From a virus, in the IMG/VR virus record IMGVR_UViG_3300021197_001468, positions 1 through 64,000 of that record: a stretch of DNA of 64,000 nucleotides; one strand, given 5' to 3'. Of this stretch, positions 1 to 64,000 are shown piece after piece (the first letter of the stretch is position 1; every line of letters begins with the position of its first letter). The notes below the pieces were generated by a model. That model was not told the origin of the DNA, ran no database searches, and worked only from the letters and a program-made list of their open reading frames with translations. The position numbers and the translations under genes were made by a program.

Positions 1-54
1 AGGCGGAGTCGGTCCAGCAGGCGGAGTCGGTCCAGCAGGCGGAGTCGGTCCTGC
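1..54. repeat. 18-bp tandem repeat coding for AGPTPP
   Basis: Three copies of an 18-base unit (AGGCGGAGTCGGTCCAGC on plus) lie head to tail at the window edge; the third diverges at its last bases. On the minus strand they encode Ala-Gly-Pro-Thr-Pro-Pro three times, a flexible linker. The array may continue beyond the edge. Confidence 0.9.
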
Positions 55-2568
55 GCGCCCGCCAGGCTCAACCCCACCAAACACGCGCTCCCAGAACTCG
101 TTCTGGTCTCGGCCCAGGTTTCTCTGGTAGTTCTTGGCTCGTGCATCCAGCAAAGCGGTGACGTAGTCCGCCTGCTGCACGCTCAGACCACCCTCGAGCA
201 TGCGCTCGCGCGCCAGCAGAGCAGACGATGAAAACCGGGGGATGCGGTTTGCGTCTTCGAGCAGTCGAGGATACTCAACAGGTGCGTCGATACCGAACTT
301 CTTCGCCAGCTTCTGCTTCATGATGACGATGGCTGCGAGCCTCGCTTCATGCGACACGCCGATGGCTTTGCGTCCTGATTCGATAGCCTCACGCAGCTTG
401 TCTGCGGCGTCTGCCCCGTTCGTGCTGAGCCAGTCTGGTCCCTTGCGGGCGAGAGATGCCGCAGCCGCTTCAGCCGCCTGGAGGGCGTCATCCGCTGCCT
501 TGACGCTCGCTGCCTGCGACGCGGCATCTGCGCCACTCGCTGCGATCTCGTTGAGCCGCTTGGTGTGCGCCGCCTGCGCCGCGTCTGAGAACTTCTTGCT
601 GAACTGCTGCGGGTCCAGGAACGCGTCCGCCAGGTCCTGGTCGAAGTTCAGGGGGTCGAAGCTCCTCAGCTCCCGGAACGCATCTTGGATCTTCTCGAGC
701 TCAACCTTCGAGGCAGTACGGAACTGCGGAGCCAAAAGACCGTCGTTCCCCGCTTCCAGAGCCTGGCCCAGCAGGTCGAACTCTTCCAGCCGGTTGCCCA
801 GGTTGTGGGCCTCCGCGTGAGAGATCACCATGGCCTTGTTCTGCGGGTCTGCTCCCGGCACGTTCGGCACGTAGGACCGAGCTCGACGAAGACCCGGGCT
901 CAGGTGAGGCGCGCGCTCACGCATGTTTCCCAGAATCTTCGAGGTCGAGCCTCCGCGCCCCGTGGTCAGCGTCACCTTGAAGTTGCCGTTCGGCAGAAGC
1001 TCGTTGACGGCAGCGCCTTCCTTCCCGCGGTTGGCGATGCGGTCGCCCGGAGCGTTCATCTTGTGGAAGGTCTCTGAGAACTTCTCCGCCTGGCTGTGGA
1101 TGTCGCGCATGAGAGACTTGTTTCCCGCGAACAAAGCAGCTTCTGCTTCGTCTACGCTCCGCATGCTGCGCGCGAGGTTGGTCGACGACGCGCCTGAGCC
1201 TGCCAGCTCCTCCATCCGAGACATCGTTCGGATCAGCTTCTTCGCCTTGCGTACATCCTTGACCTTCGTCGCTCCCTTCGAGAGGTAGCCAACAGGACCC
1301 AGCATGTCTGGGAAGAAGATAGACCCCAGGAATCCAAGCGTCCCCGCGGCAACCGCAGACTTCGTGTCCTTCTGTGCGAGCTCTGTCTCCAGAGACGCCG
1401 CAAACAGGTTGTCCTTCGACCCCAGGCTGCGCAGCACGCTCTTGCGGAAGTTCTCGTCGGTGAGCCAAGACGCGGGGTGCAGGATGCGTGGGTCTGTGCT
1501 GTCCCGGGCGGTGGTCGCGCGCACTGCTCCCGAAGCAACCATCTGAGGGATGTCGACCACGTCGAACGCAGTACGCATGCCGCTTGCCTGGCGAGCTACG
1601 ATGCCTGACCCAGCACGCCCGCCAGAGACACCCACGATCTCCATCGTAGGAGAGAACGCGTACCTCAGCGCTTTCTTAGTGTCGGACCAGGCTCCCGCAC
1701 CGTCCTTCTTCGACTCCCCGAGCAGCATGTCCTCTGCCACCAGGACGGGGGCGGACCAAAGGCCCGCGGTCTTGAACAATGCGATCTCGCGGAACGCCTG
1801 CCGGCGGTTGGCGGGGTCCTCCACGAAAGCGTTGTACCCTGGGTCATCGGGAGAAGGTGCGTTCGCCCGAAGGCGCTCGTCCACGTACGCACCCCAGCCG
1901 CCCTCTTGGGTGCTGTACAGGTTCAGCATCCGAGCGATGTTTGCGTTGTTGTTCACGATGTCGGTTGCGAGGGCAAGCGCTTCGGGCTGTGACATCTGGG
2001 CGAGCCGCTCTGCCTGGGTGAACTCACCGGTGTTGAGTACGCCGCTCTCGCTGACGTCCGAGTCCGTCACCTTGACCTGGGCAGGGCCGGAGAAGATGAA
2101 GCCCTCGTTGGAGTCCTGGACCCGCCCCGGGAAGTAGCTCTCCTTGACAGAGTCAGGGATGGTATCACCCGCAGCAGCCTTCTCGGTCAGGCCCTCCAAG
2201 ACGCGCGCGCGAGACTTCTGCATCTCCGACGAGCCGGCACTCTGCTCGTAGAGCTTCTTCACCGCTTCGCGGTTCTTCTCCGCAAAATCCAGGTACTCCG
2301 GAGCGGACTGCTGACGCCCGAAAAACCCAGGGTCGCGGCCCACCTTGGTGACCGCTTCGTCAACGTCGTAGCCCTGTGAGGCCAACGCACTCCGGTACTC
2401 GACTTCGGGGATACCGCGCGCCTGCGCTCGCACCGTGATGACTTGCTCGGGCGTCTCGTACGTGGGAGCATCTGAGCTCAGAATCTCAGTGCGTGCTCCC
2501 GCGACAGCGCCGACCAGAGAACGAAACTCGTCAGTCGCGTCGAAATCGTTGGTCACGTCTTCAGCCAC
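1..2568 (-). CDS. Giant virion protein, N-terminal 856 codons (partial at left edge)
   Basis: The frame is open without a stop from a GTG start at 2568 to the window edge. The start is set by GGAG five bases upstream. The visible part is mostly helical and hydrophilic, with no recognisable catalytic motif in its first 750 residues. The last visible stretch contains a segment (LSVQQADYVTALLDARAKNY) followed by FWERVFGG. That resembles the helical segment that commonly precedes the metallopeptidase in phage polyvalent proteins. The visible end is three copies of the hexapeptide AGPTPP. Position after the internal virion genes suggests an ejected virion protein. It is probably the N-terminus of the giant protein seen at 56909-64000; that is an inference. 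Confidence 0.85.
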   Translation of the reverse strand, partial: MAEDVTNDFDATDEFRSLVGAVAGARTEILSSDAPTYETPEQVITVRAQARGIPEVEYRSALASQGYDVDEAVTKVGRDPGFFGRQQSAPEYLDFAEKNREAVKKLYEQSAGSSEMQKSRARVLEGLTEKAAAGDTIPDSVKESYFPGRVQDSNEGFIFSGPAQVKVTDSDVSESGVLNTGEFTQAERLAQMSQPEALALATDIVNNNANIARMLNLYSTQEGGWGAYVDERLRANAPSPDDPGYNAFVEDPANRRQAFREIALFKTAGLWSAPVLVAEDMLLGESKKDGAGAWSDTKKALRYAFSPTMEIVGVSGGRAGSGIVARQASGMRTAFDVVDIPQMVASGAVRATTARDSTDPRILHPASWLTDENFRKSVLRSLGSKDNLFAASLETELAQKDTKSAVAAGTLGFLGSIFFPDMLGPVGYLSKGATKVKDVRKAKKLIRTMSRMEELAGSGASSTNLARSMRSVDEAEAALFAGNKSLMRDIHSQAEKFSETFHKMNAPGDRIANRGKEGAAVNELLPNGNFKVTLTTGRGGSTSKILGNMRERAPHLSPGLRRARSYVPNVPGADPQNKAMVISHAEAHNLGNRLEEFDLLGQALEAGNDGLLAPQFRTASKVELEKIQDAFRELRSFDPLNFDQDLADAFLDPQQFSKKFSDAAQAAHTKRLNEIAASGADAASQAASVKAADDALQAAEAAAASLARKGPDWLSTNGADAADKLREAIESGRKAIGVSHEARLAAIVIMKQKLAKKFGIDAPVEYPRLLEDANRIPRFSSSALLARERMLEGGLSVQQADYVTALLDARAKNYQRNLGRDQNEFWERVFGGVEPGGRAGPTPPAGPTPPAGPTPP

Positions 2569-2629
2569 GGTAACTCCAGATTGACGGTATGGTAACACCA
2601 ATCAGAGCACCGACGCAGGACGCAGGAGA

Positions 2630-3682
2630 CTACTCCGCTGCGAACTCTTCGCGCAGCGACTTGAGCGCTTCAATCTGGTCGCGCACACGCTCGTATTCTC
2701 GGTAGTCGTTTTTGACCTGGTCGAGGAGCTTGGCTTTCTCGGGGAACCGGCGACGCTCTGACGGGTCCATAATCTGGCGCATCGCCGCAACTCGGTCTGT
2801 CCCGAAAGGAAGCATCAACTCCCCCTCCCCCCGGTCTTCCTGGGCCACCTCGTCGATCACTTCCTGCGCGGTGACAGCGCGGACTTGCGAACGCGACTCG
2901 GGGCCCACGAACGTCTTCATAACGACACCGTCGGGGTTGCCGAAATCCATACTTGGGTCTGTCAGTCTCTCAGCCAGCTCTTCGATTCTCGTATCAATCT
3001 TACCCCGTACGGCTGCGGGGTCAGAGTTTCCTGCGCCCTTCGGAGCCCGGGGCTCTCGCATAAAGCCGCCCGTAGACTGGCGCATCATCTCCATCTCAGA
3101 CTGCTTCCCCGTAAGCCCCCTGAAGCGACGAGCCTCCGGCACCTTCTCGCGCCCGTAAAACTCCTCCTTCTCCTCGGGGAGCTCCTCCCTCTCTTCGAGG
3201 TACTGGAGAAACTTGGACTTGTAGTCGTCGGTGAGGCCCCGATCAGCCATCCGGCGAAGTGCTTCCTTCCGGCGTCGACCTTCCGGAGTCGATGCGTCGA
3301 AGTCGTAATCACGCGCAAACCGCTGACGAAGCTCAGTGGACTTTGTGCGGTCAACCCCAGGCATCTCCGTCGAGAAGCGAGACGTTGAGTCATCCCGCTC
3401 CTGCAGAAATGACGGTACCTCCGGAGTCGAGGGAGCGACCGGCTCGACCGGTTTGTCGGGCACGTCGGGCACGTCGGGCACGTCGGGCACGTCGGGCACG
3501 TCGGATGCTTCGTAGCCGGTAGTATCCGGCGGCTCGTTATCCGAGTCCCGTGCGACGGCGTTTGGGTTCTTTGGCTTCGGCTCCGCCTTCATCTCGACCG
3601 CAACCTCAACGGCCTGCGCCGCGTCCTCGTCTCCATCGGCTGCACCGAACACATCGTTGATAGTTAACCCCGAAAGACCCAT
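2630..3682 (-). CDS. Acidic 350-aa virion-associated protein with PDV repeats
   Basis: I do not recognise this protein. It is 350 residues, acidic and low in hydrophobics, which suggests a largely disordered N-terminal half. Residues about 62-77 are a perfect Pro-Asp-Val repeat, coded by a 9-bp tandem repeat. The C-terminal third is richer in charged helices (an EERE/LPEEKEE region and a final coiled segment around residues 300-345). GGGAGAG precedes the ATG and overlaps the stop region of the 978-aa gene, so the two are coupled. The next gene, the giant protein, starts 61 bases downstream. The location among internal virion genes suggests a structural or chaperone-like role. Confidence 0.8.
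   Translation of the reverse strand: MGLSGLTINDVFGAADGDEDAAQAVEVAVEMKAEPKPKNPNAVARDSDNEPPDTTGYEASDVPDVPDVPDVPDVPDKPVEPVAPSTPEVPSFLQERDDSTSRFSTEMPGVDRTKSTELRQRFARDYDFDASTPEGRRRKEALRRMADRGLTDDYKSKFLQYLEEREELPEEKEEFYGREKVPEARRFRGLTGKQSEMEMMRQSTGGFMREPRAPKGAGNSDPAAVRGKIDTRIEELAERLTDPSMDFGNPDGVVMKTFVGPESRSQVRAVTAQEVIDEVAQEDRGEGELMLPFGTDRVAAMRQIMDPSERRRFPEKAKLLDQVKNDYREYERVRDQIEALKSLREEFAAE
3455..3499. repeat. 9-bp tandem repeat (5 copies) coding for PDV
   Basis: Five exact copies of GTCGGGCAC lie inside the 350-aa gene and encode Pro-Asp-Val on the minus strand. It is a likely replication-slippage site giving length variation of a disordered linker. Confidence 0.9.
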
Positions 3683-3684
3683 GA

Positions 3685-6621
3685 CTACTCTCCCTCTGCG
3701 GTACGAACCGCTTCAGCCGCTTCCTCGAGTGCTTTCCGCCGTGCCGCGGCTTTCTCCGCCTGCCTCAGAGCCTCCATACCATCTACGGTGATGGACTCCT
3801 CCATGCCCTTGCGAGTCGCAGGAGGCAAGCCACGCGTTGGCGCAGCAACCTCGGCACCACCAAACTCCAATTCGGCGTCATCGTACGGCGAGACAGTTTT
3901 CTGTTCTCCTCCCTCGAGCTTGAACTCGTCGTCCTCTACTTCCGCCTTCTTGGCTCTCCGCTTCTTCAGCTCGGCGAAAGCCTCTTCGGACATGACGCTG
4001 GGACCGAGCACGCGACCCGTCCTCTCTCCTGTCTTCGGGTCGGCTTCCCGTACTTGGGGAGGGGTAGTCACTTCTCCTCCGGTACTCCGAGAAGGAGAAC
4101 GCGGTGCCCGCGTCTTGATGTTCTCCTCGGGCTCGACTGGCGGACCTACCTGCTCCCGGCCGCGAAGCAGGCCCATCCGCTGCATGAACCGCTGGAACTT
4201 GGTCTGGTACGACGGGTCTCGTGTGCCTGTCTTATCCGCGGCCTTCGTTCGAGCGGCTATCCCCGTCGTCGTTGGCTGAACATCCTCAGCCTCAATCATC
4301 GTGTCAGCCACGGGGGACTCGGGACGCTCACTCTTGGGCACAGGCTCTGCCCGCTGACGAGCCGATGCTTCAAGCAGCCCAGCGCCGGTCTCGATCGGCT
4401 CACCGTCTTCCTGCTTAAGCTGAGATTCACCGGTGCCGAAGACGGGTACTGGGTCAAGCGCAGGCTCGTCACCCACCGCTTCTTCTACGCGAGTGCCGGA
4501 CTCGGTGAGGGCATCGCCGATCTTCGCGTCAAGCTGCTCGACAGATCGCTGCGCGCGAATAGCTCGAGCACCTGGTTCCGACCTGGCGTACCTGGATTCT
4601 GCGTCGGCAAGATCAGACTTGGCCTGCTCGACCGCGCGACGAGCTTTAATGATTCGTTCTCTTCGCTTTTCGAGGGCCAAAGGCGGCTCAGCCGTCGCGA
4701 ATCTCACCCCAGGATTAAGCACTGCCAGAAGAGCTGTACGGGCTGTATCAAGTTCTCCTTGAGCCTTCTCTGCGGCGAGTTTCGCCGCTTCAACAGGAGC
4801 GGCTGCCTGTAGTGCCCCCGGCCTTGCTTCCTCCGACTCCTCCCGCGCCTTGTCAAGCTGGTCCTGGAGACCATCCTCGCCTTCACGCTCGCGCATCGAG
4901 GCAAGCTCAGGCCCCGTGGGGTCGAGGTCTTCTTCCTCCGTGAGTTCGACGCCCGCGTCTCGGCGTCCGCGCTGCTCAAGGCGGCGGTCTCGGCCAGCAC
5001 GGATGCGGTCTCCGAGCTCCGGCCGAACTCCCTCGATTACTTCGATGCTTTCCCGGTAGCCGTCGATGTCGCGCTCGACGATTTCTCCGGTTGTAACTGA
5101 CTGAAGTCGGATCTTTCCCCGCGCAATATCCCTTGCGTTCGGCTTGATTTCGCGATACTCTTGCTCACCGATACCCTGCTCTACTGGGTACTTCTGGGTG
5201 AGTGCTTCTGCTTCTGCTTTACCTGCCGCCATCTCCTTCAAGAGTTCATCTCGGCTAAGAGCTTTAAGCGCGTTCTCCAAAGTCCGGCCGCCCTGCGCAG
5301 GTACTTCGCGGTACGTCCCGTCGTCCGAAAGGGCCGTGTACTTTCCGCTCTCCGTGTCGTGGAACACCAACCCCACGTCGTCCACGCGGAATGACCCGAC
5401 CGTGCCCGCCCGGATGCCCCGGACCACCGCGCGCTCTGCCTCAGAGACATCAGCGGCGTCGAGCGGGTCTGAGGTGTACGCTCCCTCATCCTTGAGGCGG
5501 ACCAGTCGACCCTGCCGCTTGGCGGTGAGGTCGAGGCCAGACTGGTTCTGGAGCGCGAACTTGACCAGGGCCCCCTTGTCGGCGGCAGCTGGTCTGTACG
5601 TCGAGGTAATGGGGCGGCCCGTCTCGGGGTCGATGTCTACGCTGCCGATCTTGATGCCGTTGGCCTCGGCCCAGAGCTGGAACCGGGGGTCTCCGATCAG
5701 CCGAGCGATCCGCGTGTCGTCCGAGGGGGCGCGGTCAAGCTGAGCTTCAATCCGCTCCTGGAGGCGGTTGAGCTGCCTGAGTGACTCGTCTCCCGCGAGG
5801 AGCTGGTCTCGCTCAGCTTTGAGCTCACCCGCGTCACCGATTCCACCCATGACCTGGGTGATGCCCGCCTGGAGCTGCCCTTCGAGCGCGGCCGCGTCTT
5901 CGGCGGCCAGCCTGCCCGTTTGCTGAATGGTATCAATCGCGCCCTGCATCTGACCACGAACGCCAGTGGCGAGATCGCGCTGACCCACGGCCTTCCGGTA
6001 GGCGGGGGCGGTCGCCTGCAGCAGGTCTTGCACCGCCAGCTTCGTCTGGTCACCCAGATTCACGCCCTCGACTTCGCCGACGTTGCCGTTCGTGGGGTTG
6101 ATCTTGAACAGCCCTTGGCGGCTCAGTTCGAGCAGCGTCGCATACGTCTTCTCTGGCGACATCGTAACGCCGGGACGCTCGCCGAAGAATGGGTTGCTCG
6201 CGAACGCGAGCAGCTGCTGGCTCGGGGTCTGCTGCTGTGTTCGAGTCAGCAGCTGCGTGACCTTGGCAGCGTCGGGGGTGACACTCTTGTCCAGGCGACG
6301 CACGGTCGTTTCCAGGCGCGATGACGCCGTCGTCAGGTCCTTCAGCGCGGCCTGCTGACTCTTGGCCTCCAGACCCATCAGCGACAGCTTGGTGTCACCG
6401 AGCAGCTTGAGCGACTCCAGCTGCGCCTTCACACGAGATGCGCGAGCGCGCTGGGCTACCGCCGTCCCTGACGTGAAGTAGTCCGTCCGCTGCGCGGAGA
6501 GGTCCCTCAAGTACTGGATCAGCTTGAGCTCGTCCAGCTGGGCCACCGCCGCAGGGCCAAGTGGCACCGAGCCATCTTCGACGCCAAGAATCGGTAGGAG
6601 GAGGTTGGCGTAGCTGCTCAT
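3685..6621 (-). CDS. 978-aa putative internal virion protein
   Basis: No enzymatic motif is recognised. The N-terminal 330 residues are alpha-helical, with several heptad-like segments (about residues 25-110 and 195-300). Residues about 330-500 look more globular (DPETGRPITSTYRP, VGLVFHDTESGKYT). The region from about 520 to 760 is highly charged coiled coil (EEEDLDP, EREGEDGLQDQLDKAREE). The C-terminus is acidic and disordered. Size, helical make-up and place between the 201-aa protein and the giant gene fit an internal (ejection) protein of short-tailed phages, analogous in position to T7 gp15/gp16 but with no recognised similarity. The start overlaps the upstream stop by four bases (ATGA), so it is translationally coupled. 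Confidence 0.85.
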   Translation of the reverse strand: MSSYANLLLPILGVEDGSVPLGPAAVAQLDELKLIQYLRDLSAQRTDYFTSGTAVAQRARASRVKAQLESLKLLGDTKLSLMGLEAKSQQAALKDLTTASSRLETTVRRLDKSVTPDAAKVTQLLTRTQQQTPSQQLLAFASNPFFGERPGVTMSPEKTYATLLELSRQGLFKINPTNGNVGEVEGVNLGDQTKLAVQDLLQATAPAYRKAVGQRDLATGVRGQMQGAIDTIQQTGRLAAEDAAALEGQLQAGITQVMGGIGDAGELKAERDQLLAGDESLRQLNRLQERIEAQLDRAPSDDTRIARLIGDPRFQLWAEANGIKIGSVDIDPETGRPITSTYRPAAADKGALVKFALQNQSGLDLTAKRQGRLVRLKDEGAYTSDPLDAADVSEAERAVVRGIRAGTVGSFRVDDVGLVFHDTESGKYTALSDDGTYREVPAQGGRTLENALKALSRDELLKEMAAGKAEAEALTQKYPVEQGIGEQEYREIKPNARDIARGKIRLQSVTTGEIVERDIDGYRESIEVIEGVRPELGDRIRAGRDRRLEQRGRRDAGVELTEEEDLDPTGPELASMREREGEDGLQDQLDKAREESEEARPGALQAAAPVEAAKLAAEKAQGELDTARTALLAVLNPGVRFATAEPPLALEKRRERIIKARRAVEQAKSDLADAESRYARSEPGARAIRAQRSVEQLDAKIGDALTESGTRVEEAVGDEPALDPVPVFGTGESQLKQEDGEPIETGAGLLEASARQRAEPVPKSERPESPVADTMIEAEDVQPTTTGIAARTKAADKTGTRDPSYQTKFQRFMQRMGLLRGREQVGPPVEPEENIKTRAPRSPSRSTGGEVTTPPQVREADPKTGERTGRVLGPSVMSEEAFAELKKRRAKKAEVEDDEFKLEGGEQKTVSPYDDAELEFGGAEVAAPTRGLPPATRKGMEESITVDGMEALRQAEKAAARRKALEEAAEAVRTAEGE

Positions 6622-7223
6622 GTCTTCGCCGATGCGTTGAGGGCTGCCTCAGTCCCTGAGATTCCCATGCCGGTCAGCTTGGTCGCAAACTGACTTCCGA
6701 CCTTCGCCCCCGTCTGCGCGCCCTTCTTACCTGCGGCAGCCAAGGCGTCTTCCAGGTTTGCCGACCGCACGTAGGCTGAGCCCAAGACGTTCGAGTCTGC
6801 CGCCTTGTTGGCTGCGGCAGCGCGAGTACTGTCCGCCAGCGACCCCTGCCCCGCGAGAGCCCGAGCCTGCGTCTGGCTCTTCGCGATCCCCTTCTCGGCC
6901 TCGAGAGTCGCGCCGCTACGGCCAAGCCCGCCCTGCGCCCGCGCCACTCCTGCCAGAGCGGCACGACGCGCGTTGGCGTCCTGCGTAGCCCCTGCGGTAG
7001 CCGTGGCGATGTCTTTCCGGTGCTGGGCGTCGGTCTTGCCGTAGTTGCCCGTGATGCTGCGCGCAGCCGCGTCTCGCTCAGAACGAAGCTGCGCCTGGCC
7101 GCCCAGAGTGGCATCCAGCCGCTGCTCCCTCTTCTTGACGCGTCTTCGCGCAATCCCGCGCCCGAGGGCAGCGCCGCCGGCTGCGGCACCGGCAATCAGT
7201 CCCGCTGTCAGTAGAGCAGGCAT
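6618..7223 (-). CDS. 201-aa Ala/Gly-rich internal virion protein candidate
   Basis: The N-terminus is a hydrophobic Ala/Gly segment (about residues 3-24) followed by a strongly basic patch (ARRRVKKREQ), then a long Ala- and Gln-rich helical region. This resembles small membrane-active internal virion proteins that precede larger ejection proteins in podoviruses (T7 gp14-like in position and composition). That comparison is by layout only. AAGGAGAACAC sits just before the ATG. The stop overlaps the start of the 978-aa gene by four bases. Confidence 0.8.
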   Translation of the reverse strand: MPALLTAGLIAGAAAGGAALGRGIARRRVKKREQRLDATLGGQAQLRSERDAAARSITGNYGKTDAQHRKDIATATAGATQDANARRAALAGVARAQGGLGRSGATLEAEKGIAKSQTQARALAGQGSLADSTRAAAANKAADSNVLGSAYVRSANLEDALAAAGKKGAQTGAKVGSQFATKLTGMGISGTEAALNASAKT

Positions 7224-7232
7224 GTGTTCTCC

Positions 7233-8111
7233 TTAGACCAGAGCCAGCACGCGCGCGTGCCTGACCCCGAAAGTAGCACGTTGGAAGATCAGGTGAGCAT
7301 TCCTCTTCTCGAAGAGCCCGTACTGCGAAGCAGATCTTGCCTTGGCGGTGTCGAACGCAAACCGGCTACGCGACAGCTTCACCTGGCCCTTCGTACCGCT
7401 GTCACCCCCCGCAGTGTTTCGGCCGATGTCGACAGACTCCATGTACATCACGAGCTGCACGTCATGCACTCCGGCTGCCAGGTTGCGGAGAATGTGCATG
7501 TCGTACCAGGCAGCCGTGCGTCGTTCGCTGTAGTGAGTCGCGGCGACGTCCGTGATGTCGCCCTCACTCGCGCTCGTTGAGGCTGTCTTGTAGCTCGCGG
7601 TGTTGGGAAGCGGCCTGCGTGACGCGTCGACCAGGACACCGTCAATCTTGAACGCGATGGCGCAGTCGAAGACCCGGTCGACCGCGTCCCCTTCCGCGGG
7701 GTCTGCGCGGTAAGCGATCTTGAAGGGGTGACAGAAAAACCCGAGACGCATCATGCAGGTGGCAGGGTTCGGTAGATAGAACCTCATCGCGCAGCCCGGC
7801 ACAGGATTCCACAGTCGCCCTGGTGCCGTGTTGTAGCTGTACGTGTCTGGGTTCACATTGGCGGAGAAAGCCTGCTCGAAGCAGTCGATCGGCTCAAGCG
7901 AGAACTCCTGGCTCGTTCGCACCAGGCTCTGAGGCAGCACATGCTCAGAGTGGATCTTGAAGCCTGTAGCGAGGTTGTCCGTGCCGAGGCCCCCGTTCGC
8001 CGTCGACATGATTCCGCGGCCCGGAGCTCCGTCGTACACGTTCCGGTTGTGTCCGTCAGAGTCGAGCTTCGTCCCGTCGATGTAAGGGACAGTGGGGATA
8101 ATGGTCGGCAT
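7233..8111 (-). CDS. 292-aa tail/fibre-like structural protein
   Basis: A beta-rich protein of 292 residues without known catalytic motifs. It has many short Gly/Asn turns (YDGAPGRGIMSTANGGLG) and hydrophobic beta segments (VHDVQLVMYMESVDIG), as in virion surface or fibre proteins. It follows the 541-aa gene directly; its ATG lies one base after that stop, so the pair is coupled. It may be a companion of the 541-aa protein, both being short and lying between the nozzle and the internal proteins. I cannot assign receptor binding from sequence alone. Confidence 0.8.
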   Translation of the reverse strand: MPTIIPTVPYIDGTKLDSDGHNRNVYDGAPGRGIMSTANGGLGTDNLATGFKIHSEHVLPQSLVRTSQEFSLEPIDCFEQAFSANVNPDTYSYNTAPGRLWNPVPGCAMRFYLPNPATCMMRLGFFCHPFKIAYRADPAEGDAVDRVFDCAIAFKIDGVLVDASRRPLPNTASYKTASTSASEGDITDVAATHYSERRTAAWYDMHILRNLAAGVHDVQLVMYMESVDIGRNTAGGDSGTKGQVKLSRSRFAFDTAKARSASQYGLFEKRNAHLIFQRATFGVRHARVLALV

Positions 8112-8112
8112 G

Positions 8113-9738
8113 TCAGTTCCTGAGCACCATGGCTGAGATCGTCCCGCGGACCGTCGTCATGTTGTTGATGATTGCCGCTCCCGCGTAAACCCCTGTCGGG
8201 ATGACGCAGCCGACCACCACGTAGTTCCAGGTAGCCGCACCAGTGTTAGCGTTAAGAACAGTCATCGTGGCGATGTTCATGTTCGCCCGAGCGTGTGCCT
8301 TACCCGCGACCACCGGGCCGGGGAGTGCGTTGAGCGGGTAACGCTGACCATTCGTGTTGTTGAACCAGACGATGGAGTCCTGCTGAATCTCGTAGGTCGA
8401 TCCGCCGTCAGTGCTCACCGCGATGGCGAGAGCCCCAAGGACATCGCGGTCATCTCCGTCGCTCAAAAGCCGGAACAGGTCCTGGACATGTGCTTCCGCC
8501 ATCAGTAGAATCTTTGCAGTCTGACCCGCGATGAAGGCAGGCGTCGTCACGCTTCCGCTGATCGCTGACGGTGTCCAGCCTGGGGTCACGCCGTAAAACG
8601 CATTCCCGACATTGGCCCACCCAGGAAACACGCTGTTCAAGGCGCTGGTCCCTGAAGTCGCCTGCTCCCCCGTGTTAGACGCCAGCACTGCCGGCGGCAG
8701 CTGAACCGCCCGCAAGGCTCCCCTCGCGAGCGCCCCCGACTCCACCGCGTTGAACTTGTCGCGGGTGGCGTCGATCGAGGCAGACAAGGTCGCCTGGCTC
8801 AACGGGCTTTCGGAGTCAAACGGCTCAACTTCAATCGAGTCAAACGTCGTAGACGAGCGCGGGAACTGCGGAATCTGAACGGCAAACAGCCGACGCGTGT
8901 ACACCGACACCACATCGTCGGGGTCGAACGCAATCGTCTGGTCTACCCGAGGAACCCGCCGAGCCACCAGCTCCACGACATGAGACCCCGCCGTGAGCTC
9001 GAGCAGCGCGCCGAGGCGCACCGGGTAGCAGAAGTTACCCAGCGCCCCCAGGTCCGACTCTTGCTCGATCTTCGGGCCGGGCGCGTTGGCGATCAGTTCA
9101 TCCGCTGAACTGATCTGGTACGCGACAGACGGCTTCTCGCCGCGCGAACTGGCGTGGAACACGTCCAGGTGCCCTGTGATCGTCGAAGGCAGCACCGCGC
9201 CGTCTACTCGGATGGCAAACTGCACCCTCGCACCAGTAGAGTCCCCGATGCCGACCCGGTACTGCCCGGTGAACCCGGTGCGGGTGGGTGCTATTGATGG
9301 TCCCGTGTACGACGCAGCGGAGAACGTCTGAGGCGAGATCGAGTACTGGATCAATGCTTCGAGCCAGAGTGCCGTGTTCTCTGTGGTCGTCGTGACCGAC
9401 GTGTCTCCCGAGCCGTTGAGCGGGATGGCAGCCCAGCCGACGTCGTTCTTCAGCTTGTCCTCGAACGTGATGTCCGTCAGCTGAGGCACGTTGAACGGTG
9501 CGGTCGAGCCGAAATGCGGGTTTACTACCTTCTTCTCGTCGATGAAGCTGTAGTACGCGTTCGTCTCGATCCCCGCGTCAGTCAACGTGGGCAGACCCGC
9601 AGACCCCGTCTCCTTGAAGTTGTGCTCGTTCAGCTTCCCGCTGTAGAGCTCAACCACTGGAATGAAGTCCTCGTTCATGTCGATGGGGTCGAGGATGTCG
9701 CCGTCAGAGAGCTTGCGCTTGGGAAAGACGTAGGGCAT
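8113..9738 (-). CDS. 541-aa tail fibre/adaptor-like structural protein
   Basis: The N-terminus (VFPKRKLSDGDILDPIDMNE, then SGKLNEHN) matches a pattern often seen in short-tailed phage virion proteins that attach fibres to the nozzle: a sheet-forming start followed by 'gKLNEHN'. The rest is beta-rich with Ser/Thr/Val repeats and no enzymatic signature. Its start overlaps the stop of the 750-aa nozzle gene (TGATG), so it is translated with it. The most likely role is a tail-tip or fibre-attachment protein; the family name is uncertain. Confidence 0.8.
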   Translation of the reverse strand: MPYVFPKRKLSDGDILDPIDMNEDFIPVVELYSGKLNEHNFKETGSAGLPTLTDAGIETNAYYSFIDEKKVVNPHFGSTAPFNVPQLTDITFEDKLKNDVGWAAIPLNGSGDTSVTTTTENTALWLEALIQYSISPQTFSAASYTGPSIAPTRTGFTGQYRVGIGDSTGARVQFAIRVDGAVLPSTITGHLDVFHASSRGEKPSVAYQISSADELIANAPGPKIEQESDLGALGNFCYPVRLGALLELTAGSHVVELVARRVPRVDQTIAFDPDDVVSVYTRRLFAVQIPQFPRSSTTFDSIEVEPFDSESPLSQATLSASIDATRDKFNAVESGALARGALRAVQLPPAVLASNTGEQATSGTSALNSVFPGWANVGNAFYGVTPGWTPSAISGSVTTPAFIAGQTAKILLMAEAHVQDLFRLLSDGDDRDVLGALAIAVSTDGGSTYEIQQDSIVWFNNTNGQRYPLNALPGPVVAGKAHARANMNIATMTVLNANTGAATWNYVVVGCVIPTGVYAGAAIINNMTTVRGTISAMVLRN

Positions 9739-11990
9739 CAGACGTCCGAGCGCCGCGGCACGCGGCTGTTGGGGTTGCCCATTGTGGCCACGCTGAAGTC
9801 GAAGCCCACCGCCGCCAGGTGCAGGGCCTGGTCTCCTGTGGTCTCAATCTCAAAGGCCCACATGCGCGCATCGCGCAGCTGCATCGGGACCTGCCGCCAG
9901 AACAGTCGGGGGTCACGCGTACGAGACGACCCGATAACTGCGCTACCAGCTACGTCCGCCACGATTCCCTGGCCGTCATCCGTACCCACTGCTTTGAGGT
10001 CTGCCATCGAGATGACCTCGGCCCAAGAGCCGTTGCGGTAGAACTTGACCGTGACGTCTCCGTCGAAGCTGTCAAGCATCCCCACATACATGGTGCGGAG
10101 CTGCATCGGGGTGAGCCCCGCCTTCTCCGCTCGAATCCAGTTGCTGCGGTAGCGGACTACGCGGTCAGGTGGCGTGTAGTCGACGGTCTCGCGGTCGAGA
10201 ACGTACACGTCGTTCGTCTGCGCATGCGGCTGGATGGACGAAGAGCGCTTCGTGATTCCAGGGAGCTCCTTCGCCGCAATCAGAGAGTACTTCCGCCAGT
10301 CTCTCGTCGTACAGATGTCGCGAACCGCGAGACCCAGACGCTTGCGACGCCAGCCTCCCTGCCCGAAGCAGAGCATCAAGTTGTTCTCGTTGCTCCCCGC
10401 CTCAGCCACCGCGCACTGATACTCACGAGCCTCGTAGTTATACGCGGCAACCGCACGCCTCATCCGACCCTTCGAGAGGTAGTGATGCGTCGTACGGTCT
10501 ACGGGCTCGCTGAGGCGCTCCACAGCGCCCCCAGGAGCGAGGCCATAGAAGCCGTCGCGGCCGAGCCACACGAGCAGCCCAGTGGGCAGCGCGACGATGC
10601 TGCGGGGAGCGACGCAGCCGATACCCTGGGACAACGGCTGGGGAGCACCGAACTCCTGCAAGCTGTAGACAGTGTCCTCGGTGAACGCGAGGAGCAGACC
10701 GTTGTGGCTTGTGACAGCGGTGACCTCTGCCGCGCCTGCATCAGGGAACGTGAACTCGCTACGGAGGAAGGTGCCGGGAAAACCAGGCTCAGACCGCCGA
10801 ACGATTCCAGGCTCTCCGATCGTGTTGCCCACAACCAGCCGCCCTTGATGGGTACACATCACCCGGAAGATGGGGACCGGGATGGTCTCCTCCGCGGGCA
10901 ACCCGAGGTACTCATCAGGGACATTGTCCGGGTAGATGCTGACCCGGGCCCCAGGGACGCGCGCGAGGAGCTTCGGCTCAGCGCCGACATTCTTGGTGTC
11001 TGATGTGCGGTACAGACGCACAGCCGCGGTGTTGGGGGGCATCTCCCCACCCACCGAGACGCAGAACTGCTTCAGCAGATCGTCAATCTCGGTGTTGTCT
11101 GTATCGGGGGCGTTCGCAAAAGTGTCATCTGCGGGATCGCTCGCCCGGATGACCCGGTTAAACCAGCTCACTTTGGACTGGATGCGGATCGCCGGAGGAC
11201 CGCTGTTCGCCGTAGCCAAGCGCGCCGGGTTGCTCGCCGTCGACAGCGGGCCCAGGTTCCCGAAGAAGTCTTCCAGCTGAGCGTGGTAGAACCACGTCCC
11301 CGCCTGGACACACCCCGTCGTCCCGTCCAGTACATCTGCGATTGTGCCGATCTTACCAGGCCAGCTGTAGCCCCGGTAGTTGGGCTCCTGCTGGTACCGC
11401 GCGAGGCTGGCGTCGCCGTTGAAGCCCTCCGACAGCACACCGGCGGCGAGGACCTTCCCCGCCGCTACGGTGGGCACCGGGACAGGGCTGCGCGCCGTGG
11501 GTGTCGGCGCGTAGGTGTTGAACCCCAACGGGAAGGACATACCGTCGTACGTGATGATCCGGGCGTTGTCGACCCCGTTGGTCCAGATGACCCGGTCGTT
11601 CAAGACCACGTACTGGTCGGGATAAGCAGGTCGCAGTTCGTCCGACAGAGGCACAGGGGTGCCCTCGATCGAGGTCAGCCCCGCGTACGTCTGCTGCCAC
11701 CCGTTGTGCCAGTAGATCCGGTCGCCCCAGCGCACGAGTAGCAGGTCTACCAGACCCCCACTGAGCGTAGTGTGAAACACAGAGTGGATGTTCTGGCTGC
11801 GGTAAGCAGGAGGCGCAGCTCCATCGACCGGCTCGTAGATCGTAGGTCCGGTCACCGAGATCAGGGTCTCGTCTGACGTGAACTCCATGTTCTCGATCTC
11901 ACGCGCAAAAACCCCGACCGGGTACTGAGCCTGAGACTCACCCGGCGGGATCGCGAACGTGTACTTGTTCTGCGCAGCTGGACCCGACAT
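9738..11990 (-). CDS. Tail nozzle / beta-propeller-like tail protein (750 aa)
   Basis: A 750-residue protein with repeating beta-propeller-like segments: YRSQNIHSVF, LVRWGDRIYWHNGW, YVVLNDRVIWTNGVDN, MCTHQGRLVVGN, TSHNGLLLAFTEDTVYSL and TGLLVWLGRDGFYGL. Alternating 'h-x-h-G-x-h-a-h' blades of this kind occur in podoviral tail nozzle and tail-needle-knob-type proteins (P22 gp10 / T7 gp12 functional class). The C-terminal 150 residues (RYRSNWIRAEKAGLTPMQLR onward) look like a beta-sandwich. GAGG lies six bases before the ATG. The position after connector genes and before fibre-like genes fits the distal end of a short tail. Confidence 0.85.
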   Translation of the reverse strand: MSGPAAQNKYTFAIPPGESQAQYPVGVFAREIENMEFTSDETLISVTGPTIYEPVDGAAPPAYRSQNIHSVFHTTLSGGLVDLLLVRWGDRIYWHNGWQQTYAGLTSIEGTPVPLSDELRPAYPDQYVVLNDRVIWTNGVDNARIITYDGMSFPLGFNTYAPTPTARSPVPVPTVAAGKVLAAGVLSEGFNGDASLARYQQEPNYRGYSWPGKIGTIADVLDGTTGCVQAGTWFYHAQLEDFFGNLGPLSTASNPARLATANSGPPAIRIQSKVSWFNRVIRASDPADDTFANAPDTDNTEIDDLLKQFCVSVGGEMPPNTAAVRLYRTSDTKNVGAEPKLLARVPGARVSIYPDNVPDEYLGLPAEETIPVPIFRVMCTHQGRLVVGNTIGEPGIVRRSEPGFPGTFLRSEFTFPDAGAAEVTAVTSHNGLLLAFTEDTVYSLQEFGAPQPLSQGIGCVAPRSIVALPTGLLVWLGRDGFYGLAPGGAVERLSEPVDRTTHHYLSKGRMRRAVAAYNYEAREYQCAVAEAGSNENNLMLCFGQGGWRRKRLGLAVRDICTTRDWRKYSLIAAKELPGITKRSSSIQPHAQTNDVYVLDRETVDYTPPDRVVRYRSNWIRAEKAGLTPMQLRTMYVGMLDSFDGDVTVKFYRNGSWAEVISMADLKAVGTDDGQGIVADVAGSAVIGSSRTRDPRLFWRQVPMQLRDARMWAFEIETTGDQALHLAAVGFDFSVATMGNPNSRVPRRSDV

Positions 11991-12012
11991 GTGCTACCTC
12001 AGCGGCAGCGTA

Positions 12013-12450
12013 TCACGCCGTAGCGGGGTTCTCACTCAGCATCGGGCGGTCCTGCCACTTCTGCGCGATGATCTGCGCGCCACCGGGCATGCTCTTGAGC
12101 TGAGGGCACGCCGTGTACACCCGCTTGCGCCACTTCATGTAGTGCTCGCCCGGAGCAGGAACCGGCATGTCGATGCGCTCCTTGGGCACACCGGGCGGCT
12201 TCCAGGTCTTGGCGAGCTCGTCGTAGCCCCAGTCGTGGGGGACCCAGTCGAAGCGGCCCCGAAACTCGCGGTCGCTGCCCACGAACTCAAACCCGTTGGC
12301 CGTGGTGAGGGTCGCCTTCCAGATGTCGGGCTCCTCTTCGGGGCCGATGATCGCGTTGATCTGGGCCTCTTCGTACTGACCGTTGAGATTGAAACGGTGC
12401 ATCTTGTCGCCCAGCTCAGGCCGGACAAAAGCGTAGTAGTTCTCGGACAA
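12013..12450 (-). CDS. 145-aa small structural protein between connector and nozzle
   Basis: Unrecognised, soluble, Trp- and Pro-rich (GRFDWVPHDWGYDELAKTWKPP). I chose the TTG start at 12450 because GGAGG lies just upstream. The alternative ATG at 12477 has no ribosome site and sits in a possible -10 hexamer. With the ATG the protein would be 154 residues. It lies between the 510-aa and 750-aa structural genes, so it is probably a small head-tail or tail component. The C-terminal part (LKSMPGGAQIIAQKWQDRP) is amphipathic. Confidence 0.75.
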   Translation of the reverse strand: MSENYYAFVRPELGDKMHRFNLNGQYEEAQINAIIGPEEEPDIWKATLTTANGFEFVGSDREFRGRFDWVPHDWGYDELAKTWKPPGVPKERIDMPVPAPGEHYMKWRKRVYTACPQLKSMPGGAQIIAQKWQDRPMLSENPATA

Positions 12451-12472
12451 GTGTCCTCCAGGTTGCCAGCTT

Positions 12473-12501
12473 AGCATACCACCAGGGCGTCATCCCGTCG
12501 A
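12473..12501 (-). promoter_or_regulatory. Weak sigma-70-like promoter before the 145-aa gene
   Basis: On minus, TCGACG, a 17-base spacer and TATGCT lie just upstream of the GGAGG/TTG start. The -35 matches 4 of 6 consensus bases. It overlaps the end of the 510-aa gene, so it would be an internal promoter. Inference only. Confidence 0.35.
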
Positions 12502-14022
12502 GGTGAAGGTGCCGTACCTGCGCCGAAGACTGTAGCCTGTGAGAGGAACCGGCTCGACAACTCTACCCGGATTGGCATAGCGAGCACGGAATCTGCGAGC
12601 CAGCGCCTGGTAGCGGTCAAGGTGGATCTGCGCGCCGTTCTGGTCAGCCCCATCGGTCAGCGCGATGTAGTGCAGCGCCAGCTCCACCAGGGCGGGCACA
12701 GCGTCACGCTGGATGGGTGCCGTGTCGGTATCCGCCTTGAACTTTCGGGGAAGACGCAGGACGCGAAAATCGAGTTCGTAACGTGCATCTTGCTGCGGAT
12801 AGACTTGATAAGCGTAGTATCCCGTGCTATGCTTCAGTGGACGGAAGTAGTCTGGTGTGACACTGCCATCCCAGATGAACGTCGCAGGTCCGACCGTGTT
12901 GAGCGTCGAGGGCTCCACCTCTGCGAGCAGATAGAACACGCCGGCCGCCTCCACCCGATCGAACGCCGATGACCCCGCTCCTGCGGTGTACACGGAGTCG
13001 CGCGCGATGTAGAACCGGATGCGGTATCCGCTGCGGCCCTTTCGGATCGTAGAGGCGACATCGAAGTCGGTCATGGCGTCGATGTTCGTGGCGACCATCT
13101 GCAGCGCGCCCGAGGTTCCTCCAAGAGCCGCCATGTCGAACGCTTCGCTGACGGGGCTGGGGGCTGACTCGAACTGCGGGTCGCGTACGTCTCGTGGGCT
13201 GTCCTGCCACTCCTCGTCCTTGCGCCCCTTGACGTAGGTGTAGCAGATGCGGAACTTGCCCTGGCGCTCAGGTCCGACCCACGGAGTTCCTGCGCCTCCG
13301 ATGTTCTCCCCCGGCAACGCCGTCATCTCCGGCTTGCGTCTCGGAGCTGGGAGCTGGAAGTGGCGGTTCCGCCACATACGGAAGGGGCGGCCCTTGACCT
13401 CACCGTTCCAGTCGACCATGTCCTGGCGGTACGCCCCACCAGTGTCAATCGCCCAGATCTGCTGGCGGGTCTCGTCGTAGATGCGGGCAGGCTCGAGCAC
13501 TTCCATCACGTCTTCCGCGAAGAAGAACTCCTTCATGTGGATTCTGAAGTCCACCGCGTTGGCCGGGCTCATCACCGAAGGCCACGGTCGGTCGATGCTG
13601 ACGTAGTACGCTCGTCCGCCGCCAGGTCCTGCGCCATCAACAGCCCACCATTCGAGCGACTGCCGCCGGTGCTTCTGGCCTGCCGAGTCAGTGAACTCGA
13701 GGTGCATGATGGAGTCCCAGCGCCCGTCAAGCGGAGGAACCCACGTCCCGAGTGCTCCGCCCGCCGAGGTCACAAACTCCATGACCCGGGTGTCCGTAGT
13801 GACGCGAATGCGTGCGTCCACGGATGCGTCGCTGCCCACCACGTCAGGCTCGAGGACGACATGCTCTTCGTCGGGGACCAGCGCCTCGGGGACGTCGCCC
13901 GCGATGCGGTCCAGCGCCAGGTTGAACGCCTGCATGATGCGGTTGTTGAAGGACTCACCGGGACTGTCTGTCGCTCGGAAGTCCAGTGCGCGGTCACGGA
14001 GATCCGCAAGACTGACGTTCAT
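12490..14022 (-). CDS. 510-aa head-tail connector / tail adaptor-like protein
   Basis: The first 45 residues (SLADLRDRALDFRATDSPGE then NRIMQAFNLALDRIAGDVPE) are a helical segment. It resembles the start of podoviral adaptor proteins, which bind the portal through a helical bundle. The remaining 450 residues are beta-rich with many aromatic residues and no catalytic motif. The position between decoration protein and nozzle supports a connector or tail-tube role. It is long for an adaptor, so it may combine adaptor and tail functions. GGAG lies seven bases before the ATG. A strong stem-loop separates it from the decoration gene. Confidence 0.75.
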   Translation of the reverse strand: MNVSLADLRDRALDFRATDSPGESFNNRIMQAFNLALDRIAGDVPEALVPDEEHVVLEPDVVGSDASVDARIRVTTDTRVMEFVTSAGGALGTWVPPLDGRWDSIMHLEFTDSAGQKHRRQSLEWWAVDGAGPGGGRAYYVSIDRPWPSVMSPANAVDFRIHMKEFFFAEDVMEVLEPARIYDETRQQIWAIDTGGAYRQDMVDWNGEVKGRPFRMWRNRHFQLPAPRRKPEMTALPGENIGGAGTPWVGPERQGKFRICYTYVKGRKDEEWQDSPRDVRDPQFESAPSPVSEAFDMAALGGTSGALQMVATNIDAMTDFDVASTIRKGRSGYRIRFYIARDSVYTAGAGSSAFDRVEAAGVFYLLAEVEPSTLNTVGPATFIWDGSVTPDYFRPLKHSTGYYAYQVYPQQDARYELDFRVLRLPRKFKADTDTAPIQRDAVPALVELALHYIALTDGADQNGAQIHLDRYQALARRFRARYANPGRVVEPVPLTGYSLRRRYGTFTSTG

Positions 14023-14038
14023 AGTGGCTCCAACGCGA

Positions 14039-14070
14039 AGAGGCCCGAGGGTCGGAACCCCCGGGCCTCT
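14039..14070 (-). terminator. Stem-loop after the decoration protein gene
   Basis: AGAGGCCCG pairs with CGGGCCTCT, with an inner GGG/CCC pair and the loop TCGGAA. It lies between the decoration gene stop (14088) and the 510-aa start. No long U-tract follows on minus, so it may be an attenuator or mRNA-stabilising hairpin, not a full terminator. Confidence 0.7.
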
Positions 14071-14087
14071 AAGATATCACGGGACGA

Positions 14088-14684
14088 TCAGAGCAGGTCG
14101 ATGATGGCCTGAGCGCGATCGGCACCGTAGCGCGACCCAGCCGCGTCCGCGTCGAGGGCGACACCCACGATGCTCGTGGTCGGGCTCAGAGTTCCTCCAC
14201 CGCCCGCGTTGTAGTTGATGACGTACGTGTCCAGCTGACCCGCGTCGGTGTTGCCGTCCGAGGCGAGGGTTTCTCCCGCGGCGACGCCGTTTTCGGTGTG
14301 CGCCACGACAGTGCCCTTGGCACAGATCCAGCCGTACTTACCCGACGCGATAGCGAACTGAGCGACTCCGCGAAGCAGGAACGTGAAGGTCTCGCTACCC
14401 GCGTCCTGGGCCACCTCGTAGGGGGTGGTCGCCGCGTTGATCTTGCACAGATCACCCGCGTCGATGGCGGCAGCCGCCTTCACGAAGATCCAGGTGCGGT
14501 CACCCTGCTGCAGGTTGGCCGCCGCGGGCGTGGCCACGGTGAAGGCCGCGGTACCGTCCGCCTTGAGGAGGTCGACACCAGCGACCTCGCTGGCGAGCTG
14601 CACGTAGGTGGTTCCGAGGGGGTAGACCTCGCTGTCGTAGGTCGTTCCGAGGTCGTCGGTCTTGACGCGATTGCCGAGAGGCAT
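14088..14684 (-). CDS. Capsid decoration (head stabilisation) protein, 198 aa
   Basis: A 198-residue Ala/Gly/Thr-rich beta protein (VYPLGTTYVQLASEVAGVDL, WIFVKAAAAIDAGDLCKI, GTVVAHTENGVAAGE), lying immediately downstream of the major capsid gene. Composition, size and place match phage decoration or cement proteins of the DUF2190-like type that sit on the capsid surface. The family link is by pattern, not by alignment. GGAGAAC precedes the ATG. It is bracketed by two stem-loops, one after the capsid gene and one after itself, so expression may differ from its neighbours. Confidence 0.75.
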   Translation of the reverse strand: MPLGNRVKTDDLGTTYDSEVYPLGTTYVQLASEVAGVDLLKADGTAAFTVATPAAANLQQGDRTWIFVKAAAAIDAGDLCKINAATTPYEVAQDAGSETFTFLLRGVAQFAIASGKYGWICAKGTVVAHTENGVAAGETLASDGNTDAGQLDTYVINYNAGGGGTLSPTTSIVGVALDADAAGSRYGADRAQAIIDLL

Positions 14685-14724
14685 GATGTTCTCCAGAAAT
14701 GTCGAAGTTGGGGAATAGCGTGGA

Positions 14725-14750
14725 GGCTGACCCGGTCTCCCGGGTCAGCC
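14725..14750 (-). terminator. Perfect 11-bp stem-loop after the major capsid gene
   Basis: GGCTGACCCGG and CCGGGTCAGCC form a perfect 11-bp stem with a TCTC (GAGA on minus) tetraloop, starting just after the capsid stop. No U-run follows. It is a likely partial terminator or mRNA stabiliser that sets capsid-to-downstream ratios. Confidence 0.8.
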
Positions 14751-14758
14751 ACTTGGGC

Positions 14759-15829
14759 TCAGCTCGGGTTGGCCGAGCCGCCGCCGACGACACCGTGGGC
14801 GGGGAGCTTGGTGGAGATGAGGTTGGCCTGCATCGAGAAGACGGCGGTGACCACGTCCTGGTCGCCGACGCGCTCCTTGAACTCAGACATCTGCGGAGCC
14901 TCGTGGACGGGCATCTCCAGGTAGTCGGAGTTCAGGATGTAGGTGACGCCGTTGCTGGCGTTGCCCGTCGCGCTGAAGTCGTTCCGGTCGAGGTCGATGG
15001 ACGAGTACACCTTGGCCAGACCGAGGCTGAGCTCGATGGTGTTGGTCTTCTGGTCGACGCCGTCCTGGATGGTGCTGACGTTGACGCGGAAGTTGTTGGC
15101 CTGGTTCTCCTCGAACTGGGTGTAGACGTCCTGGTCCATGTAGACCAGGTCCGGGCCCTTGCCCATGCCGCCAGCGTAGTGGGCGCACTCGCGGTAGGTC
15201 TTCCGCAGGACGGAGATGTCGAACGGCGCGCCGCCCATGTTGCCGAACTGGTTGAAGTGGAAGTAGCTCGAGGACTTGGCGACACCCTGAACCACGTCGT
15301 TCTGCGTGGCGGGGGTGGCGAAGTCGAGGAGACCGTTGGTGACGCCGGTACCGATACCGGTGCTGACCTCGCCGTTGAGGGTCAGGAACCCGCGGAGCTC
15401 GGAGGTCTGGAAGACGATGCCGCGCGAGACACCGGTCAGGAAGTACTTGTTGAGGTCAGCCTTCACACCGTCCATGACGGTCTTCGGGTACTCCTCGATG
15501 AGACGCATGATCGCCAGCTTGCCGCTGTTGAACATGAGCTCCTTCTTGGGGATGTTGACAGCGACCACGATCCGGTGGGGCTCCACCTGGAACTTCTTGA
15601 TCTGCTGACGCCGCGTCATGTTGAGCAGCTCGTCGCCGACGTAGATGCCGACGCCGCGTGCGGGCGCGCCACCCGTGAAGGAGCGCTCGATCAGCGAGCC
15701 GCCCTCCATCGGCATGCGGGCCTTCTTGTCGAGGCACTCGAACAGCTCATTGGAGCGCACGAAGGAGTTGACGAGCGGACCGCGCAGGTCGGCAAACGTC
15801 GTGTTCAGAACTTCGGTAGAGATAGGCAT
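14759..15829 (-). CDS. Major capsid protein (356 aa)
   Basis: A 356-residue protein of major capsid size. It has the features of HK97-fold capsids: an N-terminal arm (MPISTEVLNTTFADL), an E-loop-like glycine segment (MPMEGGSLIERSFTGGAPAR), a long spine helix (KLAIMRLIEEYPKTVMDGVK) and a beta C-terminal P-domain-like region (SDYLEMPVHEAP, VVTAVFSMQANLISTKLP). It has its own sigma-70 promoter about 130 bases upstream and a GAGGTCC ribosome site. It is followed by a perfect stem-loop and the decoration gene. Scaffold and portal are on the opposite strand, which is unusual. Confidence 0.9.
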   Translation of the reverse strand: MPISTEVLNTTFADLRGPLVNSFVRSNELFECLDKKARMPMEGGSLIERSFTGGAPARGVGIYVGDELLNMTRRQQIKKFQVEPHRIVVAVNIPKKELMFNSGKLAIMRLIEEYPKTVMDGVKADLNKYFLTGVSRGIVFQTSELRGFLTLNGEVSTGIGTGVTNGLLDFATPATQNDVVQGVAKSSSYFHFNQFGNMGGAPFDISVLRKTYRECAHYAGGMGKGPDLVYMDQDVYTQFEENQANNFRVNVSTIQDGVDQKTNTIELSLGLAKVYSSIDLDRNDFSATGNASNGVTYILNSDYLEMPVHEAPQMSEFKERVGDQDVVTAVFSMQANLISTKLPAHGVVGGGSANPS

Positions 15830-15969
15830 TTCGGGACCTCACGGTCGGGCAGCACAACAGGCTCACCGACCACAGCGTGGGGGGTTTAGAGCTTCACAAG
15901 TTGTCGTGCCTGCCCGCGTGCGGCTTATTCCGGACTCTTTCGAGCTACCCTACCTGCAGGTGCCCTCTG

Positions 15970-15998
15970 GTTATACCGAGCGAGATCCGGCGAGTCAA
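15970..15998 (-). promoter_or_regulatory. Sigma-70-type promoter of the capsid operon
   Basis: On minus: TTGACT (15998-15993), a 17-base spacer, TATAAC (15975-15970). Predicted start of transcription is near 15963, giving a roughly 130-base leader before the capsid ATG. Of the promoters I can see it is among the closest to consensus, as expected for the most abundant protein. Confidence 0.75.
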
Positions 15999-16010
15999 GG
16001 TTTTTTGGGT

Positions 16011-16238
16011 TTACGCGCCAGGGACCGGGTCGACTTTTGGCTTTTTCGGTTCACCCACACCGTACGTCGGGTTGCCCCCGATGCGGATATCGTTCGCATC
16101 GAAGTGCTTGACGCTGCCGCAGTCGAACAGCTGGACCACCCAACAGGTGTTCCAGTCGGGTCCGTAGTCGATCAGGAAGTGCGCCCACCCTCGCCCCAGG
16201 GGAGTCGTGACACTCATGGGTGGGGTAATGCGGATCAC
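16011..16238 (-). CDS. Small 75-aa phage protein of unknown function
   Basis: Residues about 13-60 (RGWAHFLIDYGPDWNTCWVV, then FDANDIRIGGNPTYG) follow a pattern I know from short phage proteins that read 'DYG.d.n..WVV....G.vk.f...diR...N.T.G'. Their function is not known. The frame starts at a GTG that overlaps the upstream stop (GTGA). An ATG seven codons in is an alternative start. It sits between the basic head proteins and the capsid promoter. The C-terminus is Pro/Lys-rich. Confidence 0.65.
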   Translation of the reverse strand: MIRITPPMSVTTPLGRGWAHFLIDYGPDWNTCWVVQLFDCGSVKHFDANDIRIGGNPTYGVGEPKKPKVDPVPGA

Positions 16239-16480
16239 TCGCCCGACGCCGCCGGAGGCGCGTATGCTGCCTGATGGAGCTTGTCCAAGGTCTTCTCGAG
16301 CTTCCTTGACTGGATCTTGTCCTTAACGCCCATGAGGACATCCGCGCTGAGTTCTCCCGCGGAGATGCCTCCAGATGCGGGCGCAGGCGCAGGTGCGGAT
16401 GCGGGCGCGGGGGTAGGCTTCGCGTCCCGCGCGAGCATGCCAGCGCGCCCCAAATGGTACTGTGAGAGGACACTGCTCAT
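16235..16480 (-). CDS. 81-aa protein with Pro/Ala linker
   Basis: Unrecognised. The N-terminal 20 residues are followed by an Ala/Pro repeat linker (PTPAPASAPAPAPAS, residues about 22-36), then a helical lysine-containing segment (GVKDKIQSRKLEKTLDKLHQ). Both ends overlap neighbouring genes by four bases, so it is part of a tightly coupled cluster of small basic proteins upstream of the capsid gene. It might be a minor head protein. Confidence 0.7.
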   Translation of the reverse strand: MSSVLSQYHLGRAGMLARDAKPTPAPASAPAPAPASGGISAGELSADVLMGVKDKIQSRKLEKTLDKLHQAAYAPPAASGE

Positions 16481-16725
16481 GATTTACCTCGGTAGGGCGC
16501 TGTCTTCTTCGCGATCTTCTTGGGCTGCTCGCTGTGCTGCTTGCCCTTTTTGGTGTCTTCCCGCTTCTTGCGGGAAGTAGCCGCGTACTCGTCAGAGCTT
16601 AGTGCGTCCCGCGCTTTTTTGGGGAGGTAGCGCTCCCCCGTCTTGGACGACTTCTTACCGGACTTGGTGCCCCAGTCTTGCTTGGTCCACTTGACCATCG
16701 ACCGCTGCTTCTTTGTAAGTGGCAT
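16477..16725 (-). CDS. DUF5872-like small basic protein (82 aa)
   Basis: The pattern KWTKQDWGTKSGKKSS, then GERYLPKKARDALSSDEYAA and TKKGKQHSEQPKKIAKKTA, is typical of the DUF5872-type proteins found in aquatic phages and large viruses; function unknown. It is 82 residues and about one quarter lysine plus arginine, consistent with nucleic-acid binding or packaging with DNA. It overlaps the stop of the 57-aa gene by one base (TGATG) and the next start by four. Confidence 0.8.
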   Translation of the reverse strand: MPLTKKQRSMVKWTKQDWGTKSGKKSSKTGERYLPKKARDALSSDEYAATSRKKREDTKKGKQHSEQPKKIAKKTAPYRGKS

Positions 16726-16898
16726 CAGGACTTGTACCCCCCGCCCTTCTCCTTGTACTCCTTCGCCAGGAGCTGAGACTTACGCGCAGACCACTGCCCG
16801 GACTTGGTTCCGTGCGTGTTGCGGGCCATGATCAAGTCCTTCAGACGCTTGCGGAGCCCCGGCTTGGTGTACGGCTGCGGCTCTTTCTTCTCAGCCAC
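16725..16898 (-). CDS. 57-aa basic protein (KPGLR...SGQWSARKSQLL type)
   Basis: GTG start with GGAGG five bases upstream. The sequence YTKPGLRKRLKDLIMARNT, then GQWSARKSQLLAKEYKEKGG, is a short motif recurring in small phage proteins of aquatic origin. It often occurs next to DUF5872-type proteins, as here. Function unknown. It is strongly basic and probably binds DNA. Stop and next start share one base (TGATG). An internal ATG at codon 24 is a less likely start. Confidence 0.8.
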   Translation of the reverse strand: MAEKKEPQPYTKPGLRKRLKDLIMARNTHGTKSGQWSARKSQLLAKEYKEKGGGYKS

Positions 16899-16900
16899 AG

Positions 16901-17320
16901 CTACCTCCGGCTCTTGGCAACAGACTTGAGCATCTTACGACGCGCGGGCTTCTTGTCCGCAGCTTCCATCTGACGAACGATCTTGTTGGCCTGGGACCGG
17001 CCAGCGTCTCCGCCCCACAGCTGGGACGCGACATAGCCCTTGTCCTCGTGAGCCGCCTTCCCCGAGTCCAGCCCGCGGTTCTTGTCATGACGCGAGTGGT
17101 ACGCCTTGACGCGCTTCCACGTCTCAGGGCTCAGCGTCTTGCGGTTGGCCATGTTCGACGCGCGCTGGACACCAGACCCGATGCCCTCCTTCTTCGCCTG
17201 CTTCGCGTCAAGACCAGCCTTACCGCTCTTGGGCTGCTTCTTGCGCAGCTCGAGGCCGCGGCGCGCAGCCTTGGCGGTGGACTCAGACGGCTTCATGTCG
17301 ATGTGGTCGTACTTGCCCAT
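16901..17320 (-). CDS. 139-aa basic phage protein (DUF5824-like)
   Basis: The ATG at 17320 overlaps the stop of the 31-aa gene. The core (ASNMANRKTLSPETWKRVKA, AYHSRHDKN, then YVASQLWGGDAGRSQANKIV) matches a small phage/virus protein pattern, 'GV.RAsnl.nr.tLSp.t..rm..f..RHe......A..lWGGdaGr.wAnk'. I associate this with DUF5824-like proteins. It ends in a basic tail RRKMLKSVAKSRR. Likely role: a minor head or DNA-associated protein of unknown function. Confidence 0.8.
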   Translation of the reverse strand: MGKYDHIDMKPSESTAKAARRGLELRKKQPKSGKAGLDAKQAKKEGIGSGVQRASNMANRKTLSPETWKRVKAYHSRHDKNRGLDSGKAAHEDKGYVASQLWGGDAGRSQANKIVRQMEAADKKPARRKMLKSVAKSRR

Positions 17321-17415
17321 TACTTCTTCCGTTTCTTGGACTTGACGACCGCCTTGAGCATCTTGCGCCGACCGGTACCGCCGCTTGGACGGAGAGCGTT
17401 TACGTCCGAGTACAT
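17320..17415 (-). CDS. 31-aa basic micro-protein
   Basis: Reads MYSDVNALRPSGGTGRRKML followed by KAVVKSKKRKK and stop. It starts on the last base of the upstream stop (TGATG), with GGAAGAAG in front. It ends on the first base of the next ATG (TAATG), so it is locked into the cluster. Eleven of 31 residues are Lys or Arg. Its tail (GRRKMLKAVVKS) resembles the tail of the next protein (RRKMLKSVAKS). Function unknown; likely DNA-associated. Confidence 0.65.
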   Translation of the reverse strand: MYSDVNALRPSGGTGRRKMLKAVVKSKKRKK

Positions 17416-17636
17416 CACTTCTTCCGCATCTTACCGAGAGTCTCGGCAAGGTTGATGCGCTGAAGCATCGTGCGCTGCGCAGGAGTGAGCTTCTTGTCAC
17501 CCTCCGCCTTCTTCTCGAGCTCAGCCTTCTTGGCGCTCATCTTCTGCTTGTCGATGGGCTCGCCCTTTTTGGCACCCATGGACTTGCGCAAAGCGCCCGG
17601 CTTCTTGATTGCGTCTTTGATGAACTTATCGGCCAT
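17415..17636 (-). CDS. 73-aa lysine-rich helical protein
   Basis: MADKFIKDAIKKPGALRKSM, then a KKGEPIDKQKMSAKKAELEKK helix, ending LGKMRKK. About a third of residues are Lys/Arg; no motif is recognised. It is the first gene of the minus head cluster, divergent from large terminase across 45 bases. The ATG at 17636 is the natural start; longer readings run into the terminase promoter area. It is possibly a prohead or DNA-condensing protein. Confidence 0.75.
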   Translation of the reverse strand: MADKFIKDAIKKPGALRKSMGAKKGEPIDKQKMSAKKAELEKKAEGDKKLTPAQRTMLQRINLAETLGKMRKK

Positions 17637-17653
17637 GACGCCCCTCTTGTGGC

Positions 17654-17682
17654 TTGACTCCGCGAGTGATACCGTGATAGCA
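17654..17682 (+). promoter_or_regulatory. Possible divergent promoter between head operons
   Basis: On plus, TTGACT, a 17-base spacer and ATAGCA lie in the 45-base gap between divergent head genes. The -10 is poor and touches the first possible terminase ATG, so either transcription is leaderless or the true terminase start is the ATG at 17763. On minus, TTCGTG, 17 bases and TATCAC could serve the 73-aa gene. Confidence 0.35.
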
Positions 17683-19334
17683 TGGTAGCACGAAACGAAT
17701 CCAAGCGCAGGCCCAGCCTGTTGCCTGGCGGCGCAGAGATCCATGAGGCTCCTGGTCTGAACATGACCAAGGTCCACGCGATGTTCGCCACGCCAGACGC
17801 CTTCGTGTCGATGTGTCAGATCGTTCGTGAGAACGAGTCAAGCGGCTATCTGACGCCGACACCAACCCAGCAGAAGCTGTTGAAGGCGTACGCCACCAAC
17901 CGGTGGATGCTCGTAAACAAGTTCAGGCAGGCGAAGATCACCACCATCTCGGTGATGTTGTTGCTGCGCGACTGCATGTATCTGTCGGGTGTGAAGGGGC
18001 TGCTCATCGCTGAGCGACACGACACCGCAGAGGACATCTTCGAGCGCATCCTGTACGCGTACAACCGCCTGCCCGACGACGTGAAGATGCCGCTGGCCAA
18101 GGGGCGCAAGGCGGGCACGACGCAGATTCACTTCTGCCACGGTGGTAGCATCAAGATTCTGACCGCGGGCGGACGCTCCCCCGCCATCGGTCGGTCGGTC
18201 GACCGCCTCATCATCACCGAGTTCGGTGAAGCGCAGTGGCAGAAGAAGGCGGCCATCAACATCTTCCCGACGCTGAACAAGCGGCCCAACGCGCGGGTGA
18301 TTCTGGAGAGCACGCCGGGGCGAGCGGGGTCTCACCACGAGACCATGTGGCGTGCGTCTCTCGAAGGGCGTGGTCGCTTCAGGCCACTGTTCCTCGAATG
18401 GTGGCACGACGACTCCTGTCGGGTGGACGCCACTGGGTTTGAGCCCACGAACACCGAGCGTGAGTACCTGGCGCAGCACCCCGGCATGTCGATGGAGCAC
18501 CTGGCCTTCCGCCGGATGGGCCTCGAGACGGAGATGGGCGGGGACCCTCGGTTGTTTTCCTCCAAGTATCCGTCGAACCCGTACGACGGTTGGATCGGAA
18601 GCCTGGCCCCGGTGATGCCCACTGAGATCTTGCAGCCCATGCTGGACAAGGCGGTGAACGATCCTGAGATCGGTCCCTTCGGGGCCCGGGAGATCTCACC
18701 CCCACGCCAGGACGGTTCCTACCTGATCACGGCTGACCCCGCTGGGTTCGGCGCTTCTGGGGATAAGAGTGCTCTGACTGTCTTCGACGCTATCAACCGA
18801 TGCGAGGTGGCGTTCTGGGAAGACAGAGAGACTCCAGACAGATTCGCGCGCCGCCTGATGAAAGTCCAGGAGAGGTACAACGGAGCCATGCTGGTGGTTG
18901 AGTCGAATGCGACAGCCGCCATCACCCTGCTGAAAGACTCAGGAGTCAAGCGGCTGCTCTGGACTGACCGCAATCACCCCGGCTGGTACGCCACGGCCAA
19001 GCGCATCCAGGAGGCCGAAGCCAAGCTGGTCAAGATGCTGCGCGAGGACGACCTCTTGCTGAGAAGCCGCGGTCTCCTGCACCAGCTCTTGAACTACGAC
19101 GGGTCCCGCAAGAAGCGCGTGAAGGGCCTCGACGGAACCACGCACCACTTCGACCGCGCAAGAACCGCTGTCATGGCGGCCGACGTATTGAGCAGAAGGA
19201 ACTTCACCGCTACACAGTTGCGGGAAGAGCCTCGCAATCGTCCGGTCGGGCAGGTTACCATTGGCGACCTCGACCTGTTCCGCAAGGGAAAGAAGCGGGG
19301 ATTCGCCAAGCCCCTTCCCCGTGACTGGATGTAG
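17682..19334 (+). CDS. terL: Terminase large subunit
   Basis: 550 residues with the ATPase-nuclease layout of large terminases. The P-loop region is NKFRQAKITT (about residues 78-87), where the usual Gly is Ala. The Walker B region is RLIITEFGEAQW (about 176-187), with Thr-Glu in place of Asp-Glu. A C-motif-like ILESTPG is at about 207. RNase H-like nuclease acidic residues are seen in ADPAGFG (about 351), VVESN (about 405) and HHFDRARTAV (about 488). It cuts and pumps DNA into the prohead through the portal. The ATG at 17682 has no ribosome site; the ATG at 17763 is an alternative. It is divergent from the small basic head genes. Confidence 0.92.
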   Translation: MVARNESKRRPSLLPGGAEIHEAPGLNMTKVHAMFATPDAFVSMCQIVRENESSGYLTPTPTQQKLLKAYATNRWMLVNKFRQAKITTISVMLLLRDCMYLSGVKGLLIAERHDTAEDIFERILYAYNRLPDDVKMPLAKGRKAGTTQIHFCHGGSIKILTAGGRSPAIGRSVDRLIITEFGEAQWQKKAAINIFPTLNKRPNARVILESTPGRAGSHHETMWRASLEGRGRFRPLFLEWWHDDSCRVDATGFEPTNTEREYLAQHPGMSMEHLAFRRMGLETEMGGDPRLFSSKYPSNPYDGWIGSLAPVMPTEILQPMLDKAVNDPEIGPFGAREISPPRQDGSYLITADPAGFGASGDKSALTVFDAINRCEVAFWEDRETPDRFARRLMKVQERYNGAMLVVESNATAAITLLKDSGVKRLLWTDRNHPGWYATAKRIQEAEAKLVKMLREDDLLLRSRGLLHQLLNYDGSRKKRVKGLDGTTHHFDRARTAVMAADVLSRRNFTATQLREEPRNRPVGQVTIGDLDLFRKGKKRGFAKPLPRDWM

Positions 19335-19336
19335 CC

Positions 19337-19564
19337 ATGCCCAAGACCGCTCAGCAGAAAGCCGAAGAAGCCGCCAAGGCCAAGGCCAAGCGCATCGCCG
19401 ATGCCAAGGCTGCCGGCAAGAAGACCAGCGCAGAGCAGATGGCGGAGGGCGAGAAGAAGCTCTCCGAGAAGAAGCGCCCGGCTCCCATGGACATCGACGC
19501 CATGATGAAGCAGATGAAGGATTCCGCTCGCAAAGAAGACGCGGAAGCCGCGAAGGACGACTGA
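19337..19564 (+). CDS. 75-aa Lys/Ala-rich helical protein
   Basis: A lysine/alanine/glutamate helix (AEEAAKAKAKRIADAKAAGK) ending in MMKQMKDSARKEDAEAAKDD. The final block is nearly the same as the start of the next protein (IMKQMKDDARKEENDKREAR), so the two genes share a short duplicated segment. It starts two bases after terminase. No function recognised; possibly a small head or scaffold-associated protein. Confidence 0.75.
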   Translation: MPKTAQQKAEEAAKAKAKRIADAKAAGKKTSAEQMAEGEKKLSEKKRPAPMDIDAMMKQMKDSARKEDAEAAKDD

Positions 19565-19565
19565 C

Positions 19566-20300
19566 ATGGCCGATCCCGACCAGATCATGAAGCAGATGAA
19601 GGACGACGCGCGTAAGGAGGAGAACGACAAGCGTGAAGCCCGTGAGTACGAGCTCAAAGTGCAGGCGGCGGAGCGTCGACTCAAAAGCCGGATGCCTTTT
19701 GGCGTCGGCATCGGGGGGTTTCGCGACAACGAGCTCACTTACGAGAGGCACGGTGTTGGAGACCCGCGGCGCGATCAAGACATGATCAGCCTGGAGGTTG
19801 AGGGCGTCGAGGTCTCTCCGCACGGCAACACGCGCACTCCCAGCCAGGCCAGTGTGTACCGGAGCTCCTTCAAAAAGCCTGTAGTCGGTAGAACCGGCCG
19901 GGATTATCGCTTCCCGGCGAAGGGTCGCATGCCCGCAGCGGAGGTGACCACACCAGACCTCAGTGAGGTTCGCACTGAAGTGCGTGACGAGTCTGGCCGA
20001 GAGATCCCGGCGCTCGACCGCATGGCCGCACTGGGTGAGTTCCGCAACGCGCTCACGAAGGCTCGCTCCGAGCTGGGACCCACGCAGTCCTACGCCCCTG
20101 AGTTCGAGGAGGCTCTGTTTCGCGTGATGCGTGAGCAGGCTCTCCGACTTCAGATCCCCGACGCAGAGCTCGCCCGCAGCGTGGACGAGCTCGACAAGCT
20201 CTCCAAGGCTGCCGTTCTTGGACGGGAGGGTGCCGGAGTGGGGCTTCCCGTCTCCAGGCTGAAGGGCACTGCCGCCGACTACCGCCGTGACCGGGACTGA
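19566..20300 (+). CDS. 244-aa head-region protein, unknown
   Basis: The N-terminus is a charged helix sharing MKQMKD-ARKE with the preceding protein. Then come a Gly-rich segment (MPFGVGIGGFRDNELTYERH), a beta-like middle, and a C-terminal helical half (ALGEFRNALTKARSELGPTQ, then VMREQALRLQIPDAELARSV). No known domain. The place between terminase and portal, in a tight co-directional run, suggests a role in head assembly. It starts one base after the upstream stop. Confidence 0.8.
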   Translation: MADPDQIMKQMKDDARKEENDKREAREYELKVQAAERRLKSRMPFGVGIGGFRDNELTYERHGVGDPRRDQDMISLEVEGVEVSPHGNTRTPSQASVYRSSFKKPVVGRTGRDYRFPAKGRMPAAEVTTPDLSEVRTEVRDESGREIPALDRMAALGEFRNALTKARSELGPTQSYAPEFEEALFRVMREQALRLQIPDAELARSVDELDKLSKAAVLGREGAGVGLPVSRLKGTAADYRRDRD

Positions 20301-20303
20301 TTC

Positions 20304-20894
20304 ATGGCTGACAAGTCCAAAATGCCAAAGGACTACGGGGTCTACGCCTCGGGTCTGACCGATGCGAGCGGGACTCCGTTCGCCTCCATTCAGATTCGCC
20401 GTGGGACGAAGGACGTTCCCTCCTTCGAGCGTAGGCAGGTCTACGTCGGCGACACCCTGCCGCAAGGCAACATCACCGGCATCACTGCTGAGGGCATCAC
20501 CGTCATCCCAGACGAGGGTGACGAGTACCTGCTGCCTTTGGGGTCGGGGGCTCGAGTCGACTACGGCGGCCGTAGGAAGACGCCCAAGAAGATTGACCTC
20601 GATGCGGCTCCGATTCTGAATCAGATTGACTTCGACGCCGACGCCTTGGCGGACCTCGCCGAAGACGCCGGGGTGTACGAGACTTTCAAAGATCAGATGC
20701 GGCCGTTCTACGAATACGCTCGGGCACGCGCTGACTCGGACCCGCAGATCACGGAAGAAGACGCGCTTCGCGAGATTGCCTTGTTCCAAGCCGGAGATCT
20801 CTTCAACCCTGTAGAGAAGAGGGGCTCGATTGAGATGAAGGCGTTTCCGGAGTTCAGCGTAGCGGATCTCCCCTACATCGAACCCTTGGACTGA
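20304..20894 (+). CDS. 196-aa head-region protein, unknown
   Basis: Not recognised. The first 100 residues are beta-rich with a small repeated-turn pattern (VYVGDTLPQGNITGITAEGI, GDEYLLPLGSG), as in small barrel or SH3-like folds. The C-terminal half is acidic and helical (DADALADLAEDAGVYETFKD, AREI). Acidic pI, no membrane segment. It starts three bases after the previous stop; the next gene begins one base after its own stop. Likely part of the head operon. Confidence 0.8.
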   Translation: MADKSKMPKDYGVYASGLTDASGTPFASIQIRRGTKDVPSFERRQVYVGDTLPQGNITGITAEGITVIPDEGDEYLLPLGSGARVDYGGRRKTPKKIDLDAAPILNQIDFDADALADLAEDAGVYETFKDQMRPFYEYARARADSDPQITEEDALREIALFQAGDLFNPVEKRGSIEMKAFPEFSVADLPYIEPLD

Positions 20895-20895
20895 C

Positions 20896-21576
20896 ATGGC
20901 TCGGAATATCTACATCAGTCAGCCTGCCGCATCTCTTGATGAGACTGTTGCGGGTGTGGCCGACCGTATTCAGGGCCAGGGCGTCAAGGACCGTAAGACC
21001 GCGGAAATCGGTTCTTCTCTACTGACGGCGTTGTCCAACCCTCAGCTGGGCACCCCCGTCAAGCGGACTGCCCCCGTCAAGGTTGCACCGGTCAAGGCTG
21101 CTCCTGACTACCGGTCGACGCCGACTACCGAAGATGACCGCATCGCGGGCGAGCAGATGGTGTCGAACATCTTTGGGAGCCGGGACATCTCCTCTGACGC
21201 GCTCGACATGCTTCGGTTTCGGCGTGGGGAAAAGAAGCGGCAGAAGAGTGCTGCACTCCCGTACGATGGGCCCAAGCCCCTCGTGGGTCCCGGCGGGCAG
21301 ATCGACCCGGAGGGCACCGCGGCGTCTCTTGAGAATCGCTCGGTTTACAAGGACTTGCCCCCCGAGGCGCGGCAGGATGCTGCGCAAGCCGACTTCGACT
21401 CTTACATGTCCGACCGTGAAGGACGTGGAGTCCAGAGTAGTCAGAGTTACGAAAGCGAAGAGCTGGGCGGCAACATCGTACACCAGTTCGACCGAGACGA
21501 CGGGATCTCTGTGACCTTCCTCGAGACCCCGAGCGGTAAGCTCTACAACACCACCGACGTAGTCAAGAGGCGGTAG
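20896..21576 (+). CDS. 226-aa head-region protein, unknown
   Basis: Low-complexity and probably disordered for its first 90 residues (TPVKRTAPVKVAPVKAAPDY, a Pro-Val-Lys repeat), then mixed. The C-terminus (SEELGGNIVHQFDRDDGISV, TFLETPSGKLYN) looks like a small beta domain. No family recognised. It lies directly before the portal gene with a three-base gap, in the head operon. Confidence 0.78.
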   Translation: MARNIYISQPAASLDETVAGVADRIQGQGVKDRKTAEIGSSLLTALSNPQLGTPVKRTAPVKVAPVKAAPDYRSTPTTEDDRIAGEQMVSNIFGSRDISSDALDMLRFRRGEKKRQKSAALPYDGPKPLVGPGGQIDPEGTAASLENRSVYKDLPPEARQDAAQADFDSYMSDREGRGVQSSQSYESEELGGNIVHQFDRDDGISVTFLETPSGKLYNTTDVVKRR

Positions 21577-21579
21577 ACC

Positions 21580-23352
21580 ATGCCCCCCAAGCTTTCCAGC
21601 CTGATCGACAGGCACGAGCGCTACTACAAGCGCTACGAGAAGCCGAACTTCGATAAGGCTCGCCGGTTTTACCGGGGTGAGTTCTACTCGATCAAGAAGG
21701 CGGACAACGCCCACGTCGATCGACTGCTGCTCTGCTCCAAGAACCTCATCTACGCCATCGCGGATACTGCGGTCTCCAGCCTCCTGGGCCCCAACCCCCA
21801 GGTGGCCTGTGTTCCGCGGAACCCAGACTCCGAAGAAGCGATGTCGGCAGTCAACGGGCTCATGGGGTTCGTGTTCGACGAGAACCGGATGCGGCGTCGG
21901 TCGGCCACTGCGTTGATCGACGCAGTGCTGTGTAAGCGAGGCATCTTCAAGACAGGGTGGAGCGTCGAGGAAGACCGGCCGGTGATCAAGTCGGTCGACC
22001 CATCGCGCCTCTACTTCGACATGACTGTCCGCGATGTCGACGACATCAGCTACTGGATCGAGACGACGGTCATCTCGTACGATCAGTTCAAGGAGCGGGT
22101 GGCGAACGGGGTGTACACCATCCCACCGAACGCGGACATCCGGCCCGACCGGTACCCCACCTGGCTCGTCGGAGACGACCAGCGCGGTAACGTGGACGCC
22201 GTCCGCGACGCCTTCCAGTGGGTGACCGTCTACGAGTACTACAACGTCGACAAGGGCGTCGTACAGCATTACGTGAAGCAGGCGAACGCTGTCGTCTTTG
22301 AAGACAAGATCGACTACATCCCGTACTCGATGTTCAGCCTCAACCAGTCGGGTATCGACTGTACGGGTCTGTCTGAGGTCCAGCTGGTTCTGAACCAGCA
22401 GGAGACGGTCAACGATCTGCTGACGCACCTCAAGGAGATCGCCTACCTCCAGATCCCGCGCATCCTCTACGATGCCGGGCGCATCACGGAGGAGGACCTG
22501 AACAAGGCTGTGGCCGCAACGACGGGCTCGTTCGTGGGGATTCGTCCAGAGAACAGTGAGGCGCTTCGTACGCTCAACACTCTGTTCTACCCGATGCCGA
22601 CGCCTGACACCCCCGCCGGTGTCGTCTCGTTCGTCGACCGCCAGGAGAACGACGCAGCGTTCATCTCTGCGCTGGCTGAGGCGGCTCGAGGACAGGTCGC
22701 AGGCGCTCGTACGGCTACGGAGATGGCAATCATCGACGCCCAGATGAGGACGCGCCTGGCGACCCGTGAGGGTCACCTCAACGACGCCATCGAAGACGTC
22801 GGACGCAAGGCGTTCTACCTGACGCGCAAGTACATGAAGCAGGAGAAGATGATTCGCGTCGCGGGCTCTGCCCGGTGGGCCGCGGTCAACTTCAAGACGC
22901 TTCAGGGTGTCGAGATGGACTTCAAGATGGTGTCCTACAACCCTGTCCGCAAGAACCCTGCGGTCATGGTCGAAGCCATCATCCAGATGCTGCCCTTCCT
23001 GGCAGACAACCCCAACGTCGACTTCCGCGGTCTCACCGAGCAGATCGTCTCGGGTCTCGGCTTCCCAAGCCAGATCGTGAAGAACGAGGCCGAGCTCCAG
23101 GCGGAGCAGGAAGCCGCGATGCAGCAGCAGCAGGCGATGATGCAGGCTGAGCAGCAGAAGTCTTTGGGTGGTGCTGCCGCAGGAGCCCCGGCTCTGGCCG
23201 CGGACGCTATCGCACAGGATGAGGCCGCCGTAGAGCAGCCCGCGGCAGAGATGCCGCCGGAGCTCCTGGCGTTGTTGATGGGAGACGCTGCCGCAGCGAC
23301 CCCCGAAGAATCCTTCGCCGCGGGTGGCGGCGCACCTGTGCGGGAGGGCTGA
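21580..23352 (+). CDS. Portal protein (590 aa)
   Basis: 590 residues with portal features. An N-terminal helix-rich start (LIDRHERYYKRYEKPNFDKA, RFYRGEFYSI) is followed by the wing (KNLIYAIADTAVSSLLGPNP, VKRGIFKTGWSVEEDRP) and a beta stretch (DPSRLYFDMTVRDVDDISYW). A long stem/helix region follows (LVLNQQETVNDLLTHLKEIA, then ARGQVAGARTATEMAIIDAQ). The C-terminal crown is Gln/Ala-rich (EQEAAMQQQQAMMQ). The portal forms the dodecameric DNA gate at one vertex and binds terminase. It is followed by a zinc-ribbon gene that overlaps its stop by one base. Confidence 0.88.
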   Translation: MPPKLSSLIDRHERYYKRYEKPNFDKARRFYRGEFYSIKKADNAHVDRLLLCSKNLIYAIADTAVSSLLGPNPQVACVPRNPDSEEAMSAVNGLMGFVFDENRMRRRSATALIDAVLCKRGIFKTGWSVEEDRPVIKSVDPSRLYFDMTVRDVDDISYWIETTVISYDQFKERVANGVYTIPPNADIRPDRYPTWLVGDDQRGNVDAVRDAFQWVTVYEYYNVDKGVVQHYVKQANAVVFEDKIDYIPYSMFSLNQSGIDCTGLSEVQLVLNQQETVNDLLTHLKEIAYLQIPRILYDAGRITEEDLNKAVAATTGSFVGIRPENSEALRTLNTLFYPMPTPDTPAGVVSFVDRQENDAAFISALAEAARGQVAGARTATEMAIIDAQMRTRLATREGHLNDAIEDVGRKAFYLTRKYMKQEKMIRVAGSARWAAVNFKTLQGVEMDFKMVSYNPVRKNPAVMVEAIIQMLPFLADNPNVDFRGLTEQIVSGLGFPSQIVKNEAELQAEQEAAMQQQQAMMQAEQQKSLGGAAAGAPALAADAIAQDEAAVEQPAAEMPPELLALLMGDAAAATPEESFAAGGGAPVREG

Positions 23353-23885
23353 TGCCAGTCGCAGACTTCATGTGTGATTGCGGGTACGAAGAAGACACCA
23401 TCGTCTACAAGGTCGGGAAGTACCCCGACTGCCCTGAGTGCGGTGCGGTCCTGGTGCGCGACTACAAGTACGGCATCAACCTGCGCATCAAGGGCGACGG
23501 CTACGGCTCGTTCGTACCTATTGACATGGGCGTACTTGGGTATTGCGACACCAAGGACAAGTACGACGCCGCGTGCGCTACCATCCGTCAGCGGTACCCC
23601 GGTGCGGAGATCAACGTCGAGCGAGAGACGCAGGCGCAGAAGACTGAGCGCCTCGACGAGCACCGGCACAAGGTCGCCCAGGAGCGTCGGCGGAAGAACG
23701 TCGATGACCAAGCAATCAAAGCCGCGAGGCAGGAGTCTCGTCGGGCTCTGCGCATGGGAGCATCCAACGATGAAGTCGTCAAGAAGAGCGCGAATGAGCT
23801 GGTCAGCCCAGGTAGCAACACGACGATCCACCGGAGCCCCACGCGCCCGAAGCTCGCAGGGAAGTCTCGTGTCCTTGCTGGCTGA
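23352..23885 (+). CDS. 177-aa protein with N-terminal zinc ribbon
   Basis: Residues 8-33 contain CDC...CPEC (CDCGYEED, then YPDCPECGAVLV), a four-cysteine zinc ribbon of the FmdB-like type. The rest is a basic helical region (ERRRKNVDDQAIKAARQESR) and a Ser/Pro tail. Zinc-ribbon proteins of this kind are common next to phage portals but their task is unknown; DNA or protein binding in head assembly is likely. The start overlaps the portal stop (TGATG). Confidence 0.78.
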   Translation: MPVADFMCDCGYEEDTIVYKVGKYPDCPECGAVLVRDYKYGINLRIKGDGYGSFVPIDMGVLGYCDTKDKYDAACATIRQRYPGAEINVERETQAQKTERLDEHRHKVAQERRRKNVDDQAIKAARQESRRALRMGASNDEVVKKSANELVSPGSNTTIHRSPTRPKLAGKSRVLAG

Positions 23886-24090
23886 CCCTCGCGTTCGCGA
23901 AAGCCAGAGCAAGGCTCTCGAGATGCGGAGGCCACTTCGCAAGCTCAAGGACGAGGTTGTCATTGACAGTGTCTGGTACGAAGACGTGTCAAGGGGCCTC
24001 ACATACGCGCTGCCCAAGAAGCTGATCATGTCGATTGGGCCGGCGGCAGCGTTCGAGTGGGCTCACCTGAGAAAGCACTCAGGCGAATAA
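23869..24090 (+). CDS. 73-aa small protein, unknown
   Basis: GTG start overlapping the end of the zinc-ribbon gene by 17 bases, with AGGGAAG five bases before it. The sequence is basic and helical at the start (LADPRVRESQSKALEMRRPL), then beta-like (EVVIDSVWYEDVSRGLTYAL). No family recognised. The overlap and ribosome site argue for a real gene, but the start is not certain. Confidence 0.6.
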   Translation: MSLLADPRVRESQSKALEMRRPLRKLKDEVVIDSVWYEDVSRGLTYALPKKLIMSIGPAAAFEWAHLRKHSGE

Positions 24091-24144
24091 CCCGCTCATG
24101 ACAACTGGCAGAGATTCCACCACTGTGGTAGTGTGAGGTTCACG

Positions 24145-24588
24145 ATGGCAAACGATATGATGGCTGGCAGCGAGAAGGCGATTGTCCCCGATCGGGACCT
24201 GAAGCCTGGCATGGATGTGCTCGACGAGATGCTCTCCGCGCTGGGCCCCGAAGGGGGCATGGTGGAGGAGACCGAGATGGTCGAGGGCGAGATGCCCGCT
24301 GACGCGATGCCCGGCGGTGACGCCACGGGCGACGTCGAGGTGATTGCCTCCGCCCTGGGCATCGAGGCCGCGCAGGCCCAGGCCCTGTTCGACGCTGCCC
24401 AGCAGATGGACAAGACCCGCGGTAAGAGCGGGAAGGAACTCGCAGACATGCTGGCCGACGACTTCCAGCTCCGGATGGAGCTCGAGAAGCTGGCGGGCGG
24501 CGCTGCTGACCAGATGGAGATGGACATGGCGGAGGACATGGGCGGTATGATGCCGCCCGAGATGCCCCCCGAGATGCCCGCTCCGTAA
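24145..24588 (+). CDS. 147-aa acidic Met-rich protein (scaffold-associated?)
   Basis: Very acidic with unusually many methionines (GGMVEETEMVEGEMPADAMP; MEMDMAEDMGGMMPPEMPPE at the end). The middle is helical (EVIASALGIEAAQAQALFDA). Acidic, Met-rich proteins directly upstream of scaffold occur in several phages and may act in prohead assembly; here this is by position only. GAGG lies seven bases before the ATG. Ten bases separate its stop from the scaffold start. Confidence 0.78.
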   Translation: MANDMMAGSEKAIVPDRDLKPGMDVLDEMLSALGPEGGMVEETEMVEGEMPADAMPGGDATGDVEVIASALGIEAAQAQALFDAAQQMDKTRGKSGKELADMLADDFQLRMELEKLAGGAADQMEMDMAEDMGGMMPPEMPPEMPAP

Positions 24589-24597
24589 GGAGACCTG

Positions 24598-25464
24598 ATG
24601 AGTGAAGTCGACGAGTCTGTCGAATCTGCCGACGTAGGGGAGTCTGTTGATGGCTCCCCTGCTGACGTGTCCGAGCCCGCCGCCGAAGCCGCCTTTGAGT
24701 GGAACGGCGAGGTCGAGTCGCTCCAGTCCGCTGACTGGTTCGGGGGGCTCGACGAGCCTGTTCGGCAGGGGCTACTGAACGGCATCCAGCAGAAGTACCA
24801 GAACTGGGAGAAGGGCTACAGCTCGAAGTACCAGGAGCTGGCCGACACCCGGAAGACGTACGACAGCCGTGTGGCTGACCTCCGCTCGCAGGAAGCGCGG
24901 GTCCAGAAGTGGTTGTACGGCGAAGGCGACCCCCTCGGCGAGACACGCGCTCAGATGGAGCAGATGAAGACGCAGCACGAGGCCGCGCTTGGTGCTCTCC
25001 GTTCGGAGTACGAGAGCGCCTTGACGAACGTACGGAACGCCCAGAGCGGAGACCTGCAGGCAGCGGTCCAGGCGCGTGACGAGGCTGTTCAGAAGATTCA
25101 GCAGTACGAGCAGGAGCGCGCAGCTGTCGAAGAGGCTCGTGTCGAGAGTCAGGTCGACGAGCTCGAGGGGTGGCTCGACGCCAACGCCTCGGACATCGTG
25201 GCGAACGACGACGCCTTCTACACCTGGTGCGTCCTCTGCACTGGTGGTGCGTCCCCCGAAGACGCTGTCCAGATGGTGCGGGCCAAGTATGGTGCACCTC
25301 CCGTGGCTGAGCCGGAGCCGGAGCCGGAAGCCCCGCCCAAGAGCGTCGAGCTCATGAACATGGGTGGTGCCCGCACGGGTACGGCGTCTGGTCAGCCGAA
25401 GTCATTCGATGAGATCATGGACGAGATGCGTAGGGCTGCTCAGTCAGGCGCGTTCGTCCGCTGA
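24598..25464 (+). CDS. Scaffolding protein (288 aa)
   Basis: Highly acidic N-terminus, long central coiled coil (about residues 60-190: KYQELADTRKTYDSRVADLR, QMEQMKTQHEAALGALRSEY, AVQKIQQYEQERAAVEEARV), Pro-Glu repeat linker (AEPEPEPEAPP), and a short helical C-terminus (FDEIMDEMRRAAQSGAFVR). A coiled-coil core with a C-terminal helix that binds capsid is the typical scaffold layout. The place after portal agrees. It directs capsid assembly and is removed before or during packaging. It ends the plus head operon. Confidence 0.82.
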   Translation: MSEVDESVESADVGESVDGSPADVSEPAAEAAFEWNGEVESLQSADWFGGLDEPVRQGLLNGIQQKYQNWEKGYSSKYQELADTRKTYDSRVADLRSQEARVQKWLYGEGDPLGETRAQMEQMKTQHEAALGALRSEYESALTNVRNAQSGDLQAAVQARDEAVQKIQQYEQERAAVEEARVESQVDELEGWLDANASDIVANDDAFYTWCVLCTGGASPEDAVQMVRAKYGAPPVAEPEPEPEAPPKSVELMNMGGARTGTASGQPKSFDEIMDEMRRAAQSGAFVR

Positions 25465-25465
25465 G

Positions 25466-25717
25466 CTACTGCCGCCGCGCCATCAGCGCGGCGAACGGAA
25501 GAGCGGCAGCCCCCATCGCCAGCGCGGTGTCCCGGCGGTCGCTCTTCTGCTGCGTTGCGGCTGTGTCGACGCCCTGAGCAGCCAGGTCTTCCTGTCGGGC
25601 CTGCTCCTCGAAGCTGAGGGGCTGCTGTGTCGCGTTCTTCTGCCGGCGACGCATGAGTCCGCCAACAGCCATGGGGAGTGCAGCTGCGCCGATGGTGCCG
25701 AGGGTCAGGGGGTCCAT
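25466..25717 (-). CDS. 83-aa protein with two Ala-rich hydrophobic segments
   Basis: Two related hydrophobic segments, IGAAALPMAVGGLMRRRQ near the N-terminus and MGAAALPFAALMARRQ at the C-terminus, flank a polar, Gln-rich middle. Both segments end in Arg-rich patches, so both could lie in or on the inner membrane with loops inside. This is a candidate holin or membrane-active virion protein. It converges on the scaffold gene with one base between stops. Confidence 0.65.
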   Translation of the reverse strand: MDPLTLGTIGAAALPMAVGGLMRRRQKNATQQPLSFEEQARQEDLAAQGVDTAATQQKSDRRDTALAMGAAALPFAALMARRQ

Positions 25718-25757
25718 ACTATTCTCCAGGTCGACTTCAGCACCCTATCATGGTAGA

Positions 25758-26324
25758 CTAAGCCCAGCCGTGCGGGATGATGTGCCCGAGGCCCCAAGGG
25801 GTCTCCTGCACCATGACCTTCTTGCCGTTCGGTGATGGGCTTGGCCAAGCCTCGAGCTTTGCTGCGTCTGGGTCACGGTTCCAGTAGAAGACCAGTCGCT
25901 CGCGCCCTGCGGTTCCCCACCAGCGCTCCCAGCCGTTGGACTCGTAGTAGGCGTGGACCTCCGACTGCGACCCGTCGAAGTGTTCACTCGGCGACCAGCG
26001 CTCCCACCCATCCGGTGGGACGATCTGACCCTCGCTGTTGAGCTCGTACTTCACGCCCGGCAGGTCCGCTTCATCGACGGTGCCCGGCACCTCGGGCTCC
26101 TTCTTCGCCGGCTCGGGCTCCTTGTCCCCACCGCTCGCCGCGCTCTCTTCGCCTGCGGCCAGGCTGCGCATGCCGCGGACCAGGGCCATGCGTGCGACGG
26201 TCGAGCGGCTGACGTTGATGCCCAGCTCTGCGATGACCGGCATGGACGCCACCATGTCGATCATGGCATCGAGCTTGTCGAGCTCCTCGTGGCTAACCGG
26301 CACGTACAACTTCTTCTGAGTCAT
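25758..26324 (-). CDS. 188-aa protein with ribbon-helix-helix-like start
   Basis: ATG at 26324 has GCGGAGG just upstream. The N-terminal 55 residues (KKLYVPVSHEELDKLDAMID, then INVSRSTVARMALVRGMRSL) read like an Arc/MetJ-type ribbon-helix-helix: a beta strand, a helix, then Ser-Arg-Ser at the start of a second helix. After an acidic Pro/Glu linker, the C-terminal 90 residues are Trp-rich (DGWERWSPSEHFDG, NGWERWWGTAGRERLVFYWN), apparently a separate unknown domain. A transcription regulator is plausible; not proven. Confidence 0.65.
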   Translation of the reverse strand: MTQKKLYVPVSHEELDKLDAMIDMVASMPVIAELGINVSRSTVARMALVRGMRSLAAGEESAASGGDKEPEPAKKEPEVPGTVDEADLPGVKYELNSEGQIVPPDGWERWSPSEHFDGSQSEVHAYYESNGWERWWGTAGRERLVFYWNRDPDAAKLEAWPSPSPNGKKVMVQETPWGLGHIIPHGWA

Positions 26325-26903
26325 TGAGACCTCCGCGGAGACTATAACACTGTCACGGTGGTATGGTGTTTTGAAAAATAGCTTCGGTCCGGAAAAGGGC
26401 TCTGCGGTAGGTACCATAGGCTTGCTGCTTCGGGGTGGCCCCCCCTCCCCCCAAGCCTTCGGCTTGCTTCGGCACCACCCAGCGAAGCTGGGCTACGTGC
26501 GATCCATCTCTTGGACCAGAATCGGTTCGGTCGGCCGCCGCCGCTGCGGGCGGTCCGATTGCATGAGCCGGGCCCGGCGGATGCCGACCAGGGAAGCCGA
26601 CCAGGACGACGGGCCGTCGCCCTGGTCAAGGGGGATCCCATCGGGGATCCTACAGGATCACATTTGAGAACGTCGACCAGCACGGCGCTTTCGACAAGGG
26701 CTGAATCTTTCTTGCCGCATTGGGTTGCGGGTTCCGTCTCAGCGGGGCACATTGTTTGGGCCAGGGGGGACGACGCAGTCTCCCGGCGGCACCGGCTCCT
26801 TGACATACCCCAATACGATGGACAGACGCGGCAGAGACACCGCGTACCGAGGCCCAACGCCTCGTAGTGAGGCAGGGTCAAACCTGAGAGAAGAGAGAAG
26901 AGA
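26325..26903. other. Gene-free leader region before the early gene run
   Basis: No convincing gene in 579 bases. It contains several stem-loops: AAGCC-TTC-GGCTT (26453-26465), CCCAGC-GAA-GCTGGG (26478-26492) inside a larger GGGTGG/CCACCC pairing (26433/26475), and GGATCCC-ATCG-GGGATCC (26633-26650). A GGCTTGCT direct repeat lies at 26419 and 26461. A C-run lies at 26439-26452. I see no good sigma-70 promoter; TTGACA at 26800 lacks a -10 at the right spacing. Confidence 0.5.
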
Positions 26904-27287
26904 ATGTACGTCAAGACCATCACGAAGTTTGAGAATGACCGCCTCGACGGGGATTCAACCCTCGCCATCGCCCTCCGGATTGACCTGGACGAGATCGTCC
27001 AGGAAGCTGGAGACCGTCTGTGGGACCACGTTGATGCGGAGGACGCGGCGGAATTCTACGGCGTCGACATCCTCGATCACCTGAACGATGACGAGGTGCT
27101 CGACGGCTTCTCCGTCGACGAGAAGCTCAAGAATGTGGCGGTCGAGGAGGTGGTGTCCTGGCTGGAAGGCGAGGGCTACACGGTGACCCAGGATGACGGG
27201 ACCTGGGTCCAGGTCTCCAAGTCGACAATCGAGACGATGCGGACGATCCTCAACACTGCGCGGGACCTGCTCGCTGAATGTGACTGA
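26904..27287 (+). CDS. 127-aa acidic early protein, unknown
   Basis: Preceded by an 18-base run of A and G (GAGAGAAGAGAGAAGAGA) ending at the ATG. The protein is acidic and helical (IDLDEIVQEAGDRLWDHVDA, YGVDILDHLNDDEVLDGFSV), ending in ETMRTILNTARDLLAECD. No family recognised. It is first in a run of five small genes, each separated from the next by a stem-loop and a purine-rich leader. Acidic early proteins can act as host inhibitors or DNA mimics, but nothing here shows that. Confidence 0.75.
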   Translation: MYVKTITKFENDRLDGDSTLAIALRIDLDEIVQEAGDRLWDHVDAEDAAEFYGVDILDHLNDDEVLDGFSVDEKLKNVAVEEVVSWLEGEGYTVTQDDGTWVQVSKSTIETMRTILNTARDLLAECD

Positions 27288-27296
27288 ACAATCACC

Positions 27297-27324
27297 GGCG
27301 GCGCACCTCACGGGGTGCGCCGCC
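27297..27324 (+). terminator. Stem-loop between early genes (1 of 5)
   Basis: GGCGGCGCACC pairs with GGTGCGCCGCC (11 bp) around TCACGG, just after the 127-aa stop. GGAGAAGAG and the next ATG follow within 13 bases. No U-run; more likely an RNA processing/stability hairpin or attenuator. Confidence 0.8.
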
Positions 27325-27336
27325 ATCGGAGAAGAG

Positions 27337-27441
27337 ATGAACAGAAGAGACGAACTGTTCAGGGCACTCGCCCTGGTGTGGATGACGTGGACGGCCACAT
27401 ACATGATGTGGCACGTGATCATCGCGATCACGACGCCCTGA
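27337..27441 (+). CDS. 34-aa membrane micro-protein
   Basis: MNRRDELFRALALVWMTWTA, then TYMMWHVIIAITTP. One hydrophobic segment of about 22 residues follows an N-terminal Arg-Arg/Asp-Glu patch, so it probably spans the inner membrane with the N-terminus in the cytoplasm. GGAGAAGAG precedes the ATG. It is flanked by stem-loops. Function unknown; it could be a small host-membrane modulator. Confidence 0.6.
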   Translation: MNRRDELFRALALVWMTWTATYMMWHVIIAITTP

Positions 27442-27447
27442 CCAACC

Positions 27448-27473
27448 GGGGGCGGCTCTTCGGAGCCGCTCCC
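27448..27473 (+). terminator. UUCG stem-loop between early genes (2 of 5)
   Basis: GGGGGCGGCTC and GAGCCGCTCCC form an 11-bp stem (one G-U) closed by a TTCG tetraloop. It follows the 34-aa stop and precedes a run of GA repeats and the next ATG. Confidence 0.8.
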
Positions 27474-27497
27474 ACCCAACAGAGAGAGAGAGAAGAG

Positions 27498-27725
27498 ATG
27501 AGAAAACACCTGTTCAATCAATGGAAAATCCCGGCTGACGGCAGCCCCGCTGTCGAACAGTGGGTGGTGAGTATCGAGGAGATGGGAGTCTTCGAGCGCT
27601 TCGGCACCTACGAGGAGGCGCGGGACTTCTGGAAGACGCTCGACACGCAGCCGGTGGAGAAGTGCGTGGTCTGCCACGTGGTCTTCACCGGAAACGGGTG
27701 CCGCTGCGTGCCCGGCTTTATCTGA
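27498..27725 (+). CDS. 75-aa small protein with C-terminal cysteines
   Basis: Mixed alpha/beta (VEQWVVSIEEMGVFERFGTY, EEARDFWKTLDT). The C-terminus reads EKCVVCHVVFTGNGCRCVPG, four cysteines that could bind zinc. The GAGAGAGAGAAGAG leader ends directly before the ATG. No family recognised. Part of the early cassette run. Confidence 0.7.
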   Translation: MRKHLFNQWKIPADGSPAVEQWVVSIEEMGVFERFGTYEEARDFWKTLDTQPVEKCVVCHVVFTGNGCRCVPGFI

Positions 27726-27733
27726 GACAACCA

Positions 27734-27757
27734 GGGCGGGGGCTTCGGCCCCCGCCC
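27734..27757 (+). terminator. UUCG stem-loop between early genes (3 of 5)
   Basis: GGGCGGGGGC and GCCCCCGCCC make a perfect 10-bp GC stem with a TTCG loop, preceded by GACAACCA. The leader AAGAGAGAAGAGAC and the next ATG follow. Confidence 0.85.
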
Positions 27758-27778
27758 ACAAACCAAGAGAGAAGAGAC

Positions 27779-27976
27779 ATGAAGCAGCGATACACATTCA
27801 AGTCACTCAACCTGCAGGTCCCCACCCAGGGAGAGGCCCTCGTGGGCCTCACCTTCCTCGACCCCGACGAGGGGTACGAGGTCACGGTCAAGGCCGCGGC
27901 CTACTTCATCAACCCCCAGGGATGGGGGTGGGTTCTCGACACGAACGGGGGGTCGTTCACCGTCTACGCCGACTGA
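27779..27976 (+). CDS. 65-aa small beta-rich protein
   Basis: A compact, apparently all-beta protein (YTFKSLNLQVPTQGEALVGL, GYEVTVKAAAYFINPQGWGW, VLDTNGGSFTVYAD). No family recognised. The leader AAGAGAGAAGAGAC before the ATG is identical to that of the next gene. It sits in the stem-loop/leader cassette run. Confidence 0.7.
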   Translation: MKQRYTFKSLNLQVPTQGEALVGLTFLDPDEGYEVTVKAAAYFINPQGWGWVLDTNGGSFTVYAD

Positions 27977-27995
27977 CAAGAGAGAGAGACAACCA

Positions 27996-28021
27996 GGGCG
28001 GGGAGCACTGACTCCCCGCCC
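27996..28021 (+). terminator. Stem-loop between early genes (4 of 5)
   Basis: GGGCGGGGAG and CTCCCCGCCC form a perfect 10-bp stem around CACTGA. It is preceded by the same GACAACCAGGGCGGGG context as element 3 and followed by the same AAGAGAGAAGAGAC leader. Confidence 0.85.
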
Positions 28022-28042
28022 GCATCCCAAGAGAGAAGAGAC

Positions 28043-28228
28043 ATGAGCAACAAGACGACAAGGCTGAAGATCGCGTACCGCATGGGGTACATGGCGAACG
28101 CCAATGGGCATCCCCGACTTGCCCCTGATGGAGACCCCCTCCTGTTCGCCGCGTGGTTGGACGGGTACGATGATGCGGAGATGGACCGCTGCCAGTACTT
28201 GGCAGGCGGCGTCGACGACCGAGACTGA
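28043..28228 (+). CDS. 61-aa small protein
   Basis: MSNKTTRLKIAYRMGYMANA, then GDPLLFAAWLDGYDDAEMDR. The pattern 'A..mGy.A...g...n.y......wl.Gw.dae' is shared by short phage/plasmid proteins related to ribosome-modulation-factor-like 'Rmf' helices; I give this as a weak hint only. It is the last gene of the cassette run. Confidence 0.65.
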   Translation: MSNKTTRLKIAYRMGYMANANGHPRLAPDGDPLLFAAWLDGYDDAEMDRCQYLAGGVDDRD

Positions 28229-28236
28229 GACAACCC

Positions 28237-28262
28237 GGGTAGGGGGCTTCGGTCCCCTGCCC
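28237..28262 (+). terminator. UUCG stem-loop closing the early run (5 of 5)
   Basis: GGGTAGGGGGC and GTCCCCTGCCC pair over 11 bp (two G-U) with a TTCG loop, after GACAACCC. No gene follows on plus, so this copy may be a true end of the transcript. Confidence 0.75.
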
Positions 28263-28534
28263 CTTCGTCGTTCGAGTCTCGAGCCTCAAGCCGCAGGCTC
28301 TTGGTCACCGGTCAAACCCGGCGGCCCGCGACGTCCGGAGCAGTCCGCCACCGGTTGAACCCCGGTGCATGGTGTCCGGTAGCAGTCCGGGACCGGGCTC
28401 GGCCGGGTACGCGTCCGGCCCGGTAGCAGTCCCGATCGGTGTCCGGGGCCCGGACTCGTCACCCAGGAGGACCCCGAACGAGAGCGCCCCGACCAGCCGG
28501 AGCCGATCGGGGCGAGGGAGCGCGGGCGCTGGCG
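28263..28534. repeat. Gene-free region with TAGCAGTCC repeat cluster A
   Basis: GTCCGGTAGCAGTCCGG at 28374-28390, TAGCAGTCC again at 28424-28432 and a variant GTCCGGAGCAGTCCG at 28333-28347, in a background of GTCCGG words. CGCCCCGA (28485) and TCGGGGCG (28507) can form a stem-loop that would lie downstream of the minus 106-aa gene. No promoter or gene seen. Confidence 0.7.
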
Positions 28535-28855
28535 TCAGCCGGACTTGTAGTCTTCCCGATCAGCTTCCCACAGCATCTCCATTAGAGGCGTCTCGTTCCG
28601 CGCCCGGCGCAACCACGCCCGGCCCTCGGGCGTCAGCGTGGTGTTCCAATGGCCCCCGTTGTTGTCGAACTGCTGGAAGTCCGCGAGTCTCACGGGCTCC
28701 TCGTTGGCGTGCATCTCGAAGCACTCCAGGGCCCACGCGAGCGGGCTGTCAGTCGCCGCGTCGTTGATCTCCGCCGCGATGAGTTCGCGGCGGTTCCAGG
28801 TCCTCCGTCCGCGCGCCTCGTGAGCGCGCTGGCGGGGGGTGTTGTACCGATTCAT
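28535..28855 (-). CDS. 106-aa protein, unknown
   Basis: GGAGAAG lies six bases before the ATG at 28855. The N-terminus is basic (TPRQRAHEARGRRTWNRREL), the middle helical and acidic (SPLAWALECFEMHANEEPVR), and the C-terminal part (LTPEGRAWLRRARNETPLME) resembles the last helix-wing of small winged-helix proteins. A DNA-binding role is possible. It stands alone between two repeat clusters. Confidence 0.65.
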   Translation of the reverse strand: MNRYNTPRQRAHEARGRRTWNRRELIAAEINDAATDSPLAWALECFEMHANEEPVRLADFQQFDNNGGHWNTTLTPEGRAWLRRARNETPLMEMLWEADREDYKSG

Positions 28856-29128
28856 GTCACTTCTCCTGTGGCCGGCGTCCGTTGCCGGTGCCCCAACATA
28901 CCACGGTGGAATCCTTAGCTGGAATCCTTAGCTGGAATTCCAGCTTGAACTCGAACTCGAACTCCCGAACTCGAACTCGAACTCGAACTCGAACTCGTCG
29001 CCCAGGAGGAGGACCCAGGCCGCCGCCGGTCCCGGTCCCACGCTCGCCGGTCCGGTGTCCGGTAGCAGTCCGGTCCGGTAGCAGTCCGGTGTCCGGTCCG
29101 GGCGTAGCAGTCCGGTCCCGAACGCAAG
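28856..29128. repeat. Gene-free region with GAACTC array and repeat cluster B
   Basis: GGAATCCTTAGCT is present twice in tandem (28908-28933). GAACTC follows eight times in two blocks (three copies 28947-28964, CC, five copies 28967-28996). Then comes repeat cluster B: GTCCGGTAGCAGTCCGG at 29057-29073 and 29073-29089, sharing one base, and TAGCAGTCC at 29105-29113. No gene is convincing in it. Confidence 0.8.
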
Positions 29129-29155
29129 CGACCCCGTCCGGGTGGGACGGGGTCG
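29129..29155 (-). terminator. Perfect stem-loop downstream of the DUF932 gene pair
   Basis: CGACCCCGTCC and GGACGGGGTCG form an 11-bp perfect stem with a five-base loop, seven bases after the stop of the 22-aa gene on minus. No U-run follows. Likely transcript end. Confidence 0.75.
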
Positions 29156-29161
29156 CGGGGA

Positions 29162-29230
29162 TCAGGATGCGAGGGCCACGATAGCCAGGAGGAGAGCGGC
29201 CAGGGCGACCCAACCCCGGGCCGCCTTCAC
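29162..29230 (-). CDS. 22-aa single-span membrane peptide
   Basis: Reads MKAARGWVALAALLLAIVAL then AS and stop. The GTG start overlaps the DUF932-type gene stop (GTGA). One hydrophobic helix with an N-terminal Lys/Arg patch. It is just upstream of a strong stem-loop. It is too short for certainty, but the overlap, the membrane pattern and the terminator all fit a coupled micro-protein. Confidence 0.5.
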   Translation of the reverse strand: MKAARGWVALAALLLAIVALAS

Positions 29231-30669
29231 GCCTCTGCGCGCGTGGCCATGGCCAGGGCAAATGCCCCAGCCGCGCGCTCCGCCCGGTCCCGCTGGATAG
29301 CGTCCAGGAGACCATGACTCGCAGCGCGGGACACGGCGTTGACCACGTCCGCGACACGATCCCCACCCTCGAACGCGTACCCCTTGAGGAGCATCTCGAC
29401 CGACACATCCCGGGCCGCTTGCTTATCCAGGCTGGCGAGGATCTTGTGCGCGTCCGTCATGGCCTGGACGGGCGACTCCATGTCCACCACGTCTGCCGCG
29501 GACGTGGAACGCAGGACGCCCCACCGGTCCAGGAAGTACCCCGCCGCCTGCTCTACGCCCTGCGCGGTCTGCAGGACGTCCTGCCGGACACGCTCCAGGC
29601 CAGCGGCCCGTGCCGCTGCGGCGCTGCGCACCCGACTACCCCGGTGCCGACGGTTGACCCCGTCGGCGATCCAGTCGGCAACCGTGCAGTTAATGCAGAT
29701 CACCCGCTGGAAGGAGAGGCCCCCGTGGTGCGCGGAGTTTCCGGTGTCGCCGGACCTCCCCTTGATCCCGACTTCGAACACATCGCCGACCCCCGCATCA
29801 AACGTCTGCGGGGCATGCCACGTGGCACTCCAGGTCGCGAGCGTGGTCGCCGGGTTGTAGTCCACGGACCCGCGCGCATCGGGGAGGCGATCGGCGTAGT
29901 CCTCGAAGATCGCGGTGTACTCCTCCAGGATGCTATCCACGGGCATGTCCAGATAGGACATGCTCATGGCGCGGTAGATCTGGGGTCGCCCGTCGATCGT
30001 GCGGGTGCCGACGTTGACCAGGCGGGCCTTCTCGTCGTACCCGAACCGCTCCAGATTCTGGATCTGACGGTTGAACACGTCGGCGCGCACGTCGGGATCG
30101 AGGGCCTGGAGGAGGGCCCGCGACGACGGGAACGCCGGGCGCTTGGGATCGGCGGAGCTATTGAACCGGCTGATCAGGGAGTAGAACGCGCCGGGCTCGA
30201 TAGGGAAGCCACCGGACGACGACTTCCCTTCGGTGTAGATGCGTCCGTCTTCAGTCATGCGGAGCCGGGCCGCATCGACCGCGAAGGACTTACGATCTTC
30301 GCGCCGGATCGCCTTGATCACCGGCGCGAACGCCTCGCGGATGGGCGGAAGGTCCTCGTGGAGGGCTGCCTTCGTGCGGAAGGTATCCTTCCCGATCTGC
30401 AACATCTCGGTACCGGCGTCGAACCACGTGTCGGGGATCTTCGCGGCCCACCCATTCGACTCCAGGAACGCGACGTCCTCGGAGATGCGGGCCGCCCGGT
30501 CGGGGTCGACCGTGCCAGCCTTGACGGTAGCGGGGGGCTTCGGGGGCGGAGCGCTGGGGTACCGGTCGCCGGTCATCTCCTCCAGCGTGCGTGTGTCGAC
30601 GCCTGCGGCGAATGCCGCCGCGTAGTCGGGGTAGGTGTTGCCAGTGGCGGGATCAAGGTAGCGAGTCAT
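29227..30669 (-). CDS. DUF932-type phage/plasmid protein (480 aa)
   Basis: The middle segment (SAHHGGLSFQRVICINCTVA, DWIADGVNRRHRGS) matches the 'GG..y.R.vCtNg......' core of DUF932 proteins, which occur on phages and plasmids; their function is unknown. The N-terminus has a Pro-rich stretch (APPPKPPATVKAGT). Repeated short motifs YRAMSMSYLDM and LATWSATWHAPQ are beta-rich. It is encoded alone on minus between two TAGCAGTCC repeat clusters, with a 22-aa membrane peptide coupled at its end. Upstream is AGAAGAG before the ATG. Confidence 0.78.
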   Translation of the reverse strand: MTRYLDPATGNTYPDYAAAFAAGVDTRTLEEMTGDRYPSAPPPKPPATVKAGTVDPDRAARISEDVAFLESNGWAAKIPDTWFDAGTEMLQIGKDTFRTKAALHEDLPPIREAFAPVIKAIRREDRKSFAVDAARLRMTEDGRIYTEGKSSSGGFPIEPGAFYSLISRFNSSADPKRPAFPSSRALLQALDPDVRADVFNRQIQNLERFGYDEKARLVNVGTRTIDGRPQIYRAMSMSYLDMPVDSILEEYTAIFEDYADRLPDARGSVDYNPATTLATWSATWHAPQTFDAGVGDVFEVGIKGRSGDTGNSAHHGGLSFQRVICINCTVADWIADGVNRRHRGSRVRSAAAARAAGLERVRQDVLQTAQGVEQAAGYFLDRWGVLRSTSAADVVDMESPVQAMTDAHKILASLDKQAARDVSVEMLLKGYAFEGGDRVADVVNAVSRAASHGLLDAIQRDRAERAAGAFALAMATRAEA

Positions 30670-31084
30670 TCTCTTCTCACGGTTGCGCCCGCGGGTGAAC
30701 CCCGGGGGCCCGACTACCCTACCAAGGCGGTAGGACGGTGTCCAGCGTATCTGAGCAAAAAGTTAGAACCGCCCGCGGCGTAGCCGCGCCACGAGCTACC
30801 GGAACACGCCGGTCGACTCCGCCGGTAGCTCGTGTCCGGCGGGTGTCCGGTGGTAGCAGCCCCGGTAACCCCGTCCGGTGGTAGCAGTCCGGCGGCCTAC
30901 GTCCGGCCGTAGCAGTCCGGTAGCAGCCCCGGTAACCGGCCCACCGGTTAGAGCGTCCGGGGGTAGCAGTCCGGTTAACCACGTCCGGAGCTAAGATTCT
31001 TACCCGGATCGGTTGACAGTCTGATACCGCTCCGGTATGGTGTGGATGCGCCGGGCGGATCCGGTGCAAAGGAGAAGAGAAGCA
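30670..31084. repeat. Gene-free region with repeat cluster C
   Basis: TAGCAGTCC at 30882, 30910 and 30964, and TAGCAGCCCCGGTAAC twice (30854 and 30921). GTCCGG words lie between them at 30845, 30873, 30901, 30955 and 30983. GGTTAACC and ACCGGT palindromic words occur in the same stretch. The end of the region carries a sigma-70-type promoter at 31013-31041. The dense repeats directly upstream of a promoter could be operators. Confidence 0.75.
31013..31041 (+). promoter_or_regulatory. Sigma-70-type promoter of the Gp88-like gene
   Basis: TTGACA, exactly 17 bases, TATGGT. Predicted transcription start is near 31048, then GGAGAAGAGAAGCA before the ATG at 31085. Three TAGCAGTCC/CCC copies lie within 110 bases upstream. 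Confidence 0.8.
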
Positions 31085-31720
31085 ATGGCAATGACACTCA
31101 AGGAAGCGAAGACGATCACCGGGCACAAGTCGGGGCTGGGTAAGCCGAGCAAAATGCCCGGATACAGCACGGCGATCCCGGCGTCCGCGTGTCGGACCGG
31201 TGCGAAGCTTGCGAAGATCCCGGGTAGCGTGTGCGCTAACTGCTACGCTCTGAGAGGAAACTACCTGTACACGTCCGTCAAGGAGGGACTGCAGCGCCGC
31301 ATGGAAGCGCTGGACAATCCCCGGTGGGTCGACGGTATGGTGCGTCTCGTGGCGCACTACACCGATCCTAACGATCCGCATTTCCGGGTACACGATAGCG
31401 GAGATCTGCAGTCCCGATCCCATCTGGACAAATGGGTCGCGGTCGCGCGCCGCGTTCCGGAGGTGAAGATCTGGATGCCGTCTCGCGAGATAAGAGACGT
31501 CAAGGCAGCGATGCGTGAGGTTAGCGAATGGCCTGCTAACCTCGTGATCCGGTTGAGCGCCCCGATGATCGGGCGCGCGCTCGACATCTCGGGCCCGACG
31601 TCAAGCGTCGACGCGGGCACGGGCCACCGTTGTCCCGCCCCGGCGCAGGGTAACGAATGCGGCGACTGCCGCGCATGTTGGGACCCCGAGGTCGCCAACG
31701 TCGACTATCACAAGCACTGA
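31085..31720 (+). CDS. Gp88-like phage protein (211 aa)
   Basis: The sequence SKMPGYSTAIPASACRTGAK, LAKIPGSVCANCYALRGNYL and FRVHDSGDLQSRSHLDKWVA matches the phage 'gene product 88' family pattern ('kt..fS.p...C.....C...CYA......R.h..GD'). The paired Cys residues (CRTG, CANCYA, CPAP, CGDCRACW) suggest a metal or iron-sulphur centre; the catalytic function is unproven. I start at the ATG after GGAGAAGAG; earlier in-frame ATGs lie in the promoter. The next gene overlaps its stop by one base. Confidence 0.8.
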   Translation: MAMTLKEAKTITGHKSGLGKPSKMPGYSTAIPASACRTGAKLAKIPGSVCANCYALRGNYLYTSVKEGLQRRMEALDNPRWVDGMVRLVAHYTDPNDPHFRVHDSGDLQSRSHLDKWVAVARRVPEVKIWMPSREIRDVKAAMREVSEWPANLVIRLSAPMIGRALDISGPTSSVDAGTGHRCPAPAQGNECGDCRACWDPEVANVDYHKH

Positions 31721-31857
31721 TGGCCACCGTAGCCCGAGGCGGTGGACGGCTCAGGATCTTCTGGGCCGTCTGCCGCCGATGCCGTAGCCGGTGGGGCCCG
31801 TTCCGCACCCGAGCAGAGGCCGCACGGCAGCCCGAGTGCTGCAGCGTATGCCGTTGA
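31720..31857 (+). CDS. 45-aa zinc-ribbon micro-protein
   Basis: The ATG shares a base with the previous stop (TGATG). It contains CRRC (residues about 18-21) and CCSVC at the end, a possible four-cysteine zinc site, with an Arg-rich body. Its only neighbour on plus is the Gp88-like gene, so they are likely co-translated. A perfect 10-bp stem-loop follows. Confidence 0.6.
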   Translation: MATVARGGGRLRIFWAVCRRCRSRWGPFRTRAEAARQPECCSVCR

Positions 31858-31861
31858 CCAA

Positions 31862-31887
31862 GGGCCCGGGGTACACTCCCCGGGCCC
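31862..31887 (+). terminator. Perfect GC stem-loop after the zinc micro-protein
   Basis: GGGCCCGGGG and CCCCGGGCCC pair perfectly over 10 bp around TACACT. The next gene ATG is at 31906. Confidence 0.8.
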
Positions 31888-31905
31888 GTAGCGCATGAGG
31901 TTCCC

Positions 31906-32241
31906 ATGATTGCCGTGGACGTCGACGTCCTGTCAGCGCTCGTCCGCTCCTACCTGGGCGGGCGTGTCGAGATCCCCGAGACCGTGATCGCAGACCTGGA
32001 GGACGCGCTCCCGGTCGCGCTCGGGAGGATTAGTCCGGCGGAGCTAAGCGATAGGCTGGCGCTGGGGCTGGCCAAGCGCCCCGGTCCGGCGGTTACCGGT
32101 GCGTCCGGTAGGTTCTCCGGTCCGGCGGACGTCGACTTCGCCGTCGATACCATCCGGGGGCTACGCCGCGGCGCGGTTAGTCCGGCTGAGTCTGTCGATC
32201 TCGACCGGGTTTTGTCGATTCTTCGTGCTGTCCGGGGTTGA
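31906..32241 (+). CDS. 111-aa small protein, unknown
   Basis: MIAVDVDVLSALVRSYLGGR, then VIADLEDALPVALGRISPAE and a C-terminal helix SPAESVDLDRVLSILRAVRG. Amphipathic helices, no motif. The DNA between residues about 58 and 75 is rich in GTCCGG words like those in the intergenic repeats (GGTCCGGCGG twice), so the gene may have absorbed repeat sequence. GAGG lies before the ATG. Confidence 0.65.
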   Translation: MIAVDVDVLSALVRSYLGGRVEIPETVIADLEDALPVALGRISPAELSDRLALGLAKRPGPAVTGASGRFSGPADVDFAVDTIRGLRRGAVSPAESVDLDRVLSILRAVRG

Positions 32242-32307
32242 CACCCCGGTGCAGCCGCGATAACGTACAGGTGACCCTCGGGTCTTGCTCTCTGTGTGTG
32301 CTTGGGA

Positions 32308-32355
32308 CCCATCCGTCCGTCTCCTCTTCTCTCTTCTCGGAGGCAGGCGGATGGG
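32308..32355. terminator. Large bidirectional stem-loop between converging genes
   Basis: CCCATCCGTCCGTCTCC and GGAGGCAGGCGGATGGG pair over 17 positions (one mismatch, two G-U) around the pyrimidine loop TCTTCTCTCTTCTC. It lies between converging genes (stops at 32241 and 32386), so it can end both transcripts. The loop is complementary to the GAGAAGAG-type leaders used by early genes. Confidence 0.75.
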
Positions 32356-32385
32356 TGCCCTCTGCAGGGCGACCTACGGGAGCCC

Positions 32386-32700
32386 TCAGTCCTCTGTAGA
32401 GCGCCCGAGCGCTACGATCAGGCCCTCCAGGGTCTCTGCCTGCTCCCCGTGGAGCTTCGACGCCTTGTGAAGTGCGTCCGCAGTCTTCTGGAGCTTCTTG
32501 ATCGTGGTCTTGTGCTTCGGATCCGCCTCCAGGCGGGGCTCCTCGGCATCATGAGCGCTGCTCATGTCGCTGACGCACTCATCGTGCATGGACTTCTTCA
32601 TCCGGTAGTACCCCGGTCCGCTAAAGTCCGGCTGATAGCCGTCCATAAGCTGCTTCTTGACCATGATGAAGGTAGGGATTCCGTCGTTACTGCCGTGCAT
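32386..32700 (-). CDS. 104-aa protein, unknown
   Basis: The N-terminal half is mixed (DGIPTFIMVKKQLMDGYQPD); the C-terminal half is a helical, lysine-rich coiled segment (DPKHKTTIKKLQKTADALHK, KLHGEQAETLEGLIVALGRS). No family recognised. Co-directional with, and three bases downstream of, the HTH terminase-like gene, so probably in its operon. Confidence 0.7.
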   Translation of the reverse strand: MHGSNDGIPTFIMVKKQLMDGYQPDFSGPGYYRMKKSMHDECVSDMSSAHDAEEPRLEADPKHKTTIKKLQKTADALHKASKLHGEQAETLEGLIVALGRSTED

Positions 32701-32702
32701 TC

Positions 32703-33269
32703 TTAGTCTCCAAGGGTCTGAGAGCCGCCTGCGGCCACGATTCGGGCCAGTCGGTTGTCGAAGTCTACATCGACTGAGACGGCTGCGAGCGTGCTGGAGG
32801 CCCCAGGAGCCTCTGGAGTGATGCCAGAGCGCTCCAGGAGCGTCTCAGCGGCCTTAATCCGCTCCTTCGGGGGCACCGCGGGGTCGTTCATGAGCATCGA
32901 GAGCACCTGGAGCGCATCGTTGGCGGCCGATTGCAGCCCATGTCCGAGCGCTTCTCGCCTCCGCTCGACCCCTGCAGCGATAGCCTCACGAACCTTAGGC
33001 TCCTTGCTCAGGTCATACACCGCACCTGGGTGCAGCTTCAGCCTGCTCGCCGTCTCAGCCGGCGTGTACCCCGCACCCAGCAACTGCACGCACATGGCCC
33101 GCACCTCGCCAGACGCCGCGAACTTAGCCCTGCTGCGCATAATGCTAAGCGTCTCCCGCTCAGCCGCAGGCGTCACCTGGACAGTAGGCAGCGTCACGAT
33201 CGACGTAGCCCCTGGGTGCTGCTCTGGATCGGTAGCCGTCGAATCTGGGTCTGTATGAGCATCGCTCAT
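32703..33269 (-). CDS. Terminase small subunit-like HTH protein (188 aa)
   Basis: Residues about 60-95 hold a helix-turn-helix (MCVQLLGAGYTPAETASRLK, LHPGAVYDLSKEPKVREAI). It is followed by a helical domain (QSAANDALQVLSMLMNDPAV, PPKERIKAAETLLERSG) typical of phage small terminases and related HTH proteins, where this part oligomerises. A small terminase recognises the packaging site and presents DNA to TerL. The gene lies 13 kb from large terminase and next to the GCTACA-rich island, a possible target. Alternatively it could be a transcription regulator. Confidence 0.7.
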   Translation of the reverse strand: MSDAHTDPDSTATDPEQHPGATSIVTLPTVQVTPAAERETLSIMRSRAKFAASGEVRAMCVQLLGAGYTPAETASRLKLHPGAVYDLSKEPKVREAIAAGVERRREALGHGLQSAANDALQVLSMLMNDPAVPPKERIKAAETLLERSGITPEAPGASSTLAAVSVDVDFDNRLARIVAAGGSQTLGD

Positions 33270-33941
33270 GGTCTCACCTCGTCGTATTAGTTCTGCTCAC
33301 CCTGCTACACTTTCACCGCTCTCGACAACGACGTGCTACAGGGCCATCTCACCAATGCTACACAGCGCTACATGCACAGAAGCAGTGAGAACAAGCTCCC
33401 ACAGGGCATTCAACACCCCTCTGCTACACTTTTTAAAGATACTACCTTATATGATCTATAAGAGACTCACATAACTCCAATAGCTCATGGGCCTGGGGCC
33501 TGGGGCCTGGAGCACAAGTAGAGCCATCGAGTAGAGCGATCAAGCAGAGCTATTTACTCTGGCCCCTTATGTGCTTCATAACTGACTGAAGCAGCCAAAA
33601 GTGTAGCAACCGTACGTCAAGTCCCGCGCTGCTCGGGCTTATGGCTGCTTCTGTATATGTAGCGCACTGTAGCTTAACCACAGCGGCATAGGCTGACTGT
33701 CCGCAACCAGGGGGCACACGCGTCCCAGGGCCATACCGCAGCGGTGGAATGTAGCAGAGGACACAGGGGCTATGACAGTACGGTATAAAATGTCAACTGC
33801 GACAACGCCGTGCTCATGGGCCATCTCGACAACGCCTCAAAATACTTTGACCAACACGGTGGACAACCCCTGCTACACTTTGTATAAGTAATGGGCCAGT
33901 CGGGGTTGCACTTGAGCGCCCCGCGACCAGGAGAGAGTGAG
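33270..33941. other. Gene-poor island rich in GCTACA/TGTAGC words
   Basis: 672 bases without a credible gene and visibly richer in A/T than the rest. TGCTACACTTT occurs at 33303, 33422 and 33871 and inverted (AAAGTGTAGCA) at 33598. GCTACA/TGTAGC occurs ten times between 33303 and 33876. A longer direct repeat (GACAACG-CGTGCT, then GGGCCATCTC) lies at 33324-33350 and 33801-33828. GGGGCCTGGGGCCTGG lies at 33494. This could be a packaging or replication site or a multi-operator control region. Confidence 0.7.
33860..33888 (+). promoter_or_regulatory. Promoter with TGCTACACTTT in its spacer
   Basis: TGGACA (33860-33865), 17 bases, TATAAG (33883-33888). The recurring 11-mer TGCTACACTTT occupies 33871-33881, inside the spacer, where a bound repressor would block RNA polymerase. 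Transcription would start near 33895 and serve the 75-aa gene at 33942 and the coupled genes after it. Confidence 0.65.
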
Positions 33942-34169
33942 ATGAAAAGAGCGACCGTACACCTCGGGGCGGTGACCGTCACGGGGAAGGAGCAGGAGAT
34001 CCTGACCTCCCTCTGGCACGCCGGGGCCCTGCCCAACACGGGGTGCCGGGCGTCGGTGCCGTCCCGTTACCGCTCGCGGCTGGAGGACGCCGGCCTCGTC
34101 GACCTCGAAGCACACGCCGGTAGGTTGACCTACCGCGGCGCGCTCGTCGTCATGGCGCTGCACAGATGA
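33942..34169 (+). CDS. 75-aa winged-helix-like small protein
   Basis: AGGAGAGAG lies just upstream of the ATG. The sequence VTGKEQEILTSLWHAGALPN, then PSRYRSRLEDAGLVDLEAHA and GRLTYRGALVVM, has the shape of a minimal winged helix: a helix, a recognition-like helix rich in Arg, a 'GLV' turn, then a strand wing. A DNA-binding regulator is likely. Its own promoter contains the repeated 11-mer, so it may regulate itself. Stop and next start overlap (ATGA). Confidence 0.7.
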   Translation: MKRATVHLGAVTVTGKEQEILTSLWHAGALPNTGCRASVPSRYRSRLEDAGLVDLEAHAGRLTYRGALVVMALHR

Positions 34170-34333
34170 AGTGCTTGGGCTGCGGTGGCTACCGAGTCGT
34201 GGTCTGCGAGGACTGCGGCGGAGATGGATGCCCCGCGTGCAAGAAGGGTGAGACCCCCTGCCCCGTCTGCCGGAAGGCAGCATTCACTGGAACCAAGCGG
34301 CGCGCCCGACGCGTCAAGGAGAAGAGAGCATGA
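34166..34333 (+). CDS. 55-aa DnaJ-like zinc-finger protein
   Basis: Four CxxC pairs in 36 residues (CLGC, CEDC, CPAC, CPVC) with Gly-rich neighbours, the same pattern as half of a DnaJ cysteine-rich domain (two zinc ions). The C-terminus is basic (TKRRARRVKEKRA). The start overlaps the previous stop (ATGA), and the next gene overlaps its own stop in the same way. Probably a small nucleic-acid or protein-binding zinc protein. Confidence 0.7.
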   Translation: MKCLGCGGYRVVVCEDCGGDGCPACKKGETPCPVCRKAAFTGTKRRARRVKEKRA

Positions 34334-34566
34334 GCATGAGCACGCACGAGACCCCGAGCGCCGAGCGCATCAAGGAGGTCATGGACCTCATCTCGGACAA
34401 GTCCATGTCGTCGTTCGGTACGGGCGACTGGACGCCCCTCACCCCCGAGGAGATCAGGGACTTCCTGTTCCTCGCCGAGCGCGCCCTGGTGTCGGACGGA
34501 TTCAGTTGCACCGTGGTGGTGAGGGTGGGCGTCAAGCTCCGCCTCGCCCTCGCGGACACGCCGTGA
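34330..34566 (+). CDS. 78-aa small protein, unknown
   Basis: Helical N-terminus (AERIKEVMDLISDKSMSSFG), then TPEEIRDFLFLAERALVSDG and a beta C-terminus (CTVVVRVGVKLRLALAD). No family recognised. It overlaps neighbours at both ends (ATGA before, GTGA after), so it belongs to the coupled run starting at 33942. Confidence 0.68.
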   Translation: MSMSTHETPSAERIKEVMDLISDKSMSSFGTGDWTPLTPEEIRDFLFLAERALVSDGFSCTVVVRVGVKLRLALADTP

Positions 34567-34637
34567 GCAAGAGCACGGAGGGGTGGGTGACCTTGGGTCT
34601 GCTCGCCCTCTACGCCTGGATCTACCTCCTCGCCTAA
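34563..34637 (+). CDS. 24-aa membrane micro-protein
   Basis: GTG overlapping the previous stop (GTGA). Reads VSKSTEGWVTLGLLALYAWI then YLLA. One hydrophobic helix; a small inner-membrane peptide if made. The coupling is the main support. Confidence 0.5.
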   Translation: MSKSTEGWVTLGLLALYAWIYLLA

Positions 34638-34650
34638 CAGAGAGACACAC

Positions 34651-34938
34651 ATGACCCGCGACCAAATGATCGAAGCCGCGCGCACTCACGCCATCGCTAC
34701 CGCCGACGACGCACAGGACTTCACCGTCCGCGTCTTCCCCTGCGGGAATGGCGCATTGTGCGCCTTCACCCGACTCCGCGAGAGCGGGGCAGACATGTAC
34801 GCTCAGATCGTCAACGACCTGGGTGAGTCGCTGGGCTGCTACAGCCTGACGAAGCCGAGGGTGTTCCGCGACCTGTTCGACCGGCCCACCGCTGGCACTG
34901 CCGCGCGCATCCGCCATCAGCAGGCCCGCATCGACTAA
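34651..34938 (+). CDS. 95-aa small protein, unknown
   Basis: CAGAGAGACACAC lies directly before the ATG. Helix (TRDQMIEAARTHAIATADDA) then a beta part (QDFTVRVFPCGNGALCAFTR) and a C-terminal helix (VFRDLFDRPTAGTAARIRHQ). No family. A stem-loop follows. Confidence 0.7.
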   Translation: MTRDQMIEAARTHAIATADDAQDFTVRVFPCGNGALCAFTRLRESGADMYAQIVNDLGESLGCYSLTKPRVFRDLFDRPTAGTAARIRHQQARID

Positions 34939-34956
34939 CGCCCCCAGTCTCAACCC

Positions 34957-34983
34957 GCCCCGTACCTCCCCAGAGGTCGGGGC
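34957..34983 (+). terminator. Bulged stem-loop plus TTCAGGGGT (copy 1)
   Basis: GCCCCGTACCTC and GAGGTCGGGGC pair with one bulge, loop CCCA, and are followed at once by TTCAGGGGT. A near copy lies at 35291-35317, after the next gene. Confidence 0.7.
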
Positions 34984-35025
34984 TTCAGGGGTGCGGGGTG
35001 CACCCGCACAAGCACGGAGAAGAGA

Positions 35026-35271
35026 ATGACTGACGAAACGCGACGCCTGCTGCTCGATACGATCGAAGGACTGTACCGATTCGCTACACCGCCGCACGCG
35101 GTCGGGACTCCGCCCCTGGGTGTGAAGTACCGGACGCAGAACCGACTGGTCTCGCTCGACCCGACACCCGAAGCGCTGACCAATGCCATCGAAGCCACTG
35201 CCGATCTGATGACCGTACTTGTCCAGGCCAAGCGCGAGGTCGCAACCGAAAGAGTCGCGGCCGACGGCTAA
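35026..35271 (+). CDS. 81-aa small protein, unknown
   Basis: CACGGAGAAGAGA lies just before the ATG. N-terminal helix (DETRRLLLDTIEGLYRFATP), a short beta/turn middle, and a C-terminal helix (TNAIEATADLMTVLVQAKRE). No family recognised; soluble. It is flanked by two copies of a bulged stem-loop with TTCAGGGGT. Confidence 0.7.
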   Translation: MTDETRRLLLDTIEGLYRFATPPHAVGTPPLGVKYRTQNRLVSLDPTPEALTNAIEATADLMTVLVQAKREVATERVAADG

Positions 35272-35290
35272 CGCCGCCCAGGCGCTGCTC

Positions 35291-35317
35291 GCCCCCTACC
35301 GCTTCGGCGGAGGGGGC
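35291..35317 (+). terminator. Bulged stem-loop plus TTCAGGGGT (copy 2)
   Basis: GCCCCCTACCGC and GCGGAGGGGGC pair with one bulged A and a TTCG loop, then TTCAGGGGT as in copy 1. The next gene ATG (35350) follows GGAGAGAGACC. Confidence 0.7.
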
Positions 35318-35349
35318 TTCAGGGGTAGACGCACACCCGGAGAGAGACC

Positions 35350-35760
35350 ATGGAGACCCGCAAGTTCCACACAGTGGACGAGGCCATCACCGACGCGGGC
35401 CACCCCCCGCTCTTCTGTACCCCGTGCGACGCGCACTGGGAGAACGAGGGGGAGTTCAACCCGGACTCCCTCATCATCAAGCGGGACGCCCTCGAGGACG
35501 GGGGTGCCCTGTGGGTGTCCTTCCACGACGACGTGTGGTGGATCCTGAACCACCCGACCTGGACGGAGACGGACGCGACCCTCGCGCTGCCCGAGCAGCG
35601 CATCGAGTTCACGTTGCAGTTCGATGACGACCGGACCGTGGTCGACACCACGTACGTGGCCGTCCTGCTTGAGTTTAACACGAAGAGTGTGACCGTCCAG
35701 GACCGCACCGTCTACGTCTGTGCTGCGAAGTACGACGTTCGCCGCAAGGAGTCCCCATGA
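35350..35760 (+). CDS. 136-aa protein, unknown
   Basis: A beta-rich acidic protein (GALWVSFHDDVWWILNHPTW, QRIEFTLQFDDDRTVVDTTY, VAVLLEFNTKSVTVQDRTVY). CTPCDAHW near residue 23 gives one CxxC. No family recognised. GGAGAGAGACC precedes the ATG. Its stop overlaps the next start (ATGA). Confidence 0.72.
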   Translation: METRKFHTVDEAITDAGHPPLFCTPCDAHWENEGEFNPDSLIIKRDALEDGGALWVSFHDDVWWILNHPTWTETDATLALPEQRIEFTLQFDDDRTVVDTTYVAVLLEFNTKSVTVQDRTVYVCAAKYDVRRKESP

Positions 35761-36080
35761 TCCGCCTGACCTGCCGAGCACCCCGCTGCCGTTGTGTGTC
35801 TCCCTGCGAGACGTACGAGCGTGATGGTCGAGACGACCAGTACTGCAGAGGTCCCGAGGACTTCTGCGACGGCTGCCCTGAGTGCACCGAGACGGTGGAG
35901 ACCTCGAAGGTCGTCACCGCTCGCGCCCCCCGTACTGAGGCAGGACGTAAGCGTCGTGCCCGCAACGGCATCCGCCCCGGTGACCTCATCAGGGTCACCC
36001 GCGGCTTCGAGTACCAGACCGGAGGTCCCCGACTCGGGTACTTCCACAAAGAAACCCTCACGCAGAAGAGAGAAGCATGA
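35757..36080 (+). CDS. 107-aa Cys-rich N-terminus, basic C-terminus
   Basis: The first 46 residues carry nine cysteines (CRAPRCRCVSPC, YCRGPEDFCDGCPEC), enough for two zinc sites. The rest is basic (TEAGRKRRARNGIRPGDLIR) with a small beta ending (GFEYQTGGPRLGYF). Likely a nucleic-acid-binding protein. It is coupled at both ends by ATGA overlaps. Confidence 0.7.
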   Translation: MIRLTCRAPRCRCVSPCETYERDGRDDQYCRGPEDFCDGCPECTETVETSKVVTARAPRTEAGRKRRARNGIRPGDLIRVTRGFEYQTGGPRLGYFHKETLTQKREA

Positions 36081-36844
36081 GTAACAAGATCATCGACCGA
36101 GTCCGCAAGCTCCTGGCCCTGGCTGAGGGCAGCAGCGGCCACGAGGCTGAGACCGCAGCCGCCATGGCGCGACGCCTCATGCGGGAGCACGCCGTCTCGA
36201 TGGAGTCCGTCGAGGCGAGCGACCGTCCGACCGACCCGCTGGTCAAGGTCCACGTCGTGTTCCGCGGGTTGACCCTGAGCCGAGACCTGACCTCCAGCCG
36301 CCCTGCGCGCACTGCGTGGTGGAAGCGCGAACTGGCGTCGGCCGTGGGCCGCTACCTCGACCTGCGCAACGCGTACTCCAAGGGCTCAAGCTCTTGGTTC
36401 TTCTACGGCTACCAGTCGGACGTCGAGGTCGCCCTCTACCTGTACGACGTCTGCGCTCGCCAGATCGACGTAGCGTGCAAGGCGTACCTCCGGGAAAAGA
36501 AGGAGTGCCACAGCTACTACTGGGACCGTGGCATGAGCCGCACGGCCAGCACTGAGTTCCGCCAGTCGGCGGTCGAAGGTCTCCGGACGAAGTTCCACGA
36601 TCTGAAGAAGACCGAGAAGACCGAAGACCCCGGTGGGTTCGCGCTCATGCTGAACCGCAAGAGCGCGGTCAACCAGTGGGTCGCGGACAACTTCAGTTTC
36701 GGTAGTTCCAAGAACTGGGGCGGCAGCGCCGGCTACAGTTCGGCTGGCTACACCGCAGGACGCAACGTCCGCCTCAACGCCGGGGTCTCCGGCGGCAACA
36801 GCAATCGTGGCAGCCTCAAGGCAGTCAAGGGATACCTCGCATGA
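36077..36844 (+). CDS. DUF2786-domain protein (255 aa)
   Basis: The N-terminus (DRVRKLLALAEGSSGHEAET, AAAMARRLMREHAV) matches the DUF2786 pattern 'i..KI.kLLALA.sp...EA..A...A..lm..h'. The central 130 residues match the conserved second half of the same phage proteins (YLDLRNAYSKGSSSWFFYGY, QSDVEVALYLYDVCARQIDV). The C-terminus is Gly/Ser/Asn-rich and flexible. Function unknown; such proteins occur near phage recombination or replication genes. CAGAAGAGAGAAGC precedes the ATG. Confidence 0.82.
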   Translation: MSNKIIDRVRKLLALAEGSSGHEAETAAAMARRLMREHAVSMESVEASDRPTDPLVKVHVVFRGLTLSRDLTSSRPARTAWWKRELASAVGRYLDLRNAYSKGSSSWFFYGYQSDVEVALYLYDVCARQIDVACKAYLREKKECHSYYWDRGMSRTASTEFRQSAVEGLRTKFHDLKKTEKTEDPGGFALMLNRKSAVNQWVADNFSFGSSKNWGGSAGYSSAGYTAGRNVRLNAGVSGGNSNRGSLKAVKGYLA

Positions 36845-37224
36845 GCAGCGACAAGAAGTACCGGGTCAAGATCAAGAAGCACATGGACCGCCAGCAGCGT
36901 GTTCTCATGGACTCCGTGGCAGACATGAGCGACATCCGCTCGCGCCTGGAAGAGGCCGGGGTGGACACCGAGTCCATCGTCAACCTCTTCTCCCAGGCGT
37001 ACGCGGTCGTGGGTATGCGCTACGACATCGACCCGCAGGAGCTCCTCCGCATGCTCACCTTCAACGGGCTCGGCCTGGGCATCATGAACGACAACCCGGA
37101 CATGACCCCGGACGAGCTTGCGCACGCTGTCGAGCGCGAGGTCAACGGAGAGCCCCCGCTCAACCGGTCGACCCCCGACCCGGACATGCCGCTCTTCCTG
37201 GCCCCTGGCGTCGGGGAGGCGTGA
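36841..37224 (+). CDS. 127-aa protein, unknown
   Basis: Basic N-terminus (DKKYRVKIKKHMDRQQRVLM), helical middle (DIRSRLEEAGVDTESIVNLF, SQAYAVVGMRYDIDPQELLR), and a C-terminal part with a DPD-type acidic patch. No family. It overlaps both the DUF2786 gene (ATGA) and the helicase start (TGATG), so it may be a helicase partner. Confidence 0.72.
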   Translation: MSSDKKYRVKIKKHMDRQQRVLMDSVADMSDIRSRLEEAGVDTESIVNLFSQAYAVVGMRYDIDPQELLRMLTFNGLGLGIMNDNPDMTPDELAHAVEREVNGEPPLNRSTPDPDMPLFLAPGVGEA

Positions 37225-39092
37225 TGTTCAACCAGCCGCACTTCGTCTACAGCATCCGCGGAAGCGGACAGGTGCTCACCGAGATCGAGAACCAGGTTCC
37301 TGGGTGTCTGCTCTACGGATACGCCGGGCGCAGGTTCCGCATCCGTACGGCGGAGGACGCCAGCCGGGCCAGCACCTTCGAGGTGGTGGCCCCGCTCAAC
37401 GCCGCGTTCCTGGTGGAGCACTACCTCATGTGGATGGGGTTGAAGTACCACGCCATCCCCAAGAAGGGGGCGGAGTCCGTCTTCTCCTGGGCGGAGGAGG
37501 ACCGCGCCACCATGGTCGCCCTGGGGGCCAGTCAGGTCCGGGGTCTGGTCGAGGCAGGAGAGATCAAGGAGCACGTCACCGACATGCTCACGGACTACCA
37601 GAAGCTCGGGGTGGGCTGGGTGCTGACCCGGCCCTGGTCGCTCAACGTCTGGGCCTGCGGGTCCGGCAAGACGCTGGGTGCCATCGTGTCCAGCCTGCAG
37701 GTCCCCGGCCCTGTCCTGGTCGTCTGCCCCGCCAAGGCGAGGCACGTCTGGTGGTCCCAGGTCCAGGAGTACACCAACGTCGAGCCCTACCGCGTGAAGC
37801 CCCAGGGCGACATGCGCAAGAGTGACGAGACCCTGGACGAGTATCTCCGCCGCATGAAGGCAGAGGCCCGGCGACCGTTCGTCATCATCGGGCTCGAGGC
37901 GCTCGCCGACTACCTCCCCGCAGCGCAGAAGGTAGACCCCGCGGTTCTTATCCTCGACGAGATCCACTACCACGGCAACAACCGTAGGTGGAAGGCGATC
38001 AACAACCCCGACGGCTCAGTGTCCTTCGAGACACGCCAGACCAAGAACGGCAACGAGGCCCGCGCGGTCTCGGTCATGACCGTCACCAAGCTCCCCAATC
38101 TGGTCAAGCGCATCGGGCTCACGGCCACACCACTCGACGACGGCAGACCCCGTCGACTGTGGAGCCAGCTCGACCTGCTCGCCCCGGGCTCATTCAGCTA
38201 CAGCTACAGAAGGTTCTCCCTCCGCTACTGCGGTGCCGTCATCAACCAGTATGGTGGGATGGACGACAAGGGCTCAAGCCACATGGACGAGCTCCGCGCA
38301 CGGTGCTCCTTCATGACACACGAGGTCCCGTATTCGGAGAGCCACTCGGAGCTTCCCTCTACTCGGGTACAGGTTGTGTATCTCGACAAAGGCGACTTGT
38401 CAGGGGCAGAACGGTGGTCTGATGAAGAAACTTATGGTCAGGCAGTCAAGCGAATCACGAAGCTCTCGCGCACCGACTTCACCCAGAAGGAGCGACTCGT
38501 CGAAGCCAGACTGGCGGACGCCTGTAGCCGCAAGCGACGCTACGTGGTGGACGAGGTCTGCCAGGGTGTCAGAGGCGGAGGCAAGGTCGTGGTCTTCGTC
38601 GCCCGTCGCCGCGAGTGTGAGAAGTGGACTGCGGCAGTCCGGAAGGCTCTGGGCACTGGAGACGAGCAGACTCCCGTGGATGTGTGGATGGCGCACGGCG
38701 GAGTCAGTGAGTCTGAGCGTGATCGCATCGCTGACTCCTTCCGTGAGCACGAAGGACCCTGCGTCCTGGTCGCGACTGGGCAGTCCGTGGGTACGGGGGT
38801 CGACGGCATGCAGACGGCGGACCTCGCCATCTTTGCTATGCTGCCGTGGAAGCCCGGAGACTTCGTCCAGTGGAAGGGTCGGTTCGACCGCCTCGGGGGT
38901 AGCCCGACGCTGCTCAAGGTGGTGGTTGCCAAGGCCACGTACGACGAGAAGGTGGTCGAGATACTCGTCGATAAGTTCGGTCCCATCGAGCAGTTCCTCA
39001 AGGCGGACGAGCTGGATGGCCTGGGCGAGAAGCTCATGGGGATTGAGGATCGTGAGGCTGTGATCTCGGGCTTCCTGGCCAAGCTCGGTTGA
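37224..39092 (+). CDS. SNF2-like superfamily 2 helicase (622 aa)
   Basis: The ATG at 37224 overlaps the previous stop. Motif I is ACGSGKT (about residues 144-150), preceded by a Q-like YQKLGVGW (about 125). Motif II is LDEIH (about 244-248), motif III IGLTATP (about 296-302), and motif VI WKGRFDRLG in the C-terminal lobe. A leading 110-residue domain (RIRTAEDASRAS, VVAPLNAAFLVEHYLMWMGL) resembles the N-terminus of other phage SNF2-type helicases. It uses ATP to move along duplex or branched DNA, probably in replication or recombination. A promoter for the nuclease gene begins at its last codons. Confidence 0.9.
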   Translation: MFNQPHFVYSIRGSGQVLTEIENQVPGCLLYGYAGRRFRIRTAEDASRASTFEVVAPLNAAFLVEHYLMWMGLKYHAIPKKGAESVFSWAEEDRATMVALGASQVRGLVEAGEIKEHVTDMLTDYQKLGVGWVLTRPWSLNVWACGSGKTLGAIVSSLQVPGPVLVVCPAKARHVWWSQVQEYTNVEPYRVKPQGDMRKSDETLDEYLRRMKAEARRPFVIIGLEALADYLPAAQKVDPAVLILDEIHYHGNNRRWKAINNPDGSVSFETRQTKNGNEARAVSVMTVTKLPNLVKRIGLTATPLDDGRPRRLWSQLDLLAPGSFSYSYRRFSLRYCGAVINQYGGMDDKGSSHMDELRARCSFMTHEVPYSESHSELPSTRVQVVYLDKGDLSGAERWSDEETYGQAVKRITKLSRTDFTQKERLVEARLADACSRKRRYVVDEVCQGVRGGGKVVVFVARRRECEKWTAAVRKALGTGDEQTPVDVWMAHGGVSESERDRIADSFREHEGPCVLVATGQSVGTGVDGMQTADLAIFAMLPWKPGDFVQWKGRFDRLGGSPTLLKVVVAKATYDEKVVEILVDKFGPIEQFLKADELDGLGEKLMGIEDREAVISGFLAKLG

Positions 39093-39117
39093 CAGATTAG
39101 CTCCGCCTCGGTATGAT
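39089..39117 (+). promoter_or_regulatory. Sigma-70-type promoter of the nuclease gene
   Basis: TTGACA, 17 bases, TATGAT, a near-consensus promoter that overlaps the helicase stop. Transcription would begin near 39124; CACACAGAGAGAGAC then leads into the ATG at 39140. Confidence 0.85.
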
Positions 39118-39139
39118 TACAAAGCACACAGAGAGAGAC

Positions 39140-40135
39140 ATGTCCGACATCCTGATTGACGCTGGCAGAAGCCGGCGTGGCTGGTCCCGTGTGGGTCAGT
39201 TCACCAAGTGCCCGCAGCTGTTCAGCTACACGAACAGGTTGGGTGTCTCGCTCATCCCCGCCTCCGCTCTGACGCGGGGGTCCATGGGCCACATCCTCCA
39301 GGCGCATCTTCATGCGATCTGGGGAGCCGAGCAGGGCGGTGTCTTGGTGGACACCGGCTACTACGATGACCCCTCCGTCTTCATGAAGCCGAAGGAAGCT
39401 GTGGTTGCGTGGTGCGATGCTAACGGCGGACACGAGTACATCGACCGCATGGTTGACGTGTTCATCGACTACGTCGCCCGACACCCTGAGCCCCCGGGTC
39501 GAGTGCTCGCTGTCGAGTGGCCCATGGACGCGGTCATCGGTGTCAAGTCCGGGGTGTGGGGCTTGTGGGTCATCGACCCCGACGAAGCCGAGAAGGTGCA
39601 CGAGCCCGCTGAGTCTCTGCTCGCTTACGACCGCACTCCGATCGAGGTCAGCCCGCTGAACATGCCGGGGCACCCGGACCACGGCAAGCCCATCTATGTC
39701 AGCCGTCGTTGCGACATGGTGGTCGAGGAGCCGGACGGACGCGTGTTCATCTGGGACCACAAGCACCAAGCTCGTGTGACCCAGGGTAAGTCCATCGAGG
39801 GCTACGCCATCGACGGGGGGTTCGCTCTCTTCCGTCACATGGGGCAGCAGGTCTACGGGGACGACTTCGGCGGGCTTAGGCTCAACCTCATCCAGACCAC
39901 GCGGCCGTACAAGATCGCTCGTCCCACTGTCCCGCGGACTCCGCACCGAGACACACACCTCGCCCAGCTCGTCTGGAACGCCGAGCACCAGATCGCATCC
40001 ATGGACATCAACATGCCCGACCTGTGGGCGTGGCCCAAGGCGATGCACGAGACTACCTGCGTCGGCCGCTACGGTACATGCGGCGGCATCAAGCTCTGCT
40101 TCTATGGTGAAGCGGGCAAGCGGTACCTCGCATGA
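39140..40135 (+). CDS. Cas4/RecB-like PD-(D/E)XK exonuclease (331 aa)
   Basis: The RecB-like nuclease core is visible: RGSMGH (about residues 46-51), RRCDMVVEEPDGRVFIWDHK (about 189-208; Asp192, Asp206 and Lys208 are the likely metal site), and a following Gln/Tyr motif (QGKSIEGYAIDGG). Cys24 (FTKCPQLF) and three C-terminal cysteines (TTCVGRYGTCGGIKLCF) form the four-cysteine iron-sulphur pattern of Cas4/AddB-type nucleases. It degrades DNA ends in recombination or replication. The earlier in-frame ATG at 39113 lies inside the -10, so 39140 is the start. The next gene overlaps (ATGA). Confidence 0.85.
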   Translation: MSDILIDAGRSRRGWSRVGQFTKCPQLFSYTNRLGVSLIPASALTRGSMGHILQAHLHAIWGAEQGGVLVDTGYYDDPSVFMKPKEAVVAWCDANGGHEYIDRMVDVFIDYVARHPEPPGRVLAVEWPMDAVIGVKSGVWGLWVIDPDEAEKVHEPAESLLAYDRTPIEVSPLNMPGHPDHGKPIYVSRRCDMVVEEPDGRVFIWDHKHQARVTQGKSIEGYAIDGGFALFRHMGQQVYGDDFGGLRLNLIQTTRPYKIARPTVPRTPHRDTHLAQLVWNAEHQIASMDINMPDLWAWPKAMHETTCVGRYGTCGGIKLCFYGEAGKRYLA

Positions 40136-40581
40136 GTCGCACCGCCGAGGAGTGGGGCCGCGTCGCTGTGGGGCTGCCTATGTGGCCCCACGGCACAGTT
40201 GCCAAGCGGCGTGGGGTAGTCGGATGGGTATCGGGCGTCGAGGCGTTGTCGCGCATGCTCCCGCCGGTCGACCGGCTCCGGGTGATCTTCGTCGCCGAGC
40301 TCGGGACGACGACGTTCTACCAAGTGGTCGCCCCCGGGGGCTACCCGCAGATTCGCATGGTCAACGGGCGGCACGAGTTCGTGCCCAACCCCGACGACCC
40401 CGCGACCGCTGGGTGCCTGCTGGCGCTGCTGGGGTCGGGCGTTCGCGTCTGGATGGATGGCGCAGACGACCTATGGACCGTCGAGGTGGGCGGGGTGCGC
40501 GCATCCATGCACGCTACTCTCGGGCGTGCGTGCATCGCCGCCGCCGCTGCCCTCGGGCGCTGGCCGGGGGGTGGGGCATGA
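40132..40581 (+). CDS. 149-aa protein, unknown
   Basis: Mixed alpha/beta (AEEWGRVAVGLPMWPHGTVA, DRLRVIFVAELGTTTFYQVV, SGVRVWMDGADDLWTVEVGG), ending in a helix with Gly. It looks like the group of small phage proteins of 'W.vGLPMWPHGtVak..' type without a known role. It overlaps both neighbours. Confidence 0.7.
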   Translation: MSRTAEEWGRVAVGLPMWPHGTVAKRRGVVGWVSGVEALSRMLPPVDRLRVIFVAELGTTTFYQVVAPGGYPQIRMVNGRHEFVPNPDDPATAGCLLALLGSGVRVWMDGADDLWTVEVGGVRASMHATLGRACIAAAAALGRWPGGGA

Positions 40582-40832
40582 ACTCCTATCTCTTCGTCGT
40601 CGGCGTCATCTTCGCCGGGCTCGCGGTAGCGCTGGCGTTGCTTGGCCTGCGGACAAACGCGCTCGAAGAAGCAGTCAACACTCAGATCCACCTGAGCAGC
40701 GGCAAGGCCAACTACCTGCCGGGAGCCGCTTGCGTCATCGCGACGTCGGCTGAGCAGACACCGGCCGACATCGTCAACTACGCCAGAGCATGCGCCAAGG
40801 CGCACGAAGACTGGCTCAAGGAGCAGCAGTGA
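40578..40832 (+). CDS. 84-aa protein with N-terminal membrane anchor
   Basis: One transmembrane helix (residues about 4-24: YLFVVGVIFAGLAVALALLG), then a soluble helical part with AACVIATSAEQTPADIVNYA and KAHEDWLKEQQ. Probably anchored in the inner membrane. No family. It is coupled to both neighbours by overlaps. Confidence 0.68.
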   Translation: MNSYLFVVGVIFAGLAVALALLGLRTNALEEAVNTQIHLSSGKANYLPGAACVIATSAEQTPADIVNYARACAKAHEDWLKEQQ

Positions 40833-41026
40833 TTTGGACCGACAGTCGGCGCGCCATGCCTCCGTCCGACGAAGAAGTGCTCATGTGGCAGCACGACACG
40901 TTCAACATCCTCTGCCTCAAGCAAGAAGACGATGGCGCGTGGCTCAACTACGAGTCGTGGCTTTCCCTGGCAGTCATCGGCCAGTTCTTCTGGCAGCCCC
41001 TCCCCAACCCCCCGGAGCAGCAGTGA
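40829..41026 (+). CDS. 65-aa small protein, DUF551-like
   Basis: GTG start overlapping the previous stop (GTGA). The pattern WTDSRRAMPPSDEEVLMWQH, then SWLSLAVIGQFFWQPLPNPP, resembles DUF551-type small phage proteins ('W......P..g..VL.........W.p.P.pP'). Function unknown. The stop overlaps the next start (GTGA). Confidence 0.68.
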   Translation: MIWTDSRRAMPPSDEEVLMWQHDTFNILCLKQEDDGAWLNYESWLSLAVIGQFFWQPLPNPPEQQ

Positions 41027-42012
41027 GCAGCCCACCCGCAGTCATGGCTACCGTCTTCGGTAAGCCCAAGCGCAAGAAGACCAGCGACGCGCTGGCCGCA
41101 TTCCCCAACGGCCTGTTCATCGGCGTGCCGTCGAGCCTCAAGCTCGTCGCACAGAACGAGCTCGGCTTCACGCCGCGGGTGTTCGAGACTCCACCCCAGA
41201 CGCTGCCCGACCTGCTGCACCTGCTTCACAGCGTGAGCCCCCAGGCGCACGAGTTCGGTGCCATCGTTGTGGACGACGCGAGCCACATCTGTCAGCAGTC
41301 CATGCTCCAGTGGCAGCAGGAGGCTCCCAAGGGCCGCAGCGGTAAGCCTGACCGGTTCTGGCCGTACCAGCAGCTACAGCAGTCTCTGCTCGAGCTGGCG
41401 GGCACTGCACGCTACCTGGGCGTCCACTTCGTGATGACGTTCCACGAGCGGGAGGGCGGGACGAACTCCATGGGTAACTTCACGCCCGGGGGTCCAGACC
41501 TGCCCAGCCGCAACCAGGTTGAGCGCATCCCCTCTTGGTGCGACATCAACGTCCGTTCGATCATCGACCCCGACTACCCGGACCCGTGGTTCAAGGGTGC
41601 CTACTACTGCAACCCCCACGACTCCGACTGGATCACGGGTGACCGCACCGGGGTCTGTACTCGCACCGAGCAAAACGCTCCAGCGAACCTGCGCGAGATC
41701 CTACGGGCCTCGAACAGCGGCTACGAGCTCCCCCGAATCGCCGGACTGGAATGGCAGGACGAGCTGGCCGACGAAGTGGCTCAGCGATTCGTTGACGGGG
41801 AGAACGTCGAGGACGTCGTCAAGGACGTCAACAAGTCGTGGACGGAGAAAAAAGTTCAGCCTCTGCACTTGCGCTGGGCGTGCCAGGATGGTATTGCTCG
41901 TGGAGTGCTGAGGATGCAGAGCAACCGAGGGTTGTTCGACTTCACAGCAAACAAGGAAGTGGGCGGCGCTTCAGCCCCGTCATTGCCCCCACCTCCTCCT
42001 TCAAGCACCTGA
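41023..42012 (+). CDS. Sak4-like RecA-fold ATPase, degenerate P-loop (329 aa)
   Basis: The expected Walker A site reads FGKPKRKKTSDALA (about residues 12-25): the usual Gly before Lys-Thr is Lys. The Walker B strand is GAIVVDDASHI (about 78-88), with two Asp. After it, SLLELAGTARYLGVHFVMTF fits a sensor strand. This is the layout of phage Sak4-type RecA-fold recombinases. An SSB-like gene follows, the usual partner. It would load on single-stranded DNA and pair it with homologous DNA. The C-terminal tail is Pro-rich (SAPSLPPPPPSST). GTG start coupled to the previous gene. Confidence 0.75.
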   Translation: MSSPPAVMATVFGKPKRKKTSDALAAFPNGLFIGVPSSLKLVAQNELGFTPRVFETPPQTLPDLLHLLHSVSPQAHEFGAIVVDDASHICQQSMLQWQQEAPKGRSGKPDRFWPYQQLQQSLLELAGTARYLGVHFVMTFHEREGGTNSMGNFTPGGPDLPSRNQVERIPSWCDINVRSIIDPDYPDPWFKGAYYCNPHDSDWITGDRTGVCTRTEQNAPANLREILRASNSGYELPRIAGLEWQDELADEVAQRFVDGENVEDVVKDVNKSWTEKKVQPLHLRWACQDGIARGVLRMQSNRGLFDFTANKEVGGASAPSLPPPPPSST

Positions 42013-42033
42013 CGGGCACACAGAGAGATCCTC

Positions 42034-42636
42034 ATGGCTACGTTCATGATTCCCGGCGACGCTATCACCAGCGTCTCCTCCCTCGGCGCTTCGGCCCCCG
42101 AGACTGGCTACTACAAGGCGAAGGTCACGGGTGTCGTCAAGCACCCCACTCGCGCGACCTCCCGTAAGATGGAGATCCTCGTTGAGAACGGGTTCTCGAC
42201 GTTCAGCTGGCTCAACAGCCCGTACGACGAGAACGGCAACCTGCAGCCCGGCCTCCAGGACCGCCAGGTCCGCGGCATGCTCGGGGCCATCAAGTCGGTC
42301 TTCGAGTCGGCTGGCTACACCAACGACCAGATGGCGCAGGGCGTCACGGACGAGTGGCTGGTGGGCAAGGAGGTCTACCTCGAGTGGCACTCCGCCAAGG
42401 ACCTGGGTGCGCAGTACGGCGAGATTGCCGGATACCTGCGCCCCGCCACGTTCGAGGGCTTCAAGGCCAGCGGCACCAAGCCCGCCATCGCCCAGGCCAG
42501 CGCGCCCTCCAAGGCCGCTGTTCGCCCCGCTGCGCGCTCTGCTGCGCCCGTGCGGGCCGCTGCCCCGGCTCCGGTCTCCGCGCCGGTCCCCGGAGGCATC
42601 AGCCTGCCCCCGCCGCCCAGCAGCGTCGTCAACTGA
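42034..42636 (+). CDS. Single-stranded DNA-binding-like protein (200 aa)
   Basis: An N-terminal 140-residue beta domain (TGYYKAKVTGVVKHPTRATS, SRKMEILVENGFSTFSWLN, VYLEWHSAKDL) looks like an OB-fold that binds single-stranded DNA. It is followed by a flexible Ala/Pro tail and a short hydrophobic/acid end, as in phage SSB-like partners of Sak4. It is probably the partner of the ATPase just upstream. CAGAGAGATCCTC precedes the ATG. Confidence 0.68.
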   Translation: MATFMIPGDAITSVSSLGASAPETGYYKAKVTGVVKHPTRATSRKMEILVENGFSTFSWLNSPYDENGNLQPGLQDRQVRGMLGAIKSVFESAGYTNDQMAQGVTDEWLVGKEVYLEWHSAKDLGAQYGEIAGYLRPATFEGFKASGTKPAIAQASAPSKAAVRPAARSAAPVRAAAPAPVSAPVPGGISLPPPPSSVVN

Positions 42637-42643
42637 ACGCTCC

Positions 42644-42671
42644 GGTCCCGCTGGCTTCGGCTGGCGGGACC
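42644..42671 (+). terminator. UUCG stem-loop after the SSB-like gene
   Basis: GGTCCCGCTGGC and GCTGGCGGGACC form a 12-bp stem (two G-U) with a TTCG loop, between the SSB-like stop (42636) and the next ATG (42684). Confidence 0.75.
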
Positions 42672-42683
42672 ACTGGGGGTCCG

Positions 42684-42917
42684 ATGCAGAAGCCGATGTT
42701 CCCAGACATTGCGGGTGAGATGACACCCGACATGGTCCAGCCAGGTACGCGCTGGCAGCACCACGCGGGTAAGTTCTACCGCGTCATCCGAATCACGAAC
42801 AAGCACTCACAGCAGCAGGACAAGTTCCCGCTGACTGCGGTCTACGTGGACGAGCAGTGGCGGACTTGGTCTCGCCCCGTCAAGAGCTTCATCCGTAAGT
42901 TCAAGCTCGTAGACTGA
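42684..42917 (+). CDS. 77-aa DUF1653-like small protein
   Basis: GTRWQHHAGKFYRVIRITNK, then FPLTAVYVDEQWRTWSRPVK and SFIRKFKL follow the DUF1653-like pattern 'G..Y.H.kG..Y.v.......t....vvY......wvRp...F'. These are small, soluble and of unknown function. The ATG has GGGGGT five bases upstream. It is bracketed by a UUCG hairpin before and a long structured region after. Confidence 0.75.
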   Translation: MQKPMFPDIAGEMTPDMVQPGTRWQHHAGKFYRVIRITNKHSQQQDKFPLTAVYVDEQWRTWSRPVKSFIRKFKLVD

Positions 42918-42927
42918 CTCACACTAC

Positions 42928-43033
42928 AGCTCCCCCGCTGCCAGGGTTTGAGCGCGCGACTGCGCCTCTCCTGCACCGCGTGGACGCCGGCAAGCGAACC
43001 GGCACCCACCCCACCACGCACAGTGGGGGAGCT
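42928..43033 (+). ncRNA. Candidate structured RNA / leader (multi-branch fold)
   Basis: AGCTCCCCCGCTG (42928-42940) pairs over 13 positions with CAGTGGGGGAGCT (43021-43033), one G-U. Inside lie a GCGC/GCGC hairpin (42952-42965) and GCGTGG/CCACGC (42978-42983/43014-43019), the latter enclosing GCCGG/CCGGC (42986-42990/42999-43003). The long stem ends two bases before AGGAG of the next gene (ATG 43047). It may be a translational control leader. Inferred from pairing by eye only. Confidence 0.45.
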
Positions 43034-43046
43034 CCAGGAGAATCCA

Positions 43047-43445
43047 ATGGGCCGCAGGCGCACATGGACAATGGCTGAGCTACAGCAAGCCAAGAAGCGG
43101 GCTGAGTCTGGCGAGACCTGGGCGACCATCGCCGAGGACTTCGGGATTCAGCCGGGCACGGTTCGTAAGCAGGTAAGGACTCACCTGGGAGGAGTCCAGT
43201 CTCGAGCCCCTCGAATGGGTCCGCCCGAATACGTGAAGAAGATACGGGACGCGGTTGTGATTCGGAACACCGAGTTCGCCTCCTGGTCGATCATCGCGGA
43301 GAGGATTGACTGGCATGCATCCCGGCAAGCGCTGCGCAAAGCAGTAGACCGCTACGCGGAGATCCACGGCCTCACTGTCAAGAAGGGCTTCCCTGCGGAG
43401 CGGCGTACCAAGTGGGGAACCTCTGAGGGCGGCACCCATGATTGA
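43047..43445 (+). CDS. 132-aa protein with two HTH motifs
   Basis: Two helix-turn-helix segments are visible: TWATIAEDFGIQPGTVRKQV (about residues 24-43) and FASWSIIAERIDWHASRQAL (about 79-98). The N-terminus is basic (GRRRTWTMAELQQAKKRAES), as is the end. A sequence-specific DNA-binding regulator is likely. AGGAG lies six bases before the ATG. Its start sits just past a possible structured RNA, which might control it. Confidence 0.72.
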   Translation: MGRRRTWTMAELQQAKKRAESGETWATIAEDFGIQPGTVRKQVRTHLGGVQSRAPRMGPPEYVKKIRDAVVIRNTEFASWSIIAERIDWHASRQALRKAVDRYAEIHGLTVKKGFPAERRTKWGTSEGGTHD

Positions 43446-43767
43446 CCTCGACACCTTGGTTGAGGTCATGGCAGACCTGAACCCCCAGGCGTGGTTCCTC
43501 GAGCCGACTGAAATGTACAACCCGTGCATCATCGGGATCACGAAAAGCCCGGAAGACCACTGGCCTCGTCGGCGAGAGACCTGGGTCCTCATCTACGACG
43601 CGGAAAAGTGCATCGAAGCAATCGCGCACTCGATGCTCGAAGACGGGGAAGAACTGGTCGACGGAGAAGTGTACGAGGCCGCCGTGCAGTGGTTCGAGTT
43701 CAACACCAGCGGCGGTTGGGTGGGCGAGAACACGCCAGCTTTTAAGTACGTCGGGTGGGAAGAATGA
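43438..43767 (+). CDS. 109-aa acidic protein, unknown
   Basis: IDLDTLVEVMADLNPQAWFL, EPTEMYNPCIIGITKSPEDH, then ETWVLIYDAEKCIEAIAHSM and an acidic helix. Trp-rich and acidic; no family recognised. Its ATG overlaps the upstream stop and its stop overlaps the methylase start (ATGA), so it is co-translated with both. Confidence 0.7.
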   Translation: MIDLDTLVEVMADLNPQAWFLEPTEMYNPCIIGITKSPEDHWPRRRETWVLIYDAEKCIEAIAHSMLEDGEELVDGEVYEAAVQWFEFNTSGGWVGENTPAFKYVGWEE

Positions 43768-44354
43768 GCATCAACACTGACCGCGCGCAGCTAAGTAAGC
43801 TCACACAGTCCAGGGCTCCGACTACCCGCACGCTGGGTAAGGACGACTGGATGACCCCGGCGGCAATCTTCGATCCGGTACAGAGCATGTGCCAGTTCGA
43901 CCTGGATGCGTGCGCCACTGACGCGACTGCGGCGCGCGTCGCTCAGTTCATCGGGCCCGAGACAGACGCGCTCAGCGTGCGCTGGGCAGACCACGGTAAG
44001 CGCGTGTGGTGCAATCCGCCGTACGGCCGAGGCATCGACCGGTGGCTGGAGAAGGCGTCAAAGGCGTGCCTCGACGGGTGCGACTTGGTGGTCGTAATGA
44101 TCAATGCGAACACCGACACCAAGTACTGGCGAGCCTGGGTAGCGGACAACCCGAACTGCTTCGCGGTCGTGTTCATCCAGCCCCGAGTCAAGTTCGACAG
44201 ACCTGACGGAGAGAAGTCGCACCACGCCCCCAAGGGAAGCGCGCTGGTCTTCCTCACACCAGCCAAGCGGGAAGGACGAGCCCCCGTCCATCGCTACTGG
44301 AACTACGTCACTGAATCATTCAGCTACGCAATGCAGGACTTCATTCATGAGTGA
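43764..44354 (+). CDS. Phage Dam-type DNA adenine methyltransferase (196 aa)
   Basis: The catalytic NPPYG (VWCNPPYGRGIDRW, about residues 75-88) is present. The start (KDDWMTPAAIFDPVQSMCQF, DLDACATD) and VVVMINANTDTKYWRAWV match the small phage 'DNA N-6-adenine-methyltransferase' type. It transfers a methyl group from S-adenosylmethionine to adenine N6, protecting phage DNA or marking it. The recognition sequence cannot be read from the protein. It starts on the ATGA overlap; its end overlaps the polymerase gene by eight bases. Confidence 0.88.
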   Translation: MSINTDRAQLSKLTQSRAPTTRTLGKDDWMTPAAIFDPVQSMCQFDLDACATDATAARVAQFIGPETDALSVRWADHGKRVWCNPPYGRGIDRWLEKASKACLDGCDLVVVMINANTDTKYWRAWVADNPNCFAVVFIQPRVKFDRPDGEKSHHAPKGSALVFLTPAKREGRAPVHRYWNYVTESFSYAMQDFIHE

Positions 44355-47100
44355 CCGATCAGTCGACCCCCGCAGCATGGGGGCTCGATGTGACGAGTGC
44401 CCTCTCGGACCGACAGGGTGCCTTCGTGGAGACGGACCGTGGAGACCTGTGCGCTCAGAAGTGCACGAGTCTGCCGCGGTTCTCGCCGTTCTGGAGTCGC
44501 CAGGACCCGAGGATGTCGACGCGGGCTACCCCCTCGCTGGACGCTCGGGGACGGAGTGGCGAGGAGCACTCTCGGCGTCGAACCTCAAGCGCACCCAGGT
44601 TGACCTCACCTACACCGTGGCGTGTCAGCTCCCCGGCTCCCCCAAAGGAGCCCAGTCGCGCCTGGACAAGGAGATCGACCGGCGCAACAAGAAGCGCTCT
44701 GCCGACGACCGCATCCCTCACCCGAGGGAGTGCTGCACCCCCAGACTATACCATATTGCGCAGAACTACGCCAACATTATCGCACTGGGGAAAGAGTCTA
44801 TTTTCGCTCTGACGAAGTCTTCCTTGTCGGTGATGAACACCCGCGGCGGCCCCATGTGGGTGAATGGGGACTGGGAACATGTGAGCGAAGGCGAGTGCCG
44901 CGTGTTCCCGACCGTGGCCCCTGACTATGTCAGCGTGTCACCGCAGTGGCGTCCGGTGTTCCACGCCGATGTGGCGAAGGCTTTCCGGTGGTTCAACGGA
45001 GAGCTGCGTTGGCGTGACCCCGTAATCTTGTGGCGTCCGACGCCTGAGCTCTTGGAAGACTGGCTCGACGCGGAGTACCCGTTCTGGGCTTACGACGTCG
45101 AGACAGACGGCATCATTGCGACCGAGTGCGGGCTGCGGACGATCGCCATCGCTGTGCCCGACATGATGTACGGGGGGAGAGTAGCGCGACCCGAGCAGCC
45201 GACGCGGCCGATGGCGTACGTCTCTCACGCGGTGGGGATTACATTCCAGAAGATCAACGGCGAGCCCTGGTACAGCCTGGACGACGAATGTGAGATTCGC
45301 CGCATCCTGGTCGAAAAGTTCTTCTGCGACTCGTCGAAAATCAAGGTTGGGCACAACGCCGGATTCTTCGATAGACTCGTGATTGAGCACCATTTCGGCG
45401 TGACACCTACCCCTCTTTGGGATACACTATTCGCAGCAAGGTTCCGTGCTCCTGACCTCCCCAAGGGTCTCAAGGTAGTGGGCTCTGTGCTCACAGACGT
45501 GGAGCGCTGGGAGACTACCGAAAAGGGAGACAAGGCGGCGACCGGTTCCGGTGGGGACGACAACCTCCTCCAGTACAACTGCATCGACGCTGTCGTGAAC
45601 GCCCGGATCACCGCGCCTCTGATTGACGCGTCGGAGATGGCGCATGCCTTCGACCCGCTACCCGAGGCTCTGCGGCCTCCTGGGTGGGAGAACCGGCACT
45701 GGACCCTGTGGGAAGTCGACCATGCCACGCAGGAGATGTGCGTCGAGATGCACAAGGCGGGCATCTGGATTGACCAGCACAAGCGCTTTGAGCTCGAAGC
45801 ACAGTTTGAGCACAGCGTCCGGAAGCGGCTGGCGCGCATCAAGAGCATGACGCATGCCGAGTTCAACCCCGGGAGCGGGGTTCAGGTGCGCGACCTCCTC
45901 TACGGTACGTGGAAGATGGAGTGCCCGCCTCGCATGGACAGCCGCACGTTCTTCACGGAGAGCGGGCTGCCCGGGACGGGAGACGCCGTCATCCGCGGCC
46001 ACCTGGCGAGCGGGCTGCTTGACGACAACCAGAAGGACTTCTTGACTGAGCTGCGGCTTTACCGCCGTGAGCGCAACAAGATCCTGGGCACTGTGCTGCG
46101 ACCCATGCGCCTACGCCAGTCTGACCCTAAGCTCGGCATCGTCTTCGACGACGGGCGAGTCCGCTCGAACTGGAACGCTCACGTCACCAGCGTCGGGCGT
46201 CTCTCGAGCTCAGGGCCGAACCTTCAGAACATCGGGAACCGCAAGGGGCAGGGGCCGCTCAAGAGCATCTTCTCTGCGCCACCTGGACGCATCCTTGTAG
46301 GGGCTGACCTCGACCAGGCACACCTCAAGATCGCGGCCAACTACTGGCGCATCCCCGTCCTACTCGAAGCCTTCACCGATGGCAAAGACCCCCACAACAC
46401 TCTGGCTTACGCCATCTTCGGCAACAAGTTCAAGCACGCAGATGGGTGGGGGCCTGACGGATTCAGCCTCTACCGCAAGCCGGTGGGCGCAACCGCGCAG
46501 GCCATGCGCAACGTCATCAAGACTTTCCGCTACGCGTCCATCTACTGGGCAAGCCCTGACACGGTCTGGCAGGTGTTGACTTCGACTGAGACGGACGACG
46601 GCAAGATGCCGTACCTCTTCATGGAGCCGCGAGAAGTTCGCGTCTTCCACAACAAGTGGCTCGAGTCAGAGCCCGAGTGGATGTCTGCGTGGCAGGACAT
46701 GCTGCGCGTCTACGAGATGCAGGGCTTCATGCGCGAGCCCGTCTTCGGCAGGTGCAGCGGTCCGCTCTCCGATGGGAAGAAGAACGAGGTCGTCAACTTC
46801 CCCATCCTGGCAGCCGAGAGCTCGCTCATGCGCGTAGCTGAGCAGAGAGTAATCCACCGGTACCCCTACACCGGCGACGGGCGCGGCCTCGTCCACCAGT
46901 GCCACGACTCCATAGCGGTAGAGATGGATCTCCCCGCAGGACTGCCGAGCGGCTGGCGGCCCGAAAGAGGCGAAGCTCTGCCGAGAGAGATTCAGGAAGC
47001 GAAAGAGTACGTTGAGTGGGCAATGACAGTCAACGTGCCCGGGTGGGAAGTTCCAATCACGGCAGAGGCGGACGTCGGGCGAACACTTAAAGACGTTTAA
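44347..47100 (+). CDS. UDG-like / DNA polymerase I fusion (917 aa)
   Basis: The N-terminal 190 residues look like a family-4-type uracil-DNA glycosylase with cluster cysteines (CDECPLGPTGC at about 15-25, later CC at about 128), a motif like LESPGPEDVDAGYPLAGRSG, and VMNTRGGP. A 3'-5' exonuclease follows (YDVETDG about 247; GHNAGFFDRL about 338; YNCIDAV about 415). The polymerase has motif A GADLDQAHLKI (about 652, His where Glu is usual), motif B with RNVIKTFRYAS (about 719) and motif C QCHDSI (about 850). It replicates phage DNA with proofreading. UDG-PolA fusions are known in some phages; the UDG half may be inactive. Confidence 0.88.
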   Translation: MSDRSVDPRSMGARCDECPLGPTGCLRGDGPWRPVRSEVHESAAVLAVLESPGPEDVDAGYPLAGRSGTEWRGALSASNLKRTQVDLTYTVACQLPGSPKGAQSRLDKEIDRRNKKRSADDRIPHPRECCTPRLYHIAQNYANIIALGKESIFALTKSSLSVMNTRGGPMWVNGDWEHVSEGECRVFPTVAPDYVSVSPQWRPVFHADVAKAFRWFNGELRWRDPVILWRPTPELLEDWLDAEYPFWAYDVETDGIIATECGLRTIAIAVPDMMYGGRVARPEQPTRPMAYVSHAVGITFQKINGEPWYSLDDECEIRRILVEKFFCDSSKIKVGHNAGFFDRLVIEHHFGVTPTPLWDTLFAARFRAPDLPKGLKVVGSVLTDVERWETTEKGDKAATGSGGDDNLLQYNCIDAVVNARITAPLIDASEMAHAFDPLPEALRPPGWENRHWTLWEVDHATQEMCVEMHKAGIWIDQHKRFELEAQFEHSVRKRLARIKSMTHAEFNPGSGVQVRDLLYGTWKMECPPRMDSRTFFTESGLPGTGDAVIRGHLASGLLDDNQKDFLTELRLYRRERNKILGTVLRPMRLRQSDPKLGIVFDDGRVRSNWNAHVTSVGRLSSSGPNLQNIGNRKGQGPLKSIFSAPPGRILVGADLDQAHLKIAANYWRIPVLLEAFTDGKDPHNTLAYAIFGNKFKHADGWGPDGFSLYRKPVGATAQAMRNVIKTFRYASIYWASPDTVWQVLTSTETDDGKMPYLFMEPREVRVFHNKWLESEPEWMSAWQDMLRVYEMQGFMREPVFGRCSGPLSDGKKNEVVNFPILAAESSLMRVAEQRVIHRYPYTGDGRGLVHQCHDSIAVEMDLPAGLPSGWRPERGEALPREIQEAKEYVEWAMTVNVPGWEVPITAEADVGRTLKDV

Positions 47101-47103
47101 GCC

Positions 47104-47132
47104 TTGACACCTTGGTAGAGCCCCCCTATATG
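47104..47132 (+). promoter_or_regulatory. Sigma-70-type promoter after the polymerase gene
   Basis: TTGACA, 17 bases, TATATG. Transcription would begin near 47139. ACAGGAGAAGG precedes the next ATG at 47158. It serves the 140-aa, ATPase and zinc-ribbon genes. Confidence 0.75.
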
Positions 47133-47157
47133 TAGAGGGCCACACAGGAGAAGGCCC

Positions 47158-47580
47158 ATGAACGAAGCACGCTGGTTCCTCGCCCACCGAAAGAGCGAGG
47201 ACCGCCTCGTCGAGAACTGGGTCGCTCAGTTGCGCGACACGGTACTCACTACCCCCGGCTGGAAGACTGTCGTCACCCCTGGCCGGGACGACTACAACCG
47301 GAAGGCCCGCGCGGTTGGCTCATGGGACGCTTGGTGTCTCGATGTCGCCAAGCGGACCGACTACCGCGGAGAGGCGACCTACCACGGCGTCATCTTCCCC
47401 TACGTCGGGGAGCTTGTCGTGGGACGAGCGACCTACCTCATCCTCATGAACTTCATCGGCCAGGGCAAGCACGTCTACGGCTGGGACGTCATGAGCGGTG
47501 GTCTGTACACCATCGACACCCTCGAAGTCCTCGACCCCGACGACTTCATGCAGCATGCTCAGATTCGGTTCAAGGAGTAA
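47158..47580 (+). CDS. 140-aa protein, unknown
   Basis: A helical N-terminus (EARWFLAHRKSEDRLVENWV) followed by a beta domain (WDAWCLDVAKRTDYRGEATY, VVGRATYLILMNFIGQGKHV, YTIDTLEVLDPDDF). Trp- and Tyr-rich, no family recognised. GGAGAAGG before the ATG. The ATPase gene starts two bases after its stop. Confidence 0.72.
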   Translation: MNEARWFLAHRKSEDRLVENWVAQLRDTVLTTPGWKTVVTPGRDDYNRKARAVGSWDAWCLDVAKRTDYRGEATYHGVIFPYVGELVVGRATYLILMNFIGQGKHVYGWDVMSGGLYTIDTLEVLDPDDFMQHAQIRFKE

Positions 47581-47582
47581 CC

Positions 47583-49115
47583 ATGCGCCCGTTCATCAAG
47601 AAGATCACCAGCAACGTCAAGAGCCCCAGCGGCGACACCTCAGAGGTCACGCTCGGGAAGCACACGCTCCTCCTGGGGGCCAACCGCACCGGCAAGACGT
47701 CAATCATCCAGGGCCTGGAGCTCGCCGCCACTGGAGTCGTGGATGACGTCATGGGCCGCGACGAGGTCAAGCGCGACAAGACCCTGATGTGCCTCGCTCC
47801 CACGGGTAGCGCGCTGCAGGCTACCGCGGACTTCACCAACGGTGCGACCAGCTCGTACTACAAGGACCCGGACGCGTCCGCGCAGGCCAGCCGAGGGCAG
47901 CCCTGCGTCGCGGTGCACCGACTCAGCCGCAAGGTGATGAGCGGCTCCGCCACCAAGCTGGAGGAGGCAATCCTGGAGTGGGTCGACCTGCGCGGACTCC
48001 AGGTGGCCGCGGTCACGGACCTGCTGCCGAGCGATGTCCACGCGAAGTACCTGGACATCGGGGACCGCATGCGCCCCAAGGCGGACCGCGGAGAGGGTCA
48101 GGTCTTGACCATGATCGCCGAGTACGCCGCCAAGCAGCAGCGGAAGTTCTCGGGAGAGCTCAAGGCACTGCAGACCGTGCAGTCAGCATTCGCCGACGAG
48201 GTCACAGAGATCAACGACGACGAGGACATCGCGGGGAAGATCATCAACGTCGTGAACCAGAACACGGCTCCGCTGACTCACCTGAAGAAGGCCGCCTCCT
48301 GGGCGGTTGACAGCGGCGTGGACCAGTGCCCCACCTGCGGTTCGCAGGTTGGAGCGAGCCACCTGAAGGTGGCATCGGACCATCTCAGCAACCAGACCAC
48401 CCTTGATACCGACCGCAAAGCAGTCGTCGAGGGAGTCTCCCGTCTGATGCGTGATCGTATCATGTGGGCGCAAAACGTCAAGTACAAGCGGATGTTTGAC
48501 GAGAAGCAGACGCAGCATGACAGCTACAAGAAGCTCAAGACTTCCTGCCTGGCTGCTATCAGTATGCTGGTCAAGACTCACATGGACCAGTTCCTCCGAG
48601 AGGTCAACCGGTTCCTCCCCGACAGCTGGTGTGTCTGCTACAGCCGAGAGCACGACGCCCTGGGTCTGTCGTTCGACGCAGGCCCATTGGTGACGGCTCT
48701 CTCCGGCGCGGAGTGGGCGACCTTGGTCACCGCCGTGTCGTGCACGGCTGCGAGCGTGGTCGACGAGGACCACGCGGTCCTCCTGGTGGTGGAAGACCGG
48801 GCATGGGACAGCGCCACGCTGGCTTCGGTCATGCGAGGGTTCTCGAAGTTCGACGGTCAGGTGATCATGCAGTCGACCACGAAGCCGAAGGGGCGCACTC
48901 CGAAGGGCTGGGAGATCGTCGCTACGGGGGTCACGTCTACCGAACGTCCAGCCAAGCAGCTCAAGCCGCTTGCTCTCTCGATGCTTACTTCGCTGGGCTA
49001 CTCGAGCGGAGACATCGAGGTTCTGTCGACTGAGTCGATTCAGCAGATCATGGAGCAGGGAGCTGCGCGCGCTTCGGTGAACATCCACGAGGCGGGTACT
49101 TGGGAGCTCGCGTGA
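47583..49115 (+). CDS. Rad50/SbcC-like SMC-type ATPase (510 aa)
   Basis: Walker A is LLGANRTGKTS (about residues 30-40). There is a CPTCG zinc-hook-like motif (about 249-253), an ABC signature-like ALSGAEW (about 371-377) and a Walker B strand VLLVVEDRAW (about 399-408). The arms between are shorter than in Rad50/SbcC. Phage relatives (T4 gp46-like) act with a nuclease to resect DNA ends for recombination-dependent replication. No gp47-like partner is obvious; the Cas4-like nuclease upstream could serve. The stop overlaps the next start (GTGA). Confidence 0.83.
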   Translation: MRPFIKKITSNVKSPSGDTSEVTLGKHTLLLGANRTGKTSIIQGLELAATGVVDDVMGRDEVKRDKTLMCLAPTGSALQATADFTNGATSSYYKDPDASAQASRGQPCVAVHRLSRKVMSGSATKLEEAILEWVDLRGLQVAAVTDLLPSDVHAKYLDIGDRMRPKADRGEGQVLTMIAEYAAKQQRKFSGELKALQTVQSAFADEVTEINDDEDIAGKIINVVNQNTAPLTHLKKAASWAVDSGVDQCPTCGSQVGASHLKVASDHLSNQTTLDTDRKAVVEGVSRLMRDRIMWAQNVKYKRMFDEKQTQHDSYKKLKTSCLAAISMLVKTHMDQFLREVNRFLPDSWCVCYSREHDALGLSFDAGPLVTALSGAEWATLVTAVSCTAASVVDEDHAVLLVVEDRAWDSATLASVMRGFSKFDGQVIMQSTTKPKGRTPKGWEIVATGVTSTERPAKQLKPLALSMLTSLGYSSGDIEVLSTESIQQIMEQGAARASVNIHEAGTWELA

Positions 49116-49348
49116 ACTGCCCCAAATGCGGATGCCGGACACGCGTGCGGGAGACGCGCCATCCGGATCACGCATCGAGCCTGACCAGCTCCTCCATCGC
49201 GGGGAAGGCTGAAGAGGCGGCAGGCTGGTACACTGCGGACTGGGTGGCGAGGTCACGCCACTGTACCAACAAGGTATGCGGTCAGCGCACTACGACGGTC
49301 GAATTGACGCTCGAAGATCTCGAGCGGGGATGGCAGCGGCGGGAGTGA
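49112..49348 (+). CDS. Ogr/NrdR-like zinc-ribbon protein (78 aa)
   Basis: CPKC at the start and CTNKVCG about 50 residues on form a four-cysteine zinc ribbon. 'MxCPxCG......R.C.n..CG...tt.E' is the pattern of phage Ogr/Delta late activators and NrdR-like ribbons. The C-terminus ends in LTLEDLERGWQRRE. It probably binds DNA or RNA polymerase to control transcription. GTG start overlaps the ATPase stop. A 9-bp stem-loop follows. Confidence 0.78.
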   Translation: MNCPKCGCRTRVRETRHPDHASSLTSSSIAGKAEEAAGWYTADWVARSRHCTNKVCGQRTTTVELTLEDLERGWQRRE

Positions 49349-49363
49349 AGTGCCTGTGCCTTA

Positions 49364-49393
49364 GTGCGCCGCTGTCCCCCGATGGCGGCGCAC
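49364..49393 (+). terminator. Stem-loop before the DUF927-type gene
   Basis: GTGCGCCGC and GCGGCGCAC pair over 9 bp with a 12-base loop, after the zinc-ribbon stop. CACACACAGAGAGACAC and the next ATG follow at 49430. Confidence 0.65.
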
Positions 49394-49429
49394 AGTGCTA
49401 CAAACGAGAAGCCACACACAGAGAGACAC

Positions 49430-51502
49430 ATGGAAGCGGAAAGCACATCAGAAAAAACACTGGAAGAGCGCGCTCAGTCGGTACTTTCGGACTTGACCGC
49501 AAGGCTGTCACAGGCTACACTGAAGGCAGAAAGAGATGCTGCGTGGGGGTCCGTCCAGGACGCTGACACCGTGGCAATGCTCGCGTCTGCGTGGGCGGAG
49601 AACGAGGGGGCGTTGATCCCCCAGCTCAACGTCATTGAGCTCATGCAGGGTAGCGCGATGCGCGCCCGGAACTTGAAGCGCGCACTGAAACGCATCGCTC
49701 GTGAGCAGCGGAGTAGTGAGGCAGCCGACCAGATCCTCAGCAGCCTGGGCACGGTCGCGTCTGTCCTGAGTCAGCTGCCCCCGCGGCGGCTCATCAACCC
49801 CGTGATTCTGGCGTCGTGCAACGTGCCCCGCGGGTGGGCGCTGGACAACAGCGGCGTCTGGCGGCTGAGCGGGGATGGGGAAGACCCTGTGCGAGTGACG
49901 CACTACCCCATCATGCTGACCGGCCGAACGACAGACGTGTTGTCGGGCGAGGCCAAACGCCAGGTCCTGTGGGACAGTCCTTCGGGGTGGTGCCAGCGTA
50001 CGGTGGACCGTCAGACCCTGATCGAGGCGCGCCGCATCACGAACCTGGGGAAGCACGATGCCCCGGTGTCCTCGAACAACGCCGGGATGGTGGTCGACTT
50101 TCTCATGGCCTTCGAGGCTGAGAACGCGGGTAACCTGCCGCTCGTTCAGTCAACCGAGAAGCTCGGGTGGCTACCGGGTGGAGACTTTATCCTGCCCGAG
50201 AAGCGCGTCGCTCCCCCCGGCGCTCCTGAGTTTCAGTTCGCGCTGATGCCTCCCGCGGGGATGGAGCACACGGCGAAGGGCTGCTCTGTCGCCGGTACCT
50301 GGGAAGGCTGGCTCGAAGCAGCGGACTTGGCCAAGGACTGGCCCCTGGTCATGGGCGTCATGTACGCCTCGGCTGTGTCGCCTCTCCTCCACATCCTCCG
50401 CTCGAACAACTTCGTGGTGGACGTCAACGGAGAGACCACCGGCGGGAAGACGACGAGCTTGCGGTTGGCTGCCTCGGTGTGGGGCATGTCCAACGACGGG
50501 CATCCCAGCATGATGCACTCGTGGGACATGACGAAGGTCTGGTGTGAGCAGACCGCATCATTCCTGAACAACCTCCCGATCATTCTGGACGACACCAAGC
50601 GGGCCAAGAGCTGGCGTACGGTGCGCGACGTGGTCTACGACTTCGCCTTTGGGGCGGGCCGTGGCCGTGGCGCGAAGGACGGGGGAACGCGCAGTACTCT
50701 GGAGTGGCGGTCGGTCCTCATCTCCAGCGGCGAGAGCTCGATCACGTCGTTCAGCCAGGACGGGGGAACCCGCGCTCGGGTTCTCGAACTTCGGGGTCAG
50801 CCCATGGGCAGCAACCCCAAGGTCGGGTCGCAGATTGCGGAGCGCATCTCTGAGATCTGCTCCGAGAACTACGGTCACTTGGGTAGGAAGATCGTAGACT
50901 ACTTGGTCGCTAACGAAGCGCACCACGACCAGCTCCGCGAGCAGTTCAAGCAGTCCCGCGAGCGTTTCAAGCAGGCGCTCGACACGCCAGTGGCGCGACG
51001 TCACGCGGCCAATCTGGCAGCGCTTGAGCTGGCCGCCGAGATCGTCCACACCCTGGGCGTCCCGCGCCCGGTGGACTCTCCCTTCGCCTTCTTCGTCGAG
51101 GCGGCGCGGGAGGCCGGAAAGGACGCTGACCGGCCGCTGGCGGCGCTCCAGGAGGTGGTGAACTGGGCAGCCGCCCATCAGAACCACTTCGTGGGACGGG
51201 CAGAGATGAGCTCACACGGAGGGCATCACCAGCCCGCTGCAGGCTGGGCGGGTCTCTGGTCTCGAGAGAACTGGGAATACCTGGGAATCAATGGGCGCGT
51301 TCTTCGCCGTGTCCTCAAGGACGAAGGGTTCCACCCAGCAGAGGTCATCGACCGCTGGCGCGAGCGTGGCTGGCTCTTGTGCGGCACGCAGGCGACTCGT
51401 CCTCTCCGGCTCCCGGGGGGAGCGCAGATGCGGTGCTACTGCCTGACGGTGTCCGCGGTTGCCGCTGCCATGGCGGAAACGGAGTCGGACCTCAAGCTCT
51501 GA
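49430..51502 (+). CDS. DUF927-type superfamily helicase/primase-like protein (690 aa)
   Basis: The ATPase core has Walker A NGETTGGKTTSLRL (about residues 334-347) and a Walker B strand LPIILDDTK (about 382-390). Upstream are GWLPGGDFILP and PPAGMEHTAKGCSVAGTWEG; downstream, SGESSITSFSQDGGTRARVL. Together these match the DUF927 helicase pattern, in which GTW..W and 'SsGE..i' are conserved. The C-terminal 150 residues resemble a DNA-binding tail (NGRVLRRVLKDEGFHPAEVI). It is probably the replicative helicase loader or helicase. No separate zinc-binding primase domain was seen. Confidence 0.85.
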   Translation: MEAESTSEKTLEERAQSVLSDLTARLSQATLKAERDAAWGSVQDADTVAMLASAWAENEGALIPQLNVIELMQGSAMRARNLKRALKRIAREQRSSEAADQILSSLGTVASVLSQLPPRRLINPVILASCNVPRGWALDNSGVWRLSGDGEDPVRVTHYPIMLTGRTTDVLSGEAKRQVLWDSPSGWCQRTVDRQTLIEARRITNLGKHDAPVSSNNAGMVVDFLMAFEAENAGNLPLVQSTEKLGWLPGGDFILPEKRVAPPGAPEFQFALMPPAGMEHTAKGCSVAGTWEGWLEAADLAKDWPLVMGVMYASAVSPLLHILRSNNFVVDVNGETTGGKTTSLRLAASVWGMSNDGHPSMMHSWDMTKVWCEQTASFLNNLPIILDDTKRAKSWRTVRDVVYDFAFGAGRGRGAKDGGTRSTLEWRSVLISSGESSITSFSQDGGTRARVLELRGQPMGSNPKVGSQIAERISEICSENYGHLGRKIVDYLVANEAHHDQLREQFKQSRERFKQALDTPVARRHAANLAALELAAEIVHTLGVPRPVDSPFAFFVEAAREAGKDADRPLAALQEVVNWAAAHQNHFVGRAEMSSHGGHHQPAAGWAGLWSRENWEYLGINGRVLRRVLKDEGFHPAEVIDRWRERGWLLCGTQATRPLRLPGGAQMRCYCLTVSAVAAAMAETESDLKL

Positions 51503-51505
51503 TTC

Positions 51506-51534
51506 TTGCTATCTTGATACTATGACGCTATGGT
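51506..51534 (+). promoter_or_regulatory. Sigma-70-type promoter of the HTH/tail/lysis operon
   Basis: TTGCTA, 17 bases, TATGGT. Transcription would start near 51541. GGAG precedes the HTH ATG at 51557. It is the only good promoter seen ahead of the following ten-gene run. Confidence 0.7.
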
Positions 51535-51556
51535 GTAGGTGTTTATGGAGAATCCC

Positions 51557-51865
51557 ATGTCAGGCACTGCTTTCGTTCGCTTCATTCGGTCTGCTCGGGA
51601 ATCCCGACACTGGTCTATCGCAGAGATGGCACGCCGCGCGGGGCTCACTCAGCCCGAGCTTTCTCGTGTGGAAGGGGGCACCAGGATGCCCACGCTTCGA
51701 CACGTCAAGGGGATGGCAGAGGCTTTCTCGATGTACCCGGTAGACGACCCGCTGGAGCCGGTCGATTACCACCGGTGGTGGTCGAAGCTCGGTGATCTGG
51801 CTGAGCGCGCACGCATCGACGCCCGAAGCGGAAGCAAGAAGGAAGCGGCGAACGTCGCGAAGTGA
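51557..51865 (+). CDS. Xre-family HTH transcription regulator (102 aa)
   Basis: The ATG at 51557 has GGAG six bases upstream; the ATG at 51545 would leave no leader. The N-terminal 60 residues (FIRSARESRHWSIAEMARRA, GLTQPELSRVEGGTRMPTLR, HVKGMAEAFS) are a Cro/C1-type helix-turn-helix with the 'QpelSrvEgG.r.Pt' signature. The rest (DYHRWWSKLGDLAERARID) is helical. It likely controls the tail/lysis operon, perhaps by binding its own promoter. The first gene of that operon. Confidence 0.85.
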   Translation: MSGTAFVRFIRSARESRHWSIAEMARRAGLTQPELSRVEGGTRMPTLRHVKGMAEAFSMYPVDDPLEPVDYHRWWSKLGDLAERARIDARSGSKKEAANVAK

Positions 51866-51889
51866 TACGATTGCCCCGTGGAGGTCATC

Positions 51890-52294
51890 ATGGCTGCGGG
51901 CGGTATCCAGAACTCGTACTCGGCAAGCGCGGGTAACTCAATCGGGACTGCCTTTTCCGCAGTCGAGCTCAACGGCGCGAGCGCCCTGGGCGGCAAGCAC
52001 ATCGGGTCGCAGTGCTTTTTGGACAAGATTCTCTTCACCTGGAAGAGCATCTCGACAGCGGCCAACTTCACCTGGTACCTCGCCTATGACAGCGGCGGGG
52101 AGTACCCAATCACTGACCCACAGGAAGCTGTGGTGTTCAAGGTGGGGAAGACGGGGACGACCAAGGTCAATGCTGCGGACTTGGCGGGGTGTGCCTACCG
52201 CTACACCAACTCGGGCAGCACTATCTACCTCATCGCCAAAGTGGACGCGGGGACTGCCGCGGCTGACATCACCCTGTTGTGGCGGGCGCGATGA
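51890..52294 (+). CDS. 134-aa virion surface-like protein
   Basis: A beta-rich, Ala/Ser/Thr/Gly-rich protein (QNSYSASAGNSIGTAFSAVE, TKVNAADLAGCAYRYTNSGS). Similar in length and composition to the 122-aa genes at 56136 and 56512. I choose the ATG at 51890, which has GGAGGT in front; the in-frame GTG at 51878 is weaker. It ends on the next start (ATGA). Probably a minor tail or head surface protein. Confidence 0.7.
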   Translation: MAAGGIQNSYSASAGNSIGTAFSAVELNGASALGGKHIGSQCFLDKILFTWKSISTAANFTWYLAYDSGGEYPITDPQEAVVFKVGKTGTTKVNAADLAGCAYRYTNSGSTIYLIAKVDAGTAAADITLLWRAR

Positions 52295-53049
52295 GCTCCT
52301 TTGGTCCGGCGTACCCAGGCGCTGGTGGGGGTGGCGGTGGCGGCACGCCCACCAACCTGGCAGCGTTGCCCCTTGGGGATGCGATCGACCTCACCGACGG
52401 AAGCTGGACGCTGCTTGACCCAGATTCGCTGGTCAAGAGCACGACCCACTCCAGTGGAGTCAACACCGTCACGTTCAACGCGCTCGGTGCGGGCAATCTT
52501 GATTACGTCCTGGCGACGAATCACACCGACTACCGCGCCCCCCGCTGGTACCGGGCGCTCAACATCGGAACCACGAGGGTAAACTCCTCTGCGCCGTTTA
52601 TCTGGGACGCGCTTCTCGATGTCGACGAGAGCGTGTTCGCCTTCAACCAAAACATCGCGCACGGGGTTTGCGCGGCCCCCACAAGCGTCGTCCGCACAGA
52701 CATCGAGGCCATGGGCTCGCTGTTTACCCAGAATGCTTCGGGAAACTGGCGATACGGCGGCTGGGCCGGAGACATCAACGTGACGCCGGGGGCGTCGAAC
52801 CAATACGCCCGGGTGTCGGTGGTCGGCCAGTACGGGGCAGGGCACATCGGGTCGCTGACGTTCATCGCGCTGAACAGTAGCGACGAACGTGTGCAGAGCG
52901 GCTCTCGAAACGGGGGGCACACGCTCAGCGACACCGACTTGTTCGAGTTCGTGAGCGTGGGGACCTTCAACGGCACCGCGACTATCGACAACGACGACAC
53001 GGTCAAGTTCACGGCTTACTTGAGCGCAGTGAGGTTTACACTCCCATGA
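52291..53049 (+). CDS. 252-aa tail tip protein with Gly linker
   Basis: The N-terminal tag MSSFGPAYPGAGGGGGGGTP is close in layout to that of the 350-aa gene at 53270 (MSAYGDSFPGSNDGGGGGGG), suggesting a shared attachment module. The rest is beta-rich with a lectin- or jelly-roll-like look (NTVTFNALGAGNLDYVLATN, SGNWRYGGWAGDINVTPGAS, IGSLTFIALN). Likely a receptor-binding or tip protein; unproven. Coupled by ATGA to neighbours on both sides. Confidence 0.75.
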   Translation: MSSFGPAYPGAGGGGGGGTPTNLAALPLGDAIDLTDGSWTLLDPDSLVKSTTHSSGVNTVTFNALGAGNLDYVLATNHTDYRAPRWYRALNIGTTRVNSSAPFIWDALLDVDESVFAFNQNIAHGVCAAPTSVVRTDIEAMGSLFTQNASGNWRYGGWAGDINVTPGASNQYARVSVVGQYGAGHIGSLTFIALNSSDERVQSGSRNGGHTLSDTDLFEFVSVGTFNGTATIDNDDTVKFTAYLSAVRFTLP

Positions 53050-53273
53050 GCGTCATTGCCGACACCTCCCATATTAAGTACGGGTCCGAGGGACTCGAGG
53101 AAACCAACAGCGACGGCTGGTGGATTCCGCTGTTCGTCACTCAGGCAGACGCCCAGGTGCTGCTCGCTGCGTACGACCCCGGCAATCAGTACAGCCCATC
53201 TGCCACAGAAGCGCGAGAAATTGCTCGCGTGTTTCTCGACGCCCTCAAAGCCGCGTCCGAGCCGAGCCCATGA
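53046..53273 (+). CDS. 75-aa small protein between two tail-tip genes
   Basis: SVIADTSHIKYGSEGLEETN, then PLFVTQADAQVLLAAYDPGN and EIARVFLDALKAASEPSP. Mixed alpha/beta, acidic, no family. It is coupled (ATGA) to both tail-tip genes, so it may be a chaperone or small tip component. Confidence 0.7.
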   Translation: MSVIADTSHIKYGSEGLEETNSDGWWIPLFVTQADAQVLLAAYDPGNQYSPSATEAREIARVFLDALKAASEPSP

Positions 53274-54322
53274 GCGCGTACGGCGATTCGTTCCCGGGCT
53301 CCAATGACGGCGGCGGTGGCGGCGGTGGGTCGCCTGTGACGCCCCCCTCTCCGACTTCTCAGTCCGTCGCGGCTGGTGGGTCACTGTCAGCCAAGACGTT
53401 CGGCGCGTTCACCGACTCAGGTGGGTTGATCGACAACTACGTCGCCGCCGTGACCAACGCCGCAGGGTCGGCCGCAGTCAGTGGCAGCGGGCTTGGGGCA
53501 TATACGTTCGGGAGCACCGCTGACGGTGACTCTGGAACTCTGTCTCTGACCGCGCGTGACGCGAGCAACAACCCGCTGGCCACAGCGACGCACTCGTTCA
53601 AGATTGCGGCAGCGTCCGGTGGTGTGACCGCAATGGTCGATCTCTCGGGTGTAAGCTCGTATAACTTCCTTACGACAGGGGGGTCAGGAGGATCAGGCGG
53701 TGAAGGCAATCACTCGGTCGGAGGTCTGACCATCGCGCTCGACTTCCGGAGCACGTCGGGTCCAGACAAGCTCCTGATCAACAACGGCGTCATCGAGTTC
53801 GAGGGGAGCGTCACCAAGCGGGCACTGCTGACGTTCGACCTGGGGGAAGTAGCGTCGTTCATGTTCACCACCTACTGCTCGATCGAAAACGCCGATCGCG
53901 AGTCGGGCGGCTCTGTGATGGCTCTTTACATCGGAGAAAACGCGACGGTGAACGGCGGTGACCAGGCACAGTTCCTGCCCGGTGTTTTTGGCCTGACAAA
54001 CCTTCTCATTCGCGAGAACAGAACCGGCGGAGGAAGCCCCTCGTTCGCGACGGTGCCAAGCAGTCCCGCGTCTGGACGCACCGTCACTGACGTAACCACC
54101 ACCCCGACGCGCATGTGCTGTCAGATGCTCGGCGGAGCATGGCAACCCTCGTTTGACCAAGGCACCGCAGCACTGCCGACTACCGGTGCTCCGCTGGGTA
54201 GTCTGGCCGGCATGTATTTCGGCAATAACGGCGCAAGTGCCCCTGAATCTCGTCAGTACGTGATGCTCAACCTAATCGACGATTGTGACGTGCGCGTCGC
54301 GGTTTACAAGGGGTCATCATGA
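53270..54322 (+). CDS. 350-aa tail tip / spike-like protein
   Basis: Shares the N-terminal Gly-linker tag with the 252-aa gene. Residues about 25-130 look like an Ig-like/cadherin-like repeat (PTSQSVAAGGSLSAKTFGAF, DGDSGTLSLTARDASNNPLA). The C-terminal 200 residues are a beta-rich domain (GGLTIALDFRSTSGPDKLLI, VASFMFTTYCSIENADRESG). This arrangement, an Ig-like linker plus a lectin-like head, is typical of tail fibres or tips. The receptor cannot be told. Confidence 0.78.
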   Translation: MSAYGDSFPGSNDGGGGGGGSPVTPPSPTSQSVAAGGSLSAKTFGAFTDSGGLIDNYVAAVTNAAGSAAVSGSGLGAYTFGSTADGDSGTLSLTARDASNNPLATATHSFKIAAASGGVTAMVDLSGVSSYNFLTTGGSGGSGGEGNHSVGGLTIALDFRSTSGPDKLLINNGVIEFEGSVTKRALLTFDLGEVASFMFTTYCSIENADRESGGSVMALYIGENATVNGGDQAQFLPGVFGLTNLLIRENRTGGGSPSFATVPSSPASGRTVTDVTTTPTRMCCQMLGGAWQPSFDQGTAALPTTGAPLGSLAGMYFGNNGASAPESRQYVMLNLIDDCDVRVAVYKGSS

Positions 54323-54582
54323 TCACCGTAGGCGGACCCACGCAGCAGATCGACGTATCGGACGGACGGGGGGCGCAGCCCTTCGAGGACTGCGCCGCCG
54401 ACATACCACACACCGACGTGGACTACACGGCGCAAGGGCTCGTGCTGCCCGATGGTCGCGTGGCGGTTGTCATGGTACTCGATGACCGAGGCGCGGGAGT
54501 ACCGGCAGACACTACCAACATGACCGGGTCGGTGCTGGCCAGCCGAATCAGAGCTGCATACAACGCGGCGAAGGGGTTGTGA
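54319..54582 (+). CDS. 87-aa small protein before the lysis genes
   Basis: ITVGGPTQQIDVSDGRGAQP, DYTAQGLVLPDGRVAVVMVL, then MTGSVLASRIRAAYNAAKGL. A beta front and helical end; no family. Its start overlaps the tail gene (ATGA); the next gene shares its stop bases. Either tail or lysis-accessory. Confidence 0.68.
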   Translation: MITVGGPTQQIDVSDGRGAQPFEDCAADIPHTDVDYTAQGLVLPDGRVAVVMVLDDRGAGVPADTTNMTGSVLASRIRAAYNAAKGL

Positions 54583-54938
54583 TGGAAGAACACGCCGCAC
54601 TACTCTCGATGCTCACAGGCCCGACTTCGAGCCTGATTCTGCTTCTGACCATCCTGTACGCCGTGTGGAAGGCAGTCACGCAGAGCATCATCCCAGCTGT
54701 CAAAGCGTGGGTAGACAAGCATCTCGCTCAGGTTGACGACCTCCTCGAGTCGCACGGCAAGGACCGTGACGCTTGGCTAAAGTCGATGGCTGACTGCAGC
54801 GACCAGAACAAGCAGCTGCAGGGCACGCTTGAGCGCGTAGAGCGCAAGGTGGGCGGCCTCTACGCCCGCCACGAGTCACTCCAGACTCGGCTCGATGTCG
54901 TGCTCTCACACACCCCCACGCCCCCCGCGAGCCCCTGA
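54582..54938 (+). CDS. 118-aa membrane protein, possible holin
   Basis: One N-terminal transmembrane helix (LTGPTSSLILLLTILYAVWK, about residues 11-30), then a long charged coiled coil (LAQVDDLLESHGKDRDAWLK, LERVERKVGGLYARHESLQT) and a short Pro tail. A type III-like holin or a membrane-bound lysis accessory is plausible because the amidase starts one base after its stop. AAGGGG stands five bases before the ATG at 54582. Confidence 0.7.
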   Translation: MEEHAALLSMLTGPTSSLILLLTILYAVWKAVTQSIIPAVKAWVDKHLAQVDDLLESHGKDRDAWLKSMADCSDQNKQLQGTLERVERKVGGLYARHESLQTRLDVVLSHTPTPPASP

Positions 54939-54939
54939 C

Positions 54940-55542
54940 ATGGTCCTCATCCTCGACAGGCAGCACTACGGCAAGCCGAACCAGAACGACCTGGGTGCCG
55001 GAGCCGACCTCGACGGTGACGGTAAGGTGGAGCTCGACGAGCGTGAGGCCAACCTCACGCCGCTCTACATCGACGCGGCCAAGCAGCTGGCTGAGGCCGG
55101 GGGGCACACGGTCTACGTGCTCGACTCCGGCTGGTACAGCGACCGGCACAAGAAAGCTGTTGAAATCGCTCGCGAAAATCCTGATGATATGTGCGCATAT
55201 ATCGCCTGCCACCTAAACGCCGGTGGGGGAAACTACTCCCTGGCGCTGCACGACTACCGCAGCCACGGTGGAGAGAAGCTCGCCCTGGCGGTCGCCACAG
55301 GGATGAGCACTCGGATTCCCGAGATTGAGCGGAACCTGGTCCGCGCCGCAAGCCCCGATGATTGGTCCAACGCCTACAACACCATCAAGGGCATCTACGC
55401 CGGACCGGGCAACCTGAGCGGCGTGTGCTTCGAGCCGGTGTTCATGGACAACATCGAGCACCAGGCGCTGCTGACTCCAGAGGGGCTGAGGCTTCTCGGT
55501 CAGATTCTCGCCGAGAGCTGCATCGCGTGGGGGACCGGATGA
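54940..55542 (+). CDS. Endolysin: N-acetylmuramoyl-L-alanine amidase with EF-hand (200 aa)
   Basis: Matches the Amidase_3 zinc amidase layout: HYG near residue 9, EREAN near residue 34-38, and CHLNAGGGNYSLAL near residue 89 giving the zinc His/Glu/His set. Before the Glu is a perfect 12-residue EF-hand loop, DLDGDGKVELDE (residues about 23-34), which would bind calcium. It cuts the amide bond between N-acetylmuramic acid and the peptide, lysing the cell. The last part (YIACHLN..., GVCFEPVFMDNIEHQALLTP) fits the amidase fold. No signal peptide, so it needs a holin. Confidence 0.85.
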   Translation: MVLILDRQHYGKPNQNDLGAGADLDGDGKVELDEREANLTPLYIDAAKQLAEAGGHTVYVLDSGWYSDRHKKAVEIARENPDDMCAYIACHLNAGGGNYSLALHDYRSHGGEKLALAVATGMSTRIPEIERNLVRAASPDDWSNAYNTIKGIYAGPGNLSGVCFEPVFMDNIEHQALLTPEGLRLLGQILAESCIAWGTG

Positions 55543-55742
55543 TTACCAAGATGACCGACATGCTCTTCGACCCTGTGAAGAAGATCAGCTACCGACGCCT
55601 CCTCGCATGGTCTGTCGGCACCGCCCTGTGCTTCTACGGCAAGATTGGCGACGACGCCTGGATGTGGGTGACCATCGCGTTCATCGCGGGAGAAGCCGCC
55701 AAGGGCCTCGCTGCGCCCAAGAGCATCAGCAAGGATGACTAA
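55539..55742 (+). CDS. 67-aa membrane protein, possible holin/antiholin
   Basis: Residues about 20-37 (LLAWSVGTALCFYGKI) and about 42-58 (WMWVTIAFIAGEAAKG) are hydrophobic; it could span the inner membrane twice. It follows the amidase with an overlap (ATGA), typical for a holin or lysis regulator. The first 18 residues are polar and basic. Confidence 0.7.
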   Translation: MITKMTDMLFDPVKKISYRRLLAWSVGTALCFYGKIGDDAWMWVTIAFIAGEAAKGLAAPKSISKDD

Positions 55743-55743
55743 G

Positions 55744-56112
55744 ATGGACCCTGTCACCCTCACGGTAATCGCTGTCGTCGTCAGCGTCGGAGCAGGCTTC
55801 GGCGCAGGCTGGGGCCTCAAGCCCGACGGCTCCGCCAAGGCGCTCGAGGCACAGGCGCAGAGCATCGACGCCATCCTCGACGGGCAGACGGAGATTCTGA
55901 CCGAGGCCAGCAAGCCCATCGTCATCGACGCCGAGATTCGCGACAAGCTGGCAGAGACTCCGCCCGCCTGCATCAAAGACCCGCTGGGTCTCTCCTGCCA
56001 GCTCCAGGCGTGCTGGCAGTACGGCCAGTCATCGGCGCAAAGACCTGAGTGCTCCAAGATTCAGGACGCCTACATCGAGACGCAGGCATGCCCCGTCCCC
56101 GCAGGAGACTGA
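55744..56112 (+). CDS. 122-aa membrane-anchored, spanin-like protein
   Basis: N-terminal transmembrane helix (residues about 3-23: TLTVIAVVVSVGAGFGAGWG), a helical periplasmic part (AQAQSIDAILDGQTEILTEA), and a C-terminus with five cysteines (PACIKDPLGLSCQLQACWQY, ECSKIQDAYIETQAC). It is in the place of an i-spanin/Rz gene, but shows no outer-membrane lipoprotein partner. The ATG at 55744 is chosen over 55735, which overlaps the previous stop with no ribosome site. Confidence 0.65.
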   Translation: MDPVTLTVIAVVVSVGAGFGAGWGLKPDGSAKALEAQAQSIDAILDGQTEILTEASKPIVIDAEIRDKLAETPPACIKDPLGLSCQLQACWQYGQSSAQRPECSKIQDAYIETQACPVPAGD

Positions 56113-56135
56113 CTCAGAGAAGGCGTGTAGCCTGG

Positions 56136-56504
56136 CTACTGAGCGATCAGCAGGACCGGCACCGAGCTCGAAGGGGACGTAGTGTCGCTGTTGGCGGCAC
56201 CGGTGACGCATCCGTACGAGACTGCTGTGCTGAAGATGAAGCCGTCCGACGTGGCGTAGACCAGCTTCTTGCCGCCCTGGACGGGGAGCACGAAGACGGG
56301 GATAGTGGTCCCCACTGTCGCGTCAGCAACGTCGTACATCTTGAAGTACACCGTTGTGCTGGTGTTCGCCGTGTTGTCGATCTCGACGCTGAGCACGGTG
56401 CTCGCGGCACCTGTGACGTTGTCCTGGGCCGTCGCGTTCGCAGCTGTGTCCGACACGACGATGTTGCCGAAGTAGGAGCCGAGGACGATTGTGTTTGCGG
56501 ACAT
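56136..56504 (-). CDS. 122-aa beta-rich virion protein
   Basis: ANTIVLGSYFGNIVVSDTAA, ASTVLSVEIDNTANTSTTVY, VYATSDGFIFSTAVSYGCVT. Ser/Thr/Val-rich beta protein of 122 residues. Its length equals that of its neighbour at 56512; the pair look like distant duplicates. Likely a surface (decoration or fibre) protein. It follows the 56512 gene by seven bases on minus. Confidence 0.75.
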   Translation of the reverse strand: MSANTIVLGSYFGNIVVSDTAANATAQDNVTGAASTVLSVEIDNTANTSTTVYFKMYDVADATVGTTIPVFVLPVQGGKKLVYATSDGFIFSTAVSYGCVTGAANSDTTSPSSSVPVLLIAQ

Positions 56505-56511
56505 GGCTGCC

Positions 56512-56880
56512 TCAGTCGGTCAGAATGACAACTTCGATGTTGGTCGCCGGGTTCGTCGAGCTCCCCGACTCATCCTGCTGCTGCGCCCCGCGCAGGGTCA
56601 GGCCCGTGGCGAACGCAAGACCATCAGGGAAGTGGACGCCCAGCGTCTGCCCCGCGGCCACCTTGAGGTTCATGGTGGGCACTGTAGCGCTCGTGGCAGA
56701 CTTCGCATTGTAGAGCTTGATGTACGCCGTCGCGGCACCCCCCTGGGTGTTCTTCATCACGATGCCGTAGATCGTGGCAGCCTTTCCGATGACATCACTG
56801 TCAGCGGTCGTGCTCACCTGCGTCTGCTTGATCAGCCGCTTGGTGGCCCGACTGTCCAGGATGAATGTCGAGAGTGCCAT
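56512..56880 (-). CDS. 122-aa beta-rich virion protein (paralogue-like)
   Basis: Start at the ATG with GGAGGAG three bases before it. ALSTFILDSRATKRLIKQTQ, then IYGIVMKNTQGGAATAYIKL and GQTLGVHFPDGLAFATGLTL. Same length and layout as the 56136 gene (beta strands with 'N...T..tAYiKLYna'-like pattern vs 'NTStTVYFKMYDv'). Part of the minus virion operon with the giant gene upstream. Possibly a capsid or tail surface protein. Confidence 0.75.
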   Translation of the reverse strand: MALSTFILDSRATKRLIKQTQVSTTADSDVIGKAATIYGIVMKNTQGGAATAYIKLYNAKSATSATVPTMNLKVAAGQTLGVHFPDGLAFATGLTLRGAQQQDESGSSTNPATNIEVVILTD

Positions 56881-56908
56881 CGACTCCTCCGATGCGTGAG
56901 TGTAGCAG

Positions 56909-59900
56909 TTATCGCGAGCTGGGGCGAACGGTTTCCATCTTCTCACGGGGCTCGTCGGACCTGCGTGCCTGAGCCCGCGTGATCTCTCCCGTCTGCACTC
57001 CCAGAATGGTCTGGGCCCAGATGACCATGCCCATGCGCGTCGTCGGGTAGGGGATCTCTACGACGGAGCCGTCGTCCCGCTCGATTGAGAAAGACTGGCC
57101 TGCGACCCCGGCCCGCTCGAGCGGAGTCCTCGTCATGGGCAGCTCTGACAGCATCATGCGGTTGAGCTCGTTCAGCCCCGTAGCAACGAACAGCGCCTGG
57201 TAGACGCCGGGGAACATGTAGTACCGAGTCTCGGTGAGGTTCCTCTGCGTACGAATCGGAAGGGGCATCGGCGACGGGATCTCATCAGAGAGCTCGTAGC
57301 GCATAGCGGAACTCTCTCCCTTCATGCCCAGCAGCCGCAAGTAGTCTCCGCGGGTGCGGATTCCCGGGTTGCCGTTCTTGTACTTCACCCACATGCCATC
57401 CGCGTACTTCTTCGCGCGAGCCTCACTCATGCCGTCCCTTCGACCCAGGCGGTAGCTGACTCGATGGAAGTCGTCCAAGATGTCGAAGTCGTCGCTCTTC
57501 CCAATCGCGTTGGGGTAGAAGATCGCCATCTGCACATCTTCTGAGTTCTTCAGCTTTCCCTTGTACGGCGAGAAGTACTTGTAGACGTAGTCCATCTGGT
57601 CTTCTGGGGTCATCGCCAGGAGTGCTTCGTTCGTTGTGCCCAGCGTGTCTCGCGCAGTCTTGTCCATGAACTGGATGAGACCCCGTGCAGATGACTTGCT
57701 GTTGGCGGCTTGATGATCGAACCGGCTCTCTGCCCGGATGGCATTTGCGAGATGCATCGGATCCATCTCAAGAGCCAGGGCGACGTCCGTGATCTTCTGC
57801 GCCAGCGTCGGGGTCAGCTTCGGGTACCTCGGGCCGTACTTGGACATAATCATGTCACGAGCGGCAGCGCCGTCAGTTCCGGCTTCGTCGAGCAGAGGCT
57901 TGTAAACCTCGATGTCGCCGAGCTCATTCATTTCGAGAAGCTGGTTGGCCTGGTCGACAGACATCACGCCGTCAGCCACGGCTTGATTGAGGTCGCTCTT
58001 CGCCGGGATCTTGATCAAGTCGAAGTCTGCGCGAGATGACTCGATGAACTTACCCAGGCGAGGCGATACTCGAATCGGAGTACCTGTCACGTCGCTCATA
58101 ACCAAGGGGAAGAAGAACTGATTCAGGATCGGAGCGCGCTCGATCTCTGCGATGTTGCGCACATTCTCCATCGCGACTTTCCCGTACGGGTAGCCCGCGC
58201 CCGCGTCAGGGCCCAGGTCAAGCCCCAGGGGCTCTGTGGCGATGCCCGCAGTCGACTGAGCCATGTCCAGGCCCGCGTTCATCATCAGCAGAATCAGACC
58301 TGCCCGAGCGGCGAGCTGACGCATGGCGCTCTCGACGGAGGACTCAGGAAGGTAGACCTCCTTGTAGGCGCGGTCGGGTGTGATCTGCGAAGACAGGCGG
58401 TAGAGGAGCTTCGCCTCTGGGGTGGGGACCAGCGGCACCGCAATCCCCAGGCGGTCCCGCATGAAAGTGCGGCGCGCTGAGGGGTCGGGCGCACGCACCG
58501 TGGACTGTGCGACGCGCTTGAGGAAGTCGCTCTTCTCGGCTGCTGCGAGGAACTGAGACGGACGGACGTACTCCTCGGCCCCGTAGGTCGAAGAGCCGAA
58601 ACCTCCGTACGCCTGGCCTTCGATGATGGCCGAGCCGCCACGAGCCATACCGCTGAGCATGGCGCGCAAGTACTTACGCTCCTGCGCGGGTATCCGGCCA
58701 GTACCGTCACGACCTGCGTAGCCGTACTCGAGGAACTCCCGCAGGTCAGCAGGCATCTCCTCCAGCGGAACCCAGTCCTTACGCTCCTTGCCCGCGTTGT
58801 ACTGAGCGAGCAAGAACTCGTAAGACGACGGCTTCATCTCCTCGATGGGCCCCATACCCACCAGGATCTGCATCTTGAACGTGGCGTAGTTCTGGCGATC
58901 TTCCTCGCTCAGCGAGCTCTCGGATACACCGAACTCGTCGACCATGCACTCGTACAGCAGGTACGTTGCGGCGTCTGCTGTCCGCGCCTGCCCACGCCTA
59001 AGCACGCCCATCCGATATGCCCCGGCGGGCGAAAACAGGTTGTTCATGAACTGGCGGTTGGCGTTCTTCTGGAAAGCCCAGAAGGGGAAGAGGACGTTGA
59101 CCCACCACTGCCGGTCGTTGTCAGCCATCGAGCCTGCGTAGTCGTACAACGCCCGCACCGAACTGCGGGCTGCCGTACGTGGGTCAGCGCCAAGCTCGAT
59201 CAGCGTGACCATCGCCCCGACCCGCTCACGCTCGGACCAGGCTTCTGCCGTGTCAGTGAGGTGGTTGCGCCACCACTCCATGCCGTTCGCGATGCCCACA
59301 CCGCCACGGTCTCCCAGCATCTGCGCCTGGTCCTTCTGAGCCTCCTTCAGCGTCTTACCCAGCTGAGACACGTCGAACGAGGCGAAGATTCCTTCCTCCA
59401 CAGCAATCTGCCGAAGCTGCTTGGCATCGTAGAGGTTGCCGCCCAGGTTCATCACCCCGTCGCGCCCGTCCAGGATGTCGTTGACTTCGACGCGCCACTT
59501 CGAGTTGGAGACCAGACGGCTGACGATGTTGGCTGCCTTGTCGCCGCCGCGCTGGATGACGCGCCGGAACTTCTCGGGAGCCTGGGGGTCGCGGACAGCC
59601 GCTGCGGCGAGCACAACGCTCATCCCGGGCAATGTGGCGAAGTCATTCGCGATGACGCGCATCGTGGACGCGGTTGCAGCGCGGAACCCGATCTCCATAC
59701 CCAACTGGTTGAAGTGGTCATAGGTGTTCATGAAGAAGTAGCGCTGCTTGATGAGATACGCGCCACGGACCATCGAGATCTTCAAGAAGCGGTTGTACAC
59801 ATCCCAAAGGGAGCCGAAGTACCTGAAGTCCTCGGAGTCCATCCGCTTGACCAGACCACGCGAGAGCGCGTTCGACAAGCGATCTCGGGCTGCCTTCGGG

Positions 59901-62900
59901 ACGAAGAAGTCCGGAGCGAGCACTGAGTCCTTGAAGAACTCAGGGTTCATCCCAAACGTGCGCGCGATGTTCTCGACCTTCGGAACCATCTCGGGGGCGA
60001 TTGTCATGCCCCGAGACCACTGCTCGAACGCGTTCATCGTGTCCGCGTCGATGTACATTCCGTAGTTCGCCCAGTCCTGACGAACCCGAGACGCTGTCCC
60101 ATTCGCACCGATAATCACCGCAGCCCGAGCCATGGCGCTCTCGCGAGAGTGAGCCCCGAACTTCTTCTTCGCCTGGCTCTGCTGTGCCGCGCCGAGGATC
60201 TCCTCCAAGAAGTCCCGCACGCCCTGCTCAGACGAAGACGCAGCTTGCTTGTAAACAGCACCGCCTCCCGCAGAAGTCCCGGACTTACGCCCGATCACTC
60301 CTGTGTGGTACAGGAATGCCTCGAACGCCTGATAGCCCACCGGGCTGAGGACCTCGGCTTCTCCAGGAGCCACCATCGTCGTGGTGTAGTCCTTGAACAC
60401 TTCCATGCTGCTGCTCTTGCCCGAGCGGAACAGCTTGTTGACAGCCGCCACGGCGCGGTTGAAAGAGGGAGTCGCCAGCTTGCCCTGCGACACGGTAGCG
60501 CCGCCCCCGGCGGCCACGGTCACCCCATTCCTCTCCCGCACGCCTACGGCGTTCCCGAAAGTCTGCAACGCACTCTTCTCCGCAGGAGTGAGGACGTTGT
60601 CGACATAGGTAGCAATCTCCCTTCGGAGGTCGCCGAACTTGTCGGTTCCGCTGGTCAAAGCAGGGCGACCGCCTCGACGGAACGAGGCCAAGCCTCCCGA
60701 CAAGTATACCACAAGCTGGTCGAGTGCGTCGGCGCGCTGAGCGTCTTTTTTCGCCGAAACATACTCGGTGGTCAGTCGCACAGAGTCGCCGACTGCCTGC
60801 TCTACCCGACGCACTCCCCCCAGCATCTTCTCCCGAATGACAGGAGACACGTTCGCCAGGTCTACGAACTCGTCTGCCCCGAGCATAGTCTTGCCCGCGA
60901 TCTCCACCAAGGGGCGCGCCTTGTCCATGAAACGGGCAGCGCGAATGTCTCCGCGACTGATGAGCTCCTGCGCAGTCTCCTCACCGAAAACCTTGACCAG
61001 CTGAGCTCTCTGGTTCGCCATCTCGACGGCACTTTCGCGGCTCGTCCGGGTGAAGTCGTAGAAGGACTCCGTGAACGTGGGCGCGCGCTTCCGGTCCTGC
61101 AGCAGGCGAGTACGGAAAGGCTCTGCCATCAGCATCGACTGGACTGAGTCACCGGACTCGTCGTATGTCTGCTGCATCTCACGAAGGCGTTCAGCCGTGT
61201 AGGTGTAGGAGTTGCCGTCCTTGACCTGGTCGGGGAACAGCTGGGGGAAGATCGGCTTGCTCGTCTCAAGAACGACGGTACCGCCGCGAGTGCGCTTCCC
61301 GCCTTCGGGCAGCCGACGCATCAGCTCAGCCAGATCGACGTCGGTCCCAACCCGGCTTGCTTCGTCGACAACGCGCTCCAGGAAGGGCTTGCCAGGCCGT
61401 GCGATCTTTGATACACTGGAACCACGAAGAGCCTTGATCTTCTTCTGAAGAAGCCCAAGCACAGTGGGAAGTGGGTCACCGTCTGCGGGCAAGTCCTTCA
61501 GGAGCGGGGTGAACACCTGAGCGATGTCGTCGGCGACGTCCGCTCCAAGCGTCCGGGCCACCCGGAACGCCTGCGTGTAGTCGTCGCGCATTGCCTGGAA
61601 CACCGGCTTCAGCCCGTCTGCGTCGGCTGCCAGTTCGTTGTTCTTGATGAACGTACCCAGGATGTCGCTCAGGACCTCGTCGGCCAGACGGAGGTTCTCA
61701 GGTGTTCCAGTCAGCACGCTTCCGCTGCGGCCCACGTCGATGCCTCGTCCGCGGATGATGACTGCGATGCCTTCGACTGTATCGGCGGGCAGGTCCCTGA
61801 TGAGAATGCGCGCAGTCGCTCCAACGAGCGTCTCCAGCTCCTCTCCCTCGAAGCCCTTGAGCAGGGCGCGGCTGTCCTCGGCGAAGCGCAGCACGGGGTC
61901 GGCGGGGGCGCTCGGAGTCGGCGCGCTGGGAGGCGCGGCGCTGAGCAGGATGTCCCCGCTGTCCCGCGGCGAGGAGCGGTAGCTGAACAGGGTGCGGTCG
62001 TCTCCGGCTCTACGCGTAAAGCGGACCTTCTCGGCGCTGGGGTCCAGCGACATCACTACTGTCTGAGAGGGGAACATCGCGCGATCGATACCGCTTAGCG
62101 CACCTCCCTTGCTCGCATAGTCGTTGACGTTGTTCAAGATGACAGCGTCGTGCCCGAGGTCTCGGCCCACCCGAGCCACGTCGTCAGTGAACGTCAACGG
62201 GGCGGTGAGCTGAGTGAACTGCTCGTCCGTCAGCGGCTGATACCGAGATGATGCGTCGGCTCTTTCAGGCAGAGGAATCGAGCGCCCCTGGTCAAAACCG
62301 CGGACAACCTCACCATCTCCCACACCGGAAACCAGATTACCCACGCGCGTCAGCCGGGCCATTCTCTGGCTCGTGTCACTGCCTTGTGTGTAGTCTTCTC
62401 CACGTCCAAGCGGAAAATACTGACCGTAGCGCGGAGGAGGTGCACCCAGAAACATCTCCTCGAGAGCTTTTGTCGCCTTTTCTTCCGCAGCGCTCTTGAG
62501 GTTGAACAGCTCTGCGCGAGAGCGGAGCGTCGGAGGACTGGGGAAATCTGGGTACTTGGTCTCGTACCAAATCACAGCGTCGAGCTCATCGGTGAGCCTC
62601 CGCGTCTCCTCCAGCGCGGCACGAGCACGAATCACCTGGGGCGATGAGAGATTGATTGTGCTTGCAGCCGTCAAAGGTATCTTCGTGTAGTCCCCGCCCA
62701 GAGCGTCGATTACGAGAGGATTGTCCGACTTGGTAAACGCAGTGACGACACCCTCCGCATCAGCGTCTCCGCGTCCCACGTAAGTCGAGGCAAGGTCCGC
62801 TGCTCCGCTGAAAAGGGTTCCTTCCGAAGACTTCAGTTTGCCGGGGTCGACCCCTTCGCGTAGCAGTGATTCGACATCTGGCGTGTAGTGCGCCGTCTGA

Positions 62901-64000
62901 ATCACAACGGGCTCACCTGTCCGCACAGCCAAAGACCCCCCGCGATCTTCGACTTTCGCAATCGCTTTGTCTCCTGCCCATGCGAGAATCTGCTCGTCAA
63001 CGTCACCGGCGACAGAAGCCGGGTCGGCCATAGCGGTCGTCCCTTCGAGGGGGCGGTAGGACATCAGCGTCGTTCCGCCGTCTTCTCCCGTCTTGACGAA
63101 GCCGCTGGCTTCCAGATGGTTCACGAGTCGCGGGTTGACGACCTCAACATTCATGGTCGCGCTGGGGCTCGCCTCCAGAATCTCTGTGTCGAACCTCAGC
63201 AGCGCGTCGTCGATCAACTCGGTGCCCAAACCGTTGCCGCGGTAGGCGGGGTCGATCACCACGTCGAACGAGTAGTTGTCCCCAACGAGCGAATCGAACA
63301 GAACGCCCGCGATATCGCCGTCTTCGTCGACGAGAACAGTGTTGACATCCTTGTCGCTCAGAATGTTTACGCCGTTGGTTTTAGCGAACGCAAAGGGGTC
63401 GGGAACTACGGCGAGCTCATCGAGCTCATCCAGGCTCAAGCGAGACAGATTCAGGTTGTTGGTCGGGACGTCGAGAGCCGCCCGCCCGGTAGCCGTGCGC
63501 CTGATTGAGGCACTGCGAGAAGCCAGACTGAGGAACTCGTCGCTCGCGTCAATGACTTCCTCGAACGCGGTGCGTTCGCCCGGTGACACCGGCTTACCCT
63601 TGTTGAACAGCCGCGCGATGAGGTCGACGAACTCGGTGAAGACAGAGCCCTTCGTAGACTGCGACATCGGAGGAAGAGTCTTGAGGTAGTTCGTGACGAT
63701 GCCATTGCTCATCGCGTGCGAAATGATCTCGGTAGCTTTCGAGTAGTCGCTACCCGTAGGTCCGAGCACCGCCGTCTTACTGATGTAGTTGTACGTGCCG
63801 TTGAGAAAAGCCACATCATCCGCTGTGCGTGACGCCTCCGGGATCTTTTCGATCTGACTTTTCCGCTTATTTGCTGCGTCCATCACGTAATCAGCCAGCG
63901 AGATCAGACGGTCCCGCGACTTACGCAGAGGACTCCCCTTCGGCGCGTACTCTGCGGCGCGCAGCGCAGGCGTCGTCGCTGCGTGGAGAAGCTCATGAGT
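56909..64000 (-). CDS. Giant polyvalent virion protein, C-terminal 2,363 codons (partial at right edge)
   Basis: The frame is open from the edge to TGA/TAG at 56909. The first visible residues are THELLHAAT, a zincin HExxH (about residues 2-6), with Glu of KATEIISHAMSN (about 88-100) the probable third ligand. Then come a GNAT acetyltransferase (about 210-320; DPAYRGNGLGTELIDDAL) and an ADP-ribosyltransferase-like domain (about 368-665; SSEGTLFSGAADLASTY and GHDAVILNNVND). A long helical middle follows, with an LPD38-like segment. Near residues 2070-2220 is a lytic transglycosylase (IRAESRFDHQAANSKSSARG, LIQFMDKTA). Such polyvalent proteins are packaged and ejected, acting on host wall, proteins and defences. 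It is probably one gene with the 1-2568 frame. Confidence 0.88.
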   Translation of the reverse strand, partial: THELLHAATTPALRAAEYAPKGSPLRKSRDRLISLADYVMDAANKRKSQIEKIPEASRTADDVAFLNGTYNYISKTAVLGPTGSDYSKATEIISHAMSNGIVTNYLKTLPPMSQSTKGSVFTEFVDLIARLFNKGKPVSPGERTAFEEVIDASDEFLSLASRSASIRRTATGRAALDVPTNNLNLSRLSLDELDELAVVPDPFAFAKTNGVNILSDKDVNTVLVDEDGDIAGVLFDSLVGDNYSFDVVIDPAYRGNGLGTELIDDALLRFDTEILEASPSATMNVEVVNPRLVNHLEASGFVKTGEDGGTTLMSYRPLEGTTAMADPASVAGDVDEQILAWAGDKAIAKVEDRGGSLAVRTGEPVVIQTAHYTPDVESLLREGVDPGKLKSSEGTLFSGAADLASTYVGRGDADAEGVVTAFTKSDNPLVIDALGGDYTKIPLTAASTINLSSPQVIRARAALEETRRLTDELDAVIWYETKYPDFPSPPTLRSRAELFNLKSAAEEKATKALEEMFLGAPPPRYGQYFPLGRGEDYTQGSDTSQRMARLTRVGNLVSGVGDGEVVRGFDQGRSIPLPERADASSRYQPLTDEQFTQLTAPLTFTDDVARVGRDLGHDAVILNNVNDYASKGGALSGIDRAMFPSQTVVMSLDPSAEKVRFTRRAGDDRTLFSYRSSPRDSGDILLSAAPPSAPTPSAPADPVLRFAEDSRALLKGFEGEELETLVGATARILIRDLPADTVEGIAVIIRGRGIDVGRSGSVLTGTPENLRLADEVLSDILGTFIKNNELAADADGLKPVFQAMRDDYTQAFRVARTLGADVADDIAQVFTPLLKDLPADGDPLPTVLGLLQKKIKALRGSSVSKIARPGKPFLERVVDEASRVGTDVDLAELMRRLPEGGKRTRGGTVVLETSKPIFPQLFPDQVKDGNSYTYTAERLREMQQTYDESGDSVQSMLMAEPFRTRLLQDRKRAPTFTESFYDFTRTSRESAVEMANQRAQLVKVFGEETAQELISRGDIRAARFMDKARPLVEIAGKTMLGADEFVDLANVSPVIREKMLGGVRRVEQAVGDSVRLTTEYVSAKKDAQRADALDQLVVYLSGGLASFRRGGRPALTSGTDKFGDLRREIATYVDNVLTPAEKSALQTFGNAVGVRERNGVTVAAGGGATVSQGKLATPSFNRAVAAVNKLFRSGKSSSMEVFKDYTTTMVAPGEAEVLSPVGYQAFEAFLYHTGVIGRKSGTSAGGGAVYKQAASSSEQGVRDFLEEILGAAQQSQAKKKFGAHSRESAMARAAVIIGANGTASRVRQDWANYGMYIDADTMNAFEQWSRGMTIAPEMVPKVENIARTFGMNPEFFKDSVLAPDFFVPKAARDRLSNALSRGLVKRMDSEDFRYFGSLWDVYNRFLKISMVRGAYLIKQRYFFMNTYDHFNQLGMEIGFRAATASTMRVIANDFATLPGMSVVLAAAAVRDPQAPEKFRRVIQRGGDKAANIVSRLVSNSKWRVEVNDILDGRDGVMNLGGNLYDAKQLRQIAVEEGIFASFDVSQLGKTLKEAQKDQAQMLGDRGGVGIANGMEWWRNHLTDTAEAWSERERVGAMVTLIELGADPRTAARSSVRALYDYAGSMADNDRQWWVNVLFPFWAFQKNANRQFMNNLFSPAGAYRMGVLRRGQARTADAATYLLYECMVDEFGVSESSLSEEDRQNYATFKMQILVGMGPIEEMKPSSYEFLLAQYNAGKERKDWVPLEEMPADLREFLEYGYAGRDGTGRIPAQERKYLRAMLSGMARGGSAIIEGQAYGGFGSSTYGAEEYVRPSQFLAAAEKSDFLKRVAQSTVRAPDPSARRTFMRDRLGIAVPLVPTPEAKLLYRLSSQITPDRAYKEVYLPESSVESAMRQLAARAGLILLMMNAGLDMAQSTAGIATEPLGLDLGPDAGAGYPYGKVAMENVRNIAEIERAPILNQFFFPLVMSDVTGTPIRVSPRLGKFIESSRADFDLIKIPAKSDLNQAVADGVMSVDQANQLLEMNELGDIEVYKPLLDEAGTDGAAARDMIMSKYGPRYPKLTPTLAQKITDVALALEMDPMHLANAIRAESRFDHQAANSKSSARGLIQFMDKTARDTLGTTNEALLAMTPEDQMDYVYKYFSPYKGKLKNSEDVQMAIFYPNAIGKSDDFDILDDFHRVSYRLGRRDGMSEARAKKYADGMWVKYKNGNPGIRTRGDYLRLLGMKGESSAMRYELSDEIPSPMPLPIRTQRNLTETRYYMFPGVYQALFVATGLNELNRMMLSELPMTRTPLERAGVAGQSFSIERDDGSVVEIPYPTTRMGMVIWAQTILGVQTGEITRAQARRSDEPREKMETVRPSSR

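Follow-up and report, generated by a model that had tools for sequence, protein, structure and literature searches.

A giant phage gene of polyvalent content that almost certainly spans both ends of an uncultivated phage genome record

The virion RNA polymerase of phage N4 (gp50, Schitoviridae; PMC12633501) is a protein of ~3,500 a.a., and a chain of comparable size is almost certainly encoded across the two edges of the viral DNA analyzed here (a stretch of 64,000 nt from an IMG/VR record, hereafter the window). The two share a ~900-a.a. helical N-terminal part, a ~100-a.a. linker, and a zincin of the C1 family placed ahead of a large helical C-terminal region, and each gene, at the close of the late run that follows the capsid gene, faces the replication genes. 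Phage polyvalent proteins (Iyer et al. 2017, PMC5512222) likewise carry several unrelated enzyme domains per chain and are encoded near late genes. In contrast to N4 gp50, no RNA polymerase domain was found in the window protein, Pfam and PDB searches giving no polymerase match, and unlike the polyvalent proteins of PMC5512222, its family has large conserved end domains to which no Pfam model matched in the members scanned.

The preliminary description of the window, made from its letters alone, reported an open minus-strand frame cut at each edge and read the two as probably one gene of more than 3,219 codons. Both frames are present where they had been placed (Table 1). The left frame has no stop between base 1 and a TTG at 2601 and counts 856 codons from the GTG at 2568; GGAG lies a few bases upstream of this start, and the protein begins VAED (compare MAET and MPEP in relatives). 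The right frame runs from 64000 without interruption until the stop codon at 56909, 2,363 codons in all (hence 856 + 2,363 = 3,219 in the window), and its first residues are T-HELLH, so that the right piece does begin with a HExxH motif. As the full record is 64,675 bp, we fetched the remaining 675 bases, which form exactly 225 codons free of stops in the frame of the right piece, with several stops in the other two frames; the claimed agreement in phase between the ends therefore holds.

Upstream of HELLH, a short region is followed by a Pro/Gly/Thr linker (PAGPVSGPTTGPVAGPTTPPPGPTTGP..., GPTTPP-type) that runs to the last base of the record. This right-hand counterpart of the AGPTPP linker occupies record positions 64376–64675, beyond the window, while the base-1 end of the left frame reads AGPTPPAGPTPPAGPTPP and is encoded by a perfect 18-bp tandem repeat. 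Because the right continuation and the left end are both Pro-rich, the linker at the two record ends is of one kind. With the ends abutted, the frame is preserved (7,767 and 2,601 bases, each a multiple of three), for a minimum protein size of 856 + 2,588 = 3,444 a.a. (~374 kDa). We found no terminal repeat or overlap between the two ends, and no read or contig spans the 64675-to-1 junction of this phage. The gene would thus run on the minus strand from the GTG at 2568 to base 1, across a frame-preserving gap that is probably a few 18-bp repeats, and from record position 64675 to the stop at 56909, the assembly having presumably opened a circular map inside the repeat encoding the GPTPP hinge of the giant protein.

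Table 1. Coordinates of the giant gene, its domains, and the reference genes of the map (window positions unless given as record positions)
Feature	Position	Strand	Basis or detail
N-terminal part of the giant gene	1..2568	-	856 codons from GTG 2568, open frame
AGPTPP linker repeat at the left end of the record	1..51	-	18-bp unit x 2.8, 100% matches (Tandem Repeats Finder); translation
Conserved helical N-domain	~64-2463	-	HMM built from relatives only, E=4.9e-78; residues 47-846 of P0001
Major capsid protein; starts the late-gene run leading to the giant gene	14759..15829	-	phrog_9953, E=7e-19
Terminase large subunit (TerL), reference point of the circular map	17682..19334	+	phrog_2, E=4.2e-21
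Conserved C-terminal tail and stop	56909..57304	-	BLAST to relatives, C residues 2458-2588
SLT lytic transglycosylase domain	57452..57820	-	Pfam SLT, E=2.1e-6; PDB 9udh_A, E=1.3e-22
Conserved C-core, ~1,150 model positions	58046..61888	-	HMM built from relatives only, E=2.6e-269; alignments A2/A4
Degenerate second zincin, start of the C-core	61496..61888	-	Alignment A2
GNAT acetyltransferase-like domain	63080..63358	-	Pfam Acetyltransf_10, E=1.8e-5, 25.1 bits against a cut-off of 23.6
Zincin metallopeptidase module, part in the window	63551..64000	-	HELLH 63983-63997; full module to ~record 64267

Direct scans of viral_contigs with the left and right pieces returned no relatives, and scans of the 'phages' set with the same pieces returned SLT matches only, so the major capsid protein was needed as bait; it was followed by the conserved core, for ~60 IMG/VR loci in total. 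The capsid scan gave 28 loci. Among 17 records searched, six matched the right piece, within frames of 2,827–4,227 a.a., and three matched the left piece, two of which (G011 and G014) have the left- and right-piece matches in a single frame; by BLAST, both pieces lie in a single ORF in G003, G006, G011, and G014. The core-alignment scan gave 42 loci, partly the same records as before. Across these sets, the left-piece domain and the right-piece core occur in one frame in 33 of 34 uncut giant ORFs (2,190–4,227 a.a.; the 33 include a few near-duplicates), the exception, L124, being a distant relative with a partial core match. HMMs built from the relatives only, with the window left out, recognized both pieces (Table 1). 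We conclude that the two edge genes are almost certainly one giant gene of ~3,444 a.a. or more, and consider it highly probable that this is one gene on a circular map.

The suggestion that the product is among the largest proteins of short-tailed phages stands, although it is no record, with two relatives at 4,227 a.a. (L083 and L059, the latter from G003); L083 has three HExxH motifs. A more distant giant frame, open at its 5′ end and exceeding 4,037 a.a., is found on the 91.6-kb contig L121. A core scan of 84,980 prokaryote genomes confirmed no relative, and thus no host was found. The Poorviridae (PMC11654794) were considered as possible relatives and set aside, as nothing links them to this group.

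How much is missing between the record ends bears on the size of this single gene. About 16 loci have a Pro-rich linker after the N-domain, and at least eight (L091, L092, L096, L100, L107, L115, L118, and L122) have the order N-domain, Pro linker, and HExxH zincin. In those eight, 166–463 a.a. separate the end of the N-domain from HExxH; the window, with its ends abutted, has ~248 a.a. (the left piece from residue 846 on, plus 227), a value within the range of the relatives, and so the gap may be just a few repeats. As a sub-case of the same single-gene reading, and not exclusive with it, the gap could encode additional domains, at least one and amounting to hundreds of codons or more, making the protein and genome clearly larger than 3,444 a.a. 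and 64.7 kb. The middle modules of the relatives, at 139–2,090 a.a., would allow this, as would the several Pro stretches seen in some (two or three with a domain between in L091, L096, L103, and L111) and the 65–76 kb of the near-complete relatives, but a similar GPTPP repeat stands at both ends and the distance noted above already lies within the range of the relatives, making such an insertion unlikely.

Alternatively, on the same circular map, the giant gene could be split in two, with a stop after the N-domain linker and a separate zincin start within the gap. The junction itself is unsequenced and the ends of the protein are conserved as separate modules in the relatives, yet not one of the 33 uncut relatives with both domains has a split gene, and both linker pieces are in frame and stop-free to the record ends. 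We looked for a stop codon following the Pro linker, for a start of its own ahead of HELLH, and for a fixed genome end between the two, and found none, the frame instead continuing beyond the right edge of the window. A split is accordingly rated very improbable.

The placing of this single gene across the record ends is further addressed by the map. The record encodes a capsid protein, terminase, portal, DNA polymerase, primase, helicase, and a Sak4-like protein. Identity of the major capsid protein to that of the IMG/VR relatives is 67–72% in most and up to 90%, and the terminase large subunit is 60–72% identical in 13 relatives. In the window and the relatives alike, the late (capsid) genes form a same-strand run that begins with the capsid gene and ends with the giant gene. 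TerL and the giant gene are 15.1 kb apart in the window and 13.9–16.9 kb apart in 17 near-complete relatives; the spacing is constant on a circular map in 18 records, in G028 only with the contig ends joined, where the upstream late genes lie at the right end and the giant gene at the left end. Overlapping contig ends were found in six of the 17 near-complete relatives (G006, G011, G018, G019, G024, and G028). In G011, G015, and G006, the junction of the window is internal and their own ends correspond to the mid-window region, the relatives of 65–76 kb having one common circular map cut at differing places. Since the junction is internal and the breaks lie elsewhere in relatives, the map, as read from gene order, is circular, in the manner of genomes that are circularly permuted and packaged by headful, a mode suggested by the T4-like terminase and the P22/SU10-like portal. 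That the two pieces belong to different proteins of a longer linear genome, the record being an internal fragment and its Pro-rich linkers coincidental, would fit the lack of terminal overlap and a record slightly short for the group, but the left piece holds the N-domain only and the right piece the zincin, core, and tail only (complementary halves of one conserved protein), none of the genes for capsid, terminase, portal, DNA polymerase, primase, and helicase is lacking, and the TerL-to-giant distance fits the circular map, so that we give this reading next to no credence.

The view that the window is close to the whole of a circular or permuted genome is therefore supported. The size of 64–65 kb given with it holds as a lower bound only, since the stretch between the ends is unsequenced; the near-complete relatives (65,342–76,063 bp) are all longer than this record of 64,675 bp. 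Elsewhere on the map, the replication module of G014 is inverted relative to the structural module (contig ~49162–62300; window 37221–51502 against L063–L066). At 29227–30783 of the window, two long ORFs overlap on opposite strands (480 a.a. on the minus and 489 a.a. on the plus), of which the minus ORF has the better coding score, with no match in the seven relatives compared. Directly upstream of the giant gene, at 2630–6621, are two genes of 350 and 978 a.a. that are hardly conserved in relatives, where large ORFs hold their position; they possibly encode host-recognition proteins.

Within the giant protein, two conserved end domains enclose a variable middle. The N-domain (~800 a.a. in the window) is modeled by AlphaFold as mostly helical, at pLDDT 70 and a pTM of only 0.44, its last helix ending at residue 841; model and translation together bear out the earlier account of a helical segment followed by a Pro linker. 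The C-core was modeled with a pTM of 0.69 and contains the motifs RYFxMNTxDHFNQ, AWxERERLGAM, and DYAGSM...PFWAFQKNANRQ. No Pfam model reached the conserved end domains (~800 and 1,150 positions) in the members scanned, the only PHROG reached by them was phrog_9880 (by the core), and PDB sequence and fold searches with both domains gave nothing usable. Structure matches to the C-core were obtained with BFVD entries A0A516MBM2 and A0A516MAA7 (E = 1.4e-34 and 1.4e-32, 26–28% identity), and weaker ones (E ~0.1), to be taken only as a lead, carry the annotation 'large polyvalent protein associated domain 38'.

The middle between the conserved ends spans 139–2,090 a.a. in relatives, where it carries zincin, GNAT, ART-PolyVal (ADP-ribosyltransferase), Rho_N, DNA methylase, LPD23, and PBECR5 domains; a nuclease is also among the variable contents of the family. 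The window chain has a zincin, a GNAT domain, a degenerate second zincin, and an SLT domain placed between the C-core and C-tail. In a longer query, the GNAT match scored 23.4 bits, just below the cut-off of 23.6. An ADP-ribosyltransferase after the GNAT domain was considered and dropped, the family ART model giving no match. SLT was not detected by Pfam in six relatives. A phage 'Internal protein' (PDB 9k2v, chain E) similarly has SLT in a large internal protein, its likeness to the window protein being confined to that domain (E = 6e-6).

The zincin module by itself matches the virion RNA polymerase profile phrog_2206 (E = 1.3e-9), which is reached through the zincin part only (profile 2063–2243 of 3406), and aligns with the N4 C1 domain at an hhalign probability of 98.7 (E = 2.3e-16). 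In alignment A7, H128, E129, H132, and the downstream E217 are invariant in 14 members. The second zincin reads TLVGATARILIR in the window as against TLVHEMGHILR in relatives. The second zincin of the window is thus dead (GATAR for HEMGH) and the first (HELLH) intact; G014 and G011 lack the first but have an intact second one, and two HExxH motifs occur in G003. The active zincin seems to have changed its place along the chain.

Beyond the zincin, motif B (Rx3Kx6-7YG) was not found in the giant protein of the window, and the N-domain and C-core gave hhalign probabilities of <1% against the N4 NTD and CTD/C2; homology of these parts is rejected at the profile level, and the conserved ends may have a deep structural kinship with the N4 NTD and C2. 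The window genes had no match in N4 at 25–60 kb (tblastn, E 0.1). On the polyvalent side, the right piece combines domains of unrelated activities (zincin, GNAT, and SLT), and Pfam detected ART-PolyVal in five relatives and LPD23 and PBECR5 in one each, with no polyvalent-specific domain (ART-PolyVal, LPD, PBECR) found in the window. Given an N4-type zincin, yet no polymerase domain and dissimilar ends, the protein is, on its sequence, one with a plan like that of N4 gp50, polyvalent in content (PMC5512222), and outside the N4 polymerase family. The polyvalent identity proposed earlier is thereby upheld and sharpened, in that the zincin is specifically of the N4 virion RNA polymerase type.

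Zincins of polyvalent proteins have been proposed to cleave the chain they belong to, either inside the head or once delivered (Iyer et al., PMC5512222), and the N4 preprint proposes a beads-on-a-string passage through the tail. By analogy, the giant protein would be a late product that is loaded into the capsid and enters the host together with the DNA, packaging and transit being tasks of the conserved ends. The zincin may free cargo by cleaving the chain, upon packaging or delivery or later; GNAT and other middle enzymes would act on host targets, and the SLT domain could open the cell wall. We hold this mechanism as a whole to be somewhat probable. More tentatively, the N-domain and C-core might be an undescribed delivery frame of uncultivated short-tailed phages, taking 139–2,090 a.a. 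of cargo through the tail, with the N4-type zincin acting in many members as a release knife.

The record very likely represents an almost entire genome that was opened within a single gene, and offers an example of how linker repeats of giant proteins break viral contigs. The product of that gene is one of some 40 giant phage proteins, a family as yet unstudied, in which the ends are constant and the enzyme-bearing middle is hypervariable; within these searches, its members were met in uncultivated phages only. With this family, two questions become testable: how such chains get through a narrow tail, and how a polyvalent protein is divided between delivery parts and cargo. If the reading as a delivery frame is true, these proteins would be a counterpart of the ejected polymerase of N4, with exchangeable effectors in the place of the polymerase.

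Follow-up and report, generated by a model that had tools for sequence, protein, structure and literature searches.

The island and its neighbouring genes

The window analyzed here is the whole stretch of 64,000 nucleotides taken from a 64,675-bp virus contig, which carries TerL (17682-19334), a portal/head-tail adaptor-like protein and a SNF2-type helicase. The gap at 33270-33941 holds no credible gene, in line with the gene-poor island proposed from reading the sequence; it is bounded by the start of a minus-strand gene at 33269 and by the next rightward gene having a ribosome-binding site at 33942. This latter gene (33942-34169, plus strand, start picked by the ribosome-binding site GGAGAGAG) opens the rightward operon that follows the island. 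The exact word search of the full record located ten GCTACA/TGTAGC words and four copies of TGCTACACTTT in the gap, precisely where the original prediction had put them. The TGCTACACTTT matches are at 33303, 33422 and 33871 on the plus strand and at 33598 on the minus strand, and no further exact copy was found in the 64,675-bp record outside these four sites. The GCTACA sites are at 33304, 33335, 33357, 33367, 33423 and 33872 (plus strand) and at 33602, 33658, 33668 and 33750 (minus strand). The longer direct repeat GACAACGMCGTGCT..GGGCCATCTC, which had also been predicted, was confirmed on the plus strand with its first copy at 33324-33350 (GACAACGACGTGCTACAGGGCCATCTC) and its second at 33801-33827 (GACAACGCCGTGCTCATGGGCCATCTC).

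The whole multi-site island, a putative replication origin as argued below, spans 33303-33881 and stands out by its site density. Dinucleotide shuffles gave 14.9 GCTACA sites per 64 kb, i.e. about 0.13 per 579 bp, and the 29 sites in the rest of the record correspond to an expectation of 0.26, so that ten sites are found against roughly 0.1-0.3 expected; the maximum in any other 579 bp of the record is three. It might be argued that the cluster is a product of chance or a functionless mutational repeat, an AT-rich patch in a GC-rich genome and nothing beyond this, but the probability of at least ten sites is about 4e-13 and the layout is conserved across divergent genomes which use different words. 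This reading is hardly credible. The Rfam search gave no match.

The minus-strand gene beside the island (32703-33269) encodes a protein of 188 aa. Its family profile matches the structures 7joq (2.5e-4) and 6w7t (0.01), which are small terminase subunits (TerS) of the PaP3 group (PMC7672466), and the predicted fold, of modest confidence (pLDDT 66), shows an N-terminal helix-turn-helix (HTH) followed by a long helical hairpin; Foldseek with this model returned no informative match. Judged by the profile matches and predicted helices the neighbour is the terminase small subunit, in agreement with the original prediction, and it is the rival candidate for binding of the island.

Further to the left, repeats of the form TCCGG(N)TAGCAGTCC occur in other gaps, in three stretches within 28375-30980 (at least eight units), and a GP88-family protein is encoded at 31037-31720 (Pfam PF17338, 5e-25). 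It had been suggested that the TAGCAGTCC repeats and the island share a binding protein. This is not supported, as the TAGCAGTCC units are all on the plus strand, GC-rich and without a mirror layout.

Mirror layout and weak DNA

Set against its reverse complement, the region proved to hold a mirror-image array centred at 33515.0, which the original prediction had missed. With a score of 47 it outranks every other extended dyad found by scanning the complete 64.7-kb record, the runner-up having a score of 24. Three opposed pairs of sites (33357/33668, 33367/33658 and 33423/33602) are base-exact about 33515, and for ten random sites the probability of three such pairs on one exact centre is about 8e-4. 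Exact mirroring in the window is thereby limited to three site pairs out of five; 33304, 33335, 33750 and 33872 are the sites that lack a base-exact partner. The surrounding bases form imperfect inverted copies, with 30-bp arms at 33356-33385 and 33645-33674 and shorter ones at 33422-33434 and 33596-33608.

From left to right, the array begins with L1 (TGCTACACTTT, 33303-33313, plus strand), which lacks an exact mirror partner, and L2 (TGCTACA, 33334-33340, plus strand), which lies within the first copy of the longer repeat. The left mirror arm (TGCTACACAGCGCTACATGCACAGAAGCAG, 33356-33385, plus strand) contains L3 (33357) and L4 (33367), 10 bp apart, and is followed by the inner left site L5 (TGCTACACTTTTT, 33422-33434, plus strand), whose mirror is the inner right site R5 (TGCTACACTTTT on the minus strand, 33596-33608). 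Between the two inner sites lie an AT-rich stretch (33428-33485), a GC-rich 7-bp tandem of three GGGCCTG units near the dyad centre (33490-33510) and, at the centre, three head-to-tail 13-mers, AGTAGAGCCATCG, AGTAGAGCGATCA and AGCAGAGCTATTT (33517-33555); the tandem and the 13-mers (33490-33555) were not seen in relatives. The right mirror arm (33645-33674, minus strand) contains R4 (33658) and R3 (33668), and the outer right site (TGCTACA on the minus strand, 33750-33756) misses by 29 bp the position that would mirror L1. The outermost site (TGCTACACTTT, 33871-33881, plus strand) stands directly before the early operon.

The AT-rich stretch is a putative unwinding element. Nearest-neighbour stability in 60-bp windows places the genome's stability minimum at 33456, beside the dyad centre, with a mean stacking energy of -1.149 as compared with -1.269 for the next genome window. 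GC skew shows no turn at the island.

The position of the outermost site raises the possibility of a master control region, in which a repressor or activator, for example the Cro/C1-type HTH protein of 108 aa encoded at 51539-51865 (plus strand; Pfam HTH_3 1.4e-10, synteny), a weaker rival candidate for binding, would act on repeated operators of the early operon. The TGCTACACTTT copy at 33871 adjoins the point where the rightward operon begins, the island heads a variable small-gene operon in all genomes where this was mapped, and homologues of the HTH_3 protein are present in 11 of the 11 genomes compared. By eye, the site at 33871 is flanked by TGGACA (about 33862) on one side and by TATAAG (about 33884) on the other, and TGCTACACTTT was therefore considered as a spacer operator or an extended -10 element of a promoter; this is plausible at 33871 only, and the promoter scan of the island reported none. 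Against such a control region, at least ten sites in a near-rigid mirror layout of 300 bp go far beyond what a promoter needs, and the words are nearly absent elsewhere, the gene region of the regulator itself included. Islands are also found between co-directional genes (G033, G038, G031 and G027), which a pure divergent operator does not fit. As a whole this explanation is quite improbable.

Islands in uncultured relatives

Many uncultured relatives were gathered from IMG/VR by TerL and TerS searches, and the search for cultured relatives gave none that is close. They carry islands of like design, usually one per genome, with words that drift among them (TGTAACAC, TGTAACCAC, TGYTACGAC, TGGTACAC). 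Islands upstream of terS were found in L140/G005, L124, L122/G035, L126, L132, L138/G042, L139/G043 and L141, where the words are TGYTACGAC, GTGTWACAC, TGTAACGAC, TGTAACCAC, TGTAACGC and TGGTACAC. Genome-wide scans of eleven long contigs further located one island each, away from terS, in G033, G038, G004 and G031, and the island of G027 (6100-6410) was found by reading the sequence. The island is the top cluster of TGNWAC in seven of these eleven, with 10-21 sites per 400 bp as against 4-6 in the next cluster.

The sites of G033, G038 and G035 lie at +/-60, 67, 109, 122 and 132 bp from the dyad centre, those of G004 and G005 are near the same positions, and those of the window are set wider (+/-90, 146 and 156). 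The layout is kept across the uncultured phage family though the words have changed. The weak DNA follows the same plan: for the window, G035, G043 and G042 the island contains the weakest DNA of the genome (rank 1), and it contains DNA of rank 2 in G033, 3 in G004, 3 in G031 and 7 in G038. In all eight genomes this weak DNA keeps to one and the same side, at a distance of about 55-73 bp from the centre (for G042 the offset was computed from the implied centre). G005 has a local stability minimum on this side which is outside the twelve weakest windows of its genome, and the island DNA of G027 is absent from the twelve weakest of its own.

On a first pass the GC-rich relatives appeared to have no island, a view overturned by the mapping of weak DNA, which led to related and more degenerate islands in G009 (about 165-345), G014 (about 42100-42440) and G023 (about 44480-44780); no convincing island was recognised in G013 and G016. 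A second near-palindrome, AGGTTCNACCT or close to it, recurs inside the islands of L122, L126, L138, L140, L141, G033, G038, G004 and G023 and was not seen in the island of the window. As a separate observation, CATAACCGCAGCGTCAAG or a close form is conserved just upstream of terS in the GC-rich relatives L079, L080, L082, L084, L085 and L087.

The shared-gene map bears on the suggestion that the island is a pac site, where TerS rings would sit on both mirror sets and TerL would cut between them. In phage P1, the pac site consists of two groups of repeated hexamers which flank the cut and lie near the terminase small-subunit gene, and the present island is similar in having repeated hexamers in two groups near terS. 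The identity of the neighbour as TerS is supported, terS directly adjoins the island in the window, G005, G035, G042 and G043, a spacing of 10-13 bp between sites would suit a ring of HTH domains, and the contig ends of some relatives overlap at different genome positions, which is compatible with circularly permuted DNA. Unlike in P1, however, the adjacency to terS is not conserved here and the array is symmetric, whereas packaging is one-directional. The island-terS distance is 3-12 kb in about half of the long relatives: terS lies several kb away, beyond the variable small-gene operon, in G033, G031, G027 and G004, and 2.9 kb or a few genes away in G038. The known pac of P22 is, in contrast, a short asymmetric sequence of 22 bp inside the terS gene (PMC9611059). 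Since islands occur far from terS and between co-directional genes, neither a terS neighbour nor divergent transcription is a defining trait of the island.

One relative, G020, differs in its iterons. No TGNWAC island was found in the 42 kb spanning its rep, terS and terL, and a mirror array of GGGCAGCG with an AT-rich core is found instead just upstream of rep (centre 8587; L181 8390-8760), holding within 300 bp seven of the 24 copies of GGGCAGC in the record. This array is likewise origin-like and represents a second type within the phage family. The helicase gene product Rep of G020 has diverged (31% identity over 383 aa), with DUF927 still present and no HTH_56 by Pfam, while its TerS and TerL are 47% and 69% identical. 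In this single case, the iteron type differs together with Rep and not with TerS, which is kept. The choice of pac on the basis of terS next door is weakened by this genome and by the islands far from terS, and we regard a pac site as unlikely. From the original list of pac site, origin or multi-site control region, it is the origin which is favoured.

Covariation across the family is less specific. The correlation of motif distance with protein distance in ten genomes is 0.44 for Rep, 0.53 for TerS and 0.57 for the very large protein, so Rep is not singled out, and G004 and G033 share the word TGTAACAC although their Reps differ by 47%. The very large protein is encoded by an open frame from 56909 of the window to 64447 of the record (minus strand), which codes for 2,512 aa when the full record is read. 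Its homologues occur in 11 of 11 genomes, and it has GNAT-like sequence by eye.

A candidate replication origin and its putative initiator

The putative initiator Rep is a DUF927 helicase of 712 aa (49364-51502, plus strand) with a C-terminal Cch-type HTH, and is the proposed binder of the island. Its Pfam matches to DUF927 (PF06048, 2.7e-36) and to HTH_56, the 'Cch helix turn helix' (PF18662, 5.4e-7), are both above cut-off. It matches PDB 8tch, a 'Pathogenicity island protein' (the Rep of a staphylococcal pathogenicity island), with an E-value of 4e-35 over residues 168-674, and Cch (PDB 5dgk) with 8e-16; the NCBIfam model SCCmet_Cch1 is matched at 1e-25 with a score of 90, far under its equivalog cut-off of 700. 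Homologues are present in 11 of 11 genomes compared. The genome also encodes a PolA-family DNA polymerase (44347-47100), whose N-terminal residues 34-98 resemble family-4 uracil-DNA glycosylase (NCBIfam Arch_udg, 8e-6) and which has a weak match to the aminoadenine polymerase DpoZ.

Based on these sequence comparisons, we consider it probable that the island is a phage replication origin of the SaPI/PICI-Rep type whose iterons are bound by the DUF927 initiator. This is supported by the array, its symmetry, its conservation at near-fixed spacing, the weak DNA, the finding that the helicase is a homologue of SaPI Rep, and a single relative whose Rep and iteron type differ together. The GCTACA words would act as iterons to which the helicase, a member of the SaPI-Rep/Cch class, may bind via its C-terminal HTH. 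The two mirror iteron sets would then seat initiator assemblies facing each other across the centre, the weak AT-rich stretch left of the centre would melt, the helicase would load on both strands and the phage polymerase would start synthesis, probably in both directions.

In the known origins of SaPIs and Gram-negative PICIs, an AT-rich stretch is enclosed by short iterons arranged as two sets (PMC6092414), and their initiators (Rep or Pri-Rep) are self-loading helicases of the DUF927/SaPIbov1-Rep class (PMC7581432). The island likewise has two iteron sets with the genome's weakest stretch between them, and a helicase of this class with a C-terminal DNA-binding domain is present. It differs from them in its words, its mirror image and its conserved spacing, and in being part of full-size phage genomes of 65-76 kb with their own polymerase and helicase. 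Unlike in SaPIs, the putative origin is not directly downstream of rep; the array of G020 alone is adjacent, and it is upstream of rep. In the nine relatives where both were mapped, the island follows the 3' end of rep at a distance of 3-12 kb, which would agree with the rep-ori order of SaPIs if genes had been inserted between the two. In the window the island is 16 kb upstream of rep, and the replication block (helicase to primase/helicase, 36807-52294) is inverted, relative to TerL, as compared with ten mapped relatives.

The Cch/Cch2 module of SCCmec is similar in that Rep of the window is homologous to Cch, and repeats in the putative origin of Cch2 are bound by the C-terminal domain (PMC7581432); unlike in the present island, the iterons of SCCmec (AAGTG) number only three and adjoin cch2. 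The origin of phage lambda also has iterons next to an AT-rich tract (PMC7466680); four of them (six in Stx phages) lie inside gene O, and the initiator, the O protein, is unrelated. The island resembles this in its iterons beside an AT-rich tract and departs from the lambda type in being intergenic and in having a DUF927 helicase as its candidate initiator. We know of no mirror set of iterons in the lambda origin.

A multi-site, symmetric element occurring once per genome could also be a partition site or another nucleoprotein site, such as a centromere-like site or a recombination enhancer, bound by some phage or host protein. However, neither ParA/ParB nor an integrase was noticed among the part of the proteins examined, and a search through 84,980 species genomes of bacteria and archaea confirmed no relative of TerL, which leaves no sign of an integrated form. 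A matching initiator, moreover, is present and explains the pattern, and a partition site is very unlikely.

For the replication origin, a more detailed arrangement is put forward tentatively, as a possibility that we hold to be rather doubtful. In this family of tailed phages, the mirror iteron scaffold may seat two MCM-like DUF927 hexamers head to head to give bidirectional forks, with the spacing under stronger selection than the words, and in genomes with terS beside the island the terminase may also read the scaffold. A single element could combine more than one role.

If this reading is right, a widespread uncultured phage family would gain an origin and a probable initiator, and a self-loading initiator of the SaPI/SCCmec type would also drive full-size phages. 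Genomes that keep the mirror spacing while their words change would then form a natural series from which to learn how such a helicase is positioned and whether two hexamers are loaded face to face, and the layout may be used for origin searches in other phages with DUF927 helicases.
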